Origin: Xestospongia bergquistia
Taxonomy: Eukaryota > Porifera > Demospongiae > Haplosclerida > Petrosiidae
DNA length: 64,000 nt
Assembly: GCA_963965975.1 (NCBI GenBank)
Contig: OZ014422.1
Span: 2,108,001-2,172,000 of the forward strand
Reading direction: 5' to 3'
This document shows positions 1 to 64,000 of the stretch, piece by piece (the stretch's first letter is position 1; every line of letters begins with the position of its first letter). The notes under the pieces were generated by a model. That model saw only the letters and a program-made list of their open reading frames with translations. It was not told the DNA's origin and made no database searches. The position numbers were made by a program, and so were the translations under genes.

Positions 1-543
1 GTTAGTGAGCAACGAAAGATTAATAATCTATCAGAGCTTGCTTCATATGATGTAATTATAAATTGTACTGGTCTTGGAGCTCGAGAGCTTGTCAACGATC
101 AAAAAATGTACCCAACGAGATGTCATATTGTCTCTGTGAAAGCACCTTGGCTCAAACAGTGGCACATAAGACATGAATCGGATCATGATCAAGTGGCTTA
201 TATCTTCCCTCGAACTGATGAAGTTCTTCTAGGAGGGACACATGAAATGCACAATGAAGATTTGTCTCAAGTTGATCAAGATCAGATACAAGGGATTTTA
301 GACAGATGTCAGAAAACTATACCAGGTTTGGTTAATGCTGAAATTAAAGATACTTGGGTAGGTATTCGCCCAATGAGAGAAGGTGGAGTTCGACTTGAGA
401 AGGAAAATAGTGGAGAGAAAGAATCACCAGTTGTTATCCATTGCTATGGACATGGTGGGGACGGTATCACTTTGAGCTGGGGATGTGCTGAGGAAGTCGG
501 TAGTTTAGTAAAGGAATGTATCAAAGATAAAGGACTGGTTTAG
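1..543 (+). CDS. D-aspartate/D-amino-acid oxidase, 3' part (tandem copy 1, cut by window edge)
   Basis: C-terminal 180 residues of a FAD-dependent D-amino-acid oxidase, read in frame from base 1; the FAD-binding N-terminus lies outside the window. It carries the NCTGLGARELV segment, the substrate-binding arginine region GIRPMREGGVRLEKE and the YGHGGDGITLSWG motif of the family. The pattern is closer to D-aspartate oxidase than to D-amino-acid oxidase. It is a close paralogue of the intact gene at 1846-2904. This copy ends in KDKGLV and lacks the C-terminal SKL of the neighbour, so peroxisomal import may have been lost. The family oxidises D-amino acids to 2-oxo acids, ammonia and hydrogen peroxide. 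Substrate preference (D-Asp or neutral D-amino acids) cannot be settled from sequence alone. Confidence 0.9.
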   Translation, partial: VSEQRKINNLSELASYDVIINCTGLGARELVNDQKMYPTRCHIVSVKAPWLKQWHIRHESDHDQVAYIFPRTDEVLLGGTHEMHNEDLSQVDQDQIQGILDRCQKTIPGLVNAEIKDTWVGIRPMREGGVRLEKENSGEKESPVVIHCYGHGGDGITLSWGCAEEVGSLVKECIKDKGLV

Positions 544-1180
544 TAATTTTGTTTAGTTATTATGTTATTATTTAATTAACTAAATGGAGGTTATATTAAT
601 TGAATTCCTAAGTCTGAACTACAAAATGGCCACAAAACCAGCCAGATGTTATCCAAATTTTTAACCCCTTCTTTTAAGTTTTATTGCATTCTCTTATGTA
701 AGCAGAAGTTACACGTTGTGGATTGATAGTGTTTAGGTAAGGATTTTTATTTGTTGTAACATAAAAAGAGACAATGATACTTTACATTAGTAATATGAAA
801 TGAACACAATAAAACAAATATTTTGATACAAGTAGACAACTATACTATTTAGTGTCACACTCAGTATTACAGAATTGTCAAATGTAGTTATCAAGTATTG
901 CATTTAGTTTCGGAGTATTACATGTAAGGTACACCAAGACTATCAACACTATTTGTCTGACTCTGTCTACAATGCACAAAATAAATCTAAATTTATAAAA
1001 AAAAACCTTGTGTGTTGTGCAACCTGAATGTAGATTTTCTTGTTACCCTGTTAAATTGAGTATCACTACAACATGTATTTTCAATACAAGCACATACTAC
1101 TAGTCTGTGTCTTACTGTTGCTGTAATTGCATTTGTTACATGTCACTGTGATAAAAAGAGTCAGATAGCTGATAAAAATA
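544..1180. other. AT-rich intergenic stretch, no gene seen
   Basis: This stretch holds the 3' flank of oxidase copy 1 and, on the other strand, the 3' flank of the small gene at 1181-1606. No ORF, RNA gene or clear repeat was recognised. Confidence 0.5.
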
Positions 1181-1606
1181 TTACTGAATTGTAACCTGTT
1201 TCCATCCAGTCATTAGAAAATTTTGTTCTACTAGTTGTTTTGTCCTGTAGTCAATAATAAACATTTTAAAACGTGATACAAAGCCTTACCTTGCATCAAA
1301 TAATTCAGTTAAATTATTGACTAGTTGAACATAATAATCATGATCATCTTGGTATCTATCAGGAACAAATGATTCACGCATATCTGTTTTCAATAATAAG
1401 CTCTGATATTTGTTGTATTTTTCTCTTTTACTTGATAGAGTTTGAACAAGAGATTCTGACGAAAGTGTTGTTGTACCACTGCTATATCTGTACATCCTGT
1501 ATAAGTTTAGTAATACCTTCAGTAAACATACTCCTGTGTGACAGCATAAGTTTGCATTAATTTGAATTCTTTTTAACTTTAAAATATTATACCTGACTTT
1601 GTACAT
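1181..1606 (-). CDS. Small 94-residue protein, three exons, function unknown
   Basis: Reconstructed from splice sites on the minus strand. Exon 1 is 1606-1593 (14 nt, beginning ATGTACAAAG), exon 2 is 1496-1290 (207 nt) and exon 3 is 1244-1181 (64 nt). The introns have GT/AG borders and total coding length is 285 nt, so the frame closes exactly. An in-frame TGA lies immediately upstream of the ATG, which fixes the start. The product is hydrophilic and probably helical, rich in Lys, Tyr, Gln and Leu (for example SSKREKYNKYQSLLLK and QLVNNLTELFDARTKQLVEQ), with no signal peptide or TM segment. I do not recognise the family. It lies between two tandem oxidase genes on the opposite strand, so it may have been carried along with or trapped by that duplication. 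A chance ORF cannot be excluded without a transcript. Confidence 0.5.
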
Positions 1607-1845
1607 TCACAACATACATGTTTGCTGGTTGATTACAGGAATTCTAAAAAATAGAGTAGTTCATCAGACACTGGAGGACATCACTAACATAGCAATTGCT
1701 AGCTGTGTTGTGATACAAGGAAGCTGTAATATTATGTATGGCTATAATTTTATTCCACGAATACACGTTCCAAAGTTCAAAGTTTAAAGATACCGGTAAT
1801 TATTATAATTATAGTTTGCGCATGCGTGGACCAGTATTGATTGAC

Positions 1846-2904
1846 ATGGCTGTCCCAAAACTGCATGTTGCTGTAGTAGGTGCTGGAGTAATAGGACTGT
1901 CAGTAGCTACACATCTCCTGGAGACGTTCTCTGATCATCTTCACGTGACGATAATAGCTGATAAATTCTCTCCTAACACTGTTGCCAGTGATAGATCTGG
2001 AGGACTAATTATGCCACCTGATCCTGAATATACCCTACCAGGCAACACAGGACGGCTATCAAGATGGGTAAGAGGGACGCTGAAAAGACTAGGTAGTCTC
2101 TATAATACTACTAATGGAGGTAAAATAGGACTGACCCTATTACAAGGCTATACCATAACACCTTCAAAAGTGAAGCCTGAAGAGATCCAAGATCTTTGGT
2201 GGAAGGATTTTGCGATTGGATTTCGTCATGCTGAGCAATCAGAAATTATGATATCTGACTATGAAGATAGGGGAGTGGTCTCATTTATCACATATATTCT
2301 TAGTTGTCCTACTTATTTGCCATGGTTACTGGAGAAATTCACTCAGTTAGGTGGAGTTAGTGAAAAACAAAAGATCACCAGTTTATCAGAGCTTGCTTCT
2401 TATGATGTAGTTATAAATTGTACTGGTCTTGGAGCTCGAGAGCTTGTCAACGATCAAAAAATGTATCCAATGCAAGGCCATATTGTCTCTGTGAAAGCAC
2501 CTTGGGTCAAACAATTTGTAGATGTTCTTGGACATGAGCCACGTAGAGTTTATATCTTTCCTCGCAATGAGGAAGTTATTTTAGGAGGAACGTGTGAATT
2601 TTATAAGGAAGATAGAATAATTGATCCTATAAAGGTACAAGGAATCTTGGATCGTTGTCAACGAGTAATGCCAAGTTTGAAAACTGCAGAAATCAAAGAT
2701 ACTTGGGTAGGTGTTCGTCCAATGAGAGAAGGTGGAGTTCGACTTGAAAAGGAAAATAGAGGAGAGGAAGGATCACCAGTTGTTATCCATTGCTATGGAC
2801 ACGGTTCGTATGGTGTCACTTTGAGCTGGGGATGTGCTGAAGAGGTCGGGAGTCTAGTAAAGGAATGTATCAATGACAAAACCAAGCTTAAATCAAAACT
2901 TTGA
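1846..2904 (+). CDS. D-aspartate/D-amino-acid oxidase, peroxisomal (tandem copy 2)
   Basis: Intronless ORF of 352 residues from the ATG of MAVPKLHV. An upstream in-frame ATG exists, but the Rossmann motif starts 8 residues after this Met, as is usual in the family. Visible motifs: N-terminal FAD dinucleotide fold VVGAGVIGLS; RSGGLIMPPD; NCTGLGAREL; the substrate-carboxylate arginine in GVRPMREGG; and YGHGSYGVTLSWG near the C-terminus. Length matches animal DDO/DAO (about 340-350). The sequence ends in KLKSKL, a canonical PTS1 signal (SKL), so a peroxisomal location is expected. It catalyses oxidative deamination of D-amino acids with H2O2 release. GLGAREL and APWVKQF are nearer to D-aspartate oxidase. 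The 3' end lies only 95 bp from the convergent WDR34 stop codon. Confidence 0.93.
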   Translation: MAVPKLHVAVVGAGVIGLSVATHLLETFSDHLHVTIIADKFSPNTVASDRSGGLIMPPDPEYTLPGNTGRLSRWVRGTLKRLGSLYNTTNGGKIGLTLLQGYTITPSKVKPEEIQDLWWKDFAIGFRHAEQSEIMISDYEDRGVVSFITYILSCPTYLPWLLEKFTQLGGVSEKQKITSLSELASYDVVINCTGLGARELVNDQKMYPMQGHIVSVKAPWVKQFVDVLGHEPRRVYIFPRNEEVILGGTCEFYKEDRIIDPIKVQGILDRCQRVMPSLKTAEIKDTWVGVRPMREGGVRLEKENRGEEGSPVVIHCYGHGSYGVTLSWGCAEEVGSLVKECINDKTKLKSKL

Positions 2905-2999
2905 AAGCAAATAAGTATATTAATTTTGTTAATATTTTTATATTTTAATTTATTATAATCAATTCTATTGTGGTATATAAAAAGTCATTTTGCAATTTT

Positions 3000-5453
3000 T
3001 CAAACAACAATGCTCATTGCATCAGAGACCAAACTAGCTAGATAATCTATTTCCCCATTGGTTTGTTGAGTGAGTTCACTACTTAAAGAAAATACCTTGA
3101 TAACACCAGTACCATCACCAGTAGCCAGTAGTCTTGGACTAAAGTGACAAGGAATATTAATTGTTGTTTTTTTTTTAAAATCATTTTTTGATTACTTACC
3201 GATGTGGGTTGTATGCAATGCAGTAAACTGGTTTTCTATCACAAACTTGTAGAGTGAGTTTTGGAGAAATGTGACTAAACTGTTAACAAATATTAGCATT
3301 GTATTGAAAGGTTGTATTGTACCTTAAGATCATAGAAAAGTAACTGTCCTATTGCTGTTCCTAAAGCTACCACTAAAGGACGTGTGGGAGACCAACTGGC
3401 TGCAAATAAGTAACCCTTTCCTGGCTCAAGTAGCAATAAAGGAGCTGACTAAACAAACAAATGATGGTATCACAATTCAACTATTTTAACTCCATCCATA
3501 CCTCTAGCAGTGTGTATAGTCTTGCTGTAGTATCAAGACCACAAGAAAGAAAGAGATTCCGATGGAATGGAGCACAAGACAGAGAATACACAGGACCATA
3601 ATGGGGCTTAAAGGAATATCGGATAAGTGTAGGTAAGTCATGATCAGCTAGAATAACACAGTAATTATAGGTCCATTATAATAACTTCTTACAAGTGATT
3701 AGCGATAGATCAGATTGAGAATGTTTGATTGCATCAAGTGAACATTTGACAAGTGAGCCATTTTCACAGCCCACAATAAATGTATTTGTATCTTCAGAAG
3801 AGAATGATAGACAAGTCCCTAGGAAGTACAATACTTGCAATAATGAATGACCTACTTGAACGCACCTCCTAGCTCAGATGTAGTATTAACTTTAGCAACT
3901 CTTAAATTACGAGGAATACTGGCAGACTTCAAACAAAATCCTTGTACTAACTCCAGTTCAGAGCTTTGCTTTTGTTTCCCCATGGAACCCCATTTCCAGA
4001 GAAGGATTTTTCCATCATTACCCAAAGAGAGAAGATGATAATCTTTAGACTCTTCAAGAGAGATCCACTCTAACTGAGCAATAGGTTCTTTATGTGACAA
4101 CTCAACATAACCAGACGAGGCAACCAATTGATCTCCATCTAGCCCACTGTTTAAGATATGTATTTCTCCTGCAAATTATAAACAGAATATTGTAAAATAT
4201 TAGCCCCGTACTATACCAGTAAATGTTCCTACAGCAATGATTGAAGGTAAAGATGGATGGAAAGAGAGTGACATCAGACAAGTCTGGAAAAGAAGAGATG
4301 TTATTGGTCTTTTTAGAAGAACTTACTGGTATTTCAGCTACAATATCAGGTTTGTTTGGATCAAGACTGCGCCTATCAATATTCCATGTACATACAGCTG
4401 ACTAGAAGAGTGTATATTAGAGACTATAGTGTTATTTGATAGCATACTTTATGATCACACCAGCTATCATGATCAAACTTGCCATAGCTATATAAAATAA
4501 AGCACAGGTCTAATAATTTAAATTATAACTTAATTTAATGAGAATACGCAAACAATTAGAATTGTTTTTAAAAAGATATATACAGATCCTTACCAGACAG
4601 CAACAACTGAACCAGTACAGTTCCATGATAGACCAGTACAAGGAAACTAAACAATATAACCAATATATTATAGGGTGTATTAGACAATAATAACATTTAC
4701 TCACTTCTGTACTGAATGAAGGATGTTGTAATGTATGTATCAAATTAACATTAGTTGTCTCTTCTTCCCATTGTACTTTGTAACCTAATAATTAAAGGGG
4801 TGTACTCATTAGTAGCCATATTTGACAACCAAGAGCTATATAGTTTAGGTGTGCCACACCCATCACCAAAAGGAGAAAAGGTGTGGGTGGTATAATGTAA
4901 GACTACTGAGACCCTACAATAGTCATAAACTCCTTGATACACATACCATCAAAAGCATGACTTTGTACATTTCTTTCTAGAGCTTTTGTCACCATAGGTT
5001 CAACTCTATTCAAGAAATCCTTCAACTCCTATAATTAAACAAATTAATTAAGTACATGATCACTGACTAACTGACAGCTGAGTTATCAAATACTAGTCTG
5101 TAACGACTGTCTTCTTGTTCTACATCAGTTTGAACCTAGAGAGCAATGGACAAGGAGGTGGGTGAGCAATAGGTAAGCTAGGACAATTAGATGCTGCACT
5201 TATGTTATAGAAAAGCAAGTTAGCAAGAATATTAAATTGATTTAAATGTATAACATACAGCAACATCCATGTTATCAGAAGGTTGTTGGGTAGCAGTTTC
5301 ATTTGTAAGTGTTTCGCTAGTTTGTGTATTGTTATCAATAGTAGTCCTATTAGGGCATCAAATTATATAATAAAATGAGACAGTAGTAATTTACCTTTCT
5401 TTCTTCCAACAGGAAGGAAACGAAACAGGCTCTTGGGACGAATCTTGAAACAT
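3000..5453 (-). CDS. DYNC2I2: Cytoplasmic dynein 2 intermediate chain (WDR34)
   Basis: Multi-exon WD40 protein read on the minus strand. It starts at the ATG of MFQDSSQEPVSFPS (5453) and ends at ...EIDYLASLVSDAMSIVV (TGA at 3000-3002). The diagnostic order of segments follows vertebrate WDR34: LLSLGNDGKILLWKWG, then ELVQGFCLKSASIPRNLRV, then FIVGCENGSLVKCSL, then PHYGPVYSLSCAPFHRNLFL, then YLFAASWSPTRPLVVA, then a last repeat with LLATGDGTGVIKVFSLS. The protein is an intermediate chain of the dynein-2 motor that drives retrograde intraflagellar transport in cilia. There are roughly ten short exons; the N-terminal exons (4.8-5.45 kb) were read less securely than the WD40 exons. The gene is divergent from the JmjC gene with 118 bp between start codons. 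Confidence 0.88.
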
Positions 5454-5571
5454 TTTACTTTTTGCTGGAGGCCATATTGTTTCTGAAATCATGTGTTTGG
5501 TTGCTAAGCAATTATGTACGGGGTCCAATTATTAATTTAGGATCCAGATGGAAAGGGAATATTTGGTTGAA
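5454..5571. promoter_or_regulatory. Bidirectional promoter region between DYNC2I2 and the JmjC gene
   Basis: Only 118 bp separate the two divergent start codons, so promoters and both 5' UTRs must lie here or overlap the first exons. No TATA box was recognised. Confidence 0.55.
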
Positions 5572-7918
5572 TGGCCCCCACTAGAAAGAGATGAGCCAGA
5601 TAAGAAGAAAGCTAAAAAGGATACAAATACCAGTAAATAGAAATTGTTAATAAACATGCTCAAACTTCAATCATGTGTTTATTGCATTGTATCCTCAATG
5701 ATTGTTTAAGACTTTCACTTTCATTAATTCTTTTTCAAATAGTTCTTGCATCAGAAGAAGTGAAATTAGTACAAAAAGAAGAGACATCACATGCTCGTAC
5801 ATTATTAGCTCAATGGTGGAAATGGAAACAGAGACAAAATAGCAATGAAGATGAACAATGTCTTCCAAATTCAACTAGTCCCAATACTCTTTTACATCAT
5901 GTAGCAAAGTACATATAATATAACTTTATTATTATTAATGACCCTATTATTATTAATGACTCTATTATTAATGACCGTATTATTAATGACCGTATTATTA
6001 TTAACCCTATTATTAATGACCCTATTATTATTAACCCTATTATTATTAATCCTATTATTAATGACCCTACTATTAATAACCCTTTTATTATTAACCCTAT
6101 TATTAATAACCCTATATTATTAACCCTATTATTAATGACCTTATTATTAATAACCCTATTATTAATAACCCTATTATAAATAACCCTATTATTAATGACC
6201 CTATTATTAATAACCCTATTATTATTAACTCTATTATTAATGACCCTATTATTAATGACACTATTATTATTAACTCTATTATTAATGACCCTATTATTAT
6301 TAACTCTATTATTAATGACCCTATTACTAATGACACTATTATTAATAATCCTATTATAAATAACCCTATCATTAATGATACTTACTATATTTTTTTAAAC
6401 AGGCTACCATCAGCTCAAAGATTTCTAAATCATCGAATCACTTACCTTCTAACTAAACATCAATTTGATAGCACAGTATTAGCGTCAATATCCAGTTGTC
6501 ACCATATAATGGGTAACATTGAGGAGGCAATGACATCCATCAAACAGGCATTGGACTCCTCTCATCAACAACAGTGTACTAATGAATATAATGATATAAG
6601 ATGGAAAAAATGTCTCATAACAAAACAGTATGAAGTGTTCAGAGAACAGAATGAACTACTAAAAGTTCTACGGGACAAGGAAAAAGCTGGTCTGGTAAAA
6701 ATTGGATTGCCTCAACCCATTCAGGTCTAGTCCCATTATGTGTATTATATAAATTGTATTATCTTGCCCTTCTTCTCCAGGTGGAAAGACGTCATGTTTC
6801 TACTCTGTCATATAAAGACTTCTTCTTGAACTATGCTATGACTTGTACACCTCTTATCATTACTGGTTTAGCTGGTGAAATTACAACCACTCCATGGACA
6901 CTAGACCATATCAAGAAGGTAAAGTTATAATACTTGATACTTTTATTTGATCAAGTATGCATCCCAATAGACTATTGGAGATAAAATTGCTCCTCTTCGT
7001 CAACTGGTAACTGGTAGTGTAGAATGGGCTCAACTAGAACCAGCTGGTCAATGCATGGTAGGTGAGTTTATTGATGGATTAGAAGACCAGAACAGCAAAT
7101 GTAAGTTAATTTAATGCTGAATTTGTTATAAAAATAATTGTTTTATTTATATTATTTTTAGCTTTAAAGTATTTGTTTGATTGGAGCCTGCCATTATATT
7201 GTCCTAATCTGGTCCATGAACTGACCATTCCAAAATACTTTGCTGGTGACCTCCTTCAAAGGACACCAGTGGGTTCACTCTACCGGGACAGCTGGCCCAG
7301 CCTGTTTATTGCACCTGCTGGTATAATGAGTGCTTTGCATGTAGACGCTTTTGGATCTAACTTTTGGATGGCTTTGTTTCATGGAAGAAAAAAGTACTTT
7401 TTGTTGAGCTAACATTATCTTCTACTATTGTAACTAACTAGATGGTTATTTTTCCCACCAGAAGATCTGCCTTGTCTCTATCCAATATATACACATTCTA
7501 CTGATGCAGTCTTTGAGTTGAATCTCTCAGCAGACAGCTGGGAAGAGCATCCTCTTATTTGTCTCACTCATCCAAGGGAGTGTATTCTGGAGCCTGGAGA
7601 GATTCTTTTTGTTCCGGCTGGATCGCCACATCAAGTAAATATGTTTGTATTGATAATTGATCTTAGATCTGGTACATACAGGTGGAGAATTTAGAGCTGT
7701 CACTAGCTATTTCATCAAATTTTGTTGACATGTCTAACCTAAAGTTGGTACAAGAAGAATTGAAAATAAATTCTTTACAAGATCCCAGAGCAGCTGAATT
7801 ATTACAAGCATTTAATGAGGAGGGGTTTCCTCTTTACATGGATGAACTTCAGGAGTCTTTACCATGGGATGCATTTAAAGCATGGCCAAGAGATGTGGAG
7901 AAGAAATTACTTATCTAA
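5572..7918 (+). CDS. JmjC-domain (cupin-type) 2-oxoglutarate/Fe(II) oxygenase
   Basis: Multi-exon gene. Start chosen at ATG 5572 (MAPLERDEPDKKKAKK): with donor 5633 and acceptor 5742 it keeps frame into ILASEEVKLVQKEE, whereas an ATG at 5549 runs into a stop. The N-terminal third is helical, with a possible weak TPR-like pair (NHRITYLLTKHQFD, MGNIEEAMTSIKQAL). The C-terminal half is a JmjC fold: FFLNYAMTCTPLIITGL, DLLQRTPVGSLYRDSWPSLF, the iron-binding pair in ALHVDAFGSNFW (HxD), the HGRKKWLFFPPEDLP strand, and the distal histidine in LFVPAGSPHQV. All three metal ligands are present, so it is probably active. The substrate (protein hydroxylase or demethylase) is not predictable. Intron 2 holds a long minisatellite. 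Confidence 0.82.
5925..6385. repeat. AT-rich minisatellite in JmjC gene intron 2
   Basis: About 460 bp of imperfect tandem repeats built on TATTATTAATGACCC and TATTATTAATAACCC. The unit is 12-15 bp and variable. It lies wholly within an intron; long ORFs across it on both strands (runs of Leu or Ile) are artefacts of the repeat. Confidence 0.92.
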
Positions 7919-8128
7919 AATGATTTGAATGGTTCAATATTTGGCATATGTTTTTGAGGAACATAGTATTTGAAAATTCAAACACAAAAAAACACAATCA
8001 AGTAGAAAAACGCAAATCTCATTGAAGAAAAAATAAAATTATTTTATTAAAGAAGAAACTCTTTAAAAAGGAATCAATACAAAAAGCATGTGATTATAAT
8101 TTTGCATGTGGAGGAGTAAGAAAAACAA

Positions 8129-11100
8129 TTAACGAACACGTTTCATCATGTAATCATCAGTGCTATTGTTACGAGGTTGGTATGATCGCCTATACTCCAT
8201 GTTCTCTCTAGCATTGACATAATTAGATCCCTGAACCATTAGGGTGAGTACCTAAAAAAATAAGGCAAATAAAAATGAAAGAAAAATTGGAGTCTGTGAG
8301 TACAGTAGTTTCTGCACATAACCAACACAAATGAGATTACATAATTGCTCTTAATCTAAATATAGTAACAAGAGATGTGCGTTACTATTTAAAGAAACTT
8401 CTGACAGATGGGATTTTGGATTGTATTAAAGTTGAGTACAATTGACTTACTAGACCAATTACTACAAATAAAGTGAAGATGAGAGACACACCAAATCCTA
8501 TACCTGCATCACCACCCTACAAGAGAAGAGAGCGATAAAGAACAGACTGTGTACTTTATTACCTTGTCACAAAGAGTTGCCACATCCTGTCCACAGACTG
8601 CATTAAGAAATGTGTAATCTAGTAATCAAAAATATCGGTCAGTATTGTCAATGTATTATACTATATTGTCAATGTATTGTCAATGTATTATACTATATTG
8701 TCAATGTATTATACTATATTGTCAATGTATTATACTATATTGTCAATGTATTATACTATATTGTCAATGTATTATACTTTATTGTCAATGTATTATACTA
8801 TATTGTCAATGTATTATACTATATTGTCAATATTATGCTGGATTATCACATCAATATTATGTTGGATTATCACATTGTGTAAGCTTACTGGTGCTAGGTA
8901 AACAGTCTGTTGAATCTAATGACTGTAAATCTAAATCACCACAGCTTAAATGGAGTTGAATAACAATTGTAATGAGAGCACTTAATGCAACTGTGACAAG
9001 TAGCCAGATGAAAAAGAAAGATATGCTCAAACACATGGACTGAGAGAGAGAGAGAGAGAGAGAGATAGAGAGAGAGAATAAGAGTATAGTATAGCAATCT
9101 ACTACATCTATCATTTAACTTAGCTCTGGACCTACTTGCCTAGTCTTAGCATTATTTATACTACAAAAAAAACAACTATTACTAATTTTGTTCTATGAAG
9201 AGAATGGATGGCATGTCCAACAACTGATACTACATAACCTAAACAAGATATTCCCGTGAGAACACACCTTACTCCAGTTACACAAAGGCAAGTACTGTCA
9301 TAGCAAAAATTACCAAGAGCTTATACATAATAAATATGATAATACCATATTTGTACATTATAATTAAATAACTATGTCAAAACAATTCATTATAGTTACT
9401 AGTATACAAGAGAATTAGAATTAATATTAAATTATTACTACTTACAAAGAAACTGCAACAAGGACCAATACACTTCTTGACCATACTAGCAAAGAGTTCA
9501 TCTCTGATGTAACCAGTGACACAATATGCCATAACAGTCGATATAACAACAGGTATAATTGTTAGTAAGACCACACCCCCAAGAATTGGTGCAAAAATGA
9601 CCACACTGGATCAAGAAACAATTAAACACGAGTACATTATAGTACAATACTTACAGGTGAGAGAGAACATCTGCAGTACTTATGATGACTATAGCATAAA
9701 CACTTGATGTTATAAATCCTATTAGACCTACTACAATAATACTAAGAGCCAACAATGTGACGTAGGGTGTACTATAACAGCAACGCTTACAACAGTCTTC
9801 ACAACCTATAGAAATAAATAAGAGTCATTAAATGTTACTTCTTTATTAGAACTAGGGTTCACTTTTTCTCTCTTTCTGTGTGTATGAGTCTCTCTCTCCA
9901 TCTCTCTCTCTCTCTCTCCTTCTCTCTCTTTCTCTCTCTCTCTCTAACACCTGTATGTATTTCTCAGTATCTGTATACAATTTTTGGTTTGAATATAGGG
10001 CAATTAAAATAGACATGCAGTCCATGTTATATAGTCACAATAATTGTTCAAACAAGACTAGTAGATAGTAAATATTTAAACATTTCTTAGACAATCCAAT
10101 AATTTGTATACACACAAGTCATCCTACACATATATAAGTTATGAACTGTATAAATACTATAATTATTACATGTACATGCTGAGATGTTTGACAGTTGATC
10201 CTAAAATGACATTTATGGTTATCATTAAACCATCCTGTTTATATATCATCTCTGTTTGACTGACAATGTGGCTAGGCATGACTAAAGTTGTTGTGTAGGT
10301 GGTAGATAGTTTAGAGTGACCCTCCTCCCTAGAGACCAGTATGGTATAGGTAAACCATATCATATGAAGAGACAATACATATAGTGGATGGGAGTATATC
10401 CATTAATAAATAACAAATAAGGATGAATTGTCTGTACATTTTCAAACAAATGTTGTCTAGGCAACTGGACAAGGAAAGTAATGTGTTGCATTTGTTTGCA
10501 GTGCATACTATTTATAGTAATTTAATTGTTAATGATGTAGTCATGCTTGTCTAACTAATTTAATATGCAGAATAATGATATTAAACACTTTGTAAATATA
10601 TATAAGCACATCTAATGATTCTTATTTCTCAAAACACACAATAACTGAACAAGCAATATACTACATATTTAGTATGTCATTATACCAATATACCATTTAT
10701 ATGACATTACACTAACATACCATTATATGACATTAGAACAATATATCAATGATCCATTACTCCATTATGTAAACAGCATACATACTGTTAATTGGTAATT
10801 GGTTGATATAATCACATGTATTGGTATAATGATATAATGACACACTGGTATAACAGTATATTGGTATAATGACACATTGGTATATTGGTATAATAACATA
10901 CTGGTATATTGGTATAATGACACACTGGTATATTGGTATAACGACACACTGGTATATTGGTATAACGACACACTGGTATATTGGTATAATGACACACCGG
11001 TATATTGGTCTAACAACATACTGGTATATTGGTATAACGACACACTGGTATATTGGTATAACGACACACTGGTATATTGGTATAATGACGCAATGGTATA

Positions 11101-12446
11101 TTTATTCATGTCTCATTGTCCAAAGTATAGATATTACTATAATTGTAACAGTTGAGAGAACCTAAGCTATTAGCTATTGAGGTGTTATTACAAAGGTGGC
11201 TTCATAGTATAGTAGAGATAAATTGTTATTACTGATTCTAAGAAGTAAACTAATTTTGATGTGTAGAATGAACACATTTTGTAAACACTGTAAAATGGTG
11301 CACTATTGACAACATGTACTGTAAATTTTCAAGTAAGCAAGTCAGACTAGTATAGCTTGTATATAACTATTATGATGTATTAGTACATCTTGTTATACTT
11401 AAGTACATCAGTGTTGTACTAAGCACTTTTTGGAATTGTACTAAATGCAATGATATGCTGTAGTTAACAGCTGAAAAAGAATATTAAATTATATAATGTT
11501 AGTATATAGATATGTGGCAGTATGCAACATTCACCTCAATGATGCACCAGTACATTGGTATACTGGTACATTGATATCTGATTCATTGGTATATTGGTAC
11601 ATAGGTACAATGGTACACTAATACACTGGTATACCAGTACATTGATGAACCAGTTCATTGGTACCAATGTACCAATATACCAGTGTACAACCAGTCAACT
11701 CCCTGCTATAACACTCCCGCACACTCAGAGATAATAACAATTGCACAAAGTTGATATGTATCACACACTAAGTTGACAGTGTCTGGTATGTTTCATTATA
11801 GTTAATAGAGTTAGAATGTTATAAACTGCTATGAATCAGTCCAGAGTGACTGTTCTAATATCATAACTGATATCCCCAAATGACTAGGAACTGACCAGGT
11901 GAACTATTATTCCTTATTTGTTAATGATCATATAAGTGCTAACAACAAAATATATATCTTCATTGTTATAAACATACAGAATGTTTTCTTTTTAAGTTAT
12001 TCATCAACAGTACATATTCTAACCTTTGCTATATGTGTAATTTTTATAACTATTATGACCTCTACATACAAAGTTGGTTTAGTTCACTTACAACATCTTA
12101 TGTACCTCTATTGAATTAACTATCAACCCAACAGCTGGCATTTGTAGGTCAAGTAAATTCACCTGAGTACCTCTATATAATTAATGGTTTAATTCCAGTT
12201 CTTAGCTACTGATATAATATACATTTAACATGTTTGACTAGACTGACCAGCTGTACTTAAGTCTGCTGTATATTTTATGCCATAGACAGAATGAATCACA
12301 GCTATAGAGTTGTCGACAGGCCTATTCATGCTGCAAATCATACTATACTGTTAGTACAAGAAGCACTAACTCAATTATCAGGGCTACAAGAACTCGAACA
12401 GTATTACCAAGCTTATTAAGTTCTGGAACGTCTTTTACTTACTCAT
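8129..12446 (-). CDS. Four-TM proteolipid of the PLP/DM20/M6 family
   Basis: Seven exons with closed frame (696 nt, 231 aa): 12446-12443, 9805-9655, 9605-9446, 9039-8904, 8618-8563, 8516-8451 and 8251-8129. Exon 1 would supply only ATG plus one base before a GTAAGT donor, like vertebrate PLP1, whose first exon codes only the initiator Met. The product opens MSCEDCCKRCCYSTPYVTLL, matching the Cys-rich membrane-proximal start of PLP/M6. It has four TM segments (about residues 15-37, 53-80, 106-135 and 172-200). The large second extracellular loop contains NAVCGQDVATLCD, matching the disulfide region VCGSNLLSIC of PLP. The C-terminal TM is followed by a charged tail (EYRRSYQPRN). PLP/M6 proteins act in membrane organisation at the cell surface. 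Exon 1 is the least certain part; exons 2-7 are strong. Intron 1 (2.6 kb) and intron 4 hold minisatellites. Confidence 0.78.
8643..8832. repeat. 21-bp minisatellite in proteolipid gene intron
   Basis: About nine tandem copies of TATTGTCAATGTATTATACTA with few variants. Because 21 is a multiple of three, all three forward frames stay open, giving spurious ORFs. Confidence 0.93.
9044..9078. repeat. GA microsatellite
   Basis: Near-perfect GA run directly beside the exon 4 acceptor of the proteolipid gene; on the coding strand it forms the CT-rich polypyrimidine tract of that acceptor. Confidence 0.85.
10795..11105. repeat. 24-bp minisatellite in proteolipid gene intron 1
   Basis: About a dozen copies of a unit close to ATTGGTATAACGACACACTG plus GTAT, varying mainly at the AACGACA/AATGACA positions. 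A degenerate relative with TTGGTAC steps follows at about 11530-11690. Open frames on both strands come from the multiple-of-three unit. Confidence 0.92.
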
Positions 12447-12630
12447 TTCGCTGTTTACTTGTCTATATTCTTTGATGCTGCTCAGCAAATTACTATATCG
12501 ACTATCTCTTCTTCCTTTGTCTCTCCTGCACTCAGCAGATCACTCACTTAAACGTGTATATTAAATTATAAATTCATCGGCTATGAATATTGTTATACAT
12601 TTACGCCCATTTAAAATAACAATATTTTTA

Positions 12631-13931
12631 TTATTCTTTCTTTGGATTGTCTTGACTATTGAAATGATCCTGTAACGTTTGTACATCCATTTTACACCCC
12701 ACTAACACCTGCACAGCTCCTGATAATCGAGATATCTAAACAGAAGTGAAACCTGAGGAGATTAATTATTAACAAACTTTATAAGGGTCATTTTTCAATT
12801 GGAATTGCCTCAGCTTTTCTATTAGTTGACAATGTTCAGGTAACTGGTTTAAAAGATGCATTAACAATGATGTAACTTCTGCTGTATGTCTGAAATAAAA
12901 ATACAGTTTTTGGTTGTTAGGTAAAGTATAATGTACCTGTGATGTTGAGCTTCAACTTTCAAAGAAGAGCCCACACTTACTTTCTGCAATTGTGCCACCA
13001 ATCTCTCCGTGTTCTTAACTACATCAGTAAAGTAGACCAGTAATGTTTCCAACTGTTTCTGTTTGGAATCTAAGAGAAACATGATACCTCTATCCGTAGC
13101 TGTGAAGACTACAGTCTAACATACTGCTATTGTTATAAGATATACTGATTTCCTCACCTAGCATGTCAACGTGTAAAAGATCAGCTGAACTCTTGTCCAA
13201 CATATAACAGGTCACATTGTGCTCCACCTAATGATGACATTAACATTATAACACATATACAAGACAATTACAATATGGGATGGAAGTAATTTACAATTAT
13301 AGCATTCATTGCTAATTATATAAATTTAACTTGCCAAACATCATTAAGTAATTTGCTTGTAATTCCATAGTACTCTACTGTGCCACTATTATTATTGCGA
13401 AATTTATTTACTAAGAGTACAATATTAAATTGTTCATATGGAATAATAATCCATAACAATAATAGTGGAGTTATTTAGAGCAATATGTTAGTGGAAATTA
13501 TTGGCCTAAAACAATTTGTTTCCAAAATTGGCTAGAATTTGAAATATTTGTTACTCCAAAGCAGCAGTCCATATAAATGTAACCTCTAAGACTATAGTGA
13601 CATACTTGATCTAATTTTTCTCTGAGTTCAGTTAGTTCTTTAAGTATTGACAGCAACTTAAGAGACTGCGTGGTATAGTAGCCTTCATTACTAGTGATGT
13701 TTACCTAAGAGGTGGAGACAAACAACAATGAATTAACAACAGTTTTGGCCATACTGTTGAGGGTGTAGTTGAAGAGATGATGCTGTGGTAAGGGAATAAT
13801 TGACTAGAGCTGCCATATGCTGATGGAAGGAGCCCATGTTTTCTTGCTAAAATCAGTGCAGAATCTGGATCACCTAGTTTAAATCCACTCAGTATGTCTT
13901 TGTCATCTTGCCAAGGGTTTATGCCAGCCAT
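12631..13931 (-). CDS. HAUS2: HAUS augmin-like complex subunit 2
   Basis: Multi-exon minus-strand gene. It begins MAGINPWQDDKDILSGFKLG (compare the NPW near the N-terminus of vertebrate HAUS2) and ends in SQDNPKKE. Later exons align by eye with HAUS2: YMLDKSSADLLHVDML (human has LEKDTADVVH), LDSKQKQLETLLVYFTDVV, VEAQHHRYIQQKLHHCLL (human IEAVYHRYM), and the C-terminal LSGAVQVLVGCKMDVQTL. It is predominantly coiled coil. Augmin recruits gamma-tubulin to existing spindle microtubules for branching nucleation. The upstream in-frame ATG at 13973 was rejected because MAGINPW matches the family start. Exon borders around 13.2-13.7 kb are approximate. Confidence 0.75.
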
Positions 13932-14002
13932 GTTCAATTTTCCCGCAATAACAATACCACGCCCAATCTCCACCCAACTAAAGTGGAAAGTGGACCAAAG
14001 AG
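13932..14002. promoter_or_regulatory. Very short bidirectional promoter, HAUS2/DCXR
   Basis: Just 71 bp separate the divergent HAUS2 and DCXR start codons. It is among the tightest head-to-head pairs in the window; transcription starts may lie inside the neighbour's first exon. Confidence 0.5.
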
Positions 14003-15987
14003 ATGAGTCTCAAGTTTGATTTCACTGGTAAACGTGCTTTAGTAACTGGAGCTGGCAAAGGTAATGTAATACCACCTGCAACATTACTACTATTCAATTC
14101 ACCACACCAGTCTCATGCACTAGGACACTGACTACAGTTACATTAGCCACACCCCCTCTATCATCCAGGTATTGGTCGTGCTACAGTTAAGGCATTAGTT
14201 GAGAATGGTGCAGATGTTGTGGCTATCAGTAGAACACAAACTGATTTGGAATCTCTTCAAAAAGAGGTATAAAACAATCCTCTCCATTAATTTAGGGGGA
14301 GGGGCTGACACATTCGCTAGTCTCAATCTCAAACTCCATTGAAACAACTGATAATGAGGACTGTCATTTTATTACTTAGTTTCATTTTTACATAATTGAA
14401 AACCTAAGTCTGAACTTTTGTGATTTTGATTTCATTAAATGAGATCTGAGACATGTGTTATCTTAGGGTTCATCCCACGAGATCAACTCTCAACTCTTTT
14501 CTGATCAATCCCATGAGATCAACTCCCAGGAAACTGTTGTTTAAATGACTATCTTGAAGCTATGAAGCATTTAATTGGACTTTAAAATACGTCAGTATAA
14601 TTAATTATATATTAATAGTTATGACTTACTATATAATAGGAATCTTAATAATAATTAATAACTATTAACACTAAGAGTTGATTTCATGAGATTGATCAAA
14701 AAAAGAGTTGATTTCATGAGATTGATCAAAAAAAGAGTTGATTTCACGAGATTGATCAAAAAAAGAGTTGACTTCACGAGATTGATCAAAAAAAGAGTTG
14801 ATTTCATGAGATTGATCAAAAAAAGAGTTGATTTCACGAGATTGATCAAAAAAAGAGTTGATTTCACGAGATTGATAAAAAAAAGAGTTGATTTTGTGGG
14901 AGTTGATCTCGTGGTATCAAATTGTTATCTTAGTACTTCAATTTAAATATAACAAACAAATGTACCAAGTGATATGTTAATTGGATTACATACTATTGTA
15001 TTTTTATTACATTGCTATATAATACTACAGATACCTAATGTAACTTGTATATGTGTCGATATTGCCAATCTTAAAGAAACACGAGATAGACTGTGGGCAG
15101 TTGGACATATTGACCTTTTAGTTAACAATGCTGGAGTAACCTCACTTCAGAGTTTTCTAGAGGTGACACCAGATGAGTATGACAAGTTAGAAAAACAATT
15201 GAAATAATACATTATAAAATAAATGTTATTTATAGAGTCATGACCATCAACCACAAAGCTATCCTATTTTTATCACAAGTAAGCACTTTCCTTAATTCCT
15301 ATAACAAACATACATTTACAATGTTTGAATAATACTAGTATATAGCCAAGTGGATGATAGACAGAGGGAAAGGCGGAGCCATTGTCAATGTGTCCAGTAT
15401 GGCATCCAAGGTAGCACTAAAAGATCACACTTGCTATTGTGAGTTGTGACTGATTTTCTCAATTATTTCTAATAATTGTTATTTATTAATTCTTAATACA
15501 AAGAGGGGATATGACTAATTTTATACCAATTTTTTTCAATAGGTTCATCTAAAGCAGCATTGGATATGCTCACTAAAACAATGGGCCTTGAACTTGGACC
15601 ACACAATGTAAGTGAATGCAACAAGATGAACAGCTGCTTGGTGTGGGCACTGATTGTATCTTTCATTACTAGATACGTGTCAATGCTGTCAATCCTACTG
15701 TAGTCCTCACTGATATGGGAAAACTAGCTTGGGCTAATCCACAAAAGTCAGTGCCAATGCTTCAACGCATTCCAACAGGAAGATTTGCAGGTACTAGACA
15801 ATGTCCATTATAAGAGAAGAGATTGTTCTCACACAAAATGACATGTCTAAGTTTTTAAACTCAATTCCTTTTTTGTTTTTCAGAGGAAGAGGATGTTGTA
15901 CACACAATTCTTTTCTTTCTCAGTGATGCTAGTTCTATGGTTAACTGTGAATCTCTGTTAATTGATGGTGGTTTCTGTGCAACATAA
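14003..15987 (+). CDS. DCXR: L-xylulose reductase (dicarbonyl/L-xylulose reductase), SDR family
   Basis: Multi-exon SDR starting [20 protein letters not shown] and ending LIDGGFCAT. Visible: NADP(H)-binding TGAGKGIGR split across exons 1 and 2; [11 protein letters not shown], where the Arg favours [24 protein letters not shown]; catalytic Ser in IVNVSSMAS; catalytic YCSSKAAL (YxxxK); [20 protein letters not shown]. Matches to vertebrate DCXR are strong along the whole length, including [12 protein letters not shown] and [16 protein letters not shown]. It reduces L-xylulose to xylitol in the glucuronate/uronic-acid pathway and also alpha-dicarbonyls. It is divergent from HAUS2. The intron at 14.3-15.0 kb contains a 30-bp minisatellite. 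Confidence 0.93.
14676..14895. repeat. 30-bp minisatellite in DCXR intron 2
   Basis: Seven nearly identical copies of a 30-bp unit containing AGAGTTGATTTCACGAGATT followed by GATCAAAAAA. The only common variation is CACGAG versus CATGAG. Unit length is a multiple of three, so both strands stay open. Related single motifs (GAGATCAACTCTCAACTC) lie upstream at 14480-14530 in inverted orientation. Confidence 0.95.
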
Positions 15988-18093
15988 ACGACTGACCATG
16001 TCAAATCTTATATAATGTTTTGTTAGTTTGTTATTATCATTGTAAGCTGTTAGCTTAATTTCATCAGAGTTTAGATATAGAAACTCCAATCTATACAGTA
16101 TGCATAGTTTTTGTCTTTCGAGAGTCTGAGGAAACTATTCATTTATCACTACAACATCTGTTACATACATATTAATTTTAGTATTTAGTTTGTGATAGCT
16201 TAATTCTGGTCTACCATATATGAATATCCAGTATGAATATATAAAGTGGATAGTAAGATGATGTGTAAGTTATTCCCACAGTCCTTATCGTTGTTACCAA
16301 CATATTTCTTTCCAGTGTAGATAGTTAAAGTAATGTAATATTGATTTTAATGTTTTAGTTGTTAATTAGATCAATTAAAAATCAATTAATGTTGGTCATG
16401 CGTCGTTTGGCGGTCAACAAATTTGTCACAAGTTTGTGTTGACTGGTTGTGAAATTGAAGCGTGACAAAGATATCTGATAGTATAAAAAGACTCCCTTTT
16501 TGCAAGTTTTTATTAGTACTTTTATAAAGGGTGAGCTATCTCTCCATCCATCTATCATCCATTCTTTAGTAATCCAGTTATTACAAATTACTCTCTTTCT
16601 CCCTCTATGTTCTCTACGACTCATCTCTTCGTTGGACTGACTCGCCTCTCATCGCTGGATCATCTTTTCATCTTTTTTGTTTCAGTTATGTCATCCTTAT
16701 TTGTTTCTTTTCTTTTTTATCCCAACTTTTTATTTATGTTTAGTTTTTTTAATTTTTTTTTGTCAAGTTAGTCAATTGATATTTCTCTCTCTTCGTTTCA
16801 ACAGGACTGAACTTGGACGTTCTTACCATGGTTGGGCTGATGTTCTCTTGACTGTTCTTCTCTGATGATCTTGACTGTTCTCTGATGTTCTCTTTTCTGT
16901 TCTGATGTTCTCTGATGTTCATGACAGTTCTCTGATGTTCTCTGGATGCAAAAGATGAGTCGCTCTCCATGTCATTGGACTCTTTCCTGTCTTCCTTCAA
17001 GCCTTCTTTCCACTTCTTTAATTTTTTTTTTAAATTTTATTTTGGGCTATTCAGCCCATACACCATACACACACTCATACAAACTCTATTAATCATCTTC
17101 CCCTCGCCGCCTGGCGGCCTAAAAAAATTTTTTAAAAATATCCTAGGCCGCCAGGTGGCGGGGGGAAGCTCTGATCTTCTAGGGTGCGTGTGTGTGTGCT
17201 GCGTGTGTGTGTGTGTTGGTAGTCCCTTTTCACTTCCTCTGTCTCTCTTCACTCTCTATCCACTCATTGTCACCATCAGTTCATAACTACTCTCTTTTCT
17301 TTCCCTGCAGGAGCAGCACTGGTGAAAAAGGTGAGCTGTTTTTCCATCCATCCATCCACTTCTCATCCATTCTTTAGTAATCCAGTTGTTATTCTTCTCT
17401 TTCTTCCTCTATGTTCTCAACTTGTGGACTGACTGGACTCTTGGGAACTCTCTATCTTCTATTTTCTACAATTGCTGGATTGGAGACCTTCACTGGACTT
17501 CTTGGGGACTCTTCAACTAAAGAGACTGTCTTATTTTAAGTTATTTTGTCTCCTTTTTTTATTGTAATTTTATATCTTTTTTTCTTTATTGAAATTCTTC
17601 AAAAATAATTTGTCAAAAGTCAATCATCTTAACTTCAGTTTCAAGATATTTTAGATAATTATTTTAAGTTAATCATTAATGATCGAGTTTGAAATATTCT
17701 AAAAATTCTAGATTCAATGTAACTTCTTTCATGAAAACTGAATTAGTTTAGAATTCAATTTCTTGGACAATCATGCTGAATTCTTGCAAATCTATAAGTT
17801 TTTATTAAATAATATTTTCTTTTAGTTTCACTTATCTTCTTTTTAATATTTTCTTTTAGTTTTACAAGATTTTAGTTTTACAAGATAAGAATTCTTATCT
17901 TCTTTTTTTAGCAAAAAGCTATATTATTTAATTATCTTTTTTTAATAAAAAAATTAATTAAAAATCTATTAAGGCGTTTTGCCGCTCTTGTCAGGAGCGT
18001 GCTGGTGATGTTTTCCCGCCATAGTGACCGATGGTCATGCGATTGCTGTTCTTGCTTGGCGCGTGCTTGTGACATTTTCCCGCCTGACTAATG
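15988..18093. other. Gene-free, repeat-rich stretch downstream of DCXR
   Basis: No convincing gene. It contains low-complexity T-rich and CT-rich DNA, and a pair of direct repeats about 75 bp long at about 16527-16605 and 17328-17410, both containing CATTCTTTAGTAATCCAGTT. TTCTCTGATG reiterations lie at 16850-16945. Two related segments near 17978-18013 and 18044-18083 each end in TTTTCCCGCC. A mosaic of decayed repeats is the simplest reading. Confidence 0.6.
17105..17160. repeat. GC-rich foldback hairpin
   Basis: 17-bp arms (17105-17121 and 17144-17160) around CCTGGCGGCCTA, with one mismatch, flank a 22-nt AT-rich loop. This is a very GC-rich stem in AT-rich surroundings; likely a short palindromic transposon relic. 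Confidence 0.7.
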
Positions 18094-18174
18094 CGAGTTC
18101 ATCAGTAATGGGATTTTCTGGAGATCTTCTTTGACCAGACTCTCGAGACCTTCACCCATTGAGACGGTTTAATT
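18094..18174 (+). repeat. Direct repeat flanking foldback element (left)
   Basis: Matches 19432-19526 apart from small changes and an extra GAGTTCATCAGTAATGG in the right copy. Too long for a normal target-site duplication. Confidence 0.85.
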
Positions 18175-18178
18175 ATCT

Positions 18179-19428
18179 TAAGGTAAAAATATCTGAAATT
18201 TTTTTTCAGCTTTTTTTGATAGAATCATGTAAAGATACTTGTTCTAATAATTGATCATGCTTTAAAAAATTTTTTAAACCCTAGTACTTTGCACAAATGT
18301 AGTTTGATTCCTTAATATCTGCAATGTTTGGAGACGTCAAATAATAATATTAAAGAACCTAGAGAGCTGAAACTTTTGAAAATTAAAGATGAAGTCAATT
18401 ACTACAATTATACGGATGGATTTATTTCTACAATAATACTTGACATTTTTACAAAGCTATAAACCTTCCCTACTTTAATCACTATTATTATTATATGTTA
18501 TACAAATCGTACAAAGAAATGCATCCGTAAAAGTACTAAAAATTGATCATTTTCGTTCTTGAACTTGTCAGCAGGTTGTTACATTATCCATAGAATCAAA
18601 AATCGCAACAACAGTATCTAACAGTGCAAAAGTCGCCATCTTGATAATGAATAATCGATTTTCATTAATTAAAGCCAATGAATACACTTAGTGTCAGGTT
18701 ATTGATAAGTGACTTTCGCGGGGTTAAAATAGTTAAATAAAATGTATTAATTATTATTGCTGTTATTATTATTATTATTATTGTTCGTAGTCTTATGTGC
18801 CTTCATTTCAAAGCAGACCATGCTCTAATAACAATAATAACAACAATAATAAAAATAGTAATAATATATTTAACTATTTTAACCCCGCGAAAGTCACTTA
18901 TCAATAACCTGACACTAAGTGTATTCATTGGCTTTAATTAATGAAAATCGATTATTCATTATCAAGATGGCGACTTTTGCACTGTTAGATACTGTTGTTG
19001 CGATTTTTGATTCTATGGATAATGTAACAACCTGCTGACAAGTTCAAGAACGAAAATGATCAATTTTTAGTACTTTTACGGATGCATTTCTTTGTACGAT
19101 TTGTATAACATATAATAATAATAGTGATTAAAGTAGGGAAGGTTTATAGCTTTGTAAAAATGTCAAGTATTATTGTAGAAATAAATCCATCCGTATAATT
19201 GTAGTAATTGACTTCATCTTTAATTTTCAAAAGTTTCAGCTCTCTAGGTTCTTTAATATTATTATTTGACGTCTCCAAACATTGCAGATATTAAGGAATC
19301 AAACTACATTTGTGCAAAGTACTAGGGTTTAAAAAAATTTTTAAAGCATGATCAATTATTAGAACAAGTATCTTTACATGATTCCATCAAAAAAAGCTGA
19401 AAAAAAATTTCAGATATTTTTACCTTAA
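18179..19428. mobile_element. Large foldback element with about 561-bp inverted arms
   Basis: Left arm 18179-18739 and right arm 18867-19428 are near-identical reverse complements; I saw only a few mismatches over the stretches compared. A 127-bp spacer (18740-18866) between them contains ATT-rich microsatellites. The outer ends read TTAAGGTAAAAATATCTG. The element interrupts or is bracketed by 81-95 bp direct repeats at 18094-18174 and 19432-19526, both containing GACCAGACTCTCGAGACC. Each arm contains an outward-facing ATGGCGACTTTTGCACTG start (right arm 18967 +, left arm 18639 -) that opens a 23-codon ORF. No transposase was recognised, so it is probably non-autonomous. Confidence 0.8.
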
Positions 19429-19431
19429 TGT

Positions 19432-19526
19432 GAGTTCATCAGTAATGGGAGTTCATCAGTAATAGGATTTTTTTGGAGATCTTTGACCAGACTCTCGAGA
19501 CCTTCACCTGTTGAGACGGTTTAATT
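19432..19526 (+). repeat. Direct repeat flanking foldback element (right)
   Basis: Right-hand copy of the repeat at 18094-18174; the leading GAGTTCATCAGTAAT motif is itself doubled here. Confidence 0.85.
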
Positions 19527-20002
19527 CTGTTTCAGTATTCACTATCAAGTTCTTTATAAATTTTATTTTTAATCTTTTAATCATTAAAATTAATGTTTCT
19601 TTGTTGTTTAAAAAGTTTAGGGTTCAGTGTCAATCAATACACACAACTTAATATTTTGAAGGATTCAATTTACACAATCAACAACAACACACTCTGTTTC
19701 TAACTTTAAATATTTTATTTAACATAAAAAGATATTATAACATTGTAAGACAACATTGGCAATCTTCATGTGATTTGATAGAATTCTTACCTAAAGTTTA
19801 GAAATTAGTACAAGTACATTGAATTTATGTCATAAGAATGCTTACCTAAGCCATAATACCACAGATTGTAAAGTAAGAACATGCATATATAATAAATGCA
19901 TATACCAATATGTTTGTAAATTTCAAACACAAAATATTTCATTCAGCATAAAAAAAAAACAATCAACAACAAAAACTACTGTAGCACTAATAAAAATAAT
20001 AA
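19527..20002. other. AT-rich spacer and 3' flank of the death-fold gene, no gene seen
   Basis: No coding signal was found. A 91-codon plus-strand ORF that overlaps the end of the next gene has no supporting features. Confidence 0.5.
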
Positions 20003-21447
20003 TTAATAATACTTTGAATAAATTTCAGGTTTTTCCAAAGATTTCATTATGGCATCAGCTTTTGGGCCACCAGCTGCATTTCGTACAGCTGTGATAAGCA
20101 TTGCCCAAGTGAGATGAGCCTTCTTACTGGTTATCCTTACTAGTTTCTGATCTGCTTTAGTAATAGGGGCAACATTCTTTAAAGTCCACTCTGATATTTG
20201 AAGGGCCTGACCAACCTCAAACCATTTATCACCAACATCATTCAGCAACATTTTGACATCTTCTGGTCGAGGACGTTTTCTTAAAACATCTACTTTACCT
20301 ATAAAAAAAGGTTGATATTTTTTCATTTATTGACTATTTAGAGCAATGATCACTATATTCATTTACACATAGTGCTTACCAGTTACAGTTGTAGCACCTG
20401 TAAGTCCAGTAGCAGCTATGCCACTTATAAAAGATGGACTTGAGAGAGTGCTCCTAAAACATCGGACTGCTTCATCATGAAGACGTAATGGCTCTATATA
20501 ATTGAAAATAATTATTATTAACAAAATGTTCTTTACTCACGTTTGAGATACATTAGTCCTGTTGATGCTACGTATTGAGATGACATAGTTGAAGGTAGTT
20601 GTTGTGTTAAATCCAATATTGTTGTTATTGGAAGGTCGTGTTTGTTGATATTATCACATAGATGTTTAGTCCATATGCCACCATTAGTATCACTACCAAT
20701 ACTTGCATTATTGAGATCAGAGACAGCAACAACAATGTTGTTATAATTTGGTAGCATTATGAGTGGGAGTGGTTCCTTAACATCACTATCTTTAACATAT
20801 AACTGCACAAAAATTATGCATGGAAGTTGTTTGTATCGTCTTTTTGAAAAAAGAAAAACGATCCAGTCTAGGTAGACTTTCTCATCACCAAGTATAAGGT
20901 AAACACGACCATTAGAATCACAACTTCCATAACCAGTGTAATAGAAGGCAAAGAACTTGTAATACGTGCTATAGCTGAAATCTGCCACACCTTTAACAAG
21001 TGCCAGTAAATTTTTACAAGTTACTGTATCATCAACTATAGTAGCAAATCCAAGATCTTCAAAAGTTCCTATCATTGTTCCAGCATCATTTTCACTTTGT
21101 TCTGGTCTGTCCTCAGCAGCTACGATGAGTCCAATGCCACGAGCTTCTGTTTTTTTGTTTTCACATTCTTCTTTAACATTGTGCTCTTGCATCTGACCAA
21201 CTAACCCTTCTTTAATCTCAGCTATTGAAAATATAAAAATAGATCATCTGATATTAATCCATTTATTTAACAAACAAAAGGGACACGGGTAGTACTGTTG
21301 TAAAATGCTAACTATTAAATTTATACACACAAAGAAGCCGTATATTTTTGAATAAAACTTACGTAGGTCAGGTAGTGTCAATTCCTATGCATAAGAATTT
21401 GGAATATACAAGCAAGGTAATACAATTATATTTACCTTATCCGCCAT
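20003..21447 (-). CDS. Caspase-like pseudo-protease with C-terminal death domain (copy A)
   Basis: Five exons with exactly closing frame: 21447-21436, 21384-21363, 21221-20541, 20493-20380 and 20298-20003 (374 aa). It starts MADKELTLPDLPEIKEGL. Residues about 40-245 form a peptidase C14/caspase-like fold (FFAFYYTGYGSCDSNGRVYL, then NGGIWTKHLCDN, then PITTILDLTQ). The position of the catalytic His of YAGHG is Tyr109 (YTGYG), and the position of the catalytic Cys of DCC is Tyr153 (VQLYVKD). Both are lost, so the domain is predicted to be catalytically dead. After a linker (LRLHDEAVRCFRSTLSSPSF), residues about 285-374 form a death domain (VGDKWFEVGQALQISEWTL, HLTWAMLITAVRNAAGG). Likely a scaffold or decoy in cell-death or innate signalling; that role is inference. 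Confidence 0.82.
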
Positions 21448-21975
21448 TTTAAGTTGTCAGCTGTGAATTGTCAACATGAAACACACCCAGTTCACATTTT
21501 TGAACCAGCACATGAATAAGCTTAATAGTGCTCTAATTGGAAATCAATATGCAAGGTACTTTGTACTTCATTAGTGTTTAATTGATTACCCACAACACTC
21601 AAAATTATGTTAGTAGCTATAGGGTTGTCTAATGTATTAATAACAGTAAACCAGGTATACTGTAGTTATTAGAATTCCTTTCCCCAACAGGTTACATATG
21701 CATCATTCTAACTCAAACAGACTGCACTACAGTCATGAACTAGATTTGTAACTTAAGTTTTATTAAAAATAGCATCCATTATTTCCCAGGTTCAAATTAT
21801 AATTACACTTTCATTTTTAATTTAGACCAAATACACACTTGATCATTAAAATGACAACTATCATATTTAGTAAAGTACAAAATTAAAGTAATTATAACTG
21901 TTTTTCTAAATATGTATTATAAGAAAAAAGACATTTTTAAAATCAATTCAAAGAAGCTGTTAGTAAATCTTAAGA
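21448..21975. other. Spacer between death-fold copies A and B
   Basis: It holds the promoter of copy A and the 3' flank of copy B. No other feature was recognised. Confidence 0.45.
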
Positions 21976-24491
21976 TCAACACTTTGGACAACTATGAGGA
22001 CTGGCTAAGAATTTTGTAATCCCATCAGCTTTGTCTTTACCACAACTGTTTCTTACTGCTCCAATGAGATGAAACCATTTGAGATTGGTACATTTTGAGA
22101 TCATTAATCGAATAGCTGTAGCATTATCTCCCCTTATGTTCTTTAATTTATTAGGATCAAGTACTTTGCTTTGTAATTTCCCACCAATTTCCCGCCACTT
22201 ATCAGCAATACCTTGATTAGTAAATGCTTCAAAAACATGGCCAGGACAAGGTCGGTCTGAATCTTTATAAACTCGACCTACATAGCAAATACATGAGATC
22301 TTCTGGTAAGTTGATACTTACATCAAATGTATATTTAATACAATGGCTACTAACTAAAGTCTGTTCATGTTAACTTTGACCTTTCTTTTTAATAACTTTG
22401 TCTTTTGTTGTTCAAGTTTTAATTATAAAGTACCAAATTACTCCTAATAGCACTTCCTGTTAATAAAGTGGAAGTCTGTAATTAATAATGTTTGACAGTT
22501 ATAAAGTTAGCAGTGTTATTCATAAGTATAGCCATAAGGACACATGTAAATTAGTGTATTAAAACACAATGAAGTCATTAAAGTGATTTACAAAGTCTAA
22601 GTTTTATTGATAGTTTAATAATTTCTGATAAGACTAGCAATGTGTTTGAATACCTCTGGTCCCTCCAGTAGAGACTGAATGTCCTCCACTACCAATGCAA
22701 CTTGGTGGCATACCAGCAGCTGGAGAAGCACCAGAAATAAACTGCAAGTACCACTCATTATTAATTGGTTCAGTTGGCTCTAATGTGAAATGGGAGAGTC
22801 ATAAATTTAGTTTTATATTGTCTATTAACTAACTAGGCATATAAGATGATGCTGTGTACTGAGGAAAAAAGTTATGGGGACTGCTGCTACATTTATGCCA
22901 CACCAGGTCCAATATGGTTGTTATAGGAAGTTGGTGGTCTTTAAATTCTTGAACTGTATCACGCAGACACTTTGTCCAGATGCCACCATCAATGTTACGT
23001 TTTTCCTCTCGACTTAGACCAGAGATAGCGACAACAAAATTACTGCAAGTTGGTAATTTTAATACAGGAGATGCTATATCATCAACAGTGCGACAAGACA
23101 GCTCAAAGAGAAGTATACAAGGACACCTTCCTTGTAATTTTTTAACTATTTCATACAGATTGACTTTTTGTTCTGGTCTGTCTCCCAATAAAATATACAC
23201 TTGACCATTAGAATCACAGCCACCATATCCAGTGAAGTACAAAAGTAAGGACGGAGTGTCTAGTAAGGACGGAGTGTCTAGCTTATCAAGGAAATTTTGT
23301 GAACTATCAATAGGCCACTTTTCAAAACTGTAATTAGCTGCAAAAGATAACTTTATATTTTCAACATCTTCTTCATCGTCTCGTAGACAGACTAGCAGAC
23401 AAGTACCAACTACAATAAATAAATAAATATATATATATGTTATAGTAATATTTTATGTTATAGTAAGATTGTGTATATAGGGATTTTGCAAAATCCCTGA
23501 AACTTTCAGGGAGTTTGTGAAATCCTTTTTCACTTAGGTACTTACCTAAACCCTAACCTGAACTCCCTAAGTGAAAAAGTGATTTCACAAACTCGGCTCT
23601 GTGTAACACATATAAACCTCCTAGGTTAATATTTGAAAATACAAAACCTGATAGCTTAAATAGCTAGTTCTTCCTTCATAAACAACAAAGTAGCAAGTTT
23701 ATATAGACCTGATGTTAAGCTTAATCACTTCTATCATTGTAAATAGGTCCATATGTTATATAAATTTGCCAACTTGTGACTTTAAAAAGAATATTGCTTT
23801 GATAGCTGTGAGCTATTTTAAGGAGCAATATTGACAAGTTAGCATTAATCTCATGATAGGTTATATCAGATATAACATAGTTCATCAATCTACATGTGTA
23901 TTACATAAACCTGCCAAGTCATGATTTTGTAAAAGATATCACCCTCAGGCTTATAGACCTGAGATGATATCTTTCACAAATTGTCTCATTGGTAGGTTTA
24001 TATAACACTCTTAACCATGATATATTATATAATACTGTTGTTGGAAAATAGACTTATTTGTAGTTGTAGGCTAGGTATACTAACTTTTAGCATATGAATA
24101 TATTTATTAAAATGCAACTTTCTTCCTACCCAGGTATGCTGAAGGCAAAGTTAACACTGGTCACAAGCTGACAACACCAGGACCACACAGATAATTTGTG
24201 TGACCTTAAGGTGACAACAAATCATTATGCAGATCTTAGCATGTAATATTGGATGCAGGTTCAATGACTATCTGTTATACTAATACTATAGATACTTAAC
24301 CTATGTGTAGGTTGAGTATCTATGCTAATATTCCAGTTCTCATAGCTAAAAGAGGATATATAAACAACTACTGTTTATATAATATTACAGTTACAGGACT
24401 CACGAGACGTGGTAGTTTCCTAGAAGGAAAAGAGTAAGAATGCAACTTACTGTAACAACCAATACATGTAAGCACAAACCTTAGTCGCCAT
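21976..24491 (-). CDS. Caspase-like pseudo-protease with C-terminal death domain (copy B)
   Basis: Five exons with closed frame: 24491-24480, 24419-24404, 23409-22834, 22779-22654 and 22277-21976 (343 aa). It starts MATKETTTSLGTCLLVCLRD. The tiny first two exons (12 and 16 nt) have the same phases as copy A. The caspase-like region reads LLYFTGYGGCDSNGQVYILL, then CILLFELSCRTVDD, then DGGIWTKCLRDTV. The His position is Tyr71 and the D-x-Cys position is Ser114 (FELS). The dyad is therefore lost here as well. The fold is shorter at the N-terminus than in the gene at 57246. The C-terminal exon encodes a death domain (DRPCPGHVFEAFTNQGIADK, KWFHLIGAVRNSCGKDKADG) nearly identical to those at 58787 and 60853. 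An 18-bp in-frame duplication (LDTPSL twice) lies just before the active-site region. The 985-bp intron 2 is full of hairpins. Confidence 0.8.
23480..23594. repeat. Nested palindromes (MITE-like) in copy B intron 2
   Basis: Arms 23511-23538 and 23566-23594 pair (GAGTTTGTGAAATC with GATTTCACAAACTC, and TTTTCACTTAGG with CCTAAGTGAAAA). They are preceded by the short perfect palindromes GGGATTTTGCAAAATCCC and CCTGAAACTTTCAGG. Probably a short foldback transposon. Confidence 0.75.
23771..24331. other. Cluster of imperfect hairpins in copy B intron 2 (possible small-RNA precursors)
   Basis: Three separate stems occur in 560 bp. First, 23771-23840 has AATATTGCT/AGCAATATT and ATAGCT/AGCTAT arms. 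Second, 23904-24001 has ATAAACCTGCCAA/TTGGTAGGTTTAT outer arms and AAAGATATCA with CCTCAGG/CCTGAG inner arms, with an 8-nt loop. Third, 24279-24331 pairs TATAGATACTTAACCTA with TAGGTTGAGTATCTAT around a 4-nt loop. The imperfect stems of 25-45 bp look like pre-miRNA hairpins, but MITE relics are equally possible. Confidence 0.35.
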
Positions 24492-24613
24492 ACTTTTTAT
24501 GTTAATAGATTAGACACGCCCTTAATTAATAATTGCGTCAAAAAATGTGTTATATTATAAAGATGACTTCACAACCAAAAGTAGTTATAAATGCTGTACG
24601 ACATTGAAAAAAA

Positions 24614-27600
24614 TTAACATTGATGATACATACATTGTGAAACAAGATGAATAGCCTTTGAATCAATATCTGAAAATGAAATAGGAATACAGTCTGTTTT
24701 GCCAGACAACCATTGACGACCTTTATGAGCCATGAGATACCATTCAGTTCTTAACTGAGGAAAATGAGTATCAAGAAATGCCAAGGCGAGGGCTGTAGCC
24801 CAGAAATGGCCAGAATGAAGGCCATTAACGCTAAGATGTGAGGAGTGTCCATTTGATATAGGTAGCTCTGATATAATTTTAATGGGTACACCAATTGCTA
24901 CTGCAAGAGAAGGCAGTAGAGGCCACGCACCAGAGGGTAACTGCATTTGAAGAAGAGGAATATAATTCGCATGAAGATCAAAATGAGCTGATAACAGTTG
25001 ATTATTATCAGATGAACTTGAACAAGTTTCCTCCACCTCATTGTTATCCACATATCCATTGGAATAAACTTCGTCAAATTGGTTTGACTGCTCTAAACGT
25101 TCTGAATCAACATAGTCAGGAGGCAATAAGGATATTTTGTCCCGAGGAGCTTGAGAAGAAAGGTGACTTAAAGAGGTAGCTTCATTTGACTGTTCTTGAG
25201 AACTATTGGATGAGGTACTAGAGCGAGAGATGTAGTAGAAATCAGGGAGTACCAATTCGCGGTGACTATTCCAATGGATTCGACTTGTCTTGTTTTGATA
25301 ATAATCTTGATCTTCAATACGTTCTCCGGTCTCAATGGTAGCAGTGTCATCATCCATATTAACCAGGCCAAGTGTTGCCACATTGACTGCTGTCTTAACA
25401 ACATTATTAATGCTGGAAGCTGTCTTCTTAGCAAGAGAAGACAGAGAGAAGGAGAGAGATGAAAACACAGAAGATATAGAAGAATCATCAGAAGAAGGAT
25501 CCTTGCTACGAGGACGTTTTCTAATAGGAACATTAACTAACATGATGTCATCCTGTCCTCCTTTGTCTACTCTCTTTGGTCCATTCCAAGGTAGGATTTG
25601 GCAGACTTTACTTCCTTCATTGGATGCACAATAATGAGTGTATGGAAAATAAGGCACACCAGACATCAAACTTATACTGACCAATTCATCACAAAGACTT
25701 TCATAGTCGCATTGTTCTTCTTGGTGTGGAGTGGTACCATTGACTCGAGGTCTCTTTGTAGGAGGTCCATCTTCATTGTGAGGTTTTTGAAATCGAGTCT
25801 GTATCAACTGGAATTCAAGAGCAGCCATCTTAGCCCAAGCTGAGGATTGAAGAATGGCTACTATCCTGTCAGATGTCATCAAACTCTCCTCTGCTAGACA
25901 AGACATGGTATACTTTATTTCTTGTGTTCTCCCATCATCTTCTACAATGTAGCCAGAGCAAGAAGCAGAGGATATGAGACCAGATGTACTACTACTGCTT
26001 TGTGATACTTGAGATGTTTTCTTTAGAGCACTGTAGCTAGTCTGAGTACTTCCAGGATAGAGAAGAGGAGGGACAAATGAGGGGAATATAGTCGTTGTGG
26101 TAAAGTCAGGAGGAGGAGACAGAGTTATTGAAACATCTCTGAGATAAGGTGTTAAACAACTGTGAAATACTTCCATCACCTGTACAAAAGTAAACAAAAG
26201 ATCAATGTAATAAAATCATTCAAAAACAGTTTTGATGGTGGCAGTACTAACATTGAAGGCTAAACAGTTAACCAGAAGGTATGGTGTTACTGCTAAGAAA
26301 TGCTTTACTCAAGTTAATGGGCACAATCAGTTATGTCCAAGCATTTGTGGCATGAATAAATTAATTCATCAGTTCATTCGGTTTTAAACGTATTTTTATT
26401 CATGGTTGTATACAATGATAGAATAAATGAAAACAAAGGACAACCTTAGGATCATCTAGCACACCTCACATGCCAGGTAGAAACAATAAAATTACATTCA
26501 AAAGACAGAATATTTAGTTACCAGCCATCATCTTTGTACCTTGGTTTGTAGTCTGTCCTTCTCTCTGATAACCCTATACTGACCTCCTGTTTCAGTAGCT
26601 AGACCGGCCATGAGCTCAGAGCATATTTCAGGTCCCCAAGCAAAGGTATGAATCCTATATGCATAAAAAACAAAAACATACAAAATATATTTTGTGATTG
26701 TTGTAATGAATTGTCTTCTAAAGAAGGCATATCTCTAAAACAATACACATGTGTACTAGAACAGCTACCAAAACACAAAATAGACTCTATGAGCCATGTG
26801 GAACACTACAAGAAACAGGCTGTAGAATTACAACATTAACAGCACACATGTACACTACTACAGTCAGTAATCAATATGCATAAAACAATGTACAACACAG
26901 CTGATAAGCACTACACACACATACAGACATAAACAAGCTAGTATCACACATTCACAGGTTCTACAGACGAGAAAAATCATGGCCTACCCACCCACTTTGG
27001 TACTACATACAAAAACTATTGTATACCAGAGACTAATCAAATTAAAGGCAAAGCCCACTATCAATAAAAGGTTTATAAAGAGTAAAAGCCTCTATGTAAA
27101 CATAGCCATTAGAAATAACACTTACCAGACACAACAGTGTCCAAGAATTTAACTAGTAAAATGATAAGATAGGAACCAAGAAATTGGGAGAGTAGCAGCA
27201 AACTTGTTGACTGTTGTCAGTTTTTACTATTAAATATTATCTGTTAATAAAAACATAGTTCCATGCAGAATTACACTTAAGACATGTGGGTTGATAGTAA
27301 GCATGCATGTAATAACTGTGAAATATGCAGACATTAAGTCATAAAGCAAGTTACCACAAAACTATATATAACTATAGTTAGCTCAATTGCATTTCACAAC
27401 TCCATAGAGTGAATTCACTTGTCATGGAAGAGACAGACAGTCAGGCTATTCTAGATTATCATTTAATATTAGCAATTAGTATAGTAACAACCAGGCTTAA
27501 AATAACATGGGGAGTTATGCCAAACTTGTTATTCCTCCCTCATCTCTGATATAAGAAACAATATTAAGGTACAGACACAAGTTTTAAGGTAATAAAAATA

Positions 27601-29298
27601 ATCAAAAAACTATGGACTTTCTTGAGGTGAGGGTCCCATGGGATCTAGTGGTTGTTGCTATGGGAAAGAATGTCATGGTAACACCATGTTTTTTAGGGCT
27701 ATGTGATTAAGCAGTAATTGCAGACTAAGTTTGGTAAACAATTGGATTAGACATAACAAAATAAATCACAACATCATACTGTCCCAAAACAGTGTTTGAT
27801 ATATTATATATAAAATTACAAATAAACAAAGTAGAACATTTAACAAGAGAGTTAAAAGCTGCCAAAATATTTAAAAATTATTAAAAATCCCTATTGTCTA
27901 GAACAATGAACTAGTCTATGCCAAGATGATCATTTTAAGATTAAGACATCCTATCCAAAACCCTTAGCGTCTATAGGATAGCTCAGTTAATTAGTAATTA
28001 CTTTATATAACAATCAACTATTTTACTTAGACAATGTTCTGTTCTCACTTTGTCATTAGTCTATGCCTGGTAGCTGTCTGTAACACAACTTGGACATTAG
28101 GTACTCCACCATCGGTTATAAGAAATAAGTGACGAGGCAAGCCATTGCAGGATTGCTTCTTCAAGACCCATCTGAGTGGAGTAAGAAGCTCTGTTCCACC
28201 TAGGCAAGCTTGTAGCTTGTTGATGAATTGGATTCCAAGTTCAATGTTTTTATCAGATGCCTGCATACTTGTTTGGAAACGGAATCTGTACTTGGAACCA
28301 AATGCAATTACATTAAAGTAACATTGACTAGGTAAACTTTTTATTGCTAGTAAAAGGGACTCAGCTGCACTTTGAATCTTTTGACCGCTCATGCTACCGC
28401 TACAATCCACCATGAAAATAAATTCACCTGGGACAAAACTAACTGGACCAGAAGGCATTTTTGTGAACATACAGCTAGCCATCTGTAGTCCATCACATAT
28501 AACTTCTTGTTCTTTGTTTTGTAATTGTAAATTTATAGGCTTGGTCATTAATATTGTATGACACTGTGTGAGGATTGGATGGGTGGATTGAATTGATAAA
28601 CGTAATAGAAATCCAGGACTTTCATCATACATTGTATCCTCCTGATGCAATGCTTCGATGGAGGTTTCCGTTTCAGTAATTTGATGCTCAATAACAATGG
28701 AATCATGCAAAGGAGTCACAGAATGCACACAAGTACCATTAGGTATTGACATGGATACTTTGAGTGATGTTTCGTTAGCAGGGAGCATACTTATAAAATA
28801 CCAATCAAGTGCTGTTGTGCCTGCAATTGATACAATAGTTGGAGCAATATCCAAAACAACCTCCAGTAGTAAAATTAACACATGATCACTTGCAACATTG
28901 CCAATGTAGAGTAGTAGGTCATTTGGTGATTGTGCAGCACCATAGTTCATAACTATATTCTCTAGGTTGGACTTGACTTGTGAATAAGGTAATTGACATG
29001 TTTGTTTGTCCGTTTTATGCCAGTTGGCTTTAGTGATATGGAGGTCTTCTGAAGAGACAAGTTGCGAGTCTTGAAGCAGTTGGAGCTGGCATTTCGTAAC
29101 ACGAAGTTTGCATCTAAATCCTGATGTATGGTACAATAGGGAAGGCACGTAGAGGACAGCGTCGTGTAGAGGTTGTCGACTAGTTTCAAAACGAATCGAC
29201 GCTTTTCCTAAGCAAATTGATCCAATGCTGGTGAACTGGAGATCACATTTTGTCGGTATACAAGGTTTATCGTCCTCTACTAAGAAAGCACTGAACAT
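24614..29298 (-). CDS. VIT and von Willebrand factor A domain protein (VWA5 family)
   Basis: Three coding exons, 29298-28049, 26654-26540 and 26179-24614, with closed frame (976 aa). Start at ATG 29298 (MFSAFLVEDDKPCIP); the codon two positions upstream is GTG. The N-terminal about 270 residues match a VIT-like region. A VWA domain follows with a complete MIDAS start, FIFMVDCSGSMSGQKI, then GGTELLTPL and HLFLITDGGVPN, continuing into TFAWGPEICSELMAGLATET in exon 2. The C-terminal half is low-complexity Ser-rich and ends with a helical segment rich in Trp and His (GHFWATALALAFLDTHFPQL), as in VWA5B-type proteins. The cellular role of the family is poorly defined. The 1.4-kb intron 1 (26655-28048) shows no other feature. 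Divergent from ALYREF. Confidence 0.82.
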
Positions 29299-29714
29299 CA
29301 CCACGCGTTGAACTTCAGATCGCGATTGAAATGATGAGTTTTGATGAGTGTAACTATACCTGCAGCACTAAAGCAGGAAACCATGTTTAGTCAACCATCC
29401 CAGTCTCCTGTCTAGTCAAATTGAGTGTCGGTCAAGTGATCAAAGATGATTAAAAGCCGCCGCCAATTAGACTAGGTTGTGGTGGGCGTTACTGCGCATG
29501 CGCAGTTTTGCATTTTGAAACACGCCAAGTTGCTAGTGAGATTTTTCACCTTTCTCTTCATTGTGTGAAGCTGTTCCTTTACTCTTTGTTAAATCGATCT
29601 TTCGTTAGAATATCTTCAAAGACTCCTGCAAAGTTCCAGAGCTATTTTTCAAAATTGAGCAGACTCTACTTGGGACAATTTTTGAACTTTTAGTAGCAAC
29701 ACCTTCGACAAAAC
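29299..29714. promoter_or_regulatory. Bidirectional promoter region, VWA5-like/ALYREF
   Basis: 416 bp between divergent start codons, containing GCGCATGCGCAG at about 29492-29503, a palindromic NRF1-type motif common in housekeeping promoters. Confidence 0.6.
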
Positions 29715-31148
29715 ATGGCAGATTTACTAGATCAACCATTGGACGCTTTCATTCGTGCCAAGAAAACTGGTGGCAGAGGACGCGGTAGAGCTAGAGGACG
29801 AGGAGCAAGAGGTGGAAGAGGAAGAGGGCGTAGTGGAGGAGCAGTTAGAAGAGGCCAAACTGGAGGCTTTTTTCAAGCAAATCAACGAGTTCGTTACATC
29901 TCTCTCAATCTTTCTTCTTAGGTGTTATTTTTACAATTGTCCCTTCCCTTTAAGAATCCCGATGTTAAAATTTTTGGCAGCCAGAAATGGCATCCAAAAA
30001 AGCTATAAGATCATCCATTGTGCATGTGATTTGTTTAAATTCATCCCCTTCAAACCTGTCAAAAATGATGGGTCAATAAATCTGGTCGTGCACCAGAACA
30101 AAAGGGGTTTTTGATTCAAGAGTTATTTGAATCCCAGTGGCTAACGATAGTAGGTCTTGAGTTTAGTGGATACCTGTATGCACCTGCCCTCATGTGCTTA
30201 TATGTAAGGTGTACACTGTTGGACTGGACTTTCATTGTGATGACAACCATGTGTAGCACACACACCTACCTACATTTACTACTACAAAACTACGAACATT
30301 TCATCTCTCTACTGTACACTCCAATCATTATAGCCACCACGACAAATGGCAGGAAAATGGCAACACGATATGTTTCAAGGAGAATTCAATGGAGTAGCTC
30401 AGGTCCAAACTCCCATGGTCACTCGAAGTGCCACAATTTCTAAATTGCTTATTTCAAACTTAGATTATGGTGTATCAGATGAGGACATCAAGGTAAGCAA
30501 AACTTAGTTCTGAACATGTTCATATTTCTACCTCCTAATACTGCTAGTGTAAGCCATGCTGCTTTGTTTTATTATTTCAGGAACTCTTCCGGGAGTTTGG
30601 ACGTCTGAGAAAGGCTGAGGTTCATTACGACAAAAGTGGTCGCTCAATGGGCACAGCTCAAGTAATATTTGAGCGAAATGTTGATGCTTTAAAAGCTATG
30701 AAGCAATACAATGGAGTTCCATTAGATGGTCTGCTTATTTGAATAAAGAAAATATCATACATTATGTTTTGATATTTCTTCTAGGACGTCCCATGACAAT
30801 ACAAATAATGGATAGCCTTGGTCAAACAAAATCTTTCACTTCTACACCTAACAAGACCAATGTTCGTCAACGAGTAGGAGCTCGTCCCGTCAGGTATTGC
30901 CCTCGCCTATTGTCTAATGTTACATTTGTTATATAGAGGTGGTAAAGGAACACCCAGAGGAAGAGGAACTGGTGGACGTGGGCGAGGTAGAGGTGGCCGA
31001 GGTGGTGGACGCAAGCCTCTGCCAACATCAGAACAGCTGGATGCTGAACTTGATGCTTACAAACAAGTAATATAACTTGATTTTATAACTTGTTTTTATA
31101 ACTTGTTTTTAAATGTATTTTTAGTCTGCAGATGCATGGGAATCATGA
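29715..31148 (+). CDS. ALYREF: mRNA export adaptor ALYREF / THO complex subunit 4
   Basis: Begins [20 protein letters not shown], the conserved UAP56-binding motif of Aly/REF, followed by an RGG-rich stretch. Later exons: [14 protein letters not shown], then an RRM with RNP2 [15 protein letters not shown] and [20 protein letters not shown], and [21 protein letters not shown] second RG-rich region follows, and the C-terminal [17 protein letters not shown] motif ends at TGA 31146-31148. Domain order and both terminal UAP56-binding motifs match the family. It couples splicing/TREX to NXF1-mediated mRNA export from the nucleus. The exon 1 donor (about 29895) is the least certain border because the best in-frame site (GTTCGT) is weak. 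Confidence 0.93.
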
Positions 31149-31279
31149 TAATGAACTTTATTCTTTACTAGCTGATATTTTATATTGTACTTGTTTATTA
31201 AATAAATTAAAAACACTTAATGGGTATTAATTAGGATAAGACACGTGTAACTGTTGCTCTCATCTCAATTTATGATGTC

Positions 31280-32478
31280 ATGGCGTTTAGAGTGATGAGA
31301 ACCTTTGGAAGATGGGGATATTTGTTAACTAGAAGGTACTGTATTGTAAGGTGGTATAATTTTAACGTACTACTATTTTGGAAGCAGGCATCAACCTCGA
31401 GTTCAAATGCTGCAGGTGTCTACTGACCCATTGTCAATGCCACCTGCTGATGGTACTGATGAATATCCGGAGAAACTGCACAATATTGTACAAGACATTG
31501 CCGGGCTTACCCTAAGAGAGACAGCTCAATTAAATGAACTTATAAAGGTATAATGTATGTTTAAATGTACTGTGGCTGCCAGAGGTTGCACCTTACTACT
31601 GTGACTACTATGTTGGGAAGGACATCAATTATGCATCTTAGTGGTGTTCATTTTAATGTTATGCAGATTTATTTCTTCTAGAAAACTTTAAATATTCCTG
31701 ATGTTCCCATTATGACAGCTGGATCTTTTGCTCCACCAGAAACTAGTGCACCCGATGTAAGTAGTTACTATTAAAATATATTGTGTCATTATTATTATTT
31801 TAGGCTCAAGAAACTTCTAAAGATGAACAGACAGAGTTCACAGTTAAGTTAGTGAAGTTCTCTGAAAGTGCTAAAGTAAAACTTATCAAAGAAGTGAAAT
31901 TGCTGATGAGTGAAATGAACTTGGTTCAGGTCAGCGTGAATTATATTACTGAGTTTATAACAGTGTAAATTGTAAAGTGAGTCAAAGTATATAATATATA
32001 ATTATTTAATATACATACTAAGTAGGGTTTCATTTAGGGGGCAGGAGAGGGGCTTTGCCCCACCTTGGGAAGCCTATACCTCCACTTGATTTGTAAGACG
32101 TCTTGTTAAAACTTGTTGATGATTGATTCATTGTTAAAACCACAACATCCTCAGTCTATTTTAGGATTAATTACAAGTATTGATTATTTCTAATGAGTCC
32201 AACCCCCATTGTTATATTTTGGTAGATGCTGTACATGTATGTAGTGGACAGTAGGTTGCCTGCCCTAACATTTTCAAAGTTGAATGTTGAACTTTTTCTA
32301 AACGTAACCCTGTTAAGTGCTAAGTTACAGCTATTTTGATTCTTGTCATTGTTCTCCATAGGCTAAAAAGTTTGTAGAATCTGTACCACAAGTGTTAAAG
32401 GAAGGAGTAAGTAAAGAAGAGGCAGAGAAGTTAAAATTGGCAATAGAGTCAGCTGGAGGTGAAGTAGAGATTGAATGA
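31280..32478 (+). CDS. MRPL12: Mitochondrial ribosomal protein bL12m
   Basis: Five or so exons. It starts [19 protein letters not shown], an Arg-rich mitochondrial presequence without acids, and ends [11 protein letters not shown]-like ([13 protein letters not shown]). The N-terminal dimerisation region ([20 protein letters not shown]) is followed by a hinge. The C-terminal L7/L12 domain reads [20 protein letters not shown], then [20 protein letters not shown], then [16 protein letters not shown]. It forms the mitoribosome stalk that recruits translation factors. It lies only 131 bp after the ALYREF stop on the same strand, with an AATAAA at about 31200 between them. Confidence 0.93.
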
Positions 32479-34041
32479 AACTATTATTATTAATATTACA
32501 ACAACTTTCTATTGTATGTTATTGTTTTAGTGTTAGATATATTAATGCACATCAATTGCCATCACAGAATTTTTGACAGAAAAATTATCATTGTAAGCGA
32601 TAATGGCATTTACAAAAAGAAATTATATAATTATAATAAAATGCCAAAAAGTATTGCAATATTTATTGAATTCTGGTTTTGCCATAAATATACCAACTTT
32701 GCTTATTGCGAAAGAAAAAGACAACTAATAATATATAATTATTACAACTAAAATAAAACTAAAGAAATGAATTTTTGGGTCAACAGAGGCAAACACACAG
32801 TACAATTTGTGATAATAGCATACATGTATATTTCTCACAACACCTATGTCAGTCAAAATAATCTACCTGCAATACATATTGTGTATTATATATTATATAT
32901 TATATATATATATTCAGTGAGACTCTCTACACAATGAGACATTTAACAAAACCAAAGAGAGAGTGAAAGAGCGAACTCATTCATGTTAAACACTTGGGAA
33001 AAATAAGAATGAATTGTTAGGACAACTTAAGAGTCTTGCTCCAATCTCAACAAAACAGAAAAATTATACACTAAATAATAAATGATACAAATTTTGTTTA
33101 AAAAATTAACTGAATGACTTGTGACATTTTACAGATAAGGTGATATACTGTAGTATTGAGTTGCCTTTTCTTTGCACTTTTTAGTTTTCAAAGCTCTGAA
33201 TTGGAGAGTAGTGTACATGGTTGAATGGCAAAAGAGAATGGTTTCTTAAGAGACACCAGTATTGTTCTAAACTTATATAATAACTAACAGTCATATACTG
33301 TTAACTATAATTAATATGATTGCCCCAACGGCAGACTAACACAAGATGATGGTGGCTCTGGTGTAAGATTACAATAAAAGTCTTTTACATCCAGTGACTT
33401 GAGAGCAATTCACCTGAGTTGCATTCAGACACAATGTATTGTATGATGATGATACACATGGACACACAGATGAAACATAAACTATAATAACTACAAATAC
33501 AACAAAGAAAATCAATTCTACACATACTACGCTGAAAGAAAGCGTTGATCATGATAAAAAGGATATTCGGTCATAGTACTAATGTGAACTGCTCTGACAG
33601 CTAAACTGCATTTTGTAAACACACACACACACACATACAAACACACTAGAGAATGAAAACTTGCTGCAGAATACAACATATATATATATAATATATTAAC
33701 ACAGATGATACATACATGGTCAGCTTGGTTACAAAGTGAAGTGGTGGTGGGATGGGGAGGAAAGGAGAGTGTTCTGTCTAACCAGTAAGACCGAGTGTAC
33801 TGCTCCTAGTTATACGAACTTGCACACATTTTTTTTGTTTTTATGTAGTTTTTTTTCCTGTGGGTAATCTCTCAATTTATCTCTAGATATTGTTCTTTAG
33901 CTAAATTCATTAATAATAGTATATTGGCTTGCCAATTCTCGATGATCCGCGAGCAGACAGGAGAATGAAGACACAAAAATGAAAAATTAAAATAAAAAAT
34001 AATTATTGTTAAAAAGGTTGATACGATTTTTAATTCCTTTT
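32479..34041. other. Convergent 3' flanks of MRPL12 and TNRC6, no gene seen
   Basis: AT-rich DNA with TA and CA microsatellites (32884-32912, 33620-33635, 33680-33693). Much of it probably forms the long 3' UTR of the TNRC6 gene. Plus-strand ORFs here have no coding features. Confidence 0.45.
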
Positions 34042-37000
34042 TTAGAAGAGGCCATTGGGTAGAAATGTGGACAAAGGAGGACTTGTGCTCAGTTCCTCTT
34101 TTTCTTGGGCAGTGGAAGCAGCAATGTTCCAAGGCGTGTTTATTCCTGGAAGTATCCCTCTATTGCTCCAAACTGAGCTGCTCTTACCATGACTACCAGG
34201 AAATGTATCTCCGCTGGTACCCCAGAGAGAAGCATTGTCTTTCTTGCTGACCTTTTGTTGAGATGTCAAAGATGCTTGGTTATCTGGGAGCCATGATGAT
34301 GCCGTCAAGTTTAGTGCTGAGGATAAATTGATGGAAGGGTTAGAGGGTGTTCTCTGATCCAAAAAGGAAGCAATATCGAGGTCAGTAGCAAAGCAAGGTG
34401 TCACATATACACCACAGATAACTGGGTTCTTTTCAAGGCCAGTTTTTGCTAGAGCAGCTTCTTCTTTATTGCCGTACTGTATTAGAACAGCCTCGTTGAA
34501 ATGATTCATTGAACAAGACAAAACCTTGCCATATTCACTGCATACTTCTCTTAATGATGCCTCATCAATCTGTGTAAAATGAATGATTGATATGGTGTTT
34601 TATAACACAAGTTATTAACAAGCTAGTAATAGTATTCATATTGTAGGTAATATGAATAATATTAATGTTGTATAACTAGCTAACCACCATCCCAATCCTA
34701 AAGTGTAATTTAGTACATGTTATAAATTACCTGTGAGGTGACATTCTTCAACACTATATAAGATGTTGGTGCACTGAGGTGTAAGGGTAGAGATGGTTTA
34801 CGAGTGCTGCCTCCTCTCCACTCAGTGTAAGTAGAATCTGTGCTGTTGAGAAGGGAGTCCGAACTTTCCATTGACCAAATGCTACCTATAGTATTTAAAA
34901 GCAATAACAACAAATACAGTAGTATTGAGTAAAATTTGTTTCAACTACAAAGTGTCGTTAAAGTCAGTACCTTATTACATATTCATTGAATAAATAGCAA
35001 TGGATACATAAGTGAGTCTTATTACCTGAGGTAGTTGGCATTCCCCATGGATTGCCATCAAAGTTCCACTTTTGATGTTGCTGTTGTGGTTGTTCAAACC
35101 CTTTGTTGTTTCCTGTAAACTGAGGCTGTTGACTTCGGAAATTATCTCTATTATAACTACGTCCAATGGACCCATATGAAGATGATCCACTAGATATTGG
35201 AAAACCACTAAAACTATGTTGGTTTTGCAGTCGTATTCGATGTCGTCCAGGAGGAAATACCCCTGTTCCTCCTCCTCCTGGAAGATGTGGAGGTGGTGGT
35301 TTGGGCTGTGAGCCATAGAGTTTGTAATTATGTCCTCCCCCTTGAGCTGGAGTCGCATAATTATTGGTCCCACTGTAGCTGCTAGAACGATTAAATGGAT
35401 ATCCACTACCACCCCCTATTGGTGCATTAGAGAAATGAGGTGGATTGTTAAAATGTTGTGAGAGTTCGTATTGAACATTGTTTTGGTGACCATATTGTGA
35501 GTTGAACCCTCCCGTTGGTCGACCAAATGAAGACTGAGACGAATAGAATTCTTTAGAGTTGTTGTCAGAATGAGTGGACTGGTTTGAATACAATCCTCCA
35601 AAGTCGTGTGGGGTAGTAGGTGTAGACACACTCGATGACTTGGTATAGACCTGTGACTGATTGGATTGAGTATGAGGATGCCAAGGGACACCAGGCTTAA
35701 ACTCAGGAATGTCATCCACTGAGCGAACAGCATTAAAGCGGCTACTGGAGGCAAAAGTTGAACTTGATACAGGGCGTGTTGTTGTGGAAGAAATGATCAT
35801 ATCTTGAGAGCTAGTAGCTAAGAATGTGTTATCTCCAGTCTTTCCTACAATAGGGAGGCTGGTAGTCATAGTTGATGTCTCAGAGAATGGTTTCATTTCT
35901 GTTTCGTCTTTCACTTCCATCGATAAAGATGGCATCTCTGTCTGTTGTTGACTACCTGAGATAATTTGCTGCAATCGTGACAGGGTACGAGCAGAAGTCT
36001 GAGTAATTGATGTGGGCGTAGGAGCAAGAGATAAGTTCTGCACACCATAGCTAAGTGATTGTGAGTCTACTTCACTAGTTACTGTAGTAGTGCTATTTGA
36101 TGGGAGGTCGTGAGCTCCATCTCCACTCGTTACTACAACACTATTTACACCACCTACTTCCTTACCGTCTTTCTCGTAGACTATATTTGTATGGGATGAC
36201 GATTTCTGCTGAGCTAATAATTGTTTGATAACCTGGAGTTGTTGATTTACCAAGTTAATTTTTGTATTCACTTGATTTAAGTTAGTCGTGAAAAATTGTT
36301 GCTGGTTTTGAAGCTGTGCTGACGACAAACTAGATGATCTTAGTTTACTAAGTTGTATAACTAGTTGCTGTTTCATATATTGAAATTGATTGACTTGCTG
36401 AGTAAGTACCTGCTGCAAATTAGGCAAGTCAAGTCCAGCATAGTTATTTTGAGCTGTTGTTGATGTTGTATTTGGTAGTGCTCTCTGTTGTTGTTGCTGC
36501 TGTTGTGGTTGTTGCCAATTCAATGATTGTAAGTGATTTTGAAGAGACTGTTGTGGTTGCTGGGAGGGTAGAGAGGCCACTCCACTTCCTCCAGTTGTAC
36601 CAGTAATGGGTTTTTGTTGATATAGAGGGTCCACACCTGTTACAGAAGTAGAGGACGCTGGTTTAGTTGACGGTGGAGAAATGTTGCCAGTAATGCTAGA
36701 TTGTCCTGATGAAGACATGGGCAGTGAGTTTCCAGAGCTACTCAACTTCTTAGATCGTATCAAGAGATTGGCAGTATTATTTGAAGTGGATGGAGGATTG
36801 TATCCTAGGCTTGAATTAGGAACATCTTGAGATTCTTCATCTTTGAGAGCTGTTAAAGCAAGCAGATCTCCAATAGCAGCCTCCACATTGTCATTGTTCA
36901 CTTTGAGAGCTTTCTCACATGCCAACGGCTAAAAATAAATAAAATAAATAAATTACAGCCCTTTTCATTAATTTGTCAACAAGTCTATATATCTCTCTAA

Positions 37001-38832
37001 ACATCCATATTTATCCATTTACTTATAATGCTTACTGGGAATCCCATGTCTACTAAGGTTTTGACTTTATCTGCAAAAGTACCTCTGTCCTAAAAATAGT
37101 ACAAAAGAAACAGTATTAAAACACAAAATATACCCAGACTTACCTTGCCTTTACTCACTACAGTATTCCAACTAGTTTCACTTCCCCATTGCATCCCTTC
37201 AGTGATACCATTTTCTCCAACTGTGTGACTCCATCCAGCAGCCGTAGTACCATTATCGCCCCACTCAGCTCCTTGAGACATTGGCTCACCCCAGTCTATG
37301 AAAGAGAGAGAGAGAGAGAGAGAGAAATTAGCATACCTATTACAATTTTCTGTAGCTCACTTTGTGGTTTAGCTGGGTGATCTTTTTTCATTTTAATTCT
37401 TACATCATCTGGTATTCCCCATACTTCAGTACCAGTGTCAATATTAGATGGTTTAGGACTGGGTAGGTCACCCCAACCACTTGGTTCACTGTGAAGGGAC
37501 TCAATAGCATCATCAAAATCCATCACAGGTTTCTTTGTCTTGCTACTGCTGAAACGCGAAGCACTACGTCCCAGACTACTCACAGAAACACTTCGATGAC
37601 TGTCATAACGTCCTTGTTTTCGAGGACTAGTTGATCGTTGAAAATTTCCCATTCTTGTTGTTCCACTAGCTGTTTTCCAGCTAGAGTTACTTCCCACACT
37701 GTTTACTGAGGATGTACTTCCTATACTACTTCGTGATGGGTGACCTCTCCAAATTCCATCTCCAGACATTATCTCAGGGCCTCCATCTGGGGAGACATTA
37801 GTTGGTGAATGAACATATTGATGATCTTTTGGAAGACCATGTTCTAAGCTCTCTTTCTTGTTATGTTTGGATTCTGAGGACTTGTCTGCAGATCCTACTG
37901 GATGAAAGTCATCTAACTCTTCCCAATCAGATGCAGGATCTTGACTCTGTCTCTTCTTGTCAAAGCTTTTTCCTTCACCATTTGAAAACTCGTCCAACTC
38001 GTCGGCCATTGGATCAGAATTTGAAAGAGAATCTTCATCAGATGTCCAATCAGGGTGTTTATTTTGAGACCACAATTCTTGGTGTCGGCTTTCCCACCCT
38101 GCCGTGGTCATCTCCCCATGCATGTCACCTCTACCTTTAGTTGTGTTACTAGCAGACTGGATTGACTGGTTTGACTCGTCGTCAGGACTTGGGGTCCAGT
38201 TAGCATTGTCGGCTGAAGAATGAGAAGGCCATCGACTGGAGTCTTTGGTTTTTTTATTACCTACAAAGCACAGATGAACAGTATCATACAGGGTCACTCT
38301 AATACCACAATAAATAAATGAATTGCTATTCAAAAGGAACTTTGAAGCTGATATCAATAACAAGTGGGCGTCAAAAGTGCAGCTGCATAAAAGTCAGTTG
38401 TTTAGTGAGGTGTACTATTGGTGTGTATCCTTATTGACAAGGTGACCATATATAGGTGTATGTGATGTGATAACAAGGGTGTGCAACTGGTACTGATCAG
38501 TCACTACAATGTGTTAATATTACAGGACAAACCAATGCACTTTGGTGTGTGTATATCTTTAGTCTTAAAGCACAACAACACTTGTTTGCTTCATTTAATG
38601 ACACTAAATTGTATTGGATTGATAATGTTACTAAATATAGTAACAAACTAATAATAGTAACCACAAGAAAAGAATGTGCAGTACAATAATGTATAATGTA
38701 AACAACAAACATAAATGGCTTGGACACCAACACATGCTGACCAGACCTATGAAATTACATGATGTAATGAGTGACTAAGGCAAGTATAACATCCTGCTTA
38801 CATACCTTGTATAGGAAATACTAGATAAAATG

Positions 38833-38871
<39 letters not shown>

Positions 38872-39178
38872 TTAGTATATACATGTACATGTATTATACG
38901 GAATTGATAATCAACATTGTCATGTGATGAAACATAGCTAAGACAATTACTAGAGAATGTCATGACAAAGGATACCATTACACAGAATGTTACATAACAT
39001 ACCAATATATAGACTACTATTCACCAGTGTGTGTGTGTGTGTGTGTGTGTGTGGTCAATATTACAGTAGAATTGTGATGTATACATATTCATTAGACGAT
39101 TTTTTTATAGTAGCAAGGTAGAGCAGTAAGTAACTGAAAACATAAATTAACAAAATAAATCAACTAAACTATACCAAA

Positions 39179-39245
<67 letters not shown>

Positions 39246-40139
39246 GTGATATCTGTCTCATTATAAAAACCACATAGATGTCTAGAGAGTATTTTCAAAT
39301 TCTCATACCACGACTAATCTCAACCCATCATCAGCTGTCAGTAGTCTCGTGAGAGTCTAGCTAGTGAGAGAAGAATGTAAGCATATTATCTAAACTCTAT
39401 AGTAACTTATTGTTATCAACACAAGGAGATAAAGAGTCAACATTTGTCATAAGAGAAATAGGACAATTAGTCAAGAAAAAAACAATTTTGACTTAGTTTA
39501 GGAGATATGGAGTTTACAATATTGTGGTGCATTTCTTGTTGTTGTAATGGAATATATGACAAGTTATAATAACAACTTTTGAAAATATTTAAAAACTTTG
39601 GTATTGTAGTTGCTTGGTTTTGAATATTACGATAAAGTCAGGCAACGGTAATTGACTTCAATTGTATAATTATATTAGAAAAACCAATTTACAAAATAAA
39701 GGGCAAGTTTTGTAATTATTTGATTGGGTATAGAATGCAAAAATTGTCATTAAAATACGTCTCCTAACAACTTTCACATTTCTATAAAGTAAACTGTAGC
39801 TTGTCTTCCAAACTGAAGAGTAAGAGTACAAGTAAACATGCTGGAGCCATTATGTAAACCAAAAAGAATGATATCTACTCCAATACTATTGAGTAAAATT
39901 TACCAGAGAATACATTACTCAACACACACATACTTAGAGAGGGGAAAGATCAAACTGAAGTTGTAGAATGCAAAACTATCTCAAACTAAGGTAAATTTGG
40001 GAAGGACTATGGACTTGTAAACAAAGGTCACATTGTAAACAGTTAAGGTCATAATGAAATCAGAGAAAAATAAACACAACTCATAATTATAAAGAAGAAA
40101 TAACCAACATGTTGATAGTAATACCACACACATAATCAA

Positions 40140-40179
<40 letters not shown>

Positions 40180-41700
40180 AAGTCATACATAGATAGACCA
40201 GTAGGTGTATCTTTCAGTGGTACAAAGTGACCTGATGGCTATCTGTGTCAACTTGAAAGACCTGTTAATAGATTTTCTTTGAACAAGTACAACCTGATAC
40301 CAACTATCTCCCATTAAACCCATACCAAGCATGAATGCATTCCAAAGGGCTCACATTATGGAATATTACATACAATGAGAGCAATCAGTATGGAATGCTT
40401 TAGTCCAGGTGGATCAAGTATACAGTAGTATCTGGTTGAGTTGTTGAGTGTTTCCGTGGTTAACTACTACTATTAGACAAGCTCTAACTATAGTTTGCAC
40501 TTCCTTAATAGCAGTCTACCAGTGGTCTATTGTTAATGGACAATGCTAGCCATTAAGATACCACAATCACTTTCCATTGCAATTATCCTAGTGTATACCA
40601 GCAATCATAACAAATGCTTTTTAACTTTTTAAGGTTTGTGTTCGTTAAACGTACAACCAAACAATGTCTAATGGAATGCAATACAATTGATAGTAAATTT
40701 GTCAAAATATTCTAATTTCAATAACTTAATTAGATGAAACCAGATTTCCACTAAACCATAAAATAGTCTTATTTATACAAATGTAACCCTATCAAGACCC
40801 AGAGAGTCATAGCTGTTTGTATAAGCAAATTGAGAATACCACAACAAAAAGAAAATAAGTGGGATGACAAAACTGACAATGGTATCTAGTTTTCCCAATA
40901 CCAATTGAACCCAAGGACCTGGCCCTGTGATAATGGTTGAAGCCAATCATTTCTTCCCCCAATTAAGACAAACAATAATCTTACTACATAATGTGTCTAT
41001 TTTCTTCTTAAATCATCAAAAGAAGATGGGAGAAAACCATCAGAGGTTATTTCATTTTTGTATCAGTAATGAGATAGCACAACTAATATGTATATAACTA
41101 TATTTAAAACAAGAGGAAAGGTAAACTCCACAATTCTGTAACTATAATAATATTCAGTGTTGCTAGTGTGTGGTATATAAAGTAGTCCACAAATGACTAA
41201 CTGTAATGGCACAAAAGGCAAGTTCTTAGAAAAGTGTCTGTTGTACTTTTGACAGTAATTTTATGCCTGTCACTTTGTCAGGAATGAACTCTGACAGGCA
41301 GTTTAATTGGCAACTCAACATTAATATCATTAACACTGCCTGTATTTCCTCATCAACACATTACCAACTAGAACACTGGCTCCTTTATAGATTCCATTAG
41401 TACCTTGTTCATCACTACTAAAGCACAAAGATGACATACATAAGGTAGCTCTAATATAAGACAGTATGGATTCTGTTACTAGCCATTTGGTAAATGAACT
41501 AACACATTATGTTATGCTGTCTAGGTGGCATGCACGCACGTCTTTTCCTGGGAAATATGACACAACTATTTAAGGCATTAGTCAAGAGACAAACGCTTTA
41601 TATATACAATAATTAGTAATATAATTGTATTGTATGCTTTTGAATAAAAACAAAATTTACCACAAGATGGCTGCTTACTTAAACAGTATCTTATGCACGC

Positions 41701-41755
<55 letters not shown>

Positions 41756-43515
41756 TATCCACACATCTTACACTTGGTGTACAATTACTAAATTATCCAT
41801 CACTGACCTGAGGCTGCAGCAGCTGCCGCATAATGGGGAAATGTACATACGTTAGCCGAGAAAGAACTAAACACGTTATTCTCCACCATGATTGTAGTCA
41901 TTTTAGGAAACGTTGTTTGCGAACTAAATATATCGGGGAGAGTTGGATGAGTACTATGCCAACAGATTTACTTACAACCACCACAATGGAAAAGTGATAT
42001 TTAGACGATGTTTGCGATCAAGAGATATGTAATGGGCAGTTTGAAACTATTAGAGTCTAGAACAGATTGATACAGGAAGGTCTATTCTGATCTATCCTTT
42101 GAAACTGGTTTGTCAGGAAAAACGAGTTGTTATTATAACACACCAGTAACTGTACTAATAGAGGCTGTTGTTTCTTAAATCAATGCAGACCAGCCATCTT
42201 TTCCCAATTCTCTCTTCTTTATTTTAAAAAATAACAAAGTAGTAGTAGTAGTAGTACAATCTCTAGAGACTAGTCTGTAAGTGAGTTGACAATCCAGTTG
42301 ATGATAAGAGATGTCTTGCCTCAGCTGTCCCAGGAATCCAAGTGTTTTTAAGGTTAGACTGGTTTAAATTTAGTAGACACTCTGTTGACCACTCTAGGAT
42401 AGTATCAAATAGAGAGAAGGCCCCTTCAAACTCAAGACTGACCAATGCTAAAGATGACAGAAGCAGTGTTAGCAAAGCCTTAGTGACAGAAACTATCCTT
42501 GGAATTCTGCCCTAGCCTGTCACTCTTTATACTGTCTTCAATACTTGAAGGAAGAGGAGAAGGAGTGGTCATCAGCAGTGGCTTTATATAGACATTGTGC
42601 TTGTCATAACTTTATAATGTGGTTATACCATTAAGGAAAGTATAAAATAAACACCTCTGTATTTATTGTATGTGATAAGACAACATACTGTTAGCAGCTG
42701 TATGGTACAGGAAGTGGCTTTGAACTGACCAATCAAAATAGCTGTTGCTAATTGCACCTACCAAGCATGTTTGCAAAACTAATTACAATAGGAGTGGTCA
42801 TAATGATGACCACGCCCACAAAAGCTACTTTGAATAACACAACTGGACTATAGAAAGCATATTTACATTGATCAGCAATTCAGCAGATTACTATGTGCAC
42901 TAATCATGAATATAATAACCAATGATGTGAAAAAAACTATATGTAAATCTACATAAAAGCAGGCATAAAAAATAGAAGTGATCTTTCTCAGTGAGAGAAA
43001 TCTAAAAATGGTTAAGTGAAACATTTTATATTATCAAAAGATACAAGCGACATATGTAACTCTTAACACTATAAGAGCAGACTTGGTATTGAAGTCCCAA
43101 GTCACTGTTGTCACAAGTTGTGTTGATACTGATGTCCTGAAATAACTGCCACTGTAAAGTTAGTACAACTCTTAACAATAGCTGACTAGCAATGCTTGTC
43201 ATGTCAATAATGAAGACATTCTGGCAGTGAAGTAGCCTTTCAGTTATGCAATCATTCCAAAACGCATTGTCATTTTGACTTCTAAAGACAAGTCTATCTG
43301 AATCATAATTTATAATATGAGATGCTATATCGTACTTGACTAAGACATAATGAGAAATCAATGTTCCTATATGAGCAGTTCTATAATGATGATACACTTT
43401 GTTGAATGTTTAAAGAAATAATTTCCTGTCTTTTTTATAAATAGACTAATAAATGGAGCATGATACAAGAAATAAAACAAAATCTCTCCATTATTCAAGT
43501 ACGTATCAAGATGTT

Positions 43516-43546
<31 letters not shown>

Positions 43547-46500
43547 CCTCATTCTTATGCAAATTAGTATAATAGTAAAAGTAACTATAATACTAGATGA
43601 CATCGAGTTAACAGGGAGAACAATTCATGAGATAAAGACTTTACATCAAAACTGATTTCTTGGCAATACAACAGATCATGTTTTGTGCATGTCTTAACAA
43701 ATGACACAGTCTTTCAAGCCAAACTGACCGCAAAAACGTAACAGCTTAAATACCATAATAGTTTTAATTATACAAAGTAGAAAAAAAAACACAGAACAAA
43801 GAGTCAATCTTATACCAATATTACCTGATGTGAATTAAAGCATGCATTTGGCTACACGTAAGCTAACGATAACTAAATTATCTAAATAATTAATTGAAGT
43901 CCATTTTGCTGTAATTCAGTTAACAAAAGTTATATTGGCAGTGAACAAAGATGAGAGGCCTTGTCTAGCCTGGGGACTCTACCTGAGGCACATCAGAAGT
44001 CCACAACATCACTCACTGATCAAGTTACACAAGGTGTAACAAAGCCATTCAATCAGGACACAATGTGTATACATGACAACAGGACATACCACAAGTCAAC
44101 CTAGTTTGGCTAAGAAACCTGACAAACACACCTTTATACGCTGTTCTATCCACTACCAATGACATGGCCACAAACTTCCACAGAATGTCAATTATTCAAC
44201 AAACAATCAATAACAAGTCCGTAGTTGTACAGTTTCAACAAACTTGTTGACGTAATATGTTGTAACTCATTATAATGCAATAAGGCTTCAATTATGGTCT
44301 TAAAATAATTTACTAGTGGGGCAAGCTCGTACACAAACTGCCTGGGAAATACAAAGGATTAGAAATGAGTCTAGACTAGAAAGAGGGGGGGGGGGAGGTA
44401 AACTCTATATTATATCATTATTATTCACATGTTGGTCTACACTGTAAAGACATAACTCTTTAGAAAGAAGTTGTAATCAGCAGACTGCCAGCAATAAGAT
44501 CACATTCGATTATGTGCATGTGCTCATGTGTGTGTGTGTGATGATTTCTAAATCAAAACATTCTTTCTAACTAATATATATATTGACTACATTCTCTGAC
44601 ACTGGGTACAAGTTGATCAATGCTCCATGCAAAATGTTATTTGTTTATTTGTTCTACAAACTATTTTACATAAATTAACTGTGCAAATTAAGACAAACAT
44701 CATTTGCTATTACTTGTGAAGCATAACTTTGTCACTATACAATACATCATGTTTGAACAAGTTGTGTCATAAAAGTGTACACGTATTTATATATGCATAC
44801 AAAGAGATATTTGATATTGACCTCTAAAGATATTAACACTGTCCTTAAGACAACTATTATTTTAAGCTCTTTAACACAAAGTAATAATTGTATCATTTCT
44901 GGTATGAAATCTACATGAACATGTAGATTATATAACGAGGCGTCAATTTAACTCTGATGTCAGCTAAATGGAATGTACCATCTGACATGCTAGTTGCTAT
45001 ATAAACCATGTAGTATGTGGGAGATAATGGCTGACTAAACACTAAATATTATAAATCCAAAAGACATCACAATATCTGCATATTCATTATTATTTCCTCT
45101 CTTTACAGATTGACAGTTTTATGATGGCAGTGTTCTATTTATAGGCTCAAAAAGGTAGAAAGGGTTAAATAAATGGGACAAAACAATGAAGGACCACAAC
45201 ACATTTCATACATTATTTGATGGTCATATCAAACTCATTAATCAAATTTGTTTACTCTCGAGTTTTGGGTGGTACATATAACAATAACTATAAATACAAC
45301 ATACTATTCAGTACAATAACACTACCAGTCAGAGCAAAGTTTTGGAATTGCATTGAATGAGAATTGGCTCCAACTTTCCAACCACAAATCTATGATATAA
45401 TATAGTTGGTTATGAGTATATGACCTGTATCAAACTGCAAAGTCAACTTCCTGCAAAAAATATACCTAACAGACAATAGTGGACAATAGTGGGTTCTTTT
45501 TATGGATACATGAATGGACACTCTGTAGTAGAACAATTAACAAGTAAAGGGAAAGAGCGCCAAGTAATGACCAAATGAGTGACATTACTGGTCATTGTGG
45601 TCAGAATGGTAATCACTGTTACAGCTTCATTATAATTTGTGGTCTCTTTGAGCTAATGACCAAGATGAGAGTATATCCTGGAAGTCTGCTCACAGACCAA
45701 GTTACTCATTTGAGCAGACAGACACATGAGCTGATGTACAAAATATTAATGTGTCAAGTATCTCAATGAACAATGCATTGTTTTATGAGGGTATAATATA
45801 AGTTGATCACCCGTGATCGTATTGTGTGTAATTTGATTGCTATTGATAAAGAACATTAATTGTCGCTGCAAGTTGAGGTAAGCACAAATGAGAGCTGTGC
45901 CCAGTGGCAATGTTGATTACAATAACTTTAAATAAAGAATTGATGTTATATTGTTGAAGTTCACTTGCTCTGTGATATCAATATGAGCTTTGATTGTAAA
46001 TATGTTCAGTAATTTCATAGTGAGACTAAATCAATATTTGTACTATATACTACTGTTAAAATTAAGAGTGTGGGTACTGGAATCCTCACATTAGAAAGCT
46101 ATAAGTTACACTGATAAGAAATTACATTACAGTTACCACACACAGACACAATTATGTCAGTTATAACTAAATTAAATTGTAAGTCATCTACTATCTCATT
46201 CATCAGACGGCCTCTTTAGTCACAATATGTGGCATACATCCCCTCCCTTCTCTATGACCCCTTGTATATGTACTTTGTACTAGTGTCAAAGTCAAGTGTA
46301 CAAAACATAGCTGGATTGTTTACCACACCTAATTTAGTACAGTATAGTACAGTGAAACCTTTCTTATCCAGACACGATCAACTAATTATCACTATAACAG
46401 GGGCATCTTCACTTAAAAGGAGCAACAAATTTTACTAACACTGAAGTGGCCTATATCATAGGTGTCCTTACAAAGAGGTTTCACTGTAGTGAGAGATATA

Positions 46501-46941
46501 GTCACTATACCTTGTGTTGACTTGGAGTGAGGACTCTTGGTAGTGATTTTAGTTTGGTGCTTGTGATTTTGAAATCGAGGTGGTACCTCACGATAATAAT
46601 AGCGCGAAGACACACTACCGTTAGCAGAGCTACCACTATTGCCTGCTACATGAGAACCACTAGACTGTGAAGGACCAGATGAATTATTGTTCTAGAGTAA
46701 GACAGAGAGAGAGAGAGAGAATCAAAAAATCTGGCTCATTAATTCACTTTCTCACTCTTTGTTTTGTTCCACCACCACCTCCAGTGTTCCCTTCTTTCTT
46801 TCGACTCTTATCAGATGAGTCATCTTTCCCTCGTGTCTTGGAAGTCCCACGTCCTTTATTACCTGTGCTACTGTTATTACTGCTACTAGCACTACTATTA
46901 GTATTAGTACGGTGTTGGTCAGCTCCTTTGTGTCCATCCAT
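34042..46941 (-). CDS. TNRC6: GW182/TNRC6 miRNA-silencing scaffold
   Basis: Minus-strand gene. Exon 1 (46941 to about 46746) starts MDGHKGADQHRTNTN. Exon 2 (about 46692-46525) contains REVPPRFQNHKHQ, matching the conserved REVPPRFR segment near the TNRC6 N-terminus. After an 8.3-kb intron, exon 38260 onward has W-containing repeats (SRWPSHSS, TAGWESR, WGDLPSPKP, TEVWGIPDD, DWGEPMSQGAEWGDNG). A UBA domain follows (ADKVKTLVDMGFP joined to LACEKALKVNNDNVEAAIGD), then a Q-rich region, IPEFKPGVPWHPH, and a C-terminal RRM-like domain (SYIVLKNVTSQ, LREVCSEYGKVLSCSMNHFN) with a W-rich tail. GW182 binds Argonaute through GW motifs and recruits deadenylases to miRNA targets. One gene copy is seen here; vertebrates have three. 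Confidence 0.9.
38829..39243. repeat. Microsatellites in TNRC6 intron (TA, GT, CA)
   Basis: TA run at about 38829-38872, GT run at 39030-39052 and a pure CA run of about 60 bp at 39184-39243. Confidence 0.9.
40140..40177. repeat. CA microsatellite in TNRC6 intron
   Basis: Pure CA repeat of about 36 bp. Confidence 0.9.
41697..41750. repeat. CA microsatellite near the alternative TNRC6 exon
   Basis: Nearly pure CA repeat of about 50 bp, located about 60 bp downstream (minus-strand sense) of the alternative first exon. Confidence 0.9.
41808..41901 (-). promoter_or_regulatory. Candidate alternative first coding exon of TNRC6
   Basis: ATG at 41901 opens MTTIMVENNVFSSFSANVCT, then FPHYAAAAAAS, ending at a GTCAGT donor after 94 nt (phase 1). 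The exon at 38260 is also entered in phase 1 from exon 2, so this exon can splice to it in frame (S-G-N-K-K). It would produce a short N-terminal variant lacking REVPPRF. A CG-containing segment surrounds it. Confidence 0.45.
42000..46500. other. Large TNRC6 intron segment, no supported gene
   Basis: AT-rich sequence. Two minus-strand ORFs (42263-42475 and 43026-43397) lack ATG starts and family features. A short poly-G run lies at about 44385-44396. Confidence 0.5.
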
Positions 46942-49370
<2,429 letters not shown>

Positions 49371-52300
49371 TTATAACAATTTGTTTAGCAATTCCTTTGG
49401 AGGTCTCTTTGGTTTAGTTGGAGGGATATCTGAAATGAAAATAAAGTATGAGAGAAAGAGAGAGGAATTACCAGGAGAACTAATGCCTGTTGTAGGTAGA
49501 GACTTGATAAGAAAAGGAGGAGGAGGAGTTAGCTCATCTACAGATTCTCCTTTAAAACAATACAATAAAAATTAATGCAAACAGACATTTTGACTAACTA
49601 GTTCTCTCAGAAATCAAATGACCTCCATTACTCTGTGATGGTGATTGCATCTTATTCAGTTGAGCTTTCAAAACATCTCTTTAGAACAAGTGAGTTGTTA
49701 AAACCTATTATTATTTACTACAAAACATCATTACCTTTCTGACTGTATTTCTTGCAATAGTCTAGTGGCCATTTCTGCTCTATTCTCAGCTTCTACAAGC
49801 TATCAAAAAAGATGTAAGTATTACGCAATATATAATAGCACAGACCTTAGCTGTGAGTGTTGGTGAGGATGATTGGCTTTGTTTAGGTCGTACCAGAGAA
49901 GACTCATCATCTACAACAGCAGTTCTGACAGGAAACAAATAGAGCACCAACTAAACAAAAATGATATCTCTCTCTCTCTCACCTCTCCTTTTCTTTGATT
50001 GATTTTCTCATAGTAATAAGATCAGATACAGCTTTTTCTTTCTCTATTTGCAATTGTTTTCTTCGTTCTTCAGTTGTTCTCAGTTGTTCACTTAATTCAA
50101 CCATTTTATGTTGTAAGTCTTCTATTTCTTGATTCTTTTCCTAAAAACAAGATGCACGAAAACTGTAATAATTGTTCATCATGTGACTAATTTACTTTAA
50201 CGACTTGATTTAAGTGAGTCTCCCTATTCTGACTCTGTTCTAATTGCGATAATAGCTCCTTCTTTTCTTTATCATGAGTTTCTCTTATTGTTCCAATTTG
50301 TTCTGTAGTGGATGATTTTAAGTTCTCTAGTTCAAGTTGTAGTTGAAGTTTCTCTTCTTTTAATTCATTTTCATCGACAGGTGACTTCACTTCATTTCTC
50401 TGATTCTGTAAGTTGATTAGAGCTTTTAAATGATCTCTCTCATTTTCAGCTGCTTCTAGTCTTTGCCAAACTTCAATCGATTGTCGCAGATGATCTTCAG
50501 CTTTTTGATGTTGTTCTTTCTCATCATCTAATGCCTCTTTCAGCTTATCTTTCTCCTTTTCAAGTCTCATAAATGATTCTTTTTCCTCTTTCATTTTTTT
50601 TTGGAGTGCTTCAAAGACTTCTTCAATTTCATCGTATCTTTCCTGAAATTTTTGAGACGATTATTTATAATTTTTGATTTAGTTCATATCTCACTTTAAT
50701 CCTAGAGGCCTCCTCTTGACAGTTTTTTAATTCTTCTTCTAAATTATTTACATCATCTGTCATTTGCTGTTCAAAATTTTATAATGGTAAAGTTTAGTAT
50801 TCAAAAAAAGGAATTGTAACAATGAATATTTAAAGTAAATTTTAATTTAATAATTATTTGTAATTACGAGAGAGGATGAATAATTTTAGTTGTAAAGGAC
50901 AATATGTGCACAATTTACTGTTCTAATTTCAAAGGCAAGGAAGGGCAGTTAAAATAATTGACAAGAAGACACTGTCTAAATTACAAAGTTATAATTAATT
51001 TTTAATAATTACGGTAATAGAGCAATAATTATTGTAATTATTAGAAGTACCAATTATATTACTTACAGCAATAGCATCGTCTTTGTCTTGTACTTGAACA
51101 GACAAACTATCATTAACTGCCTCTAAATTTGACTTGGCTTCCTCCAAGGATCCAATCTATAATTAGAAAAAAAATCACATTCAATTTTCTGGTCACTAAC
51201 TCTCGTTCTCAATACAACTAATTCATTGTTCATTTGTTTAATATTGTCTTCATGTTTCACTCGATTCTCCTCAAGTTTCATTTGAAGAACTTTCCTCTGA
51301 GATTGAGCAGACTCCAAATCTTCCTCCAATTGGCTAGCTTTACTTCTCAAAGCATCCACCTGAGAAGAGAAACAATATCAAAAAATAAAGAGAAATTGTC
51401 TATAAAATCTCTCACCTCTGCTTCAAGTAATGAGTTAAGAACAGTGTCAGATTTTCTGTTAGCCTGTTGTGAATGTATTGATGATGATGGTGGACTTGTA
51501 CTACAGGAAAGATAAGGAAATACAACATAGATATAGGTCCCAGTCAAATTTGGAGTCATAGCTAGTCCCAGTTCATTGACTTTACATTAGAAATTTCAAA
51601 TTTTGTCTATAACCTAAGAGCAGCATTAAAAGCATCAATTTGTTGTATTAATCATTTTCTACTACCACAGTATTATTCATTGTACCTTCGTTGGAGTTCA
51701 GATGCCTCTGAGTCCTGATCAACAGAACTGATGCTCCCCAGTCTGCCTTTCCTTCTTCCCAAGAAGCCTCCAGTAACACTACCACTGGGTTTTCTGATAC
51801 TGCTGATAGAACCACTGCTGGGAACGGAGTCCACTGGAGGGCCCTAAAATGCAAAACCCGAATTGTCAAACAGTAATCAAGTTGAAAGAAAGCATATAAT
51901 TGATTTATTCATGTTTGTTTATATTAGTAAGAAAATTACAAGAGGAAAGCTAAAAAATATTTTTGGTTATCAACATTCAATTTTGAATACTTTCAGATTA
52001 GAGGTTTCATTAATTGATAAAATTAAATCATGATTTTTCATTTTCATCCCACTAATAACAATGGCTATTTTTTAATTTCATTTGATTTCTTACTAACATA
52101 AATTTTTCTAACAGTCTCCAGCGACTCTTGTACAGCAACCATCCATTCTTCTTGTTCCAATTCAGATTTAGCAGACATATTATAAACTCGGCCAGACACC
52201 TGTAATATCACATTCTCAAAAACATATACATTTCTGGCAAAAACTAACCAGTAAATCAAACCCAAATCCCTTTCTTCCTGGTGCCTTGGTCATTTCATGC

Positions 52301-53270
52301 ACTTCTTGAAGATCAATAAATCCTTGTGGACTATCATCCTATTAAAAAAATAGTTATCATGGAATGTGAACAATTTTAAAAGAAAGACAGATTCTCTAAT
52401 ATAGAACATTCTGAGATAAAGATGTGTTCTATATTCAGGTAACTTATTCTACTCCCATATTAATAGCCTAGTTGGTGCATTAAGGAACACTTTTGTAATT
52501 CATTCTCTACATTAAGATGGAATTTAAAATATTACAGAGAGGTATCACTATATTTGGTATTAATGGAAATAGCGTTTGATGAGGGTTAATTTTTTGTGAT
52601 TTATGAATTTTGTGTTAGAAAATCCATGCACATATGTACCACCAATAAAAATTGCTGAACATTCAATAATTTGTCAGCTGACCAAATATCAACACTCACT
52701 GTTACTTATCAGCTATCAAACTATATAATACATAAGTCTATAATCCATGTATACAATCATTATATGACTTATACAATCATATAACTACATGTATTTACCA
52801 AATAAACACATGTCCATTTCTAGAAAAACTTCTATGGATTGAACATTAAATCATTTTTAGCAAACACAAACAAAATAGCATAACTAATAATTATACAAAC
52901 TATTATTGTTTTTAAATAGACTATCCTATTACAGCTCTAAAATATTAGAACAGACAATTTTATTACCTCTACAACAGAGACACTATGAATGTTATATTGA
53001 ACAGACCTTCTCTGATTTGAAGTAAGAGAGTTTGCCATTGGATAGTATGAAATACCGATCTCTCCAGCCCTGAAAAATAAAGTTAATTTTATACATTTTA
53101 ATGTAATAGTTGATTACTTTATTGTTTGAGCCTGTCTTTGCCAGCCATCCTTCTTTAGTATTGAAATGAGCCTGTATAAGATATATTAGTGAATTAGTTA
53201 ATTATATAATTATTACTATAATTATTATATTAATAATAGTTGTTTTAAATTTTCACACATCACAAAATAG

Positions 53271-53337
<67 letters not shown>

Positions 53338-53540
53338 CACTCTGCCACTGTTTAGTTATGATTTTTCAACACAGTCAAAATGTTAACATTTAGTAGACAC
53401 AGTAAATGTACAAATGAACTAACACAATCTCGAAATCAAATTGTTATTAAGCTCTGATTTATGTTTTGTCTATTGTTAAACAATATTAAGGTACCACGCC
53501 CCCCTCAAAACCTTACCTGCTGTAGTAGCACGTCTGTCAT
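49371..53540 (-). CDS. PH-domain and coiled-coil protein
   Basis: Many short exons. Start at ATG 53540 (MTDVLLQQ), then AHFNTKEGWLAKTGSNNK, GWRDRYFILSNGKLSYFKSE, DDSPQGFIDLQEVHEM and SGRVYNMSAKSELEQEEWMV: a complete N-terminal PH domain (about residues 10-115) with the conserved Trp in the last helix. A Ser/Gly-rich linker (RKPSGSVTGGFLGRRKG) follows, then a long coiled coil (about 51.5-49.9 kb; for example ASQLEEDLESAQSQRKVLQM and EKDKLKEALDDEKEQHQKAE). The C-terminus is proline-rich, SDELTPPPPFLIK and PPTKPKRPPKELLNKLL, with SH3-ligand-like PxxP. Suggests a phosphoinositide-binding scaffold; no family name is certain. Some coiled-coil exon borders are approximate. Divergent from PSMD12. Confidence 0.75.
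53274..53334. repeat. TA microsatellite
   Basis: Pure (TA)n of about 60 bp in intron 1 of the PH/coiled-coil gene. Confidence 0.95.
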
Positions 53541-53768
53541 GATCAGGACTATCCAGACAAAGCACAGATCACGTCAAAATCAGTAGGATATCTTCATTAC
53601 CTGATATACTTACAATTGTAGAATCGAAGAATCTTTCGGTGTAGAGGAAGGGTTGCAGAAGTCACGTGAGCAAAAAATCAGTTGTCACGTGGTGAGTGGT
53701 AAAAGAGATAGAAGGTAATGTAGTTTGTTTTCATAATATTTGTTCATATCATTTAGAAGTAGAATAAA
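53541..53768. promoter_or_regulatory. Bidirectional promoter region, PH/coiled-coil gene and PSMD12
   Basis: 228 bp between divergent start codons, with paired CACGTG-like sites (GTCACGTGAGC at about 53662 and TCACGTGGT at about 53685). Confidence 0.55.
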
Positions 53769-56339
53769 ATGGCTGATTCAGGGAAATTAGTTAAAATGGA
53801 GATTGATCACTCCAGTACAGTGGATCAAGTTTTACCTGAATGTCAGGAAATGGCAAAAGTAAGATTGCGCCAACTCATTTAATTGCAGTGTAATCTGTAT
53901 TTATAAATTTTACCATAGAATGGTGAAATAAAAGAGTCTTTTGAGAAACTTCTATCGCTGGAGAAGCAGACACGTTTGGTAAGAATACTGTCTTGTCAAT
54001 TCAGTAGTTATAATACTGAAAGTTAATGTACTGCCAGTAACTGATTGACTTGATTAATAACAATTAATTTTGTCATAAACAGCATTATAAATATAATAGA
54101 AACATATAATAATAATAATAATCATGTGACTGTGTTTGTATTTTATTCATTTGCTCAACTTAACGATTGGAATAGATTGGCCATCTTAAAGTACAGCTAT
54201 AATATTTTACTTTAGGGCGGAGATGCACTCTCAACTGGTCGAGTCTTAAAGGCCATTGTACAATTGTGTTTTGACCTACAAGACTGGGATGCTCTCAATG
54301 AACACATAATTCTATTATCTAAAAGGAGAAGTCAATTAAAAACGGTATAACATTAACAACATGTTAGTAATATTATTATTATTGTTTTTATCTTCAGGCT
54401 GTGGCAACTATGGTAGAGGAATGCTGTAAGTTTGTGGATCAAACTCCTGATAAAGAAACAAAATTGAAATTGATCGATACTCTTCGCACAGTCACAGAAG
54501 GAAAGGTGAGTGTGTCATGTGACAGACTATGTCATGCTTAGTATTGTCTTTGTAGATTTATGTAGAAGTACCTAGAGCAAGGCTTACAATGGAGTTGGTA
54601 AAAATGACTGAAGCAGATGGAGAAGTCGCAAAAGCAGCAGACATTTTACAAGAGTTACAAGTAATGGTTGTTAGTGATCTCAAATATAATCTATTGGTAT
54701 TAGGTGGAGACATATGGGTCAATGGAACGAGAGGAAAAGGTCCTTTTTATCATTGAACAAATGAGACTGTGTCTTGCTAAGAAAGATTATATTCGTGCTC
54801 AGATTATCAGCAAGAAAATCAGTACAAAGTTCTTCTTTGCTGATACTGATACTATACAGGTTAGATACACCAGCTTAGAAATGACATGATTCTTTAAGAC
54901 TATTAGTTGATGCATTTAGGATTACTTTATATTGAAACTGATACGTTATCTGAGATCATGTTTACAAGACAAGCTTTGGTTATTATTGTAGTTGATATGT
55001 ACCACATCTTACTTTTTGTTATGATCATTTCAGTTGGCTTACTGTGGAATATATTCTAGTTCCATAGTATCTGATATGTATCTCTTGTTGTCTCTTAGGA
55101 CTTGAAATTGCGTTACTATAATCTGATGATAGAATTATGCCAACATGACAACAACTATTTAGCTATCTGTCGACATTATAGAGCCATTTTTGACACACCC
55201 AAAGTACAAGAAAATGAACAGGCTTGGAAGGAGGTAGTATCATATCATTTGTTGTCTCATTGTTGAGGCTTCCCTTATAGGCTCTTAAGAACTCAGTACT
55301 GTATGTGTTGTTGGCTCCTCATGATAATGAACAGTCTGATCTCATGCATCGTATATATGAAGAGAAGAAATTACAACAACTACCAGCATACAAGTCAGTC
55401 ATCATTATCATCAGTACATGTTGTATTGTCTAGGAACATCTCCTGTGTACATTTCTATGTTATTTAACGAATACAAAATCATATACTATTTTCATTGTCA
55501 GGACTTTAATGGAGTGTTTTCGACAACGTGAACTGCTCAACTGGGATGTTTTTCAGGCATCATACACTGTTGTGTTGAGAGAAGGCATTCCCAATGAACC
55601 AGCCACTGAAGTATTTGCTGTGGGAACTGAAGTCGGAGAACAACATTGGAATGATTTTCAGAAGAAACTTATTGAACATGTGAGATAAATCATTTCATTA
55701 TTACTTTATTTCTCCCCCCCTCTCTCTCCCTCTCCCTCTCTCTTTCTCCCCCTCTCTCCCTTTAGAATCTTCGTGTAGTTTCAGGGTATTATACTAGGAT
55801 ATCAATGACTAGACTATCAATACTATTATCACTAAGTGAACAGGTAAGTCATGCTCACAACAGTATCACTATAAGATGTGTTATTTACCTTGTCATCATC
55901 ATCTTGGACTTTGTTTTCTAATTTTTATAAGTATAAAACATACTATTACCAATTCTTATAGAAATGTCATATCAAACTTGTAGTTATATAGTAAATGTAA
56001 TAAGTTGCTTTGTGATCACATGATAATCATAAGATGAAATCCTATAATGTAAAGGGCCTACAGAACCAGTACATATTCCAAACAGGCATAGCTAAATATG
56101 TTTTATTGGTGATTCTATTTCTCTAGGAAACTGAAAGTTATCTCTCTGAACTAGTTACCAAGAAAACTATATTTGCTAGGATAGATCGACCAGCTGGGAT
56201 AGTTAGTTTTGCTCAAACTAAAGATCCCAGTGAAATTTTAAATGAATGGTCCACTAATCTAAATAATTTGATGACACTCGTCAGTAAAACAACACATCTT
56301 ATTAACAAGGAGGAGATGATTCATAGATTAGTAAAATAA
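53769..56339 (+). CDS. PSMD12: 26S proteasome regulatory subunit Rpn5
   Basis: Starts [20 protein letters not shown] and ends [16 protein letters not shown]-like ([17 protein letters not shown]). The N-terminal helical repeats include [30 protein letters not shown] and [16 protein letters not shown]. They are followed by [39 protein letters not shown] and [15 protein letters not shown]. The C-terminal PCI/winged-helix part reads [20 protein letters not shown] and [14 protein letters not shown]. These match PSMD12 along the full length. It is a lid subunit of the 19S regulatory particle. About ten exons with GT/AG borders. No anomaly seen. Confidence 0.95.
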
Positions 56340-56689
56340 GACAATTTCTAATTAATAGGTTCTATTATTGCATTGTCTATGTATCCTATTATCCTTATTG
56401 TCAGTACTGCTAATAGTTAATAATAATAATATTGAAATCCCATTTATTGGGATATATACTGTATTTGATGAAAATAAAATTTCATATTATTTTAGTGTTA
56501 GTCACATCATAAATTGTAGAGTATTAAATTTAAAAAAATATGACTAAATACAATATAGCATCTAAAATTAAAATTGCCATCTTGTAACAACTTTGTTATC
56601 GCCAGTGTTCAGTAAATTTAACTCTCATTTGATTGTGCATACATTTGATGTAGACAAAGAATGGTGGTAAATTAACTCATAAAGATTTT
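56340..56689. other. PSMD12 3' flank, no gene seen
   Basis: AT-rich; AATAAAA at about 56475 is a likely PSMD12 poly(A) signal. Confidence 0.55.
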
Positions 56690-57245
56690 TGTACTTTGAA
56701 GGCCAGATGGTAAAAAAAGTTAGAATTATGTTATCATAACATCTAAAAGTATAAAAGAAGGAACACATTGTCTCTCTTTCTCTCTCTCTCTCTATATATA
56801 TACAAGTTTACAAAGTACTATTAGTTTATGCTACCGAAATGAAAAAAGATTTATTGACTTTAACACTTTCCATCCTTGTATATGTGGTACTCCCAAATAC
56901 ATGTTCACTGACAAGGATTGTTAAGAGAACTTCCTGAATGGAGCTGAAGTCCATCATTGAGTTTACATTTTCAAATAGTATTTTGATTTCATTTCAACAG
57001 TGAGATACATGGGTGACTGTGACAAGGCAGATAATATTGAAGATTTTTTGTCCTTATACTTGTTCAATAAAATAAATTTACAGCACACATAATTATTATT
57101 GATAATTTAATTATTTATTCACAATTCTAATAATTACCCAACTTGTGATCTATGAATCTTATTAGCAAAACTGTAATTAGTCTCGCGTAGCCAGCCCCTC
57201 CCTCTTGGGAAGGGAGGGGCTGGCTACGCGAGACTAAACTGTAAT
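56690..57245 (+). repeat. 5' unit of segmental tandem duplication (upstream copy)
   Basis: Aligns with 59584-60148, offset about 2.9 kb, including TTTTTGTACTTTGAAGG, TTATGTTATCATAACATCTA and TTGATTTCATTTCAACAGTG. The repeat carries the promoter regions of the two following death-domain genes. Confidence 0.88.
57178..57236. mobile_element. 59-bp palindromic MITE abutting the copy C start codon
   Basis: Perfect 26-bp inverted arms (starting TAGTCTCGCGTAGCCAGC) around a 7-nt loop. It is flanked by 9-bp direct repeats AACTGTAAT (57169-57177 and 57237-57245). The right repeat touches the ATG at 57246. The duplicated locus at 60149 lacks the element. Confidence 0.85.
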
Positions 57246-59100
57246 ATGGCAGAAGGTAAGCTGATAGCACTTTACATTGAAAGTACTGTCTTTCACTAGG
57301 TACAAGTGCCACATCTCAGCTGCAAGGAGGCAATCCTGCTCATCCAGTAAGAAGATATAGATTTCCTCATTTTAACTTTTTAAATACATGTTTAGTGAAA
57401 AATTTTCTTGCCTTTTCTTATTATAGGGACATTCTAATGCATGGACACGTCGTAAGTAATGTTGGCATTGTATTTAAAGTAATTACAATTTTTTGTCTAT
57501 ATAGCTAAGCCTTCTAATGAAACATATAAAGAAGTGAAGGAGGAGTTTGACAAAATTTTGATTACAAAAGATAATGTTGGTGTTGCTATCATATTGGGCA
57601 TCGTTAAGTATGGTCCTCAAGGCACTGACTGTGATGTTGAACTGATCGAAACCACATTTGAAAGCCTTAAATTTGGAGTGTATGTTGTCAAAAATCCAGA
57701 CATTGACAAGATTGCTGCTGTCATAGAAGTTGCCAGAACAGCAATCTATCCTATATCATACCAGTTTATAGTGATGTATTATGCTGGACATGGAGGAAGT
57801 GAAGATGGCAAAGGTTATATCATACCTTGTGGTGATAATGACCCCAGGTTTTACATTGACGAAGGGATCGTCTTTCCATTCCAGCCGTCCCAAGCCCCTA
57901 ATCTCTCTGATCGTTATCGATTGTTCTTTTTTGATTGTTGTCTCAAAACAAGCTCCAAAGCAGGAAAGGTACCTATCATGCAAAAATCTAATCCTACAAG
58001 TCCTCCCAAACAACCCTCATTTCTTCCACCACGTGGTCAATGTATCATTGCCTATGCTACATCTCTGGAAGCTGCTTCAAGCGGTAATTACATAAGTGGA
58101 GGGATCTGGACCAAGAAATTATGTGATAACCTCCGGTATGATGTCCCCATTTCTACTGTACTCGATATGACCTGGAGTGATGTTGTTGAAGAAACATGTC
58201 AGAAATTGGGCAAAAAAATTCAAGGACCTCATTATGTGTCCTCTGTTGGAAGCCTATTTCTTAGAGGTTAGTTTCTGTTTAGAAGTAACTAATAGGTCCC
58301 TTAGTATAGACTGTATATTCCAAGTCTTGCACATAATACTTACTGCCTTGAGGATTAACAAAAATAATTTTTCATAGTTCATAGGTAATGTATGTACACA
58401 GCAACAAACCTTATAGACACTGATGACATCATAGAATTTGTGGCATGGCTCTCATGCTCAGCATTCAGATTTTACAAAAAAATTAAATTTTATGTCTAGA
58501 TCCTTATCAACGAAAAAAAGATGACATCTTAAAACATTTTGGTAATCCTGCTCCTATGGCTGTGGTGAATCCTACACCCACAGTACAGCAAAGACCAAGG
58601 AAAGGAGGTATGTAATAGATAAGAAAGAAGGTAAATGAGTTTGCATAAACAGTACATAACACTTGAACAATAACGCACTGTACATGCTTTCATTTATCTT
58701 TGTACAATGTTATATTTATAGATCATGATATGTTCTCATCTTTTCAGATATTATTGATATTAAGATCTCATCTATTTGTTATATAGGCATAGGCCGAGTT
58801 TATACAAATTCAGATCCACCTTGTCCTGGCCATGTTTTCGAAGCATTCACTAATCAAGGTATTGCTGATAGGTGGAAGGAAATTGGTGGAAAATTACAAA
58901 GCAAAGTACTTGATCCTACTAAATTAAAGATGATTATGGGAGATAGTGCTACAGCTATCCAATTAATGATCTCAAAATGTACCGATCTCAAATGGTTTCA
59001 TCTCATTGGAGCAGTAAGAAACAGTTGTGGTGAAGACAAAGCTGATGGGATTACAAAATTCTTAGCCAGTCCTCATAGTTGTCCAAAGTGTCCACCTTAA
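57246..59100 (+). CDS. Caspase-like protease with C-terminal death domain (copy C, intact dyad)
   Basis: Six exons with closed frame: 57246-57255, 57300-57346, 57427-57451, 57505-58266, 58500-58607 and 58787-59100 (421 aa). It starts MAEGTSATSQLQGGNPAHPG. Residues about 40-280 are a caspase-like (peptidase C14) domain: VGVAIILGIVKYGPQGTDCD, catalytic His123 in MYYAGHGGSEDGKGYIIPCG, catalytic Cys173 in FFFDCCLKTSSKAGK, then a small-subunit-like GGIWTKKLCDNLRYDVPIST. A linker with NPTPTVQQRPRKGG leads to a death domain (CPGHVFEAFTNQGIADRWKE, KWFHLIGAVRNSCGEDKADG). The dyad is intact, unlike the paralogues at 20003 and 21976. The protease-then-death-domain order is the reverse of typical vertebrate initiator caspases, which carry the death fold first. 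Acts presumably in the cytosol in cell death or immune signalling; substrate unknown. Confidence 0.86.
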
Positions 59101-59280
59101 ACGTTACTAACTTGAAAAGACAGCTTTTTGAATTGATTTTAATAAATGCCTTTTTACACATATTTAGAAAAAAAGTTATAAATACTCTCCCTTTGTACTT
59201 TACTAAATATGGTGATTGTCATTTTAATGATCGAGTGAGAGTATTTCATTGTTGGTTTCATCTATACATTGTGTATACAT

Positions 59281-59289
59281 TTAAAATAA

Positions 59290-59329
<40 letters not shown>

Positions 59330-59679
59330 TATAATCTAGGGTATTATGGCTTAGTTAAGAATTCTCATGAAATAAAGTCAATCTACTTAATACTAATTTT
59401 CTAAACTCTTGGTAACTGTACAGAAACATTCTATCAAATCATATGAAGATTGCCAATGTTGTCTTGCAGCAGTGGTGATATGTGAAAATGAAGCATCACC
59501 AGAGACTTTTCAGAAAGAAGCAAACCAAACTACATAAGTTCACGACATTATCAAGGACACATCACCATTGAAAGGTAAATATTTTTGTACTTTGAAGGTC
59601 AGATGGTAAAAAAAAAATTTGAATTATGTTATCATAACATCTAACAGTATAAAAGAAGGAACACACTGTATATATATAC

Positions 59680-59772
<93 letters not shown>

Positions 59773-59780
59773 TATATACA
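59281..59780. repeat. TA/TG microsatellites between copies C and D
   Basis: TA runs at about 59297-59322 and 59730-59780, and a TG run at about 59689-59714, within the duplicated upstream segment. Confidence 0.9.
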
Positions 59781-60148
59781 AACATACAAGTTTACAAAGT
59801 ATTATTAGTTTATGCTACCAACTTAAAAAAAGATTTTAGAAAATTATTGACTTTAACTTTCCATCCTTGTATATGTGGTACTCCCAAATACATGTTGACT
59901 GACAAGGATTGTTGAGAGAATTTTCTGAATGGAGCTGAAGTCCATCATTGAGTTTACATTTTCAAATAGTATTTTGATTTCATTTCAACAGTGAAATATA
60001 TGGGTAACTGTGACAAGGCAGATAATATTGAAGATTTTTGTCCTCATACTTGTTCAATAAAATAAATTTGCAGTAATAATTGATAATTATATATTCACAA
60101 TTCTAATAATTACCCAACTTTTGATCTATGAATCTTATTAGCAAAAAT
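59584..60148 (+). repeat. 5' unit of segmental tandem duplication (downstream copy)
   Basis: Near-identical to 56690-57245, but without the palindromic MITE and with a longer TA/TG tract. Confidence 0.88.
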
Positions 60149-61154
60149 ATGGCAGACGGTTAGCTGATAACACTATTACATTGACAGTACTGTCTTTCAC
60201 TAGGTACAGGTGCCCCATTTCAGCTGCAAGAAAACAATCCTGTATATCCACCTCCTCTACAAGGAAACAATCCTGTATATCCACCTCCTCTACAAAGAGA
60301 CAATCCTGTATATCCACCTCCTCTACAAGGAGACAATCCTGTATACCCACCTCCTCTACAAGGAGACAATCCTGTATACCCACCTCAGCTACCAGGAAGC
60401 CTTCCATACCCACTTCAGATACAAGATCCTGCATACCCTCCTCAGTCACAAGGAGGGACTGGATACCATTTTGAAAATGCTGCGTATCCACCTGCTCATC
60501 CAGTAAGAAGATATAGATTTCCTCATTTTAACTTTTTAAATACATGTTTAGTGAATAATTTTTTTGCCTTTTCTTATTATAGGAACATTCTAATGCATGG
60601 ACACGTTGTAAGTAATGTTGCTATTGTATTTAAAGCAATTATAATTTTTTGTCTACATAGCTGAGCCTTCTATGGCTGATACGAATACTACACCCACAGT
60701 ACAACAAGTACCAGAGAAAGGAGGTACCGACAATGTAATAGATGAGAAAGAAGGTAAATAGCAAGTTAGCAAGTTTGCTAAACAGCACATAACACTTGAG
60801 CAATAATCCAATGTACATGCTTTCATTAAGATCTCATGTATTTGTCATATAGCCAGAGTTTATAAAAATTCAGACCCACCTTGTCCTGGCCATGTTTTTG
60901 AAGCATTCAGTAATCAAGATATTACTGATAAGTGGCAAGAAATTGGTGGAAAATTACAAACCAGCATACTTGTTCCTAATAAATTAAGGAACATTAGGGG
61001 AAATAATGCTACAGCTATCCAATTAATGATCTCAAAATGTACCAACCTCAAATGGTTTCATCTCATTGGAGCAGTAAGAAACAGTTGTGGTCAAAACAAA
61101 GCTGATGGCATTGCAAAATTCTTAGACAGTCCTCATAGTTGTCCAAAGTGTTGA
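60149..61154 (+). CDS. Death-domain protein with Pro-rich repeats, caspase domain deleted (copy D)
   Basis: Five exons with closed frame: 60149-60158, 60204-60502, 60583-60607, 60661-60753 and 60853-61154 (242 aa). Exons 1-3 and 5 are clear duplicates of copy C. Exon 2 has expanded into five 11-residue repeats (GNNPVYPPPLQ type) plus degenerate copies. Exon 4 fuses the start of the copy C caspase exon (EPS) to the middle of the copy C linker exon (TPTVQQVPEKGG), so the whole protease domain is missing. The death domain (CPGHVFEAFSNQDITDKWQE, KWFHLIGAVRNSCGQNKADG) is intact. The first donor (GTTAGC) is weaker than in copy C. Probably a death-domain adaptor or decoy. Expression is not shown, so a recent pseudogene remains possible, although the frame is fully open. 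Confidence 0.75.
60230..60394 (+). repeat. 33-bp coding minisatellite (NPVYPPPLQ repeats)
   Basis: Five in-frame units of 33 bp in exon 2 of copy D; the copy C exon has only the flanking sequence (LQGGNPAHP). Confidence 0.92.
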
Positions 61155-61309
61155 ACTTAAACTTTACTAACTTGAAAAGACAATTGATTTTAATAAATGT
61201 CTTTTTTACACATATTTAGAAAAACATTTATAAATACTTCCCTTTGTACTTTACTAACTATGGTAGTTGTCATTTTAATGGTCAAGTGCGTAAACACAAC
61301 CTTCCAATA
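61155..61309. other. 3' flank of copy D
   Basis: Matches the 3' flank of copy C at 59101-59230 (ACTTGAAAAGACA, ACACATATTTAGAAAAA), so the duplication extends past the stop codon. Confidence 0.7.
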
Positions 61310-61505
61310 ACAACGATATTGCACAACATCAAATACCTTCAACTATATCATCTCAATGTGTAGCATCAACAGGACTAATGTATCTCAATTGCAAACATGA
61401 GTAGAGAACATTGTATTATTAATAATTATTTATAATTATATAGACCCACCATTACATCTTCATGATGAAGCGGTTAAACATTTTAGGAGCACTCTCTCAA
61501 TATAA
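61310..61505 (+). pseudogene. Fragment of a copy-A-type caspase-like gene
   Basis: 61322-61400 resembles the end of copy A exon 3 (STMSSQYVASTGLMYLK; here STISSQCVASTGLMYL). 61441-61500 resembles copy A exon 4 (LRLHDEAVRCFRSTLSS; here LHLHDEAVKHFRSTLS, then a stop). The intervening segment ends in ATATAG like the copy A intron. Upstream protease and downstream death-domain exons are missing. Confidence 0.75.
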
Positions 61506-61729
61506 GTGGTACAGGTACTACACCTTACCAGGTTACAATGTGTAAAATGAATATAGTAAAGAAATTAAATGAAATAATATTTACCTTTTTAAGGTAAAGT
61601 AGGTGTTTTAAGAAAATGAAACCCTTTTTATGAAAATATGTTATTTGTTTTTGAAATTTGAAACAGAGTGTGTCATTGTTGAGTGCATCTATACATTGTG
61701 TATACATATAAAATAATATTAATTATATA

Positions 61730-61773
<44 letters not shown>

Positions 61774-61899
61774 CACACACATTATAATCTATGGTATATG
61801 GCTTAGTTAAAAATTCTCACAACATAAAGTCAATGTACTTATACCAATTTTCTAAACTCTACCTAGGTAATTCAACAACAATTGGCAAGACGCTTTCAG

Positions 61900-61972
61900 T
61901 TATCTTTTCACAATGTTATATTTATAGGTCATGAGGTGTTCTTGTCTTTTCAGATGTTGTTAATATTTAGAT
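61900..61972 (+). pseudogene. Fragment of copy C intron 5
   Basis: Resembles 58692-58765 of copy C (CAATGTTATATTTATAG, CTTTTCAGATGTTGTTAATA), a further trace of local duplication. Confidence 0.55.
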
Positions 61973-62029
61973 AATTAGCAAAAGCAAATAGAATAAGTTT
62001 AGTAAACATAGTGGGCCCAGGGTACCTCA

Positions 62030-62222
62030 AGACATTATTCCCAATTGTATGAAACTTGACTATCTATTGGATTATGTGTATGAGAAAGATAGTTGTGGTA
62101 AACCCAAATTAAAGATTTCATGGAAGACTGTTCTAGACTCACTGGAAAAACCAGGTATTAGAGATAATGAAATAATGGATAGTATTCAAAATTTTTATGA
62201 ACAAAGACAAATTGAAAACTAA
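62030..62222 (+). pseudogene. Orphan C-terminal half of a death domain
   Basis: An open segment reads VPQDIIPNCMKLDYLLDYVY, then KISWKTVLDSLEKPGIRDNE and IMDSIQNFYEQRQIEN before a TAA. The W-x(5)-L-E-K-P pattern matches helices 5-6 of death domains at this locus (compare ITWAMLITAV-type and VTWETLLEVIETPPV). No start or upstream exon was found. It could instead be the last exon of an unmodelled gene. Confidence 0.5.
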
Positions 62223-62268
62223 ACGAAGGAATAATTAACAACTCTGTGTGATTTATAACTACTTTTGA

Positions 62269-62318
62269 TCTCGTTACCAGCCCCTCCCTTAACGGAAGAG
62301 GCTGGCTACGTCAGACTA
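62269..62318. mobile_element. Degenerate relative of the palindromic MITE
   Basis: Contains CCAGCCCCTCCCTTAACGGA and GAGGCTGGCTACG, i.e. both arms of the element at 57178 but with mismatches. It lies about 115 bp upstream of the next death-domain gene. Confidence 0.7.
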
Positions 62319-62433
62319 TAATTTTTGTATACAATCTATGATTTTAGTTAGTAGACCAAGTTTCCACGCCCATGCGTCATAAAATTTACTTAGGTGGATA
62401 CTTAATCCTTGTCAGCTGTTGTCACTGACGGTG

Positions 62434-63431
62434 ATGGGTGAGTTATATCATCATTGCTTTTCTTGTAGATATGTAGACTAATACAAAGTGTAATATAGTA
62501 TTAAGTAGTAGTAGATGCTGTATTAACATCGGCCAGTCAGTATATATATATAGAGCACTATGCATGTTAAGGGCCAGTTATGTTTAGAGAAGGTATAGTC
62601 ATTAAAGTCCCTTGTTTCTTCCCACACAATAGCAAACAACATTCAGAATATCCTTAAAAAATCTCCCGAGAAGAAAGATTTGATGTCTGTCTTATCAGAA
62701 GTTGCATTTGATTGGAGAAACATAGGAGAATCCCTTGAAGTTCCATTTGGCGAGTTACAGAGCTTACAATTTACTCCTCGACCTGATATATCAAAACTTT
62801 CAGACACATTACAAAAGTGGATTGACATGCGAACCTGTCCTGTTACATGGGAGACCCTTCTTGAAGTAATAGAAACTCCACCAGTCAATAAACCTCGTAT
62901 TGCCAGTAACATAAGGGAATACCTTGCTAGGGATGATGTTTATACGAAATATAAGGAACTAAAAGATTATCATCGGTAATGAGCTATGTATCGTGGTGTG
63001 TACTAATGTTATCTAAAACATAATGAAATGGATTGTTTACCTCTAGATCTCCCTCAATACAATTATATAAATACAAAACTTTTAGTAGTATATATATATG
63101 TTCTGTATCTTGCTATAAAAAAATTCATTTTTATTTTTTTGGTGCTAATTTTGTAGTGTTTGGTAGTAGTGAGTGTGTCTTTGAAATAATTGCATACCAA
63201 TTAATTATAACAATAATATGTTCAAGTTTTTACAGAGGATGTTATATCATAGGAGGTCTGATACCCATGTCAGGAGGTCCCATATCAGATCTATTTACAG
63301 GCATGCATATGGGACCTGAGGTAATGTTCATGACAACTCCAGGAGACATCCCTGGACGTAAAATAGGTGGACCAGGAAGAGAGGTAGGAGGAACTGGTGT
63401 TAGAACACCACCAGAATATTGCTTATGCTGA
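62434..63431 (+). CDS. Death-domain protein with Gly/Pro-rich tail (copy E)
   Basis: Three exons with closed frame: 62434-62437 (ATGG only), 62633-62975 and 63236-63431 (180 aa). The start reads MANNIQNILKKSPEKKDLMS. Residues about 15-105 are a death domain (VAFDWRNIGESLEVPFGELQ, TCPVTWETLLEVIETPPV, IREYLARDDVYTKYKELK). The tail is Gly, Met and Pro rich (YIIGGLIPMSGGPISDLFTG, GRKIGGPGREVGGTGVRTPP), unlike the other copies. No protease domain is present. The 4-nt first coding exon is supported by an exact GTGAGT donor and frame closure. Likely an adaptor that binds other death domains; partner unknown. Confidence 0.7.
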
Positions 63432-64000
63432 GCTCTTATTTCCTCTTATAAAGAGAAGTAATTATCTTATACTAATGGTGGGAATAAATAGTACTTATTG
63501 TGCACAGAAGATACAGACTAAGAATACTAGGACTAAGTAGGTGTGGTAATTTTACTATACTCTATCCTTTGACTATGGAATCAGAATTTTGACACATATG
63601 TGTTACCATAGAATGCATGGATTTCAAGTTGTAATGATGTAAAGATGAATGAATGTAGCACTTCATACAAGGAGAACATTCATTTATTAGGTATTAGAGA
63701 TATAACAATACTTTGTCATCGATGAACTGTGTGGATTACAAATTGTAGTGATTTAAATGAAGTTAAGAAAGATCCTGAACACTTGGGTAAATTAACACTA
63801 ATAAGATTCAGGATATGCTTCACCCCCAAAAAATATTTTCCCAAAATTGTAATATATACATTGTATAAATGACAGTGGTATTAATAATGTATATATTACA
63901 ACAATGTTACAATTGTTGTACAAAATATGTAATATATCATGTATACATCCGACACCTAAAAAATACATGGTACATTTTTATAGCTATATTTACAATTGTA
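63432..64000. other. 3' flank, no gene seen
   Basis: AT-rich sequence after copy E; no ORF or RNA gene recognised. Confidence 0.5.

Follow-up and report, generated by a model that had tools for sequence, protein, structure and literature searches.

Do an intact caspase-fold protease, dead relatives of such proteases, and protease-free docking proteins that lie close together on a sponge chromosome belong to one regulatory system? The question is raised by five genes (A to E) in a window of 64,000 nucleotides from Xestospongia bergquistia (C12:2108001–2172000). An earlier note had proposed that they could form a local network of protease, pseudo-protease regulators, and adaptors. The window was read gene by gene and compared with the whole genome (146.5 Mb in 21 contigs).

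Gene Models

Both strands were read, and exons were joined at GT–AG sites with matching phase. All five genes were recovered where they had been placed before. B, C, and D have complete ATG-to-stop frames with phase-consistent GT–AG introns, and E (62580–63431) has a complete frame in three exons. The three exons of A (minus strand, 23409–21976; protease, linker, and death domain) are open and in phase to the stop, and a search upstream found no in-phase start exon with a good donor. The features are listed below; exons for which no evidence is named come from exon joining.

23409–21976, minus strand: gene A, whole, three exons
22834–23409, minus strand: A, pseudo-protease exon with Tyr at the His position and either Ser or a shifted Cys (open frame; tblastn to the B-type family, E ~1e-20; no Pfam match)
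22654–22779, minus strand: A, linker exon (GT–AG, phase 1 on both sides)
21976–22277, minus strand: A, death-domain exon, 88% identity to that of C (death-domain search)
21447–20003, minus strand: gene B, whole, complete frame
21436–21447, minus strand: B, start exon
21363–21384, minus strand: B, 22-base exon
20541–21221, minus strand: B, pseudo-protease exon, Tyr for His and Tyr for Cys (PF00656, 33 bits; alignment)
20380–20493, minus strand: B, linker exon
20003–20298, minus strand: B, death-domain exon of another subtype than that of C, 34% identity (exon joining; death-domain searches)
57246–59100, plus strand: gene C, whole, complete frame
57246–57255, plus strand: C, start exon
57300–57346, plus strand: C, second exon
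57427–57451, plus strand: C, 25-base exon
57505–58266, plus strand: C, intact protease exon with HGG and DCC (PF00656, 77 bits; alignments)
58500–58607, plus strand: C, linker exon
58793–59100, plus strand: C, death-domain exon (exon joining; death-domain search, AlphaFold, profile)
60149–61154, plus strand: gene D, whole, complete frame
60149–60158, plus strand: D, start exon
60204–60502, plus strand: D, exon with NPVYPPPLQG-type repeats
60583–60607, plus strand: D, 25-base exon
60661–60723, plus strand: D, fused exon in which the first part of a C-type protease exon runs into the linker (exon joining; DNA comparison)
60853–61154, plus strand: D, death-domain exon, 79% identity to that of C (exon joining; death-domain search)
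61292–61616, plus strand: relic of the end of a B-type gene, behind D (73% DNA identity to 20643–20276)
62580–63431, plus strand: gene E, whole, complete frame
62580–62592, plus strand: E, start exon
62633–62975, plus strand: E, death-domain exon (exon joining; Pfam Death, 13 bits, below cut-off)
63236–63431, plus strand: E, Gly/Pro-rich tail exon (exon joining; a similar tail occurs in a copy beyond the window, in L039)

The fused exon of D has an alternative, longer donor at 60753 that also keeps the frame. Apart from the five genes, the window holds a von Willebrand A domain exon of a neighboring gene (28048–29367, minus strand) and a short open frame at 61992–62222 that resembles the second half of a death domain and is possibly a relic between D and E.

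C Encodes an Intact Caspase-Fold Protease

As had been claimed for it, C retains the catalytic His and Cys (HGG and DCC in the alignment), and its protease exon matches Peptidase_C14 (PF00656) with 77 bits. The same profile gives 99 exon matches over the genome. Fifteen C-type copies were read (C, L030, L031, L032, L040, and L044 to L053), with further C-type matches, which are fragments or bear stops, left out of this set. The His, the Cys, and an Asp two residues before the Cys (C-2) are present in all 15 and are invariant across 13 aligned rows, in which another Asp (D44) is nearly invariant. Neither of the two S1 arginines of caspases occurs in any of the 15 rows, and Asp replaces the S1 Gln in all of them, L053 being gapped at both Arg positions and L051 and L052 unreliable at the last one. 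By contrast, 17 canonical caspases from this genome have the S1 Arg, Gln, and Arg in 17, 16, and 15 rows, respectively; row L027, which has none of the three, was set apart from these. Because the S1 residues are missing, C is, as read from its sequence, an intact caspase-fold protease and not a canonical caspase.

The residue at C-2 bears on specificity. The MALT1 motif has an Asp two residues before the Cys, and an Asp there goes with a basic P1 residue, as in para- and metacaspases. The Asp at C-2 of the C-type proteases thus suggests a preference for basic P1, but the rows do not show a complete acidic pocket. Could C then be a paracaspase-like signaling enzyme that cuts after basic residues, in immunity and not in cell death, with the other genes as its scaffold partners? 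The invariance of this Asp (15/15) and the missing S1 arginines would agree with such an enzyme, and type 2 paracaspases, which consist of the protease domain only, have been reported from Porifera (PMC5978004). However, when the PDB is searched with the C-type family profile, caspases come out on top (E 2.6e-15), and MALT1 does not occur among the best 60 of 205 matches; with C alone as the query, caspase-8 outscores MALT1 (E 4e-4 and 0.02). Moreover, none of the C-type rows is acidic at the third of the S1 positions of MALT1. A paracaspase-like role is therefore quite improbable. Like MALT1 and other paracaspases, C combines a caspase-fold protease with a death domain and has Asp at C-2, yet it fits neither of the layouts described for them: in type 1, the death domain is N-terminal and Ig domains are present (PMC5978004), whereas C has a short stretch before the protease and the death domain last. 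When four C-type proteins were compared with NCBIfam, the best family match reached 18 bits against a cut-off of 140.

The order of protease first and death domain last had been regarded as unusual, and it could have been a peculiarity of this locus. Copies elsewhere in the genome rule this out: a death-domain-like exon lies downstream on the same strand in nine of the 15 C-type copies (C, L030, L031, L032, L040, L044, L046, L048, and L050), so that the order is common in this subfamily. The other six have no death-domain-like exon of at least 70 aa within the 1.9–2.1 kb read. Among four C-type copies outside the window, L040 passes the Pfam Death cut-off, and L030, L031, and L032 fall below it. 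In two C-type copies on C4 (L051 and L052), the protease frame continues into unrelated sequence that recurs downstream.

A and B Belong to One Dead Clade

The substitutions described for A and B hold in part. Both have Tyr for His, and B has Tyr for Cys, but the Ser of A depends on the alignment: the Cys position holds Ser in an ungapped alignment, and a Cys stands one residue later when a gap is allowed. B matches PF00656 with 33 bits. A has no PF00656 match and was assigned to the B-type family by tblastn (E ~1e-20) and by its position in the tree; its protease domain is 20% identical to that of C. The relatives of B form a tandem cluster at C12:2042008–2063273, which ends 45 kb before the window starts; a few more pieces lie on C4. 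The fuller cluster genes that were read have two successive caspase-like exons, then a linker, then a death domain, and truncated copies are interspersed among them. The intron between the two tandem dead domains has equal phase on both sides in all five copies inspected, one of which has an in-frame stop in the second domain. PF00656 matches 11 of 12 dead-clade domains at E ≤ 0.1.

The His position is occupied by Tyr in all 12 aligned domains of A, B, and the cluster and by His in C and L040. When a motif pattern with this position left free was run on L036, L037, L038, and L041, Tyr was found in 14 of 14 motifs, or 16 of 16 with A and B added. Conversely, the Cys position varies. Cys is kept in eight of 13 dead rows (nine with the gapped alignment of A), Tyr is found in B and in the first domain of L041, and Arg is found in one copy; the position is alignment-dependent in A and unreliable in the second domain of L041. 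Since eight of the 13 still have the Cys, the presumed inactivity of the dead domains rests on the missing His.

A tree was built from 35 domains: ten dead rows, five C-type rows, 17 canonical caspases, two Roc-associated domains, and L027. The ten dead domains (A, B, and the upstream cluster) fall on one side of a branch with support of 99/98, next to the C-type rows. A starred branch separates the dead and C-type rows from the 17 canonical caspases and the two Roc-associated domains, with L027 on the C-type side. Support for the C-type group is weak (65/44), and A forms a long branch whose placement is unsure. Profiles of the dead and C-type domains match at 99.6% in hhalign and align over most of their length. 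A recent origin of A and B by duplication of C and loss of activity is ruled out by the single clade that they share with the upstream cluster (99/98). The earlier picture of five siblings that split locally into active and dead forms thus did not survive; by the alignment, the tree, and the 16 Tyr of 16, deadness looks like one old event in a larger clade. On the simplest reading of these sequences, a single His-to-Tyr change preceded both the tandem duplication and the parting of A and B.

An AlphaFold prediction for B, made from a three-row alignment, has a pLDDT of 36.5. Outside the dead clade, a canonical-looking caspase at C13:1491572–1492276 (L022) has Ala for Cys (FITSARGG) and is, by its residues, another pseudo-caspase of this genome.

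Death-Domain Subtypes

The Pfam Death model gives at least 150 matches over the genome. None of the five window genes passes its cut-off of 22.6; E reaches 13 bits, and A to D have no match. A profile built from 15 domains finds the death domains of FADD in the PDB (E 5e-4), and all of its ten matches are to FADD; by this comparison, the death domains of the locus are akin in sequence to known ones. For C, the AlphaFold model of the death domain has six helices (mean pLDDT 79.5), and its top Foldseek match is the weak one to the RIPK1 death domain (E 0.72), with none at E ≤ 0.001. An alignment of seven death-domain-like exons (A7: from L030, L031, L032, L044, L048, L050, and L041) has no death domain among its PDB matches. 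It matches at 97.4% another death-domain alignment with disjoint rows (A8: L046 twice, E, an E copy, L042, and L043), which itself finds FADD in the PDB at E 0.019. The 99.8% given by a second profile comparison is inflated because E was in both alignments.

The claim that the five genes share one death domain stands for three of them, namely C (intact), A (dead), and D (protease-free). Identity to the death domain of C is 88% in A, 79% in D, 47–54% in nine cluster copies, and 34% in B. The subtype of C has 13 genome matches at E ≤ 0.01, and all lie within 128 kb (C12:2041108–2169151). Among these 13 carriers is one intact protease; the others are dead, truncated, or protease-free as far as they were read. 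In the cluster, eight of the nine matching places were read; the protease motifs found in them all have Tyr. As a query, the death domain of B gives 121 weak matches to many other death domains, and that of E is 15–17% identical to that of C and belongs to a different subfamily. A single five-member death-domain family is thus ruled out, as B and E are of other subtypes, and their docking with C cannot be assumed. At pH 7, the death domains have predicted charges of +3 (C), +9 (A), +6 (D), +7 (B), and -1 (E); alone, these values say nothing on pairing.

The subtypes also bear on the possibility that the pseudo-proteases act as stand-alone scaffolds or decoys, for instance as decoys for microbial effectors or as immune adaptors, through their death domains and leave C untouched. 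The other subtype of B would suit this role, as would the family of L042 and L043, in which a caspase-like domain with no obvious Cys stands beside Roc-COR-like and death-domain-like exons. However, no death domains in the genome are closer to that of C than those of A, D, and the nine cluster copies, and this possibility is considered unlikely.

Duplication, Deletion, and Recombination

C and D arose by tandem duplication: their DNA corresponds from the 5' flank to the end of the first exons, in pieces of 87–95% identity. In the fourth exon of D, the first bases of the protease exon of C are joined to its linker, and the deletion junction is visible; the fused exon indicates that the protease was lost by internal deletion. 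Exon joining and the junction thus agree with the earlier statement that D has lost its protease, and on DNA comparison D is a duplicate of C minus the protease exon. The NPVYPPPLQG-type repeats of D, of which a mere trace is left in C, are possibly a candidate ligand for proline-binding domains.

The death-domain exons of A, C, and D and their 3' flanks have 86–88% DNA identity, and A and C have no DNA alignment upstream of that exon. A similar flank ends all three blocks, and a B-type relic lies behind D. The block identities and the relic imply that the blocks were duplicated and that recombination took place within or close to the intron that precedes the death-domain exon. Such recombination gave closely matching docking exons to an intact and a dead protease, with either of them as the possible donor. 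Relatives of E occur shortly past the end of the window: there, a C-type protease copy (L039:43–600, C12:2172043–2172600) is broken and partly duplicated, and two further E-type death-domain genes follow it.

Selection and Frame Maintenance

Another account is that C is the sole working gene, with A, D, and many of the cluster copies left behind by tandem duplication and recombination as debris that decays and has no regulatory role. Several observations favor such decay. A has no start exon that could be found, one cluster copy has an in-frame stop, a broken C-type copy lies past the window, and a B-type relic lies behind D. In addition, the death-domain exons of A, C, and D (pairwise dS 0.105–0.140) have dN/dS ratios of 0.55 (A–C), 0.58 (A–D), and 1.0 (C–D) that are indistinguishable from neutral; no selection was detected on the death domain of D (C–D dN/dS 1.0). 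Recent cluster copies are also near-neutral. In their second domain, dN/dS is 0.71–1.76 in ten pairs, none distinguishable from 1, and in their first domain it is 0.56–0.88, with p below 0.05 in one pair of ten.

Against decay of the dead clade as a whole, B shows constraint when compared with five cluster copies (dN/dS 0.49–0.64, p 0.0008–0.015), and so does A compared with B (0.52, p 8e-4). Frames also remain open against expectation. In 2000 runs of a neutral simulation without indels, scored for stop-free frames, the protease exon of B stayed stop-free in 0.35% of runs at 0.27 substitutions per site and in 0 at 0.53, and that of A in 0.75% at 0.3 and in 0 at 0.6. The simulation is uninformative on the A and D death domains, which stay stop-free in 27–51% of runs. 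Furthermore, Tyr is retained in 16 of 16 motifs though the Cys varies, and splice sites and phases are retained. Debris is therefore given an appreciable but minor chance. For comparison, C, L030, and L040 have pairwise dN/dS of 0.34–0.44 (p < 1e-5), and E has 0.37 (p 0.02) against its nearest copy and 1.03 against the other.

A Putative Docking System

The best explanation of the locus is that it is part of a lineage-specific C14-like caspase-fold family in which the death domain is C-terminal. Within this family, we lean, tentatively and short of confidence, toward a protease that is recruited by its death domain and has matched dead regulators, in the manner of caspase-8 and cFLIP. Death domains serve to assemble proteins, and initiator caspases are triggered by proximity. 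By analogy, death-domain partners would gather C and thereby activate it, provided that these death domains bind one another and that C is active. A, the upstream tandem pseudo-proteases, and D carry the same death-domain subtype, which would let them enter the assemblies of C and regulate it by pairing with C, by filling places without activity, or as bare docking modules. In the double dead proteins, the dimer interface could be satisfied internally, which would make them pure decoys. D, in turn, would only dock, either as a competitor or as an adaptor. The death domains of B and E are of other subtypes, and these two proteins need not join the assembly.

The network that the earlier note compared with caspase-8 and cFLIP is thereby narrowed: A, C, and D share one docking type, but B and E do not, and C has no caspase S1 residues, so that caspase-8 serves as an analogy and not as an identification. 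Caspase-8 and cFLIP (CFLAR) are described as an active protease and a dead homologue at an adjacent locus, with common recruitment domains and a short, docking-only form, and the dead homologue on the same platform can tune caspase activation (PMC11121540). Similarly, A is, by sequence, a dead caspase-fold homologue (Tyr for His) whose death domain is 88% identical to that of C, 35 kb away. The two systems differ in several respects. The recruitment domains are N-terminal DEDs in caspase-8 and cFLIP and one C-terminal death domain at this locus, C is without the caspase S1 residues of caspase-8, and the short form of cFLIP is a splice form, whereas D is a gene of its own. In addition, the dead domains at this locus did not arise by recent duplication of C.

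Other systems share parts of this arrangement. In Acropora, caspase-X joins two caspase-like domains in a single chain, of which the first has neither catalytic His nor Cys; its authors modeled it as c-FLIP/procaspase-8-like, with the dead domain thought to modulate the active one (PMC4715348). The cluster genes likewise have two caspase-like domains per chain, as in this other non-bilaterian animal. However, the second domain of caspase-X is active. In the cluster genes, neither of the two domains has the His, a death domain comes after them, and the intact protease is encoded elsewhere, by C. In the bacterial gingipain, a dead caspase-like subdomain is covalently paired with another in a caspase-dimer-like manner (PMC4626109); its second domain is active, and no death domain is mentioned for it, whereas the tandem domains of the cluster are both dead. 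Among sponges, death-domain/TRADD-N proteins are expanded in Amphimedon, with death-like domains and, in some, a caspase domain, but in the layout reported the death domains come first and the effector last, the reverse of C (PMC8195603). Dysidea avara is reported to have 128 DEATH-domain genes (PMC12909245). In titles and the beginnings of abstracts, no sponge family with protease first, death domain last, and dead members was found.

A more specific reading, which is possible but rather doubtful, is that of a cFLIP-like system with inverted layout that evolved independently in the sponge lineage. It would comprise one intact enzyme, a private death-domain subtype, some ten dead, truncated, or protease-free genes, and covalent pseudo-dimer decoys, with exchange of death-domain exons keeping them compatible. 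If the proposed docking system is real, active caspase-fold proteases and dead copies of them came to share a docking domain on more than one occasion in evolution, here in a layout that differs both from caspase-8/cFLIP and from coral caspase-X. The locus offers a compact test set: an intact enzyme, a dead partner with an 88% identical death domain, a gene that has no protease, and dead proteins of the tandem kind. When caspase-like genes are counted in genomes like this one, the totals include many domains incapable of enzymatic activity.

Other Caspase-Like Exons on C11 and C12

Two other stretches, L042 (C12:5391501–5397500) and L043 (C11:6371501–6377500), each contain a gene whose caspase-like exon scores 72 and 88 bits in Pfam, respectively, but has no obvious catalytic Cys (FFIDIN and FLIRCN). 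The other parts are a CAP-Gly-like stretch below the Pfam cut-off, a large exon, which in L042 has a COR-A match (35.5 bits, cut-off 35.3), and, last, a death-domain-like exon with no Pfam match. Together, the two stretches hold 34 caspase-like exons, 20 on C11 and 14 on C12, of which two were read.
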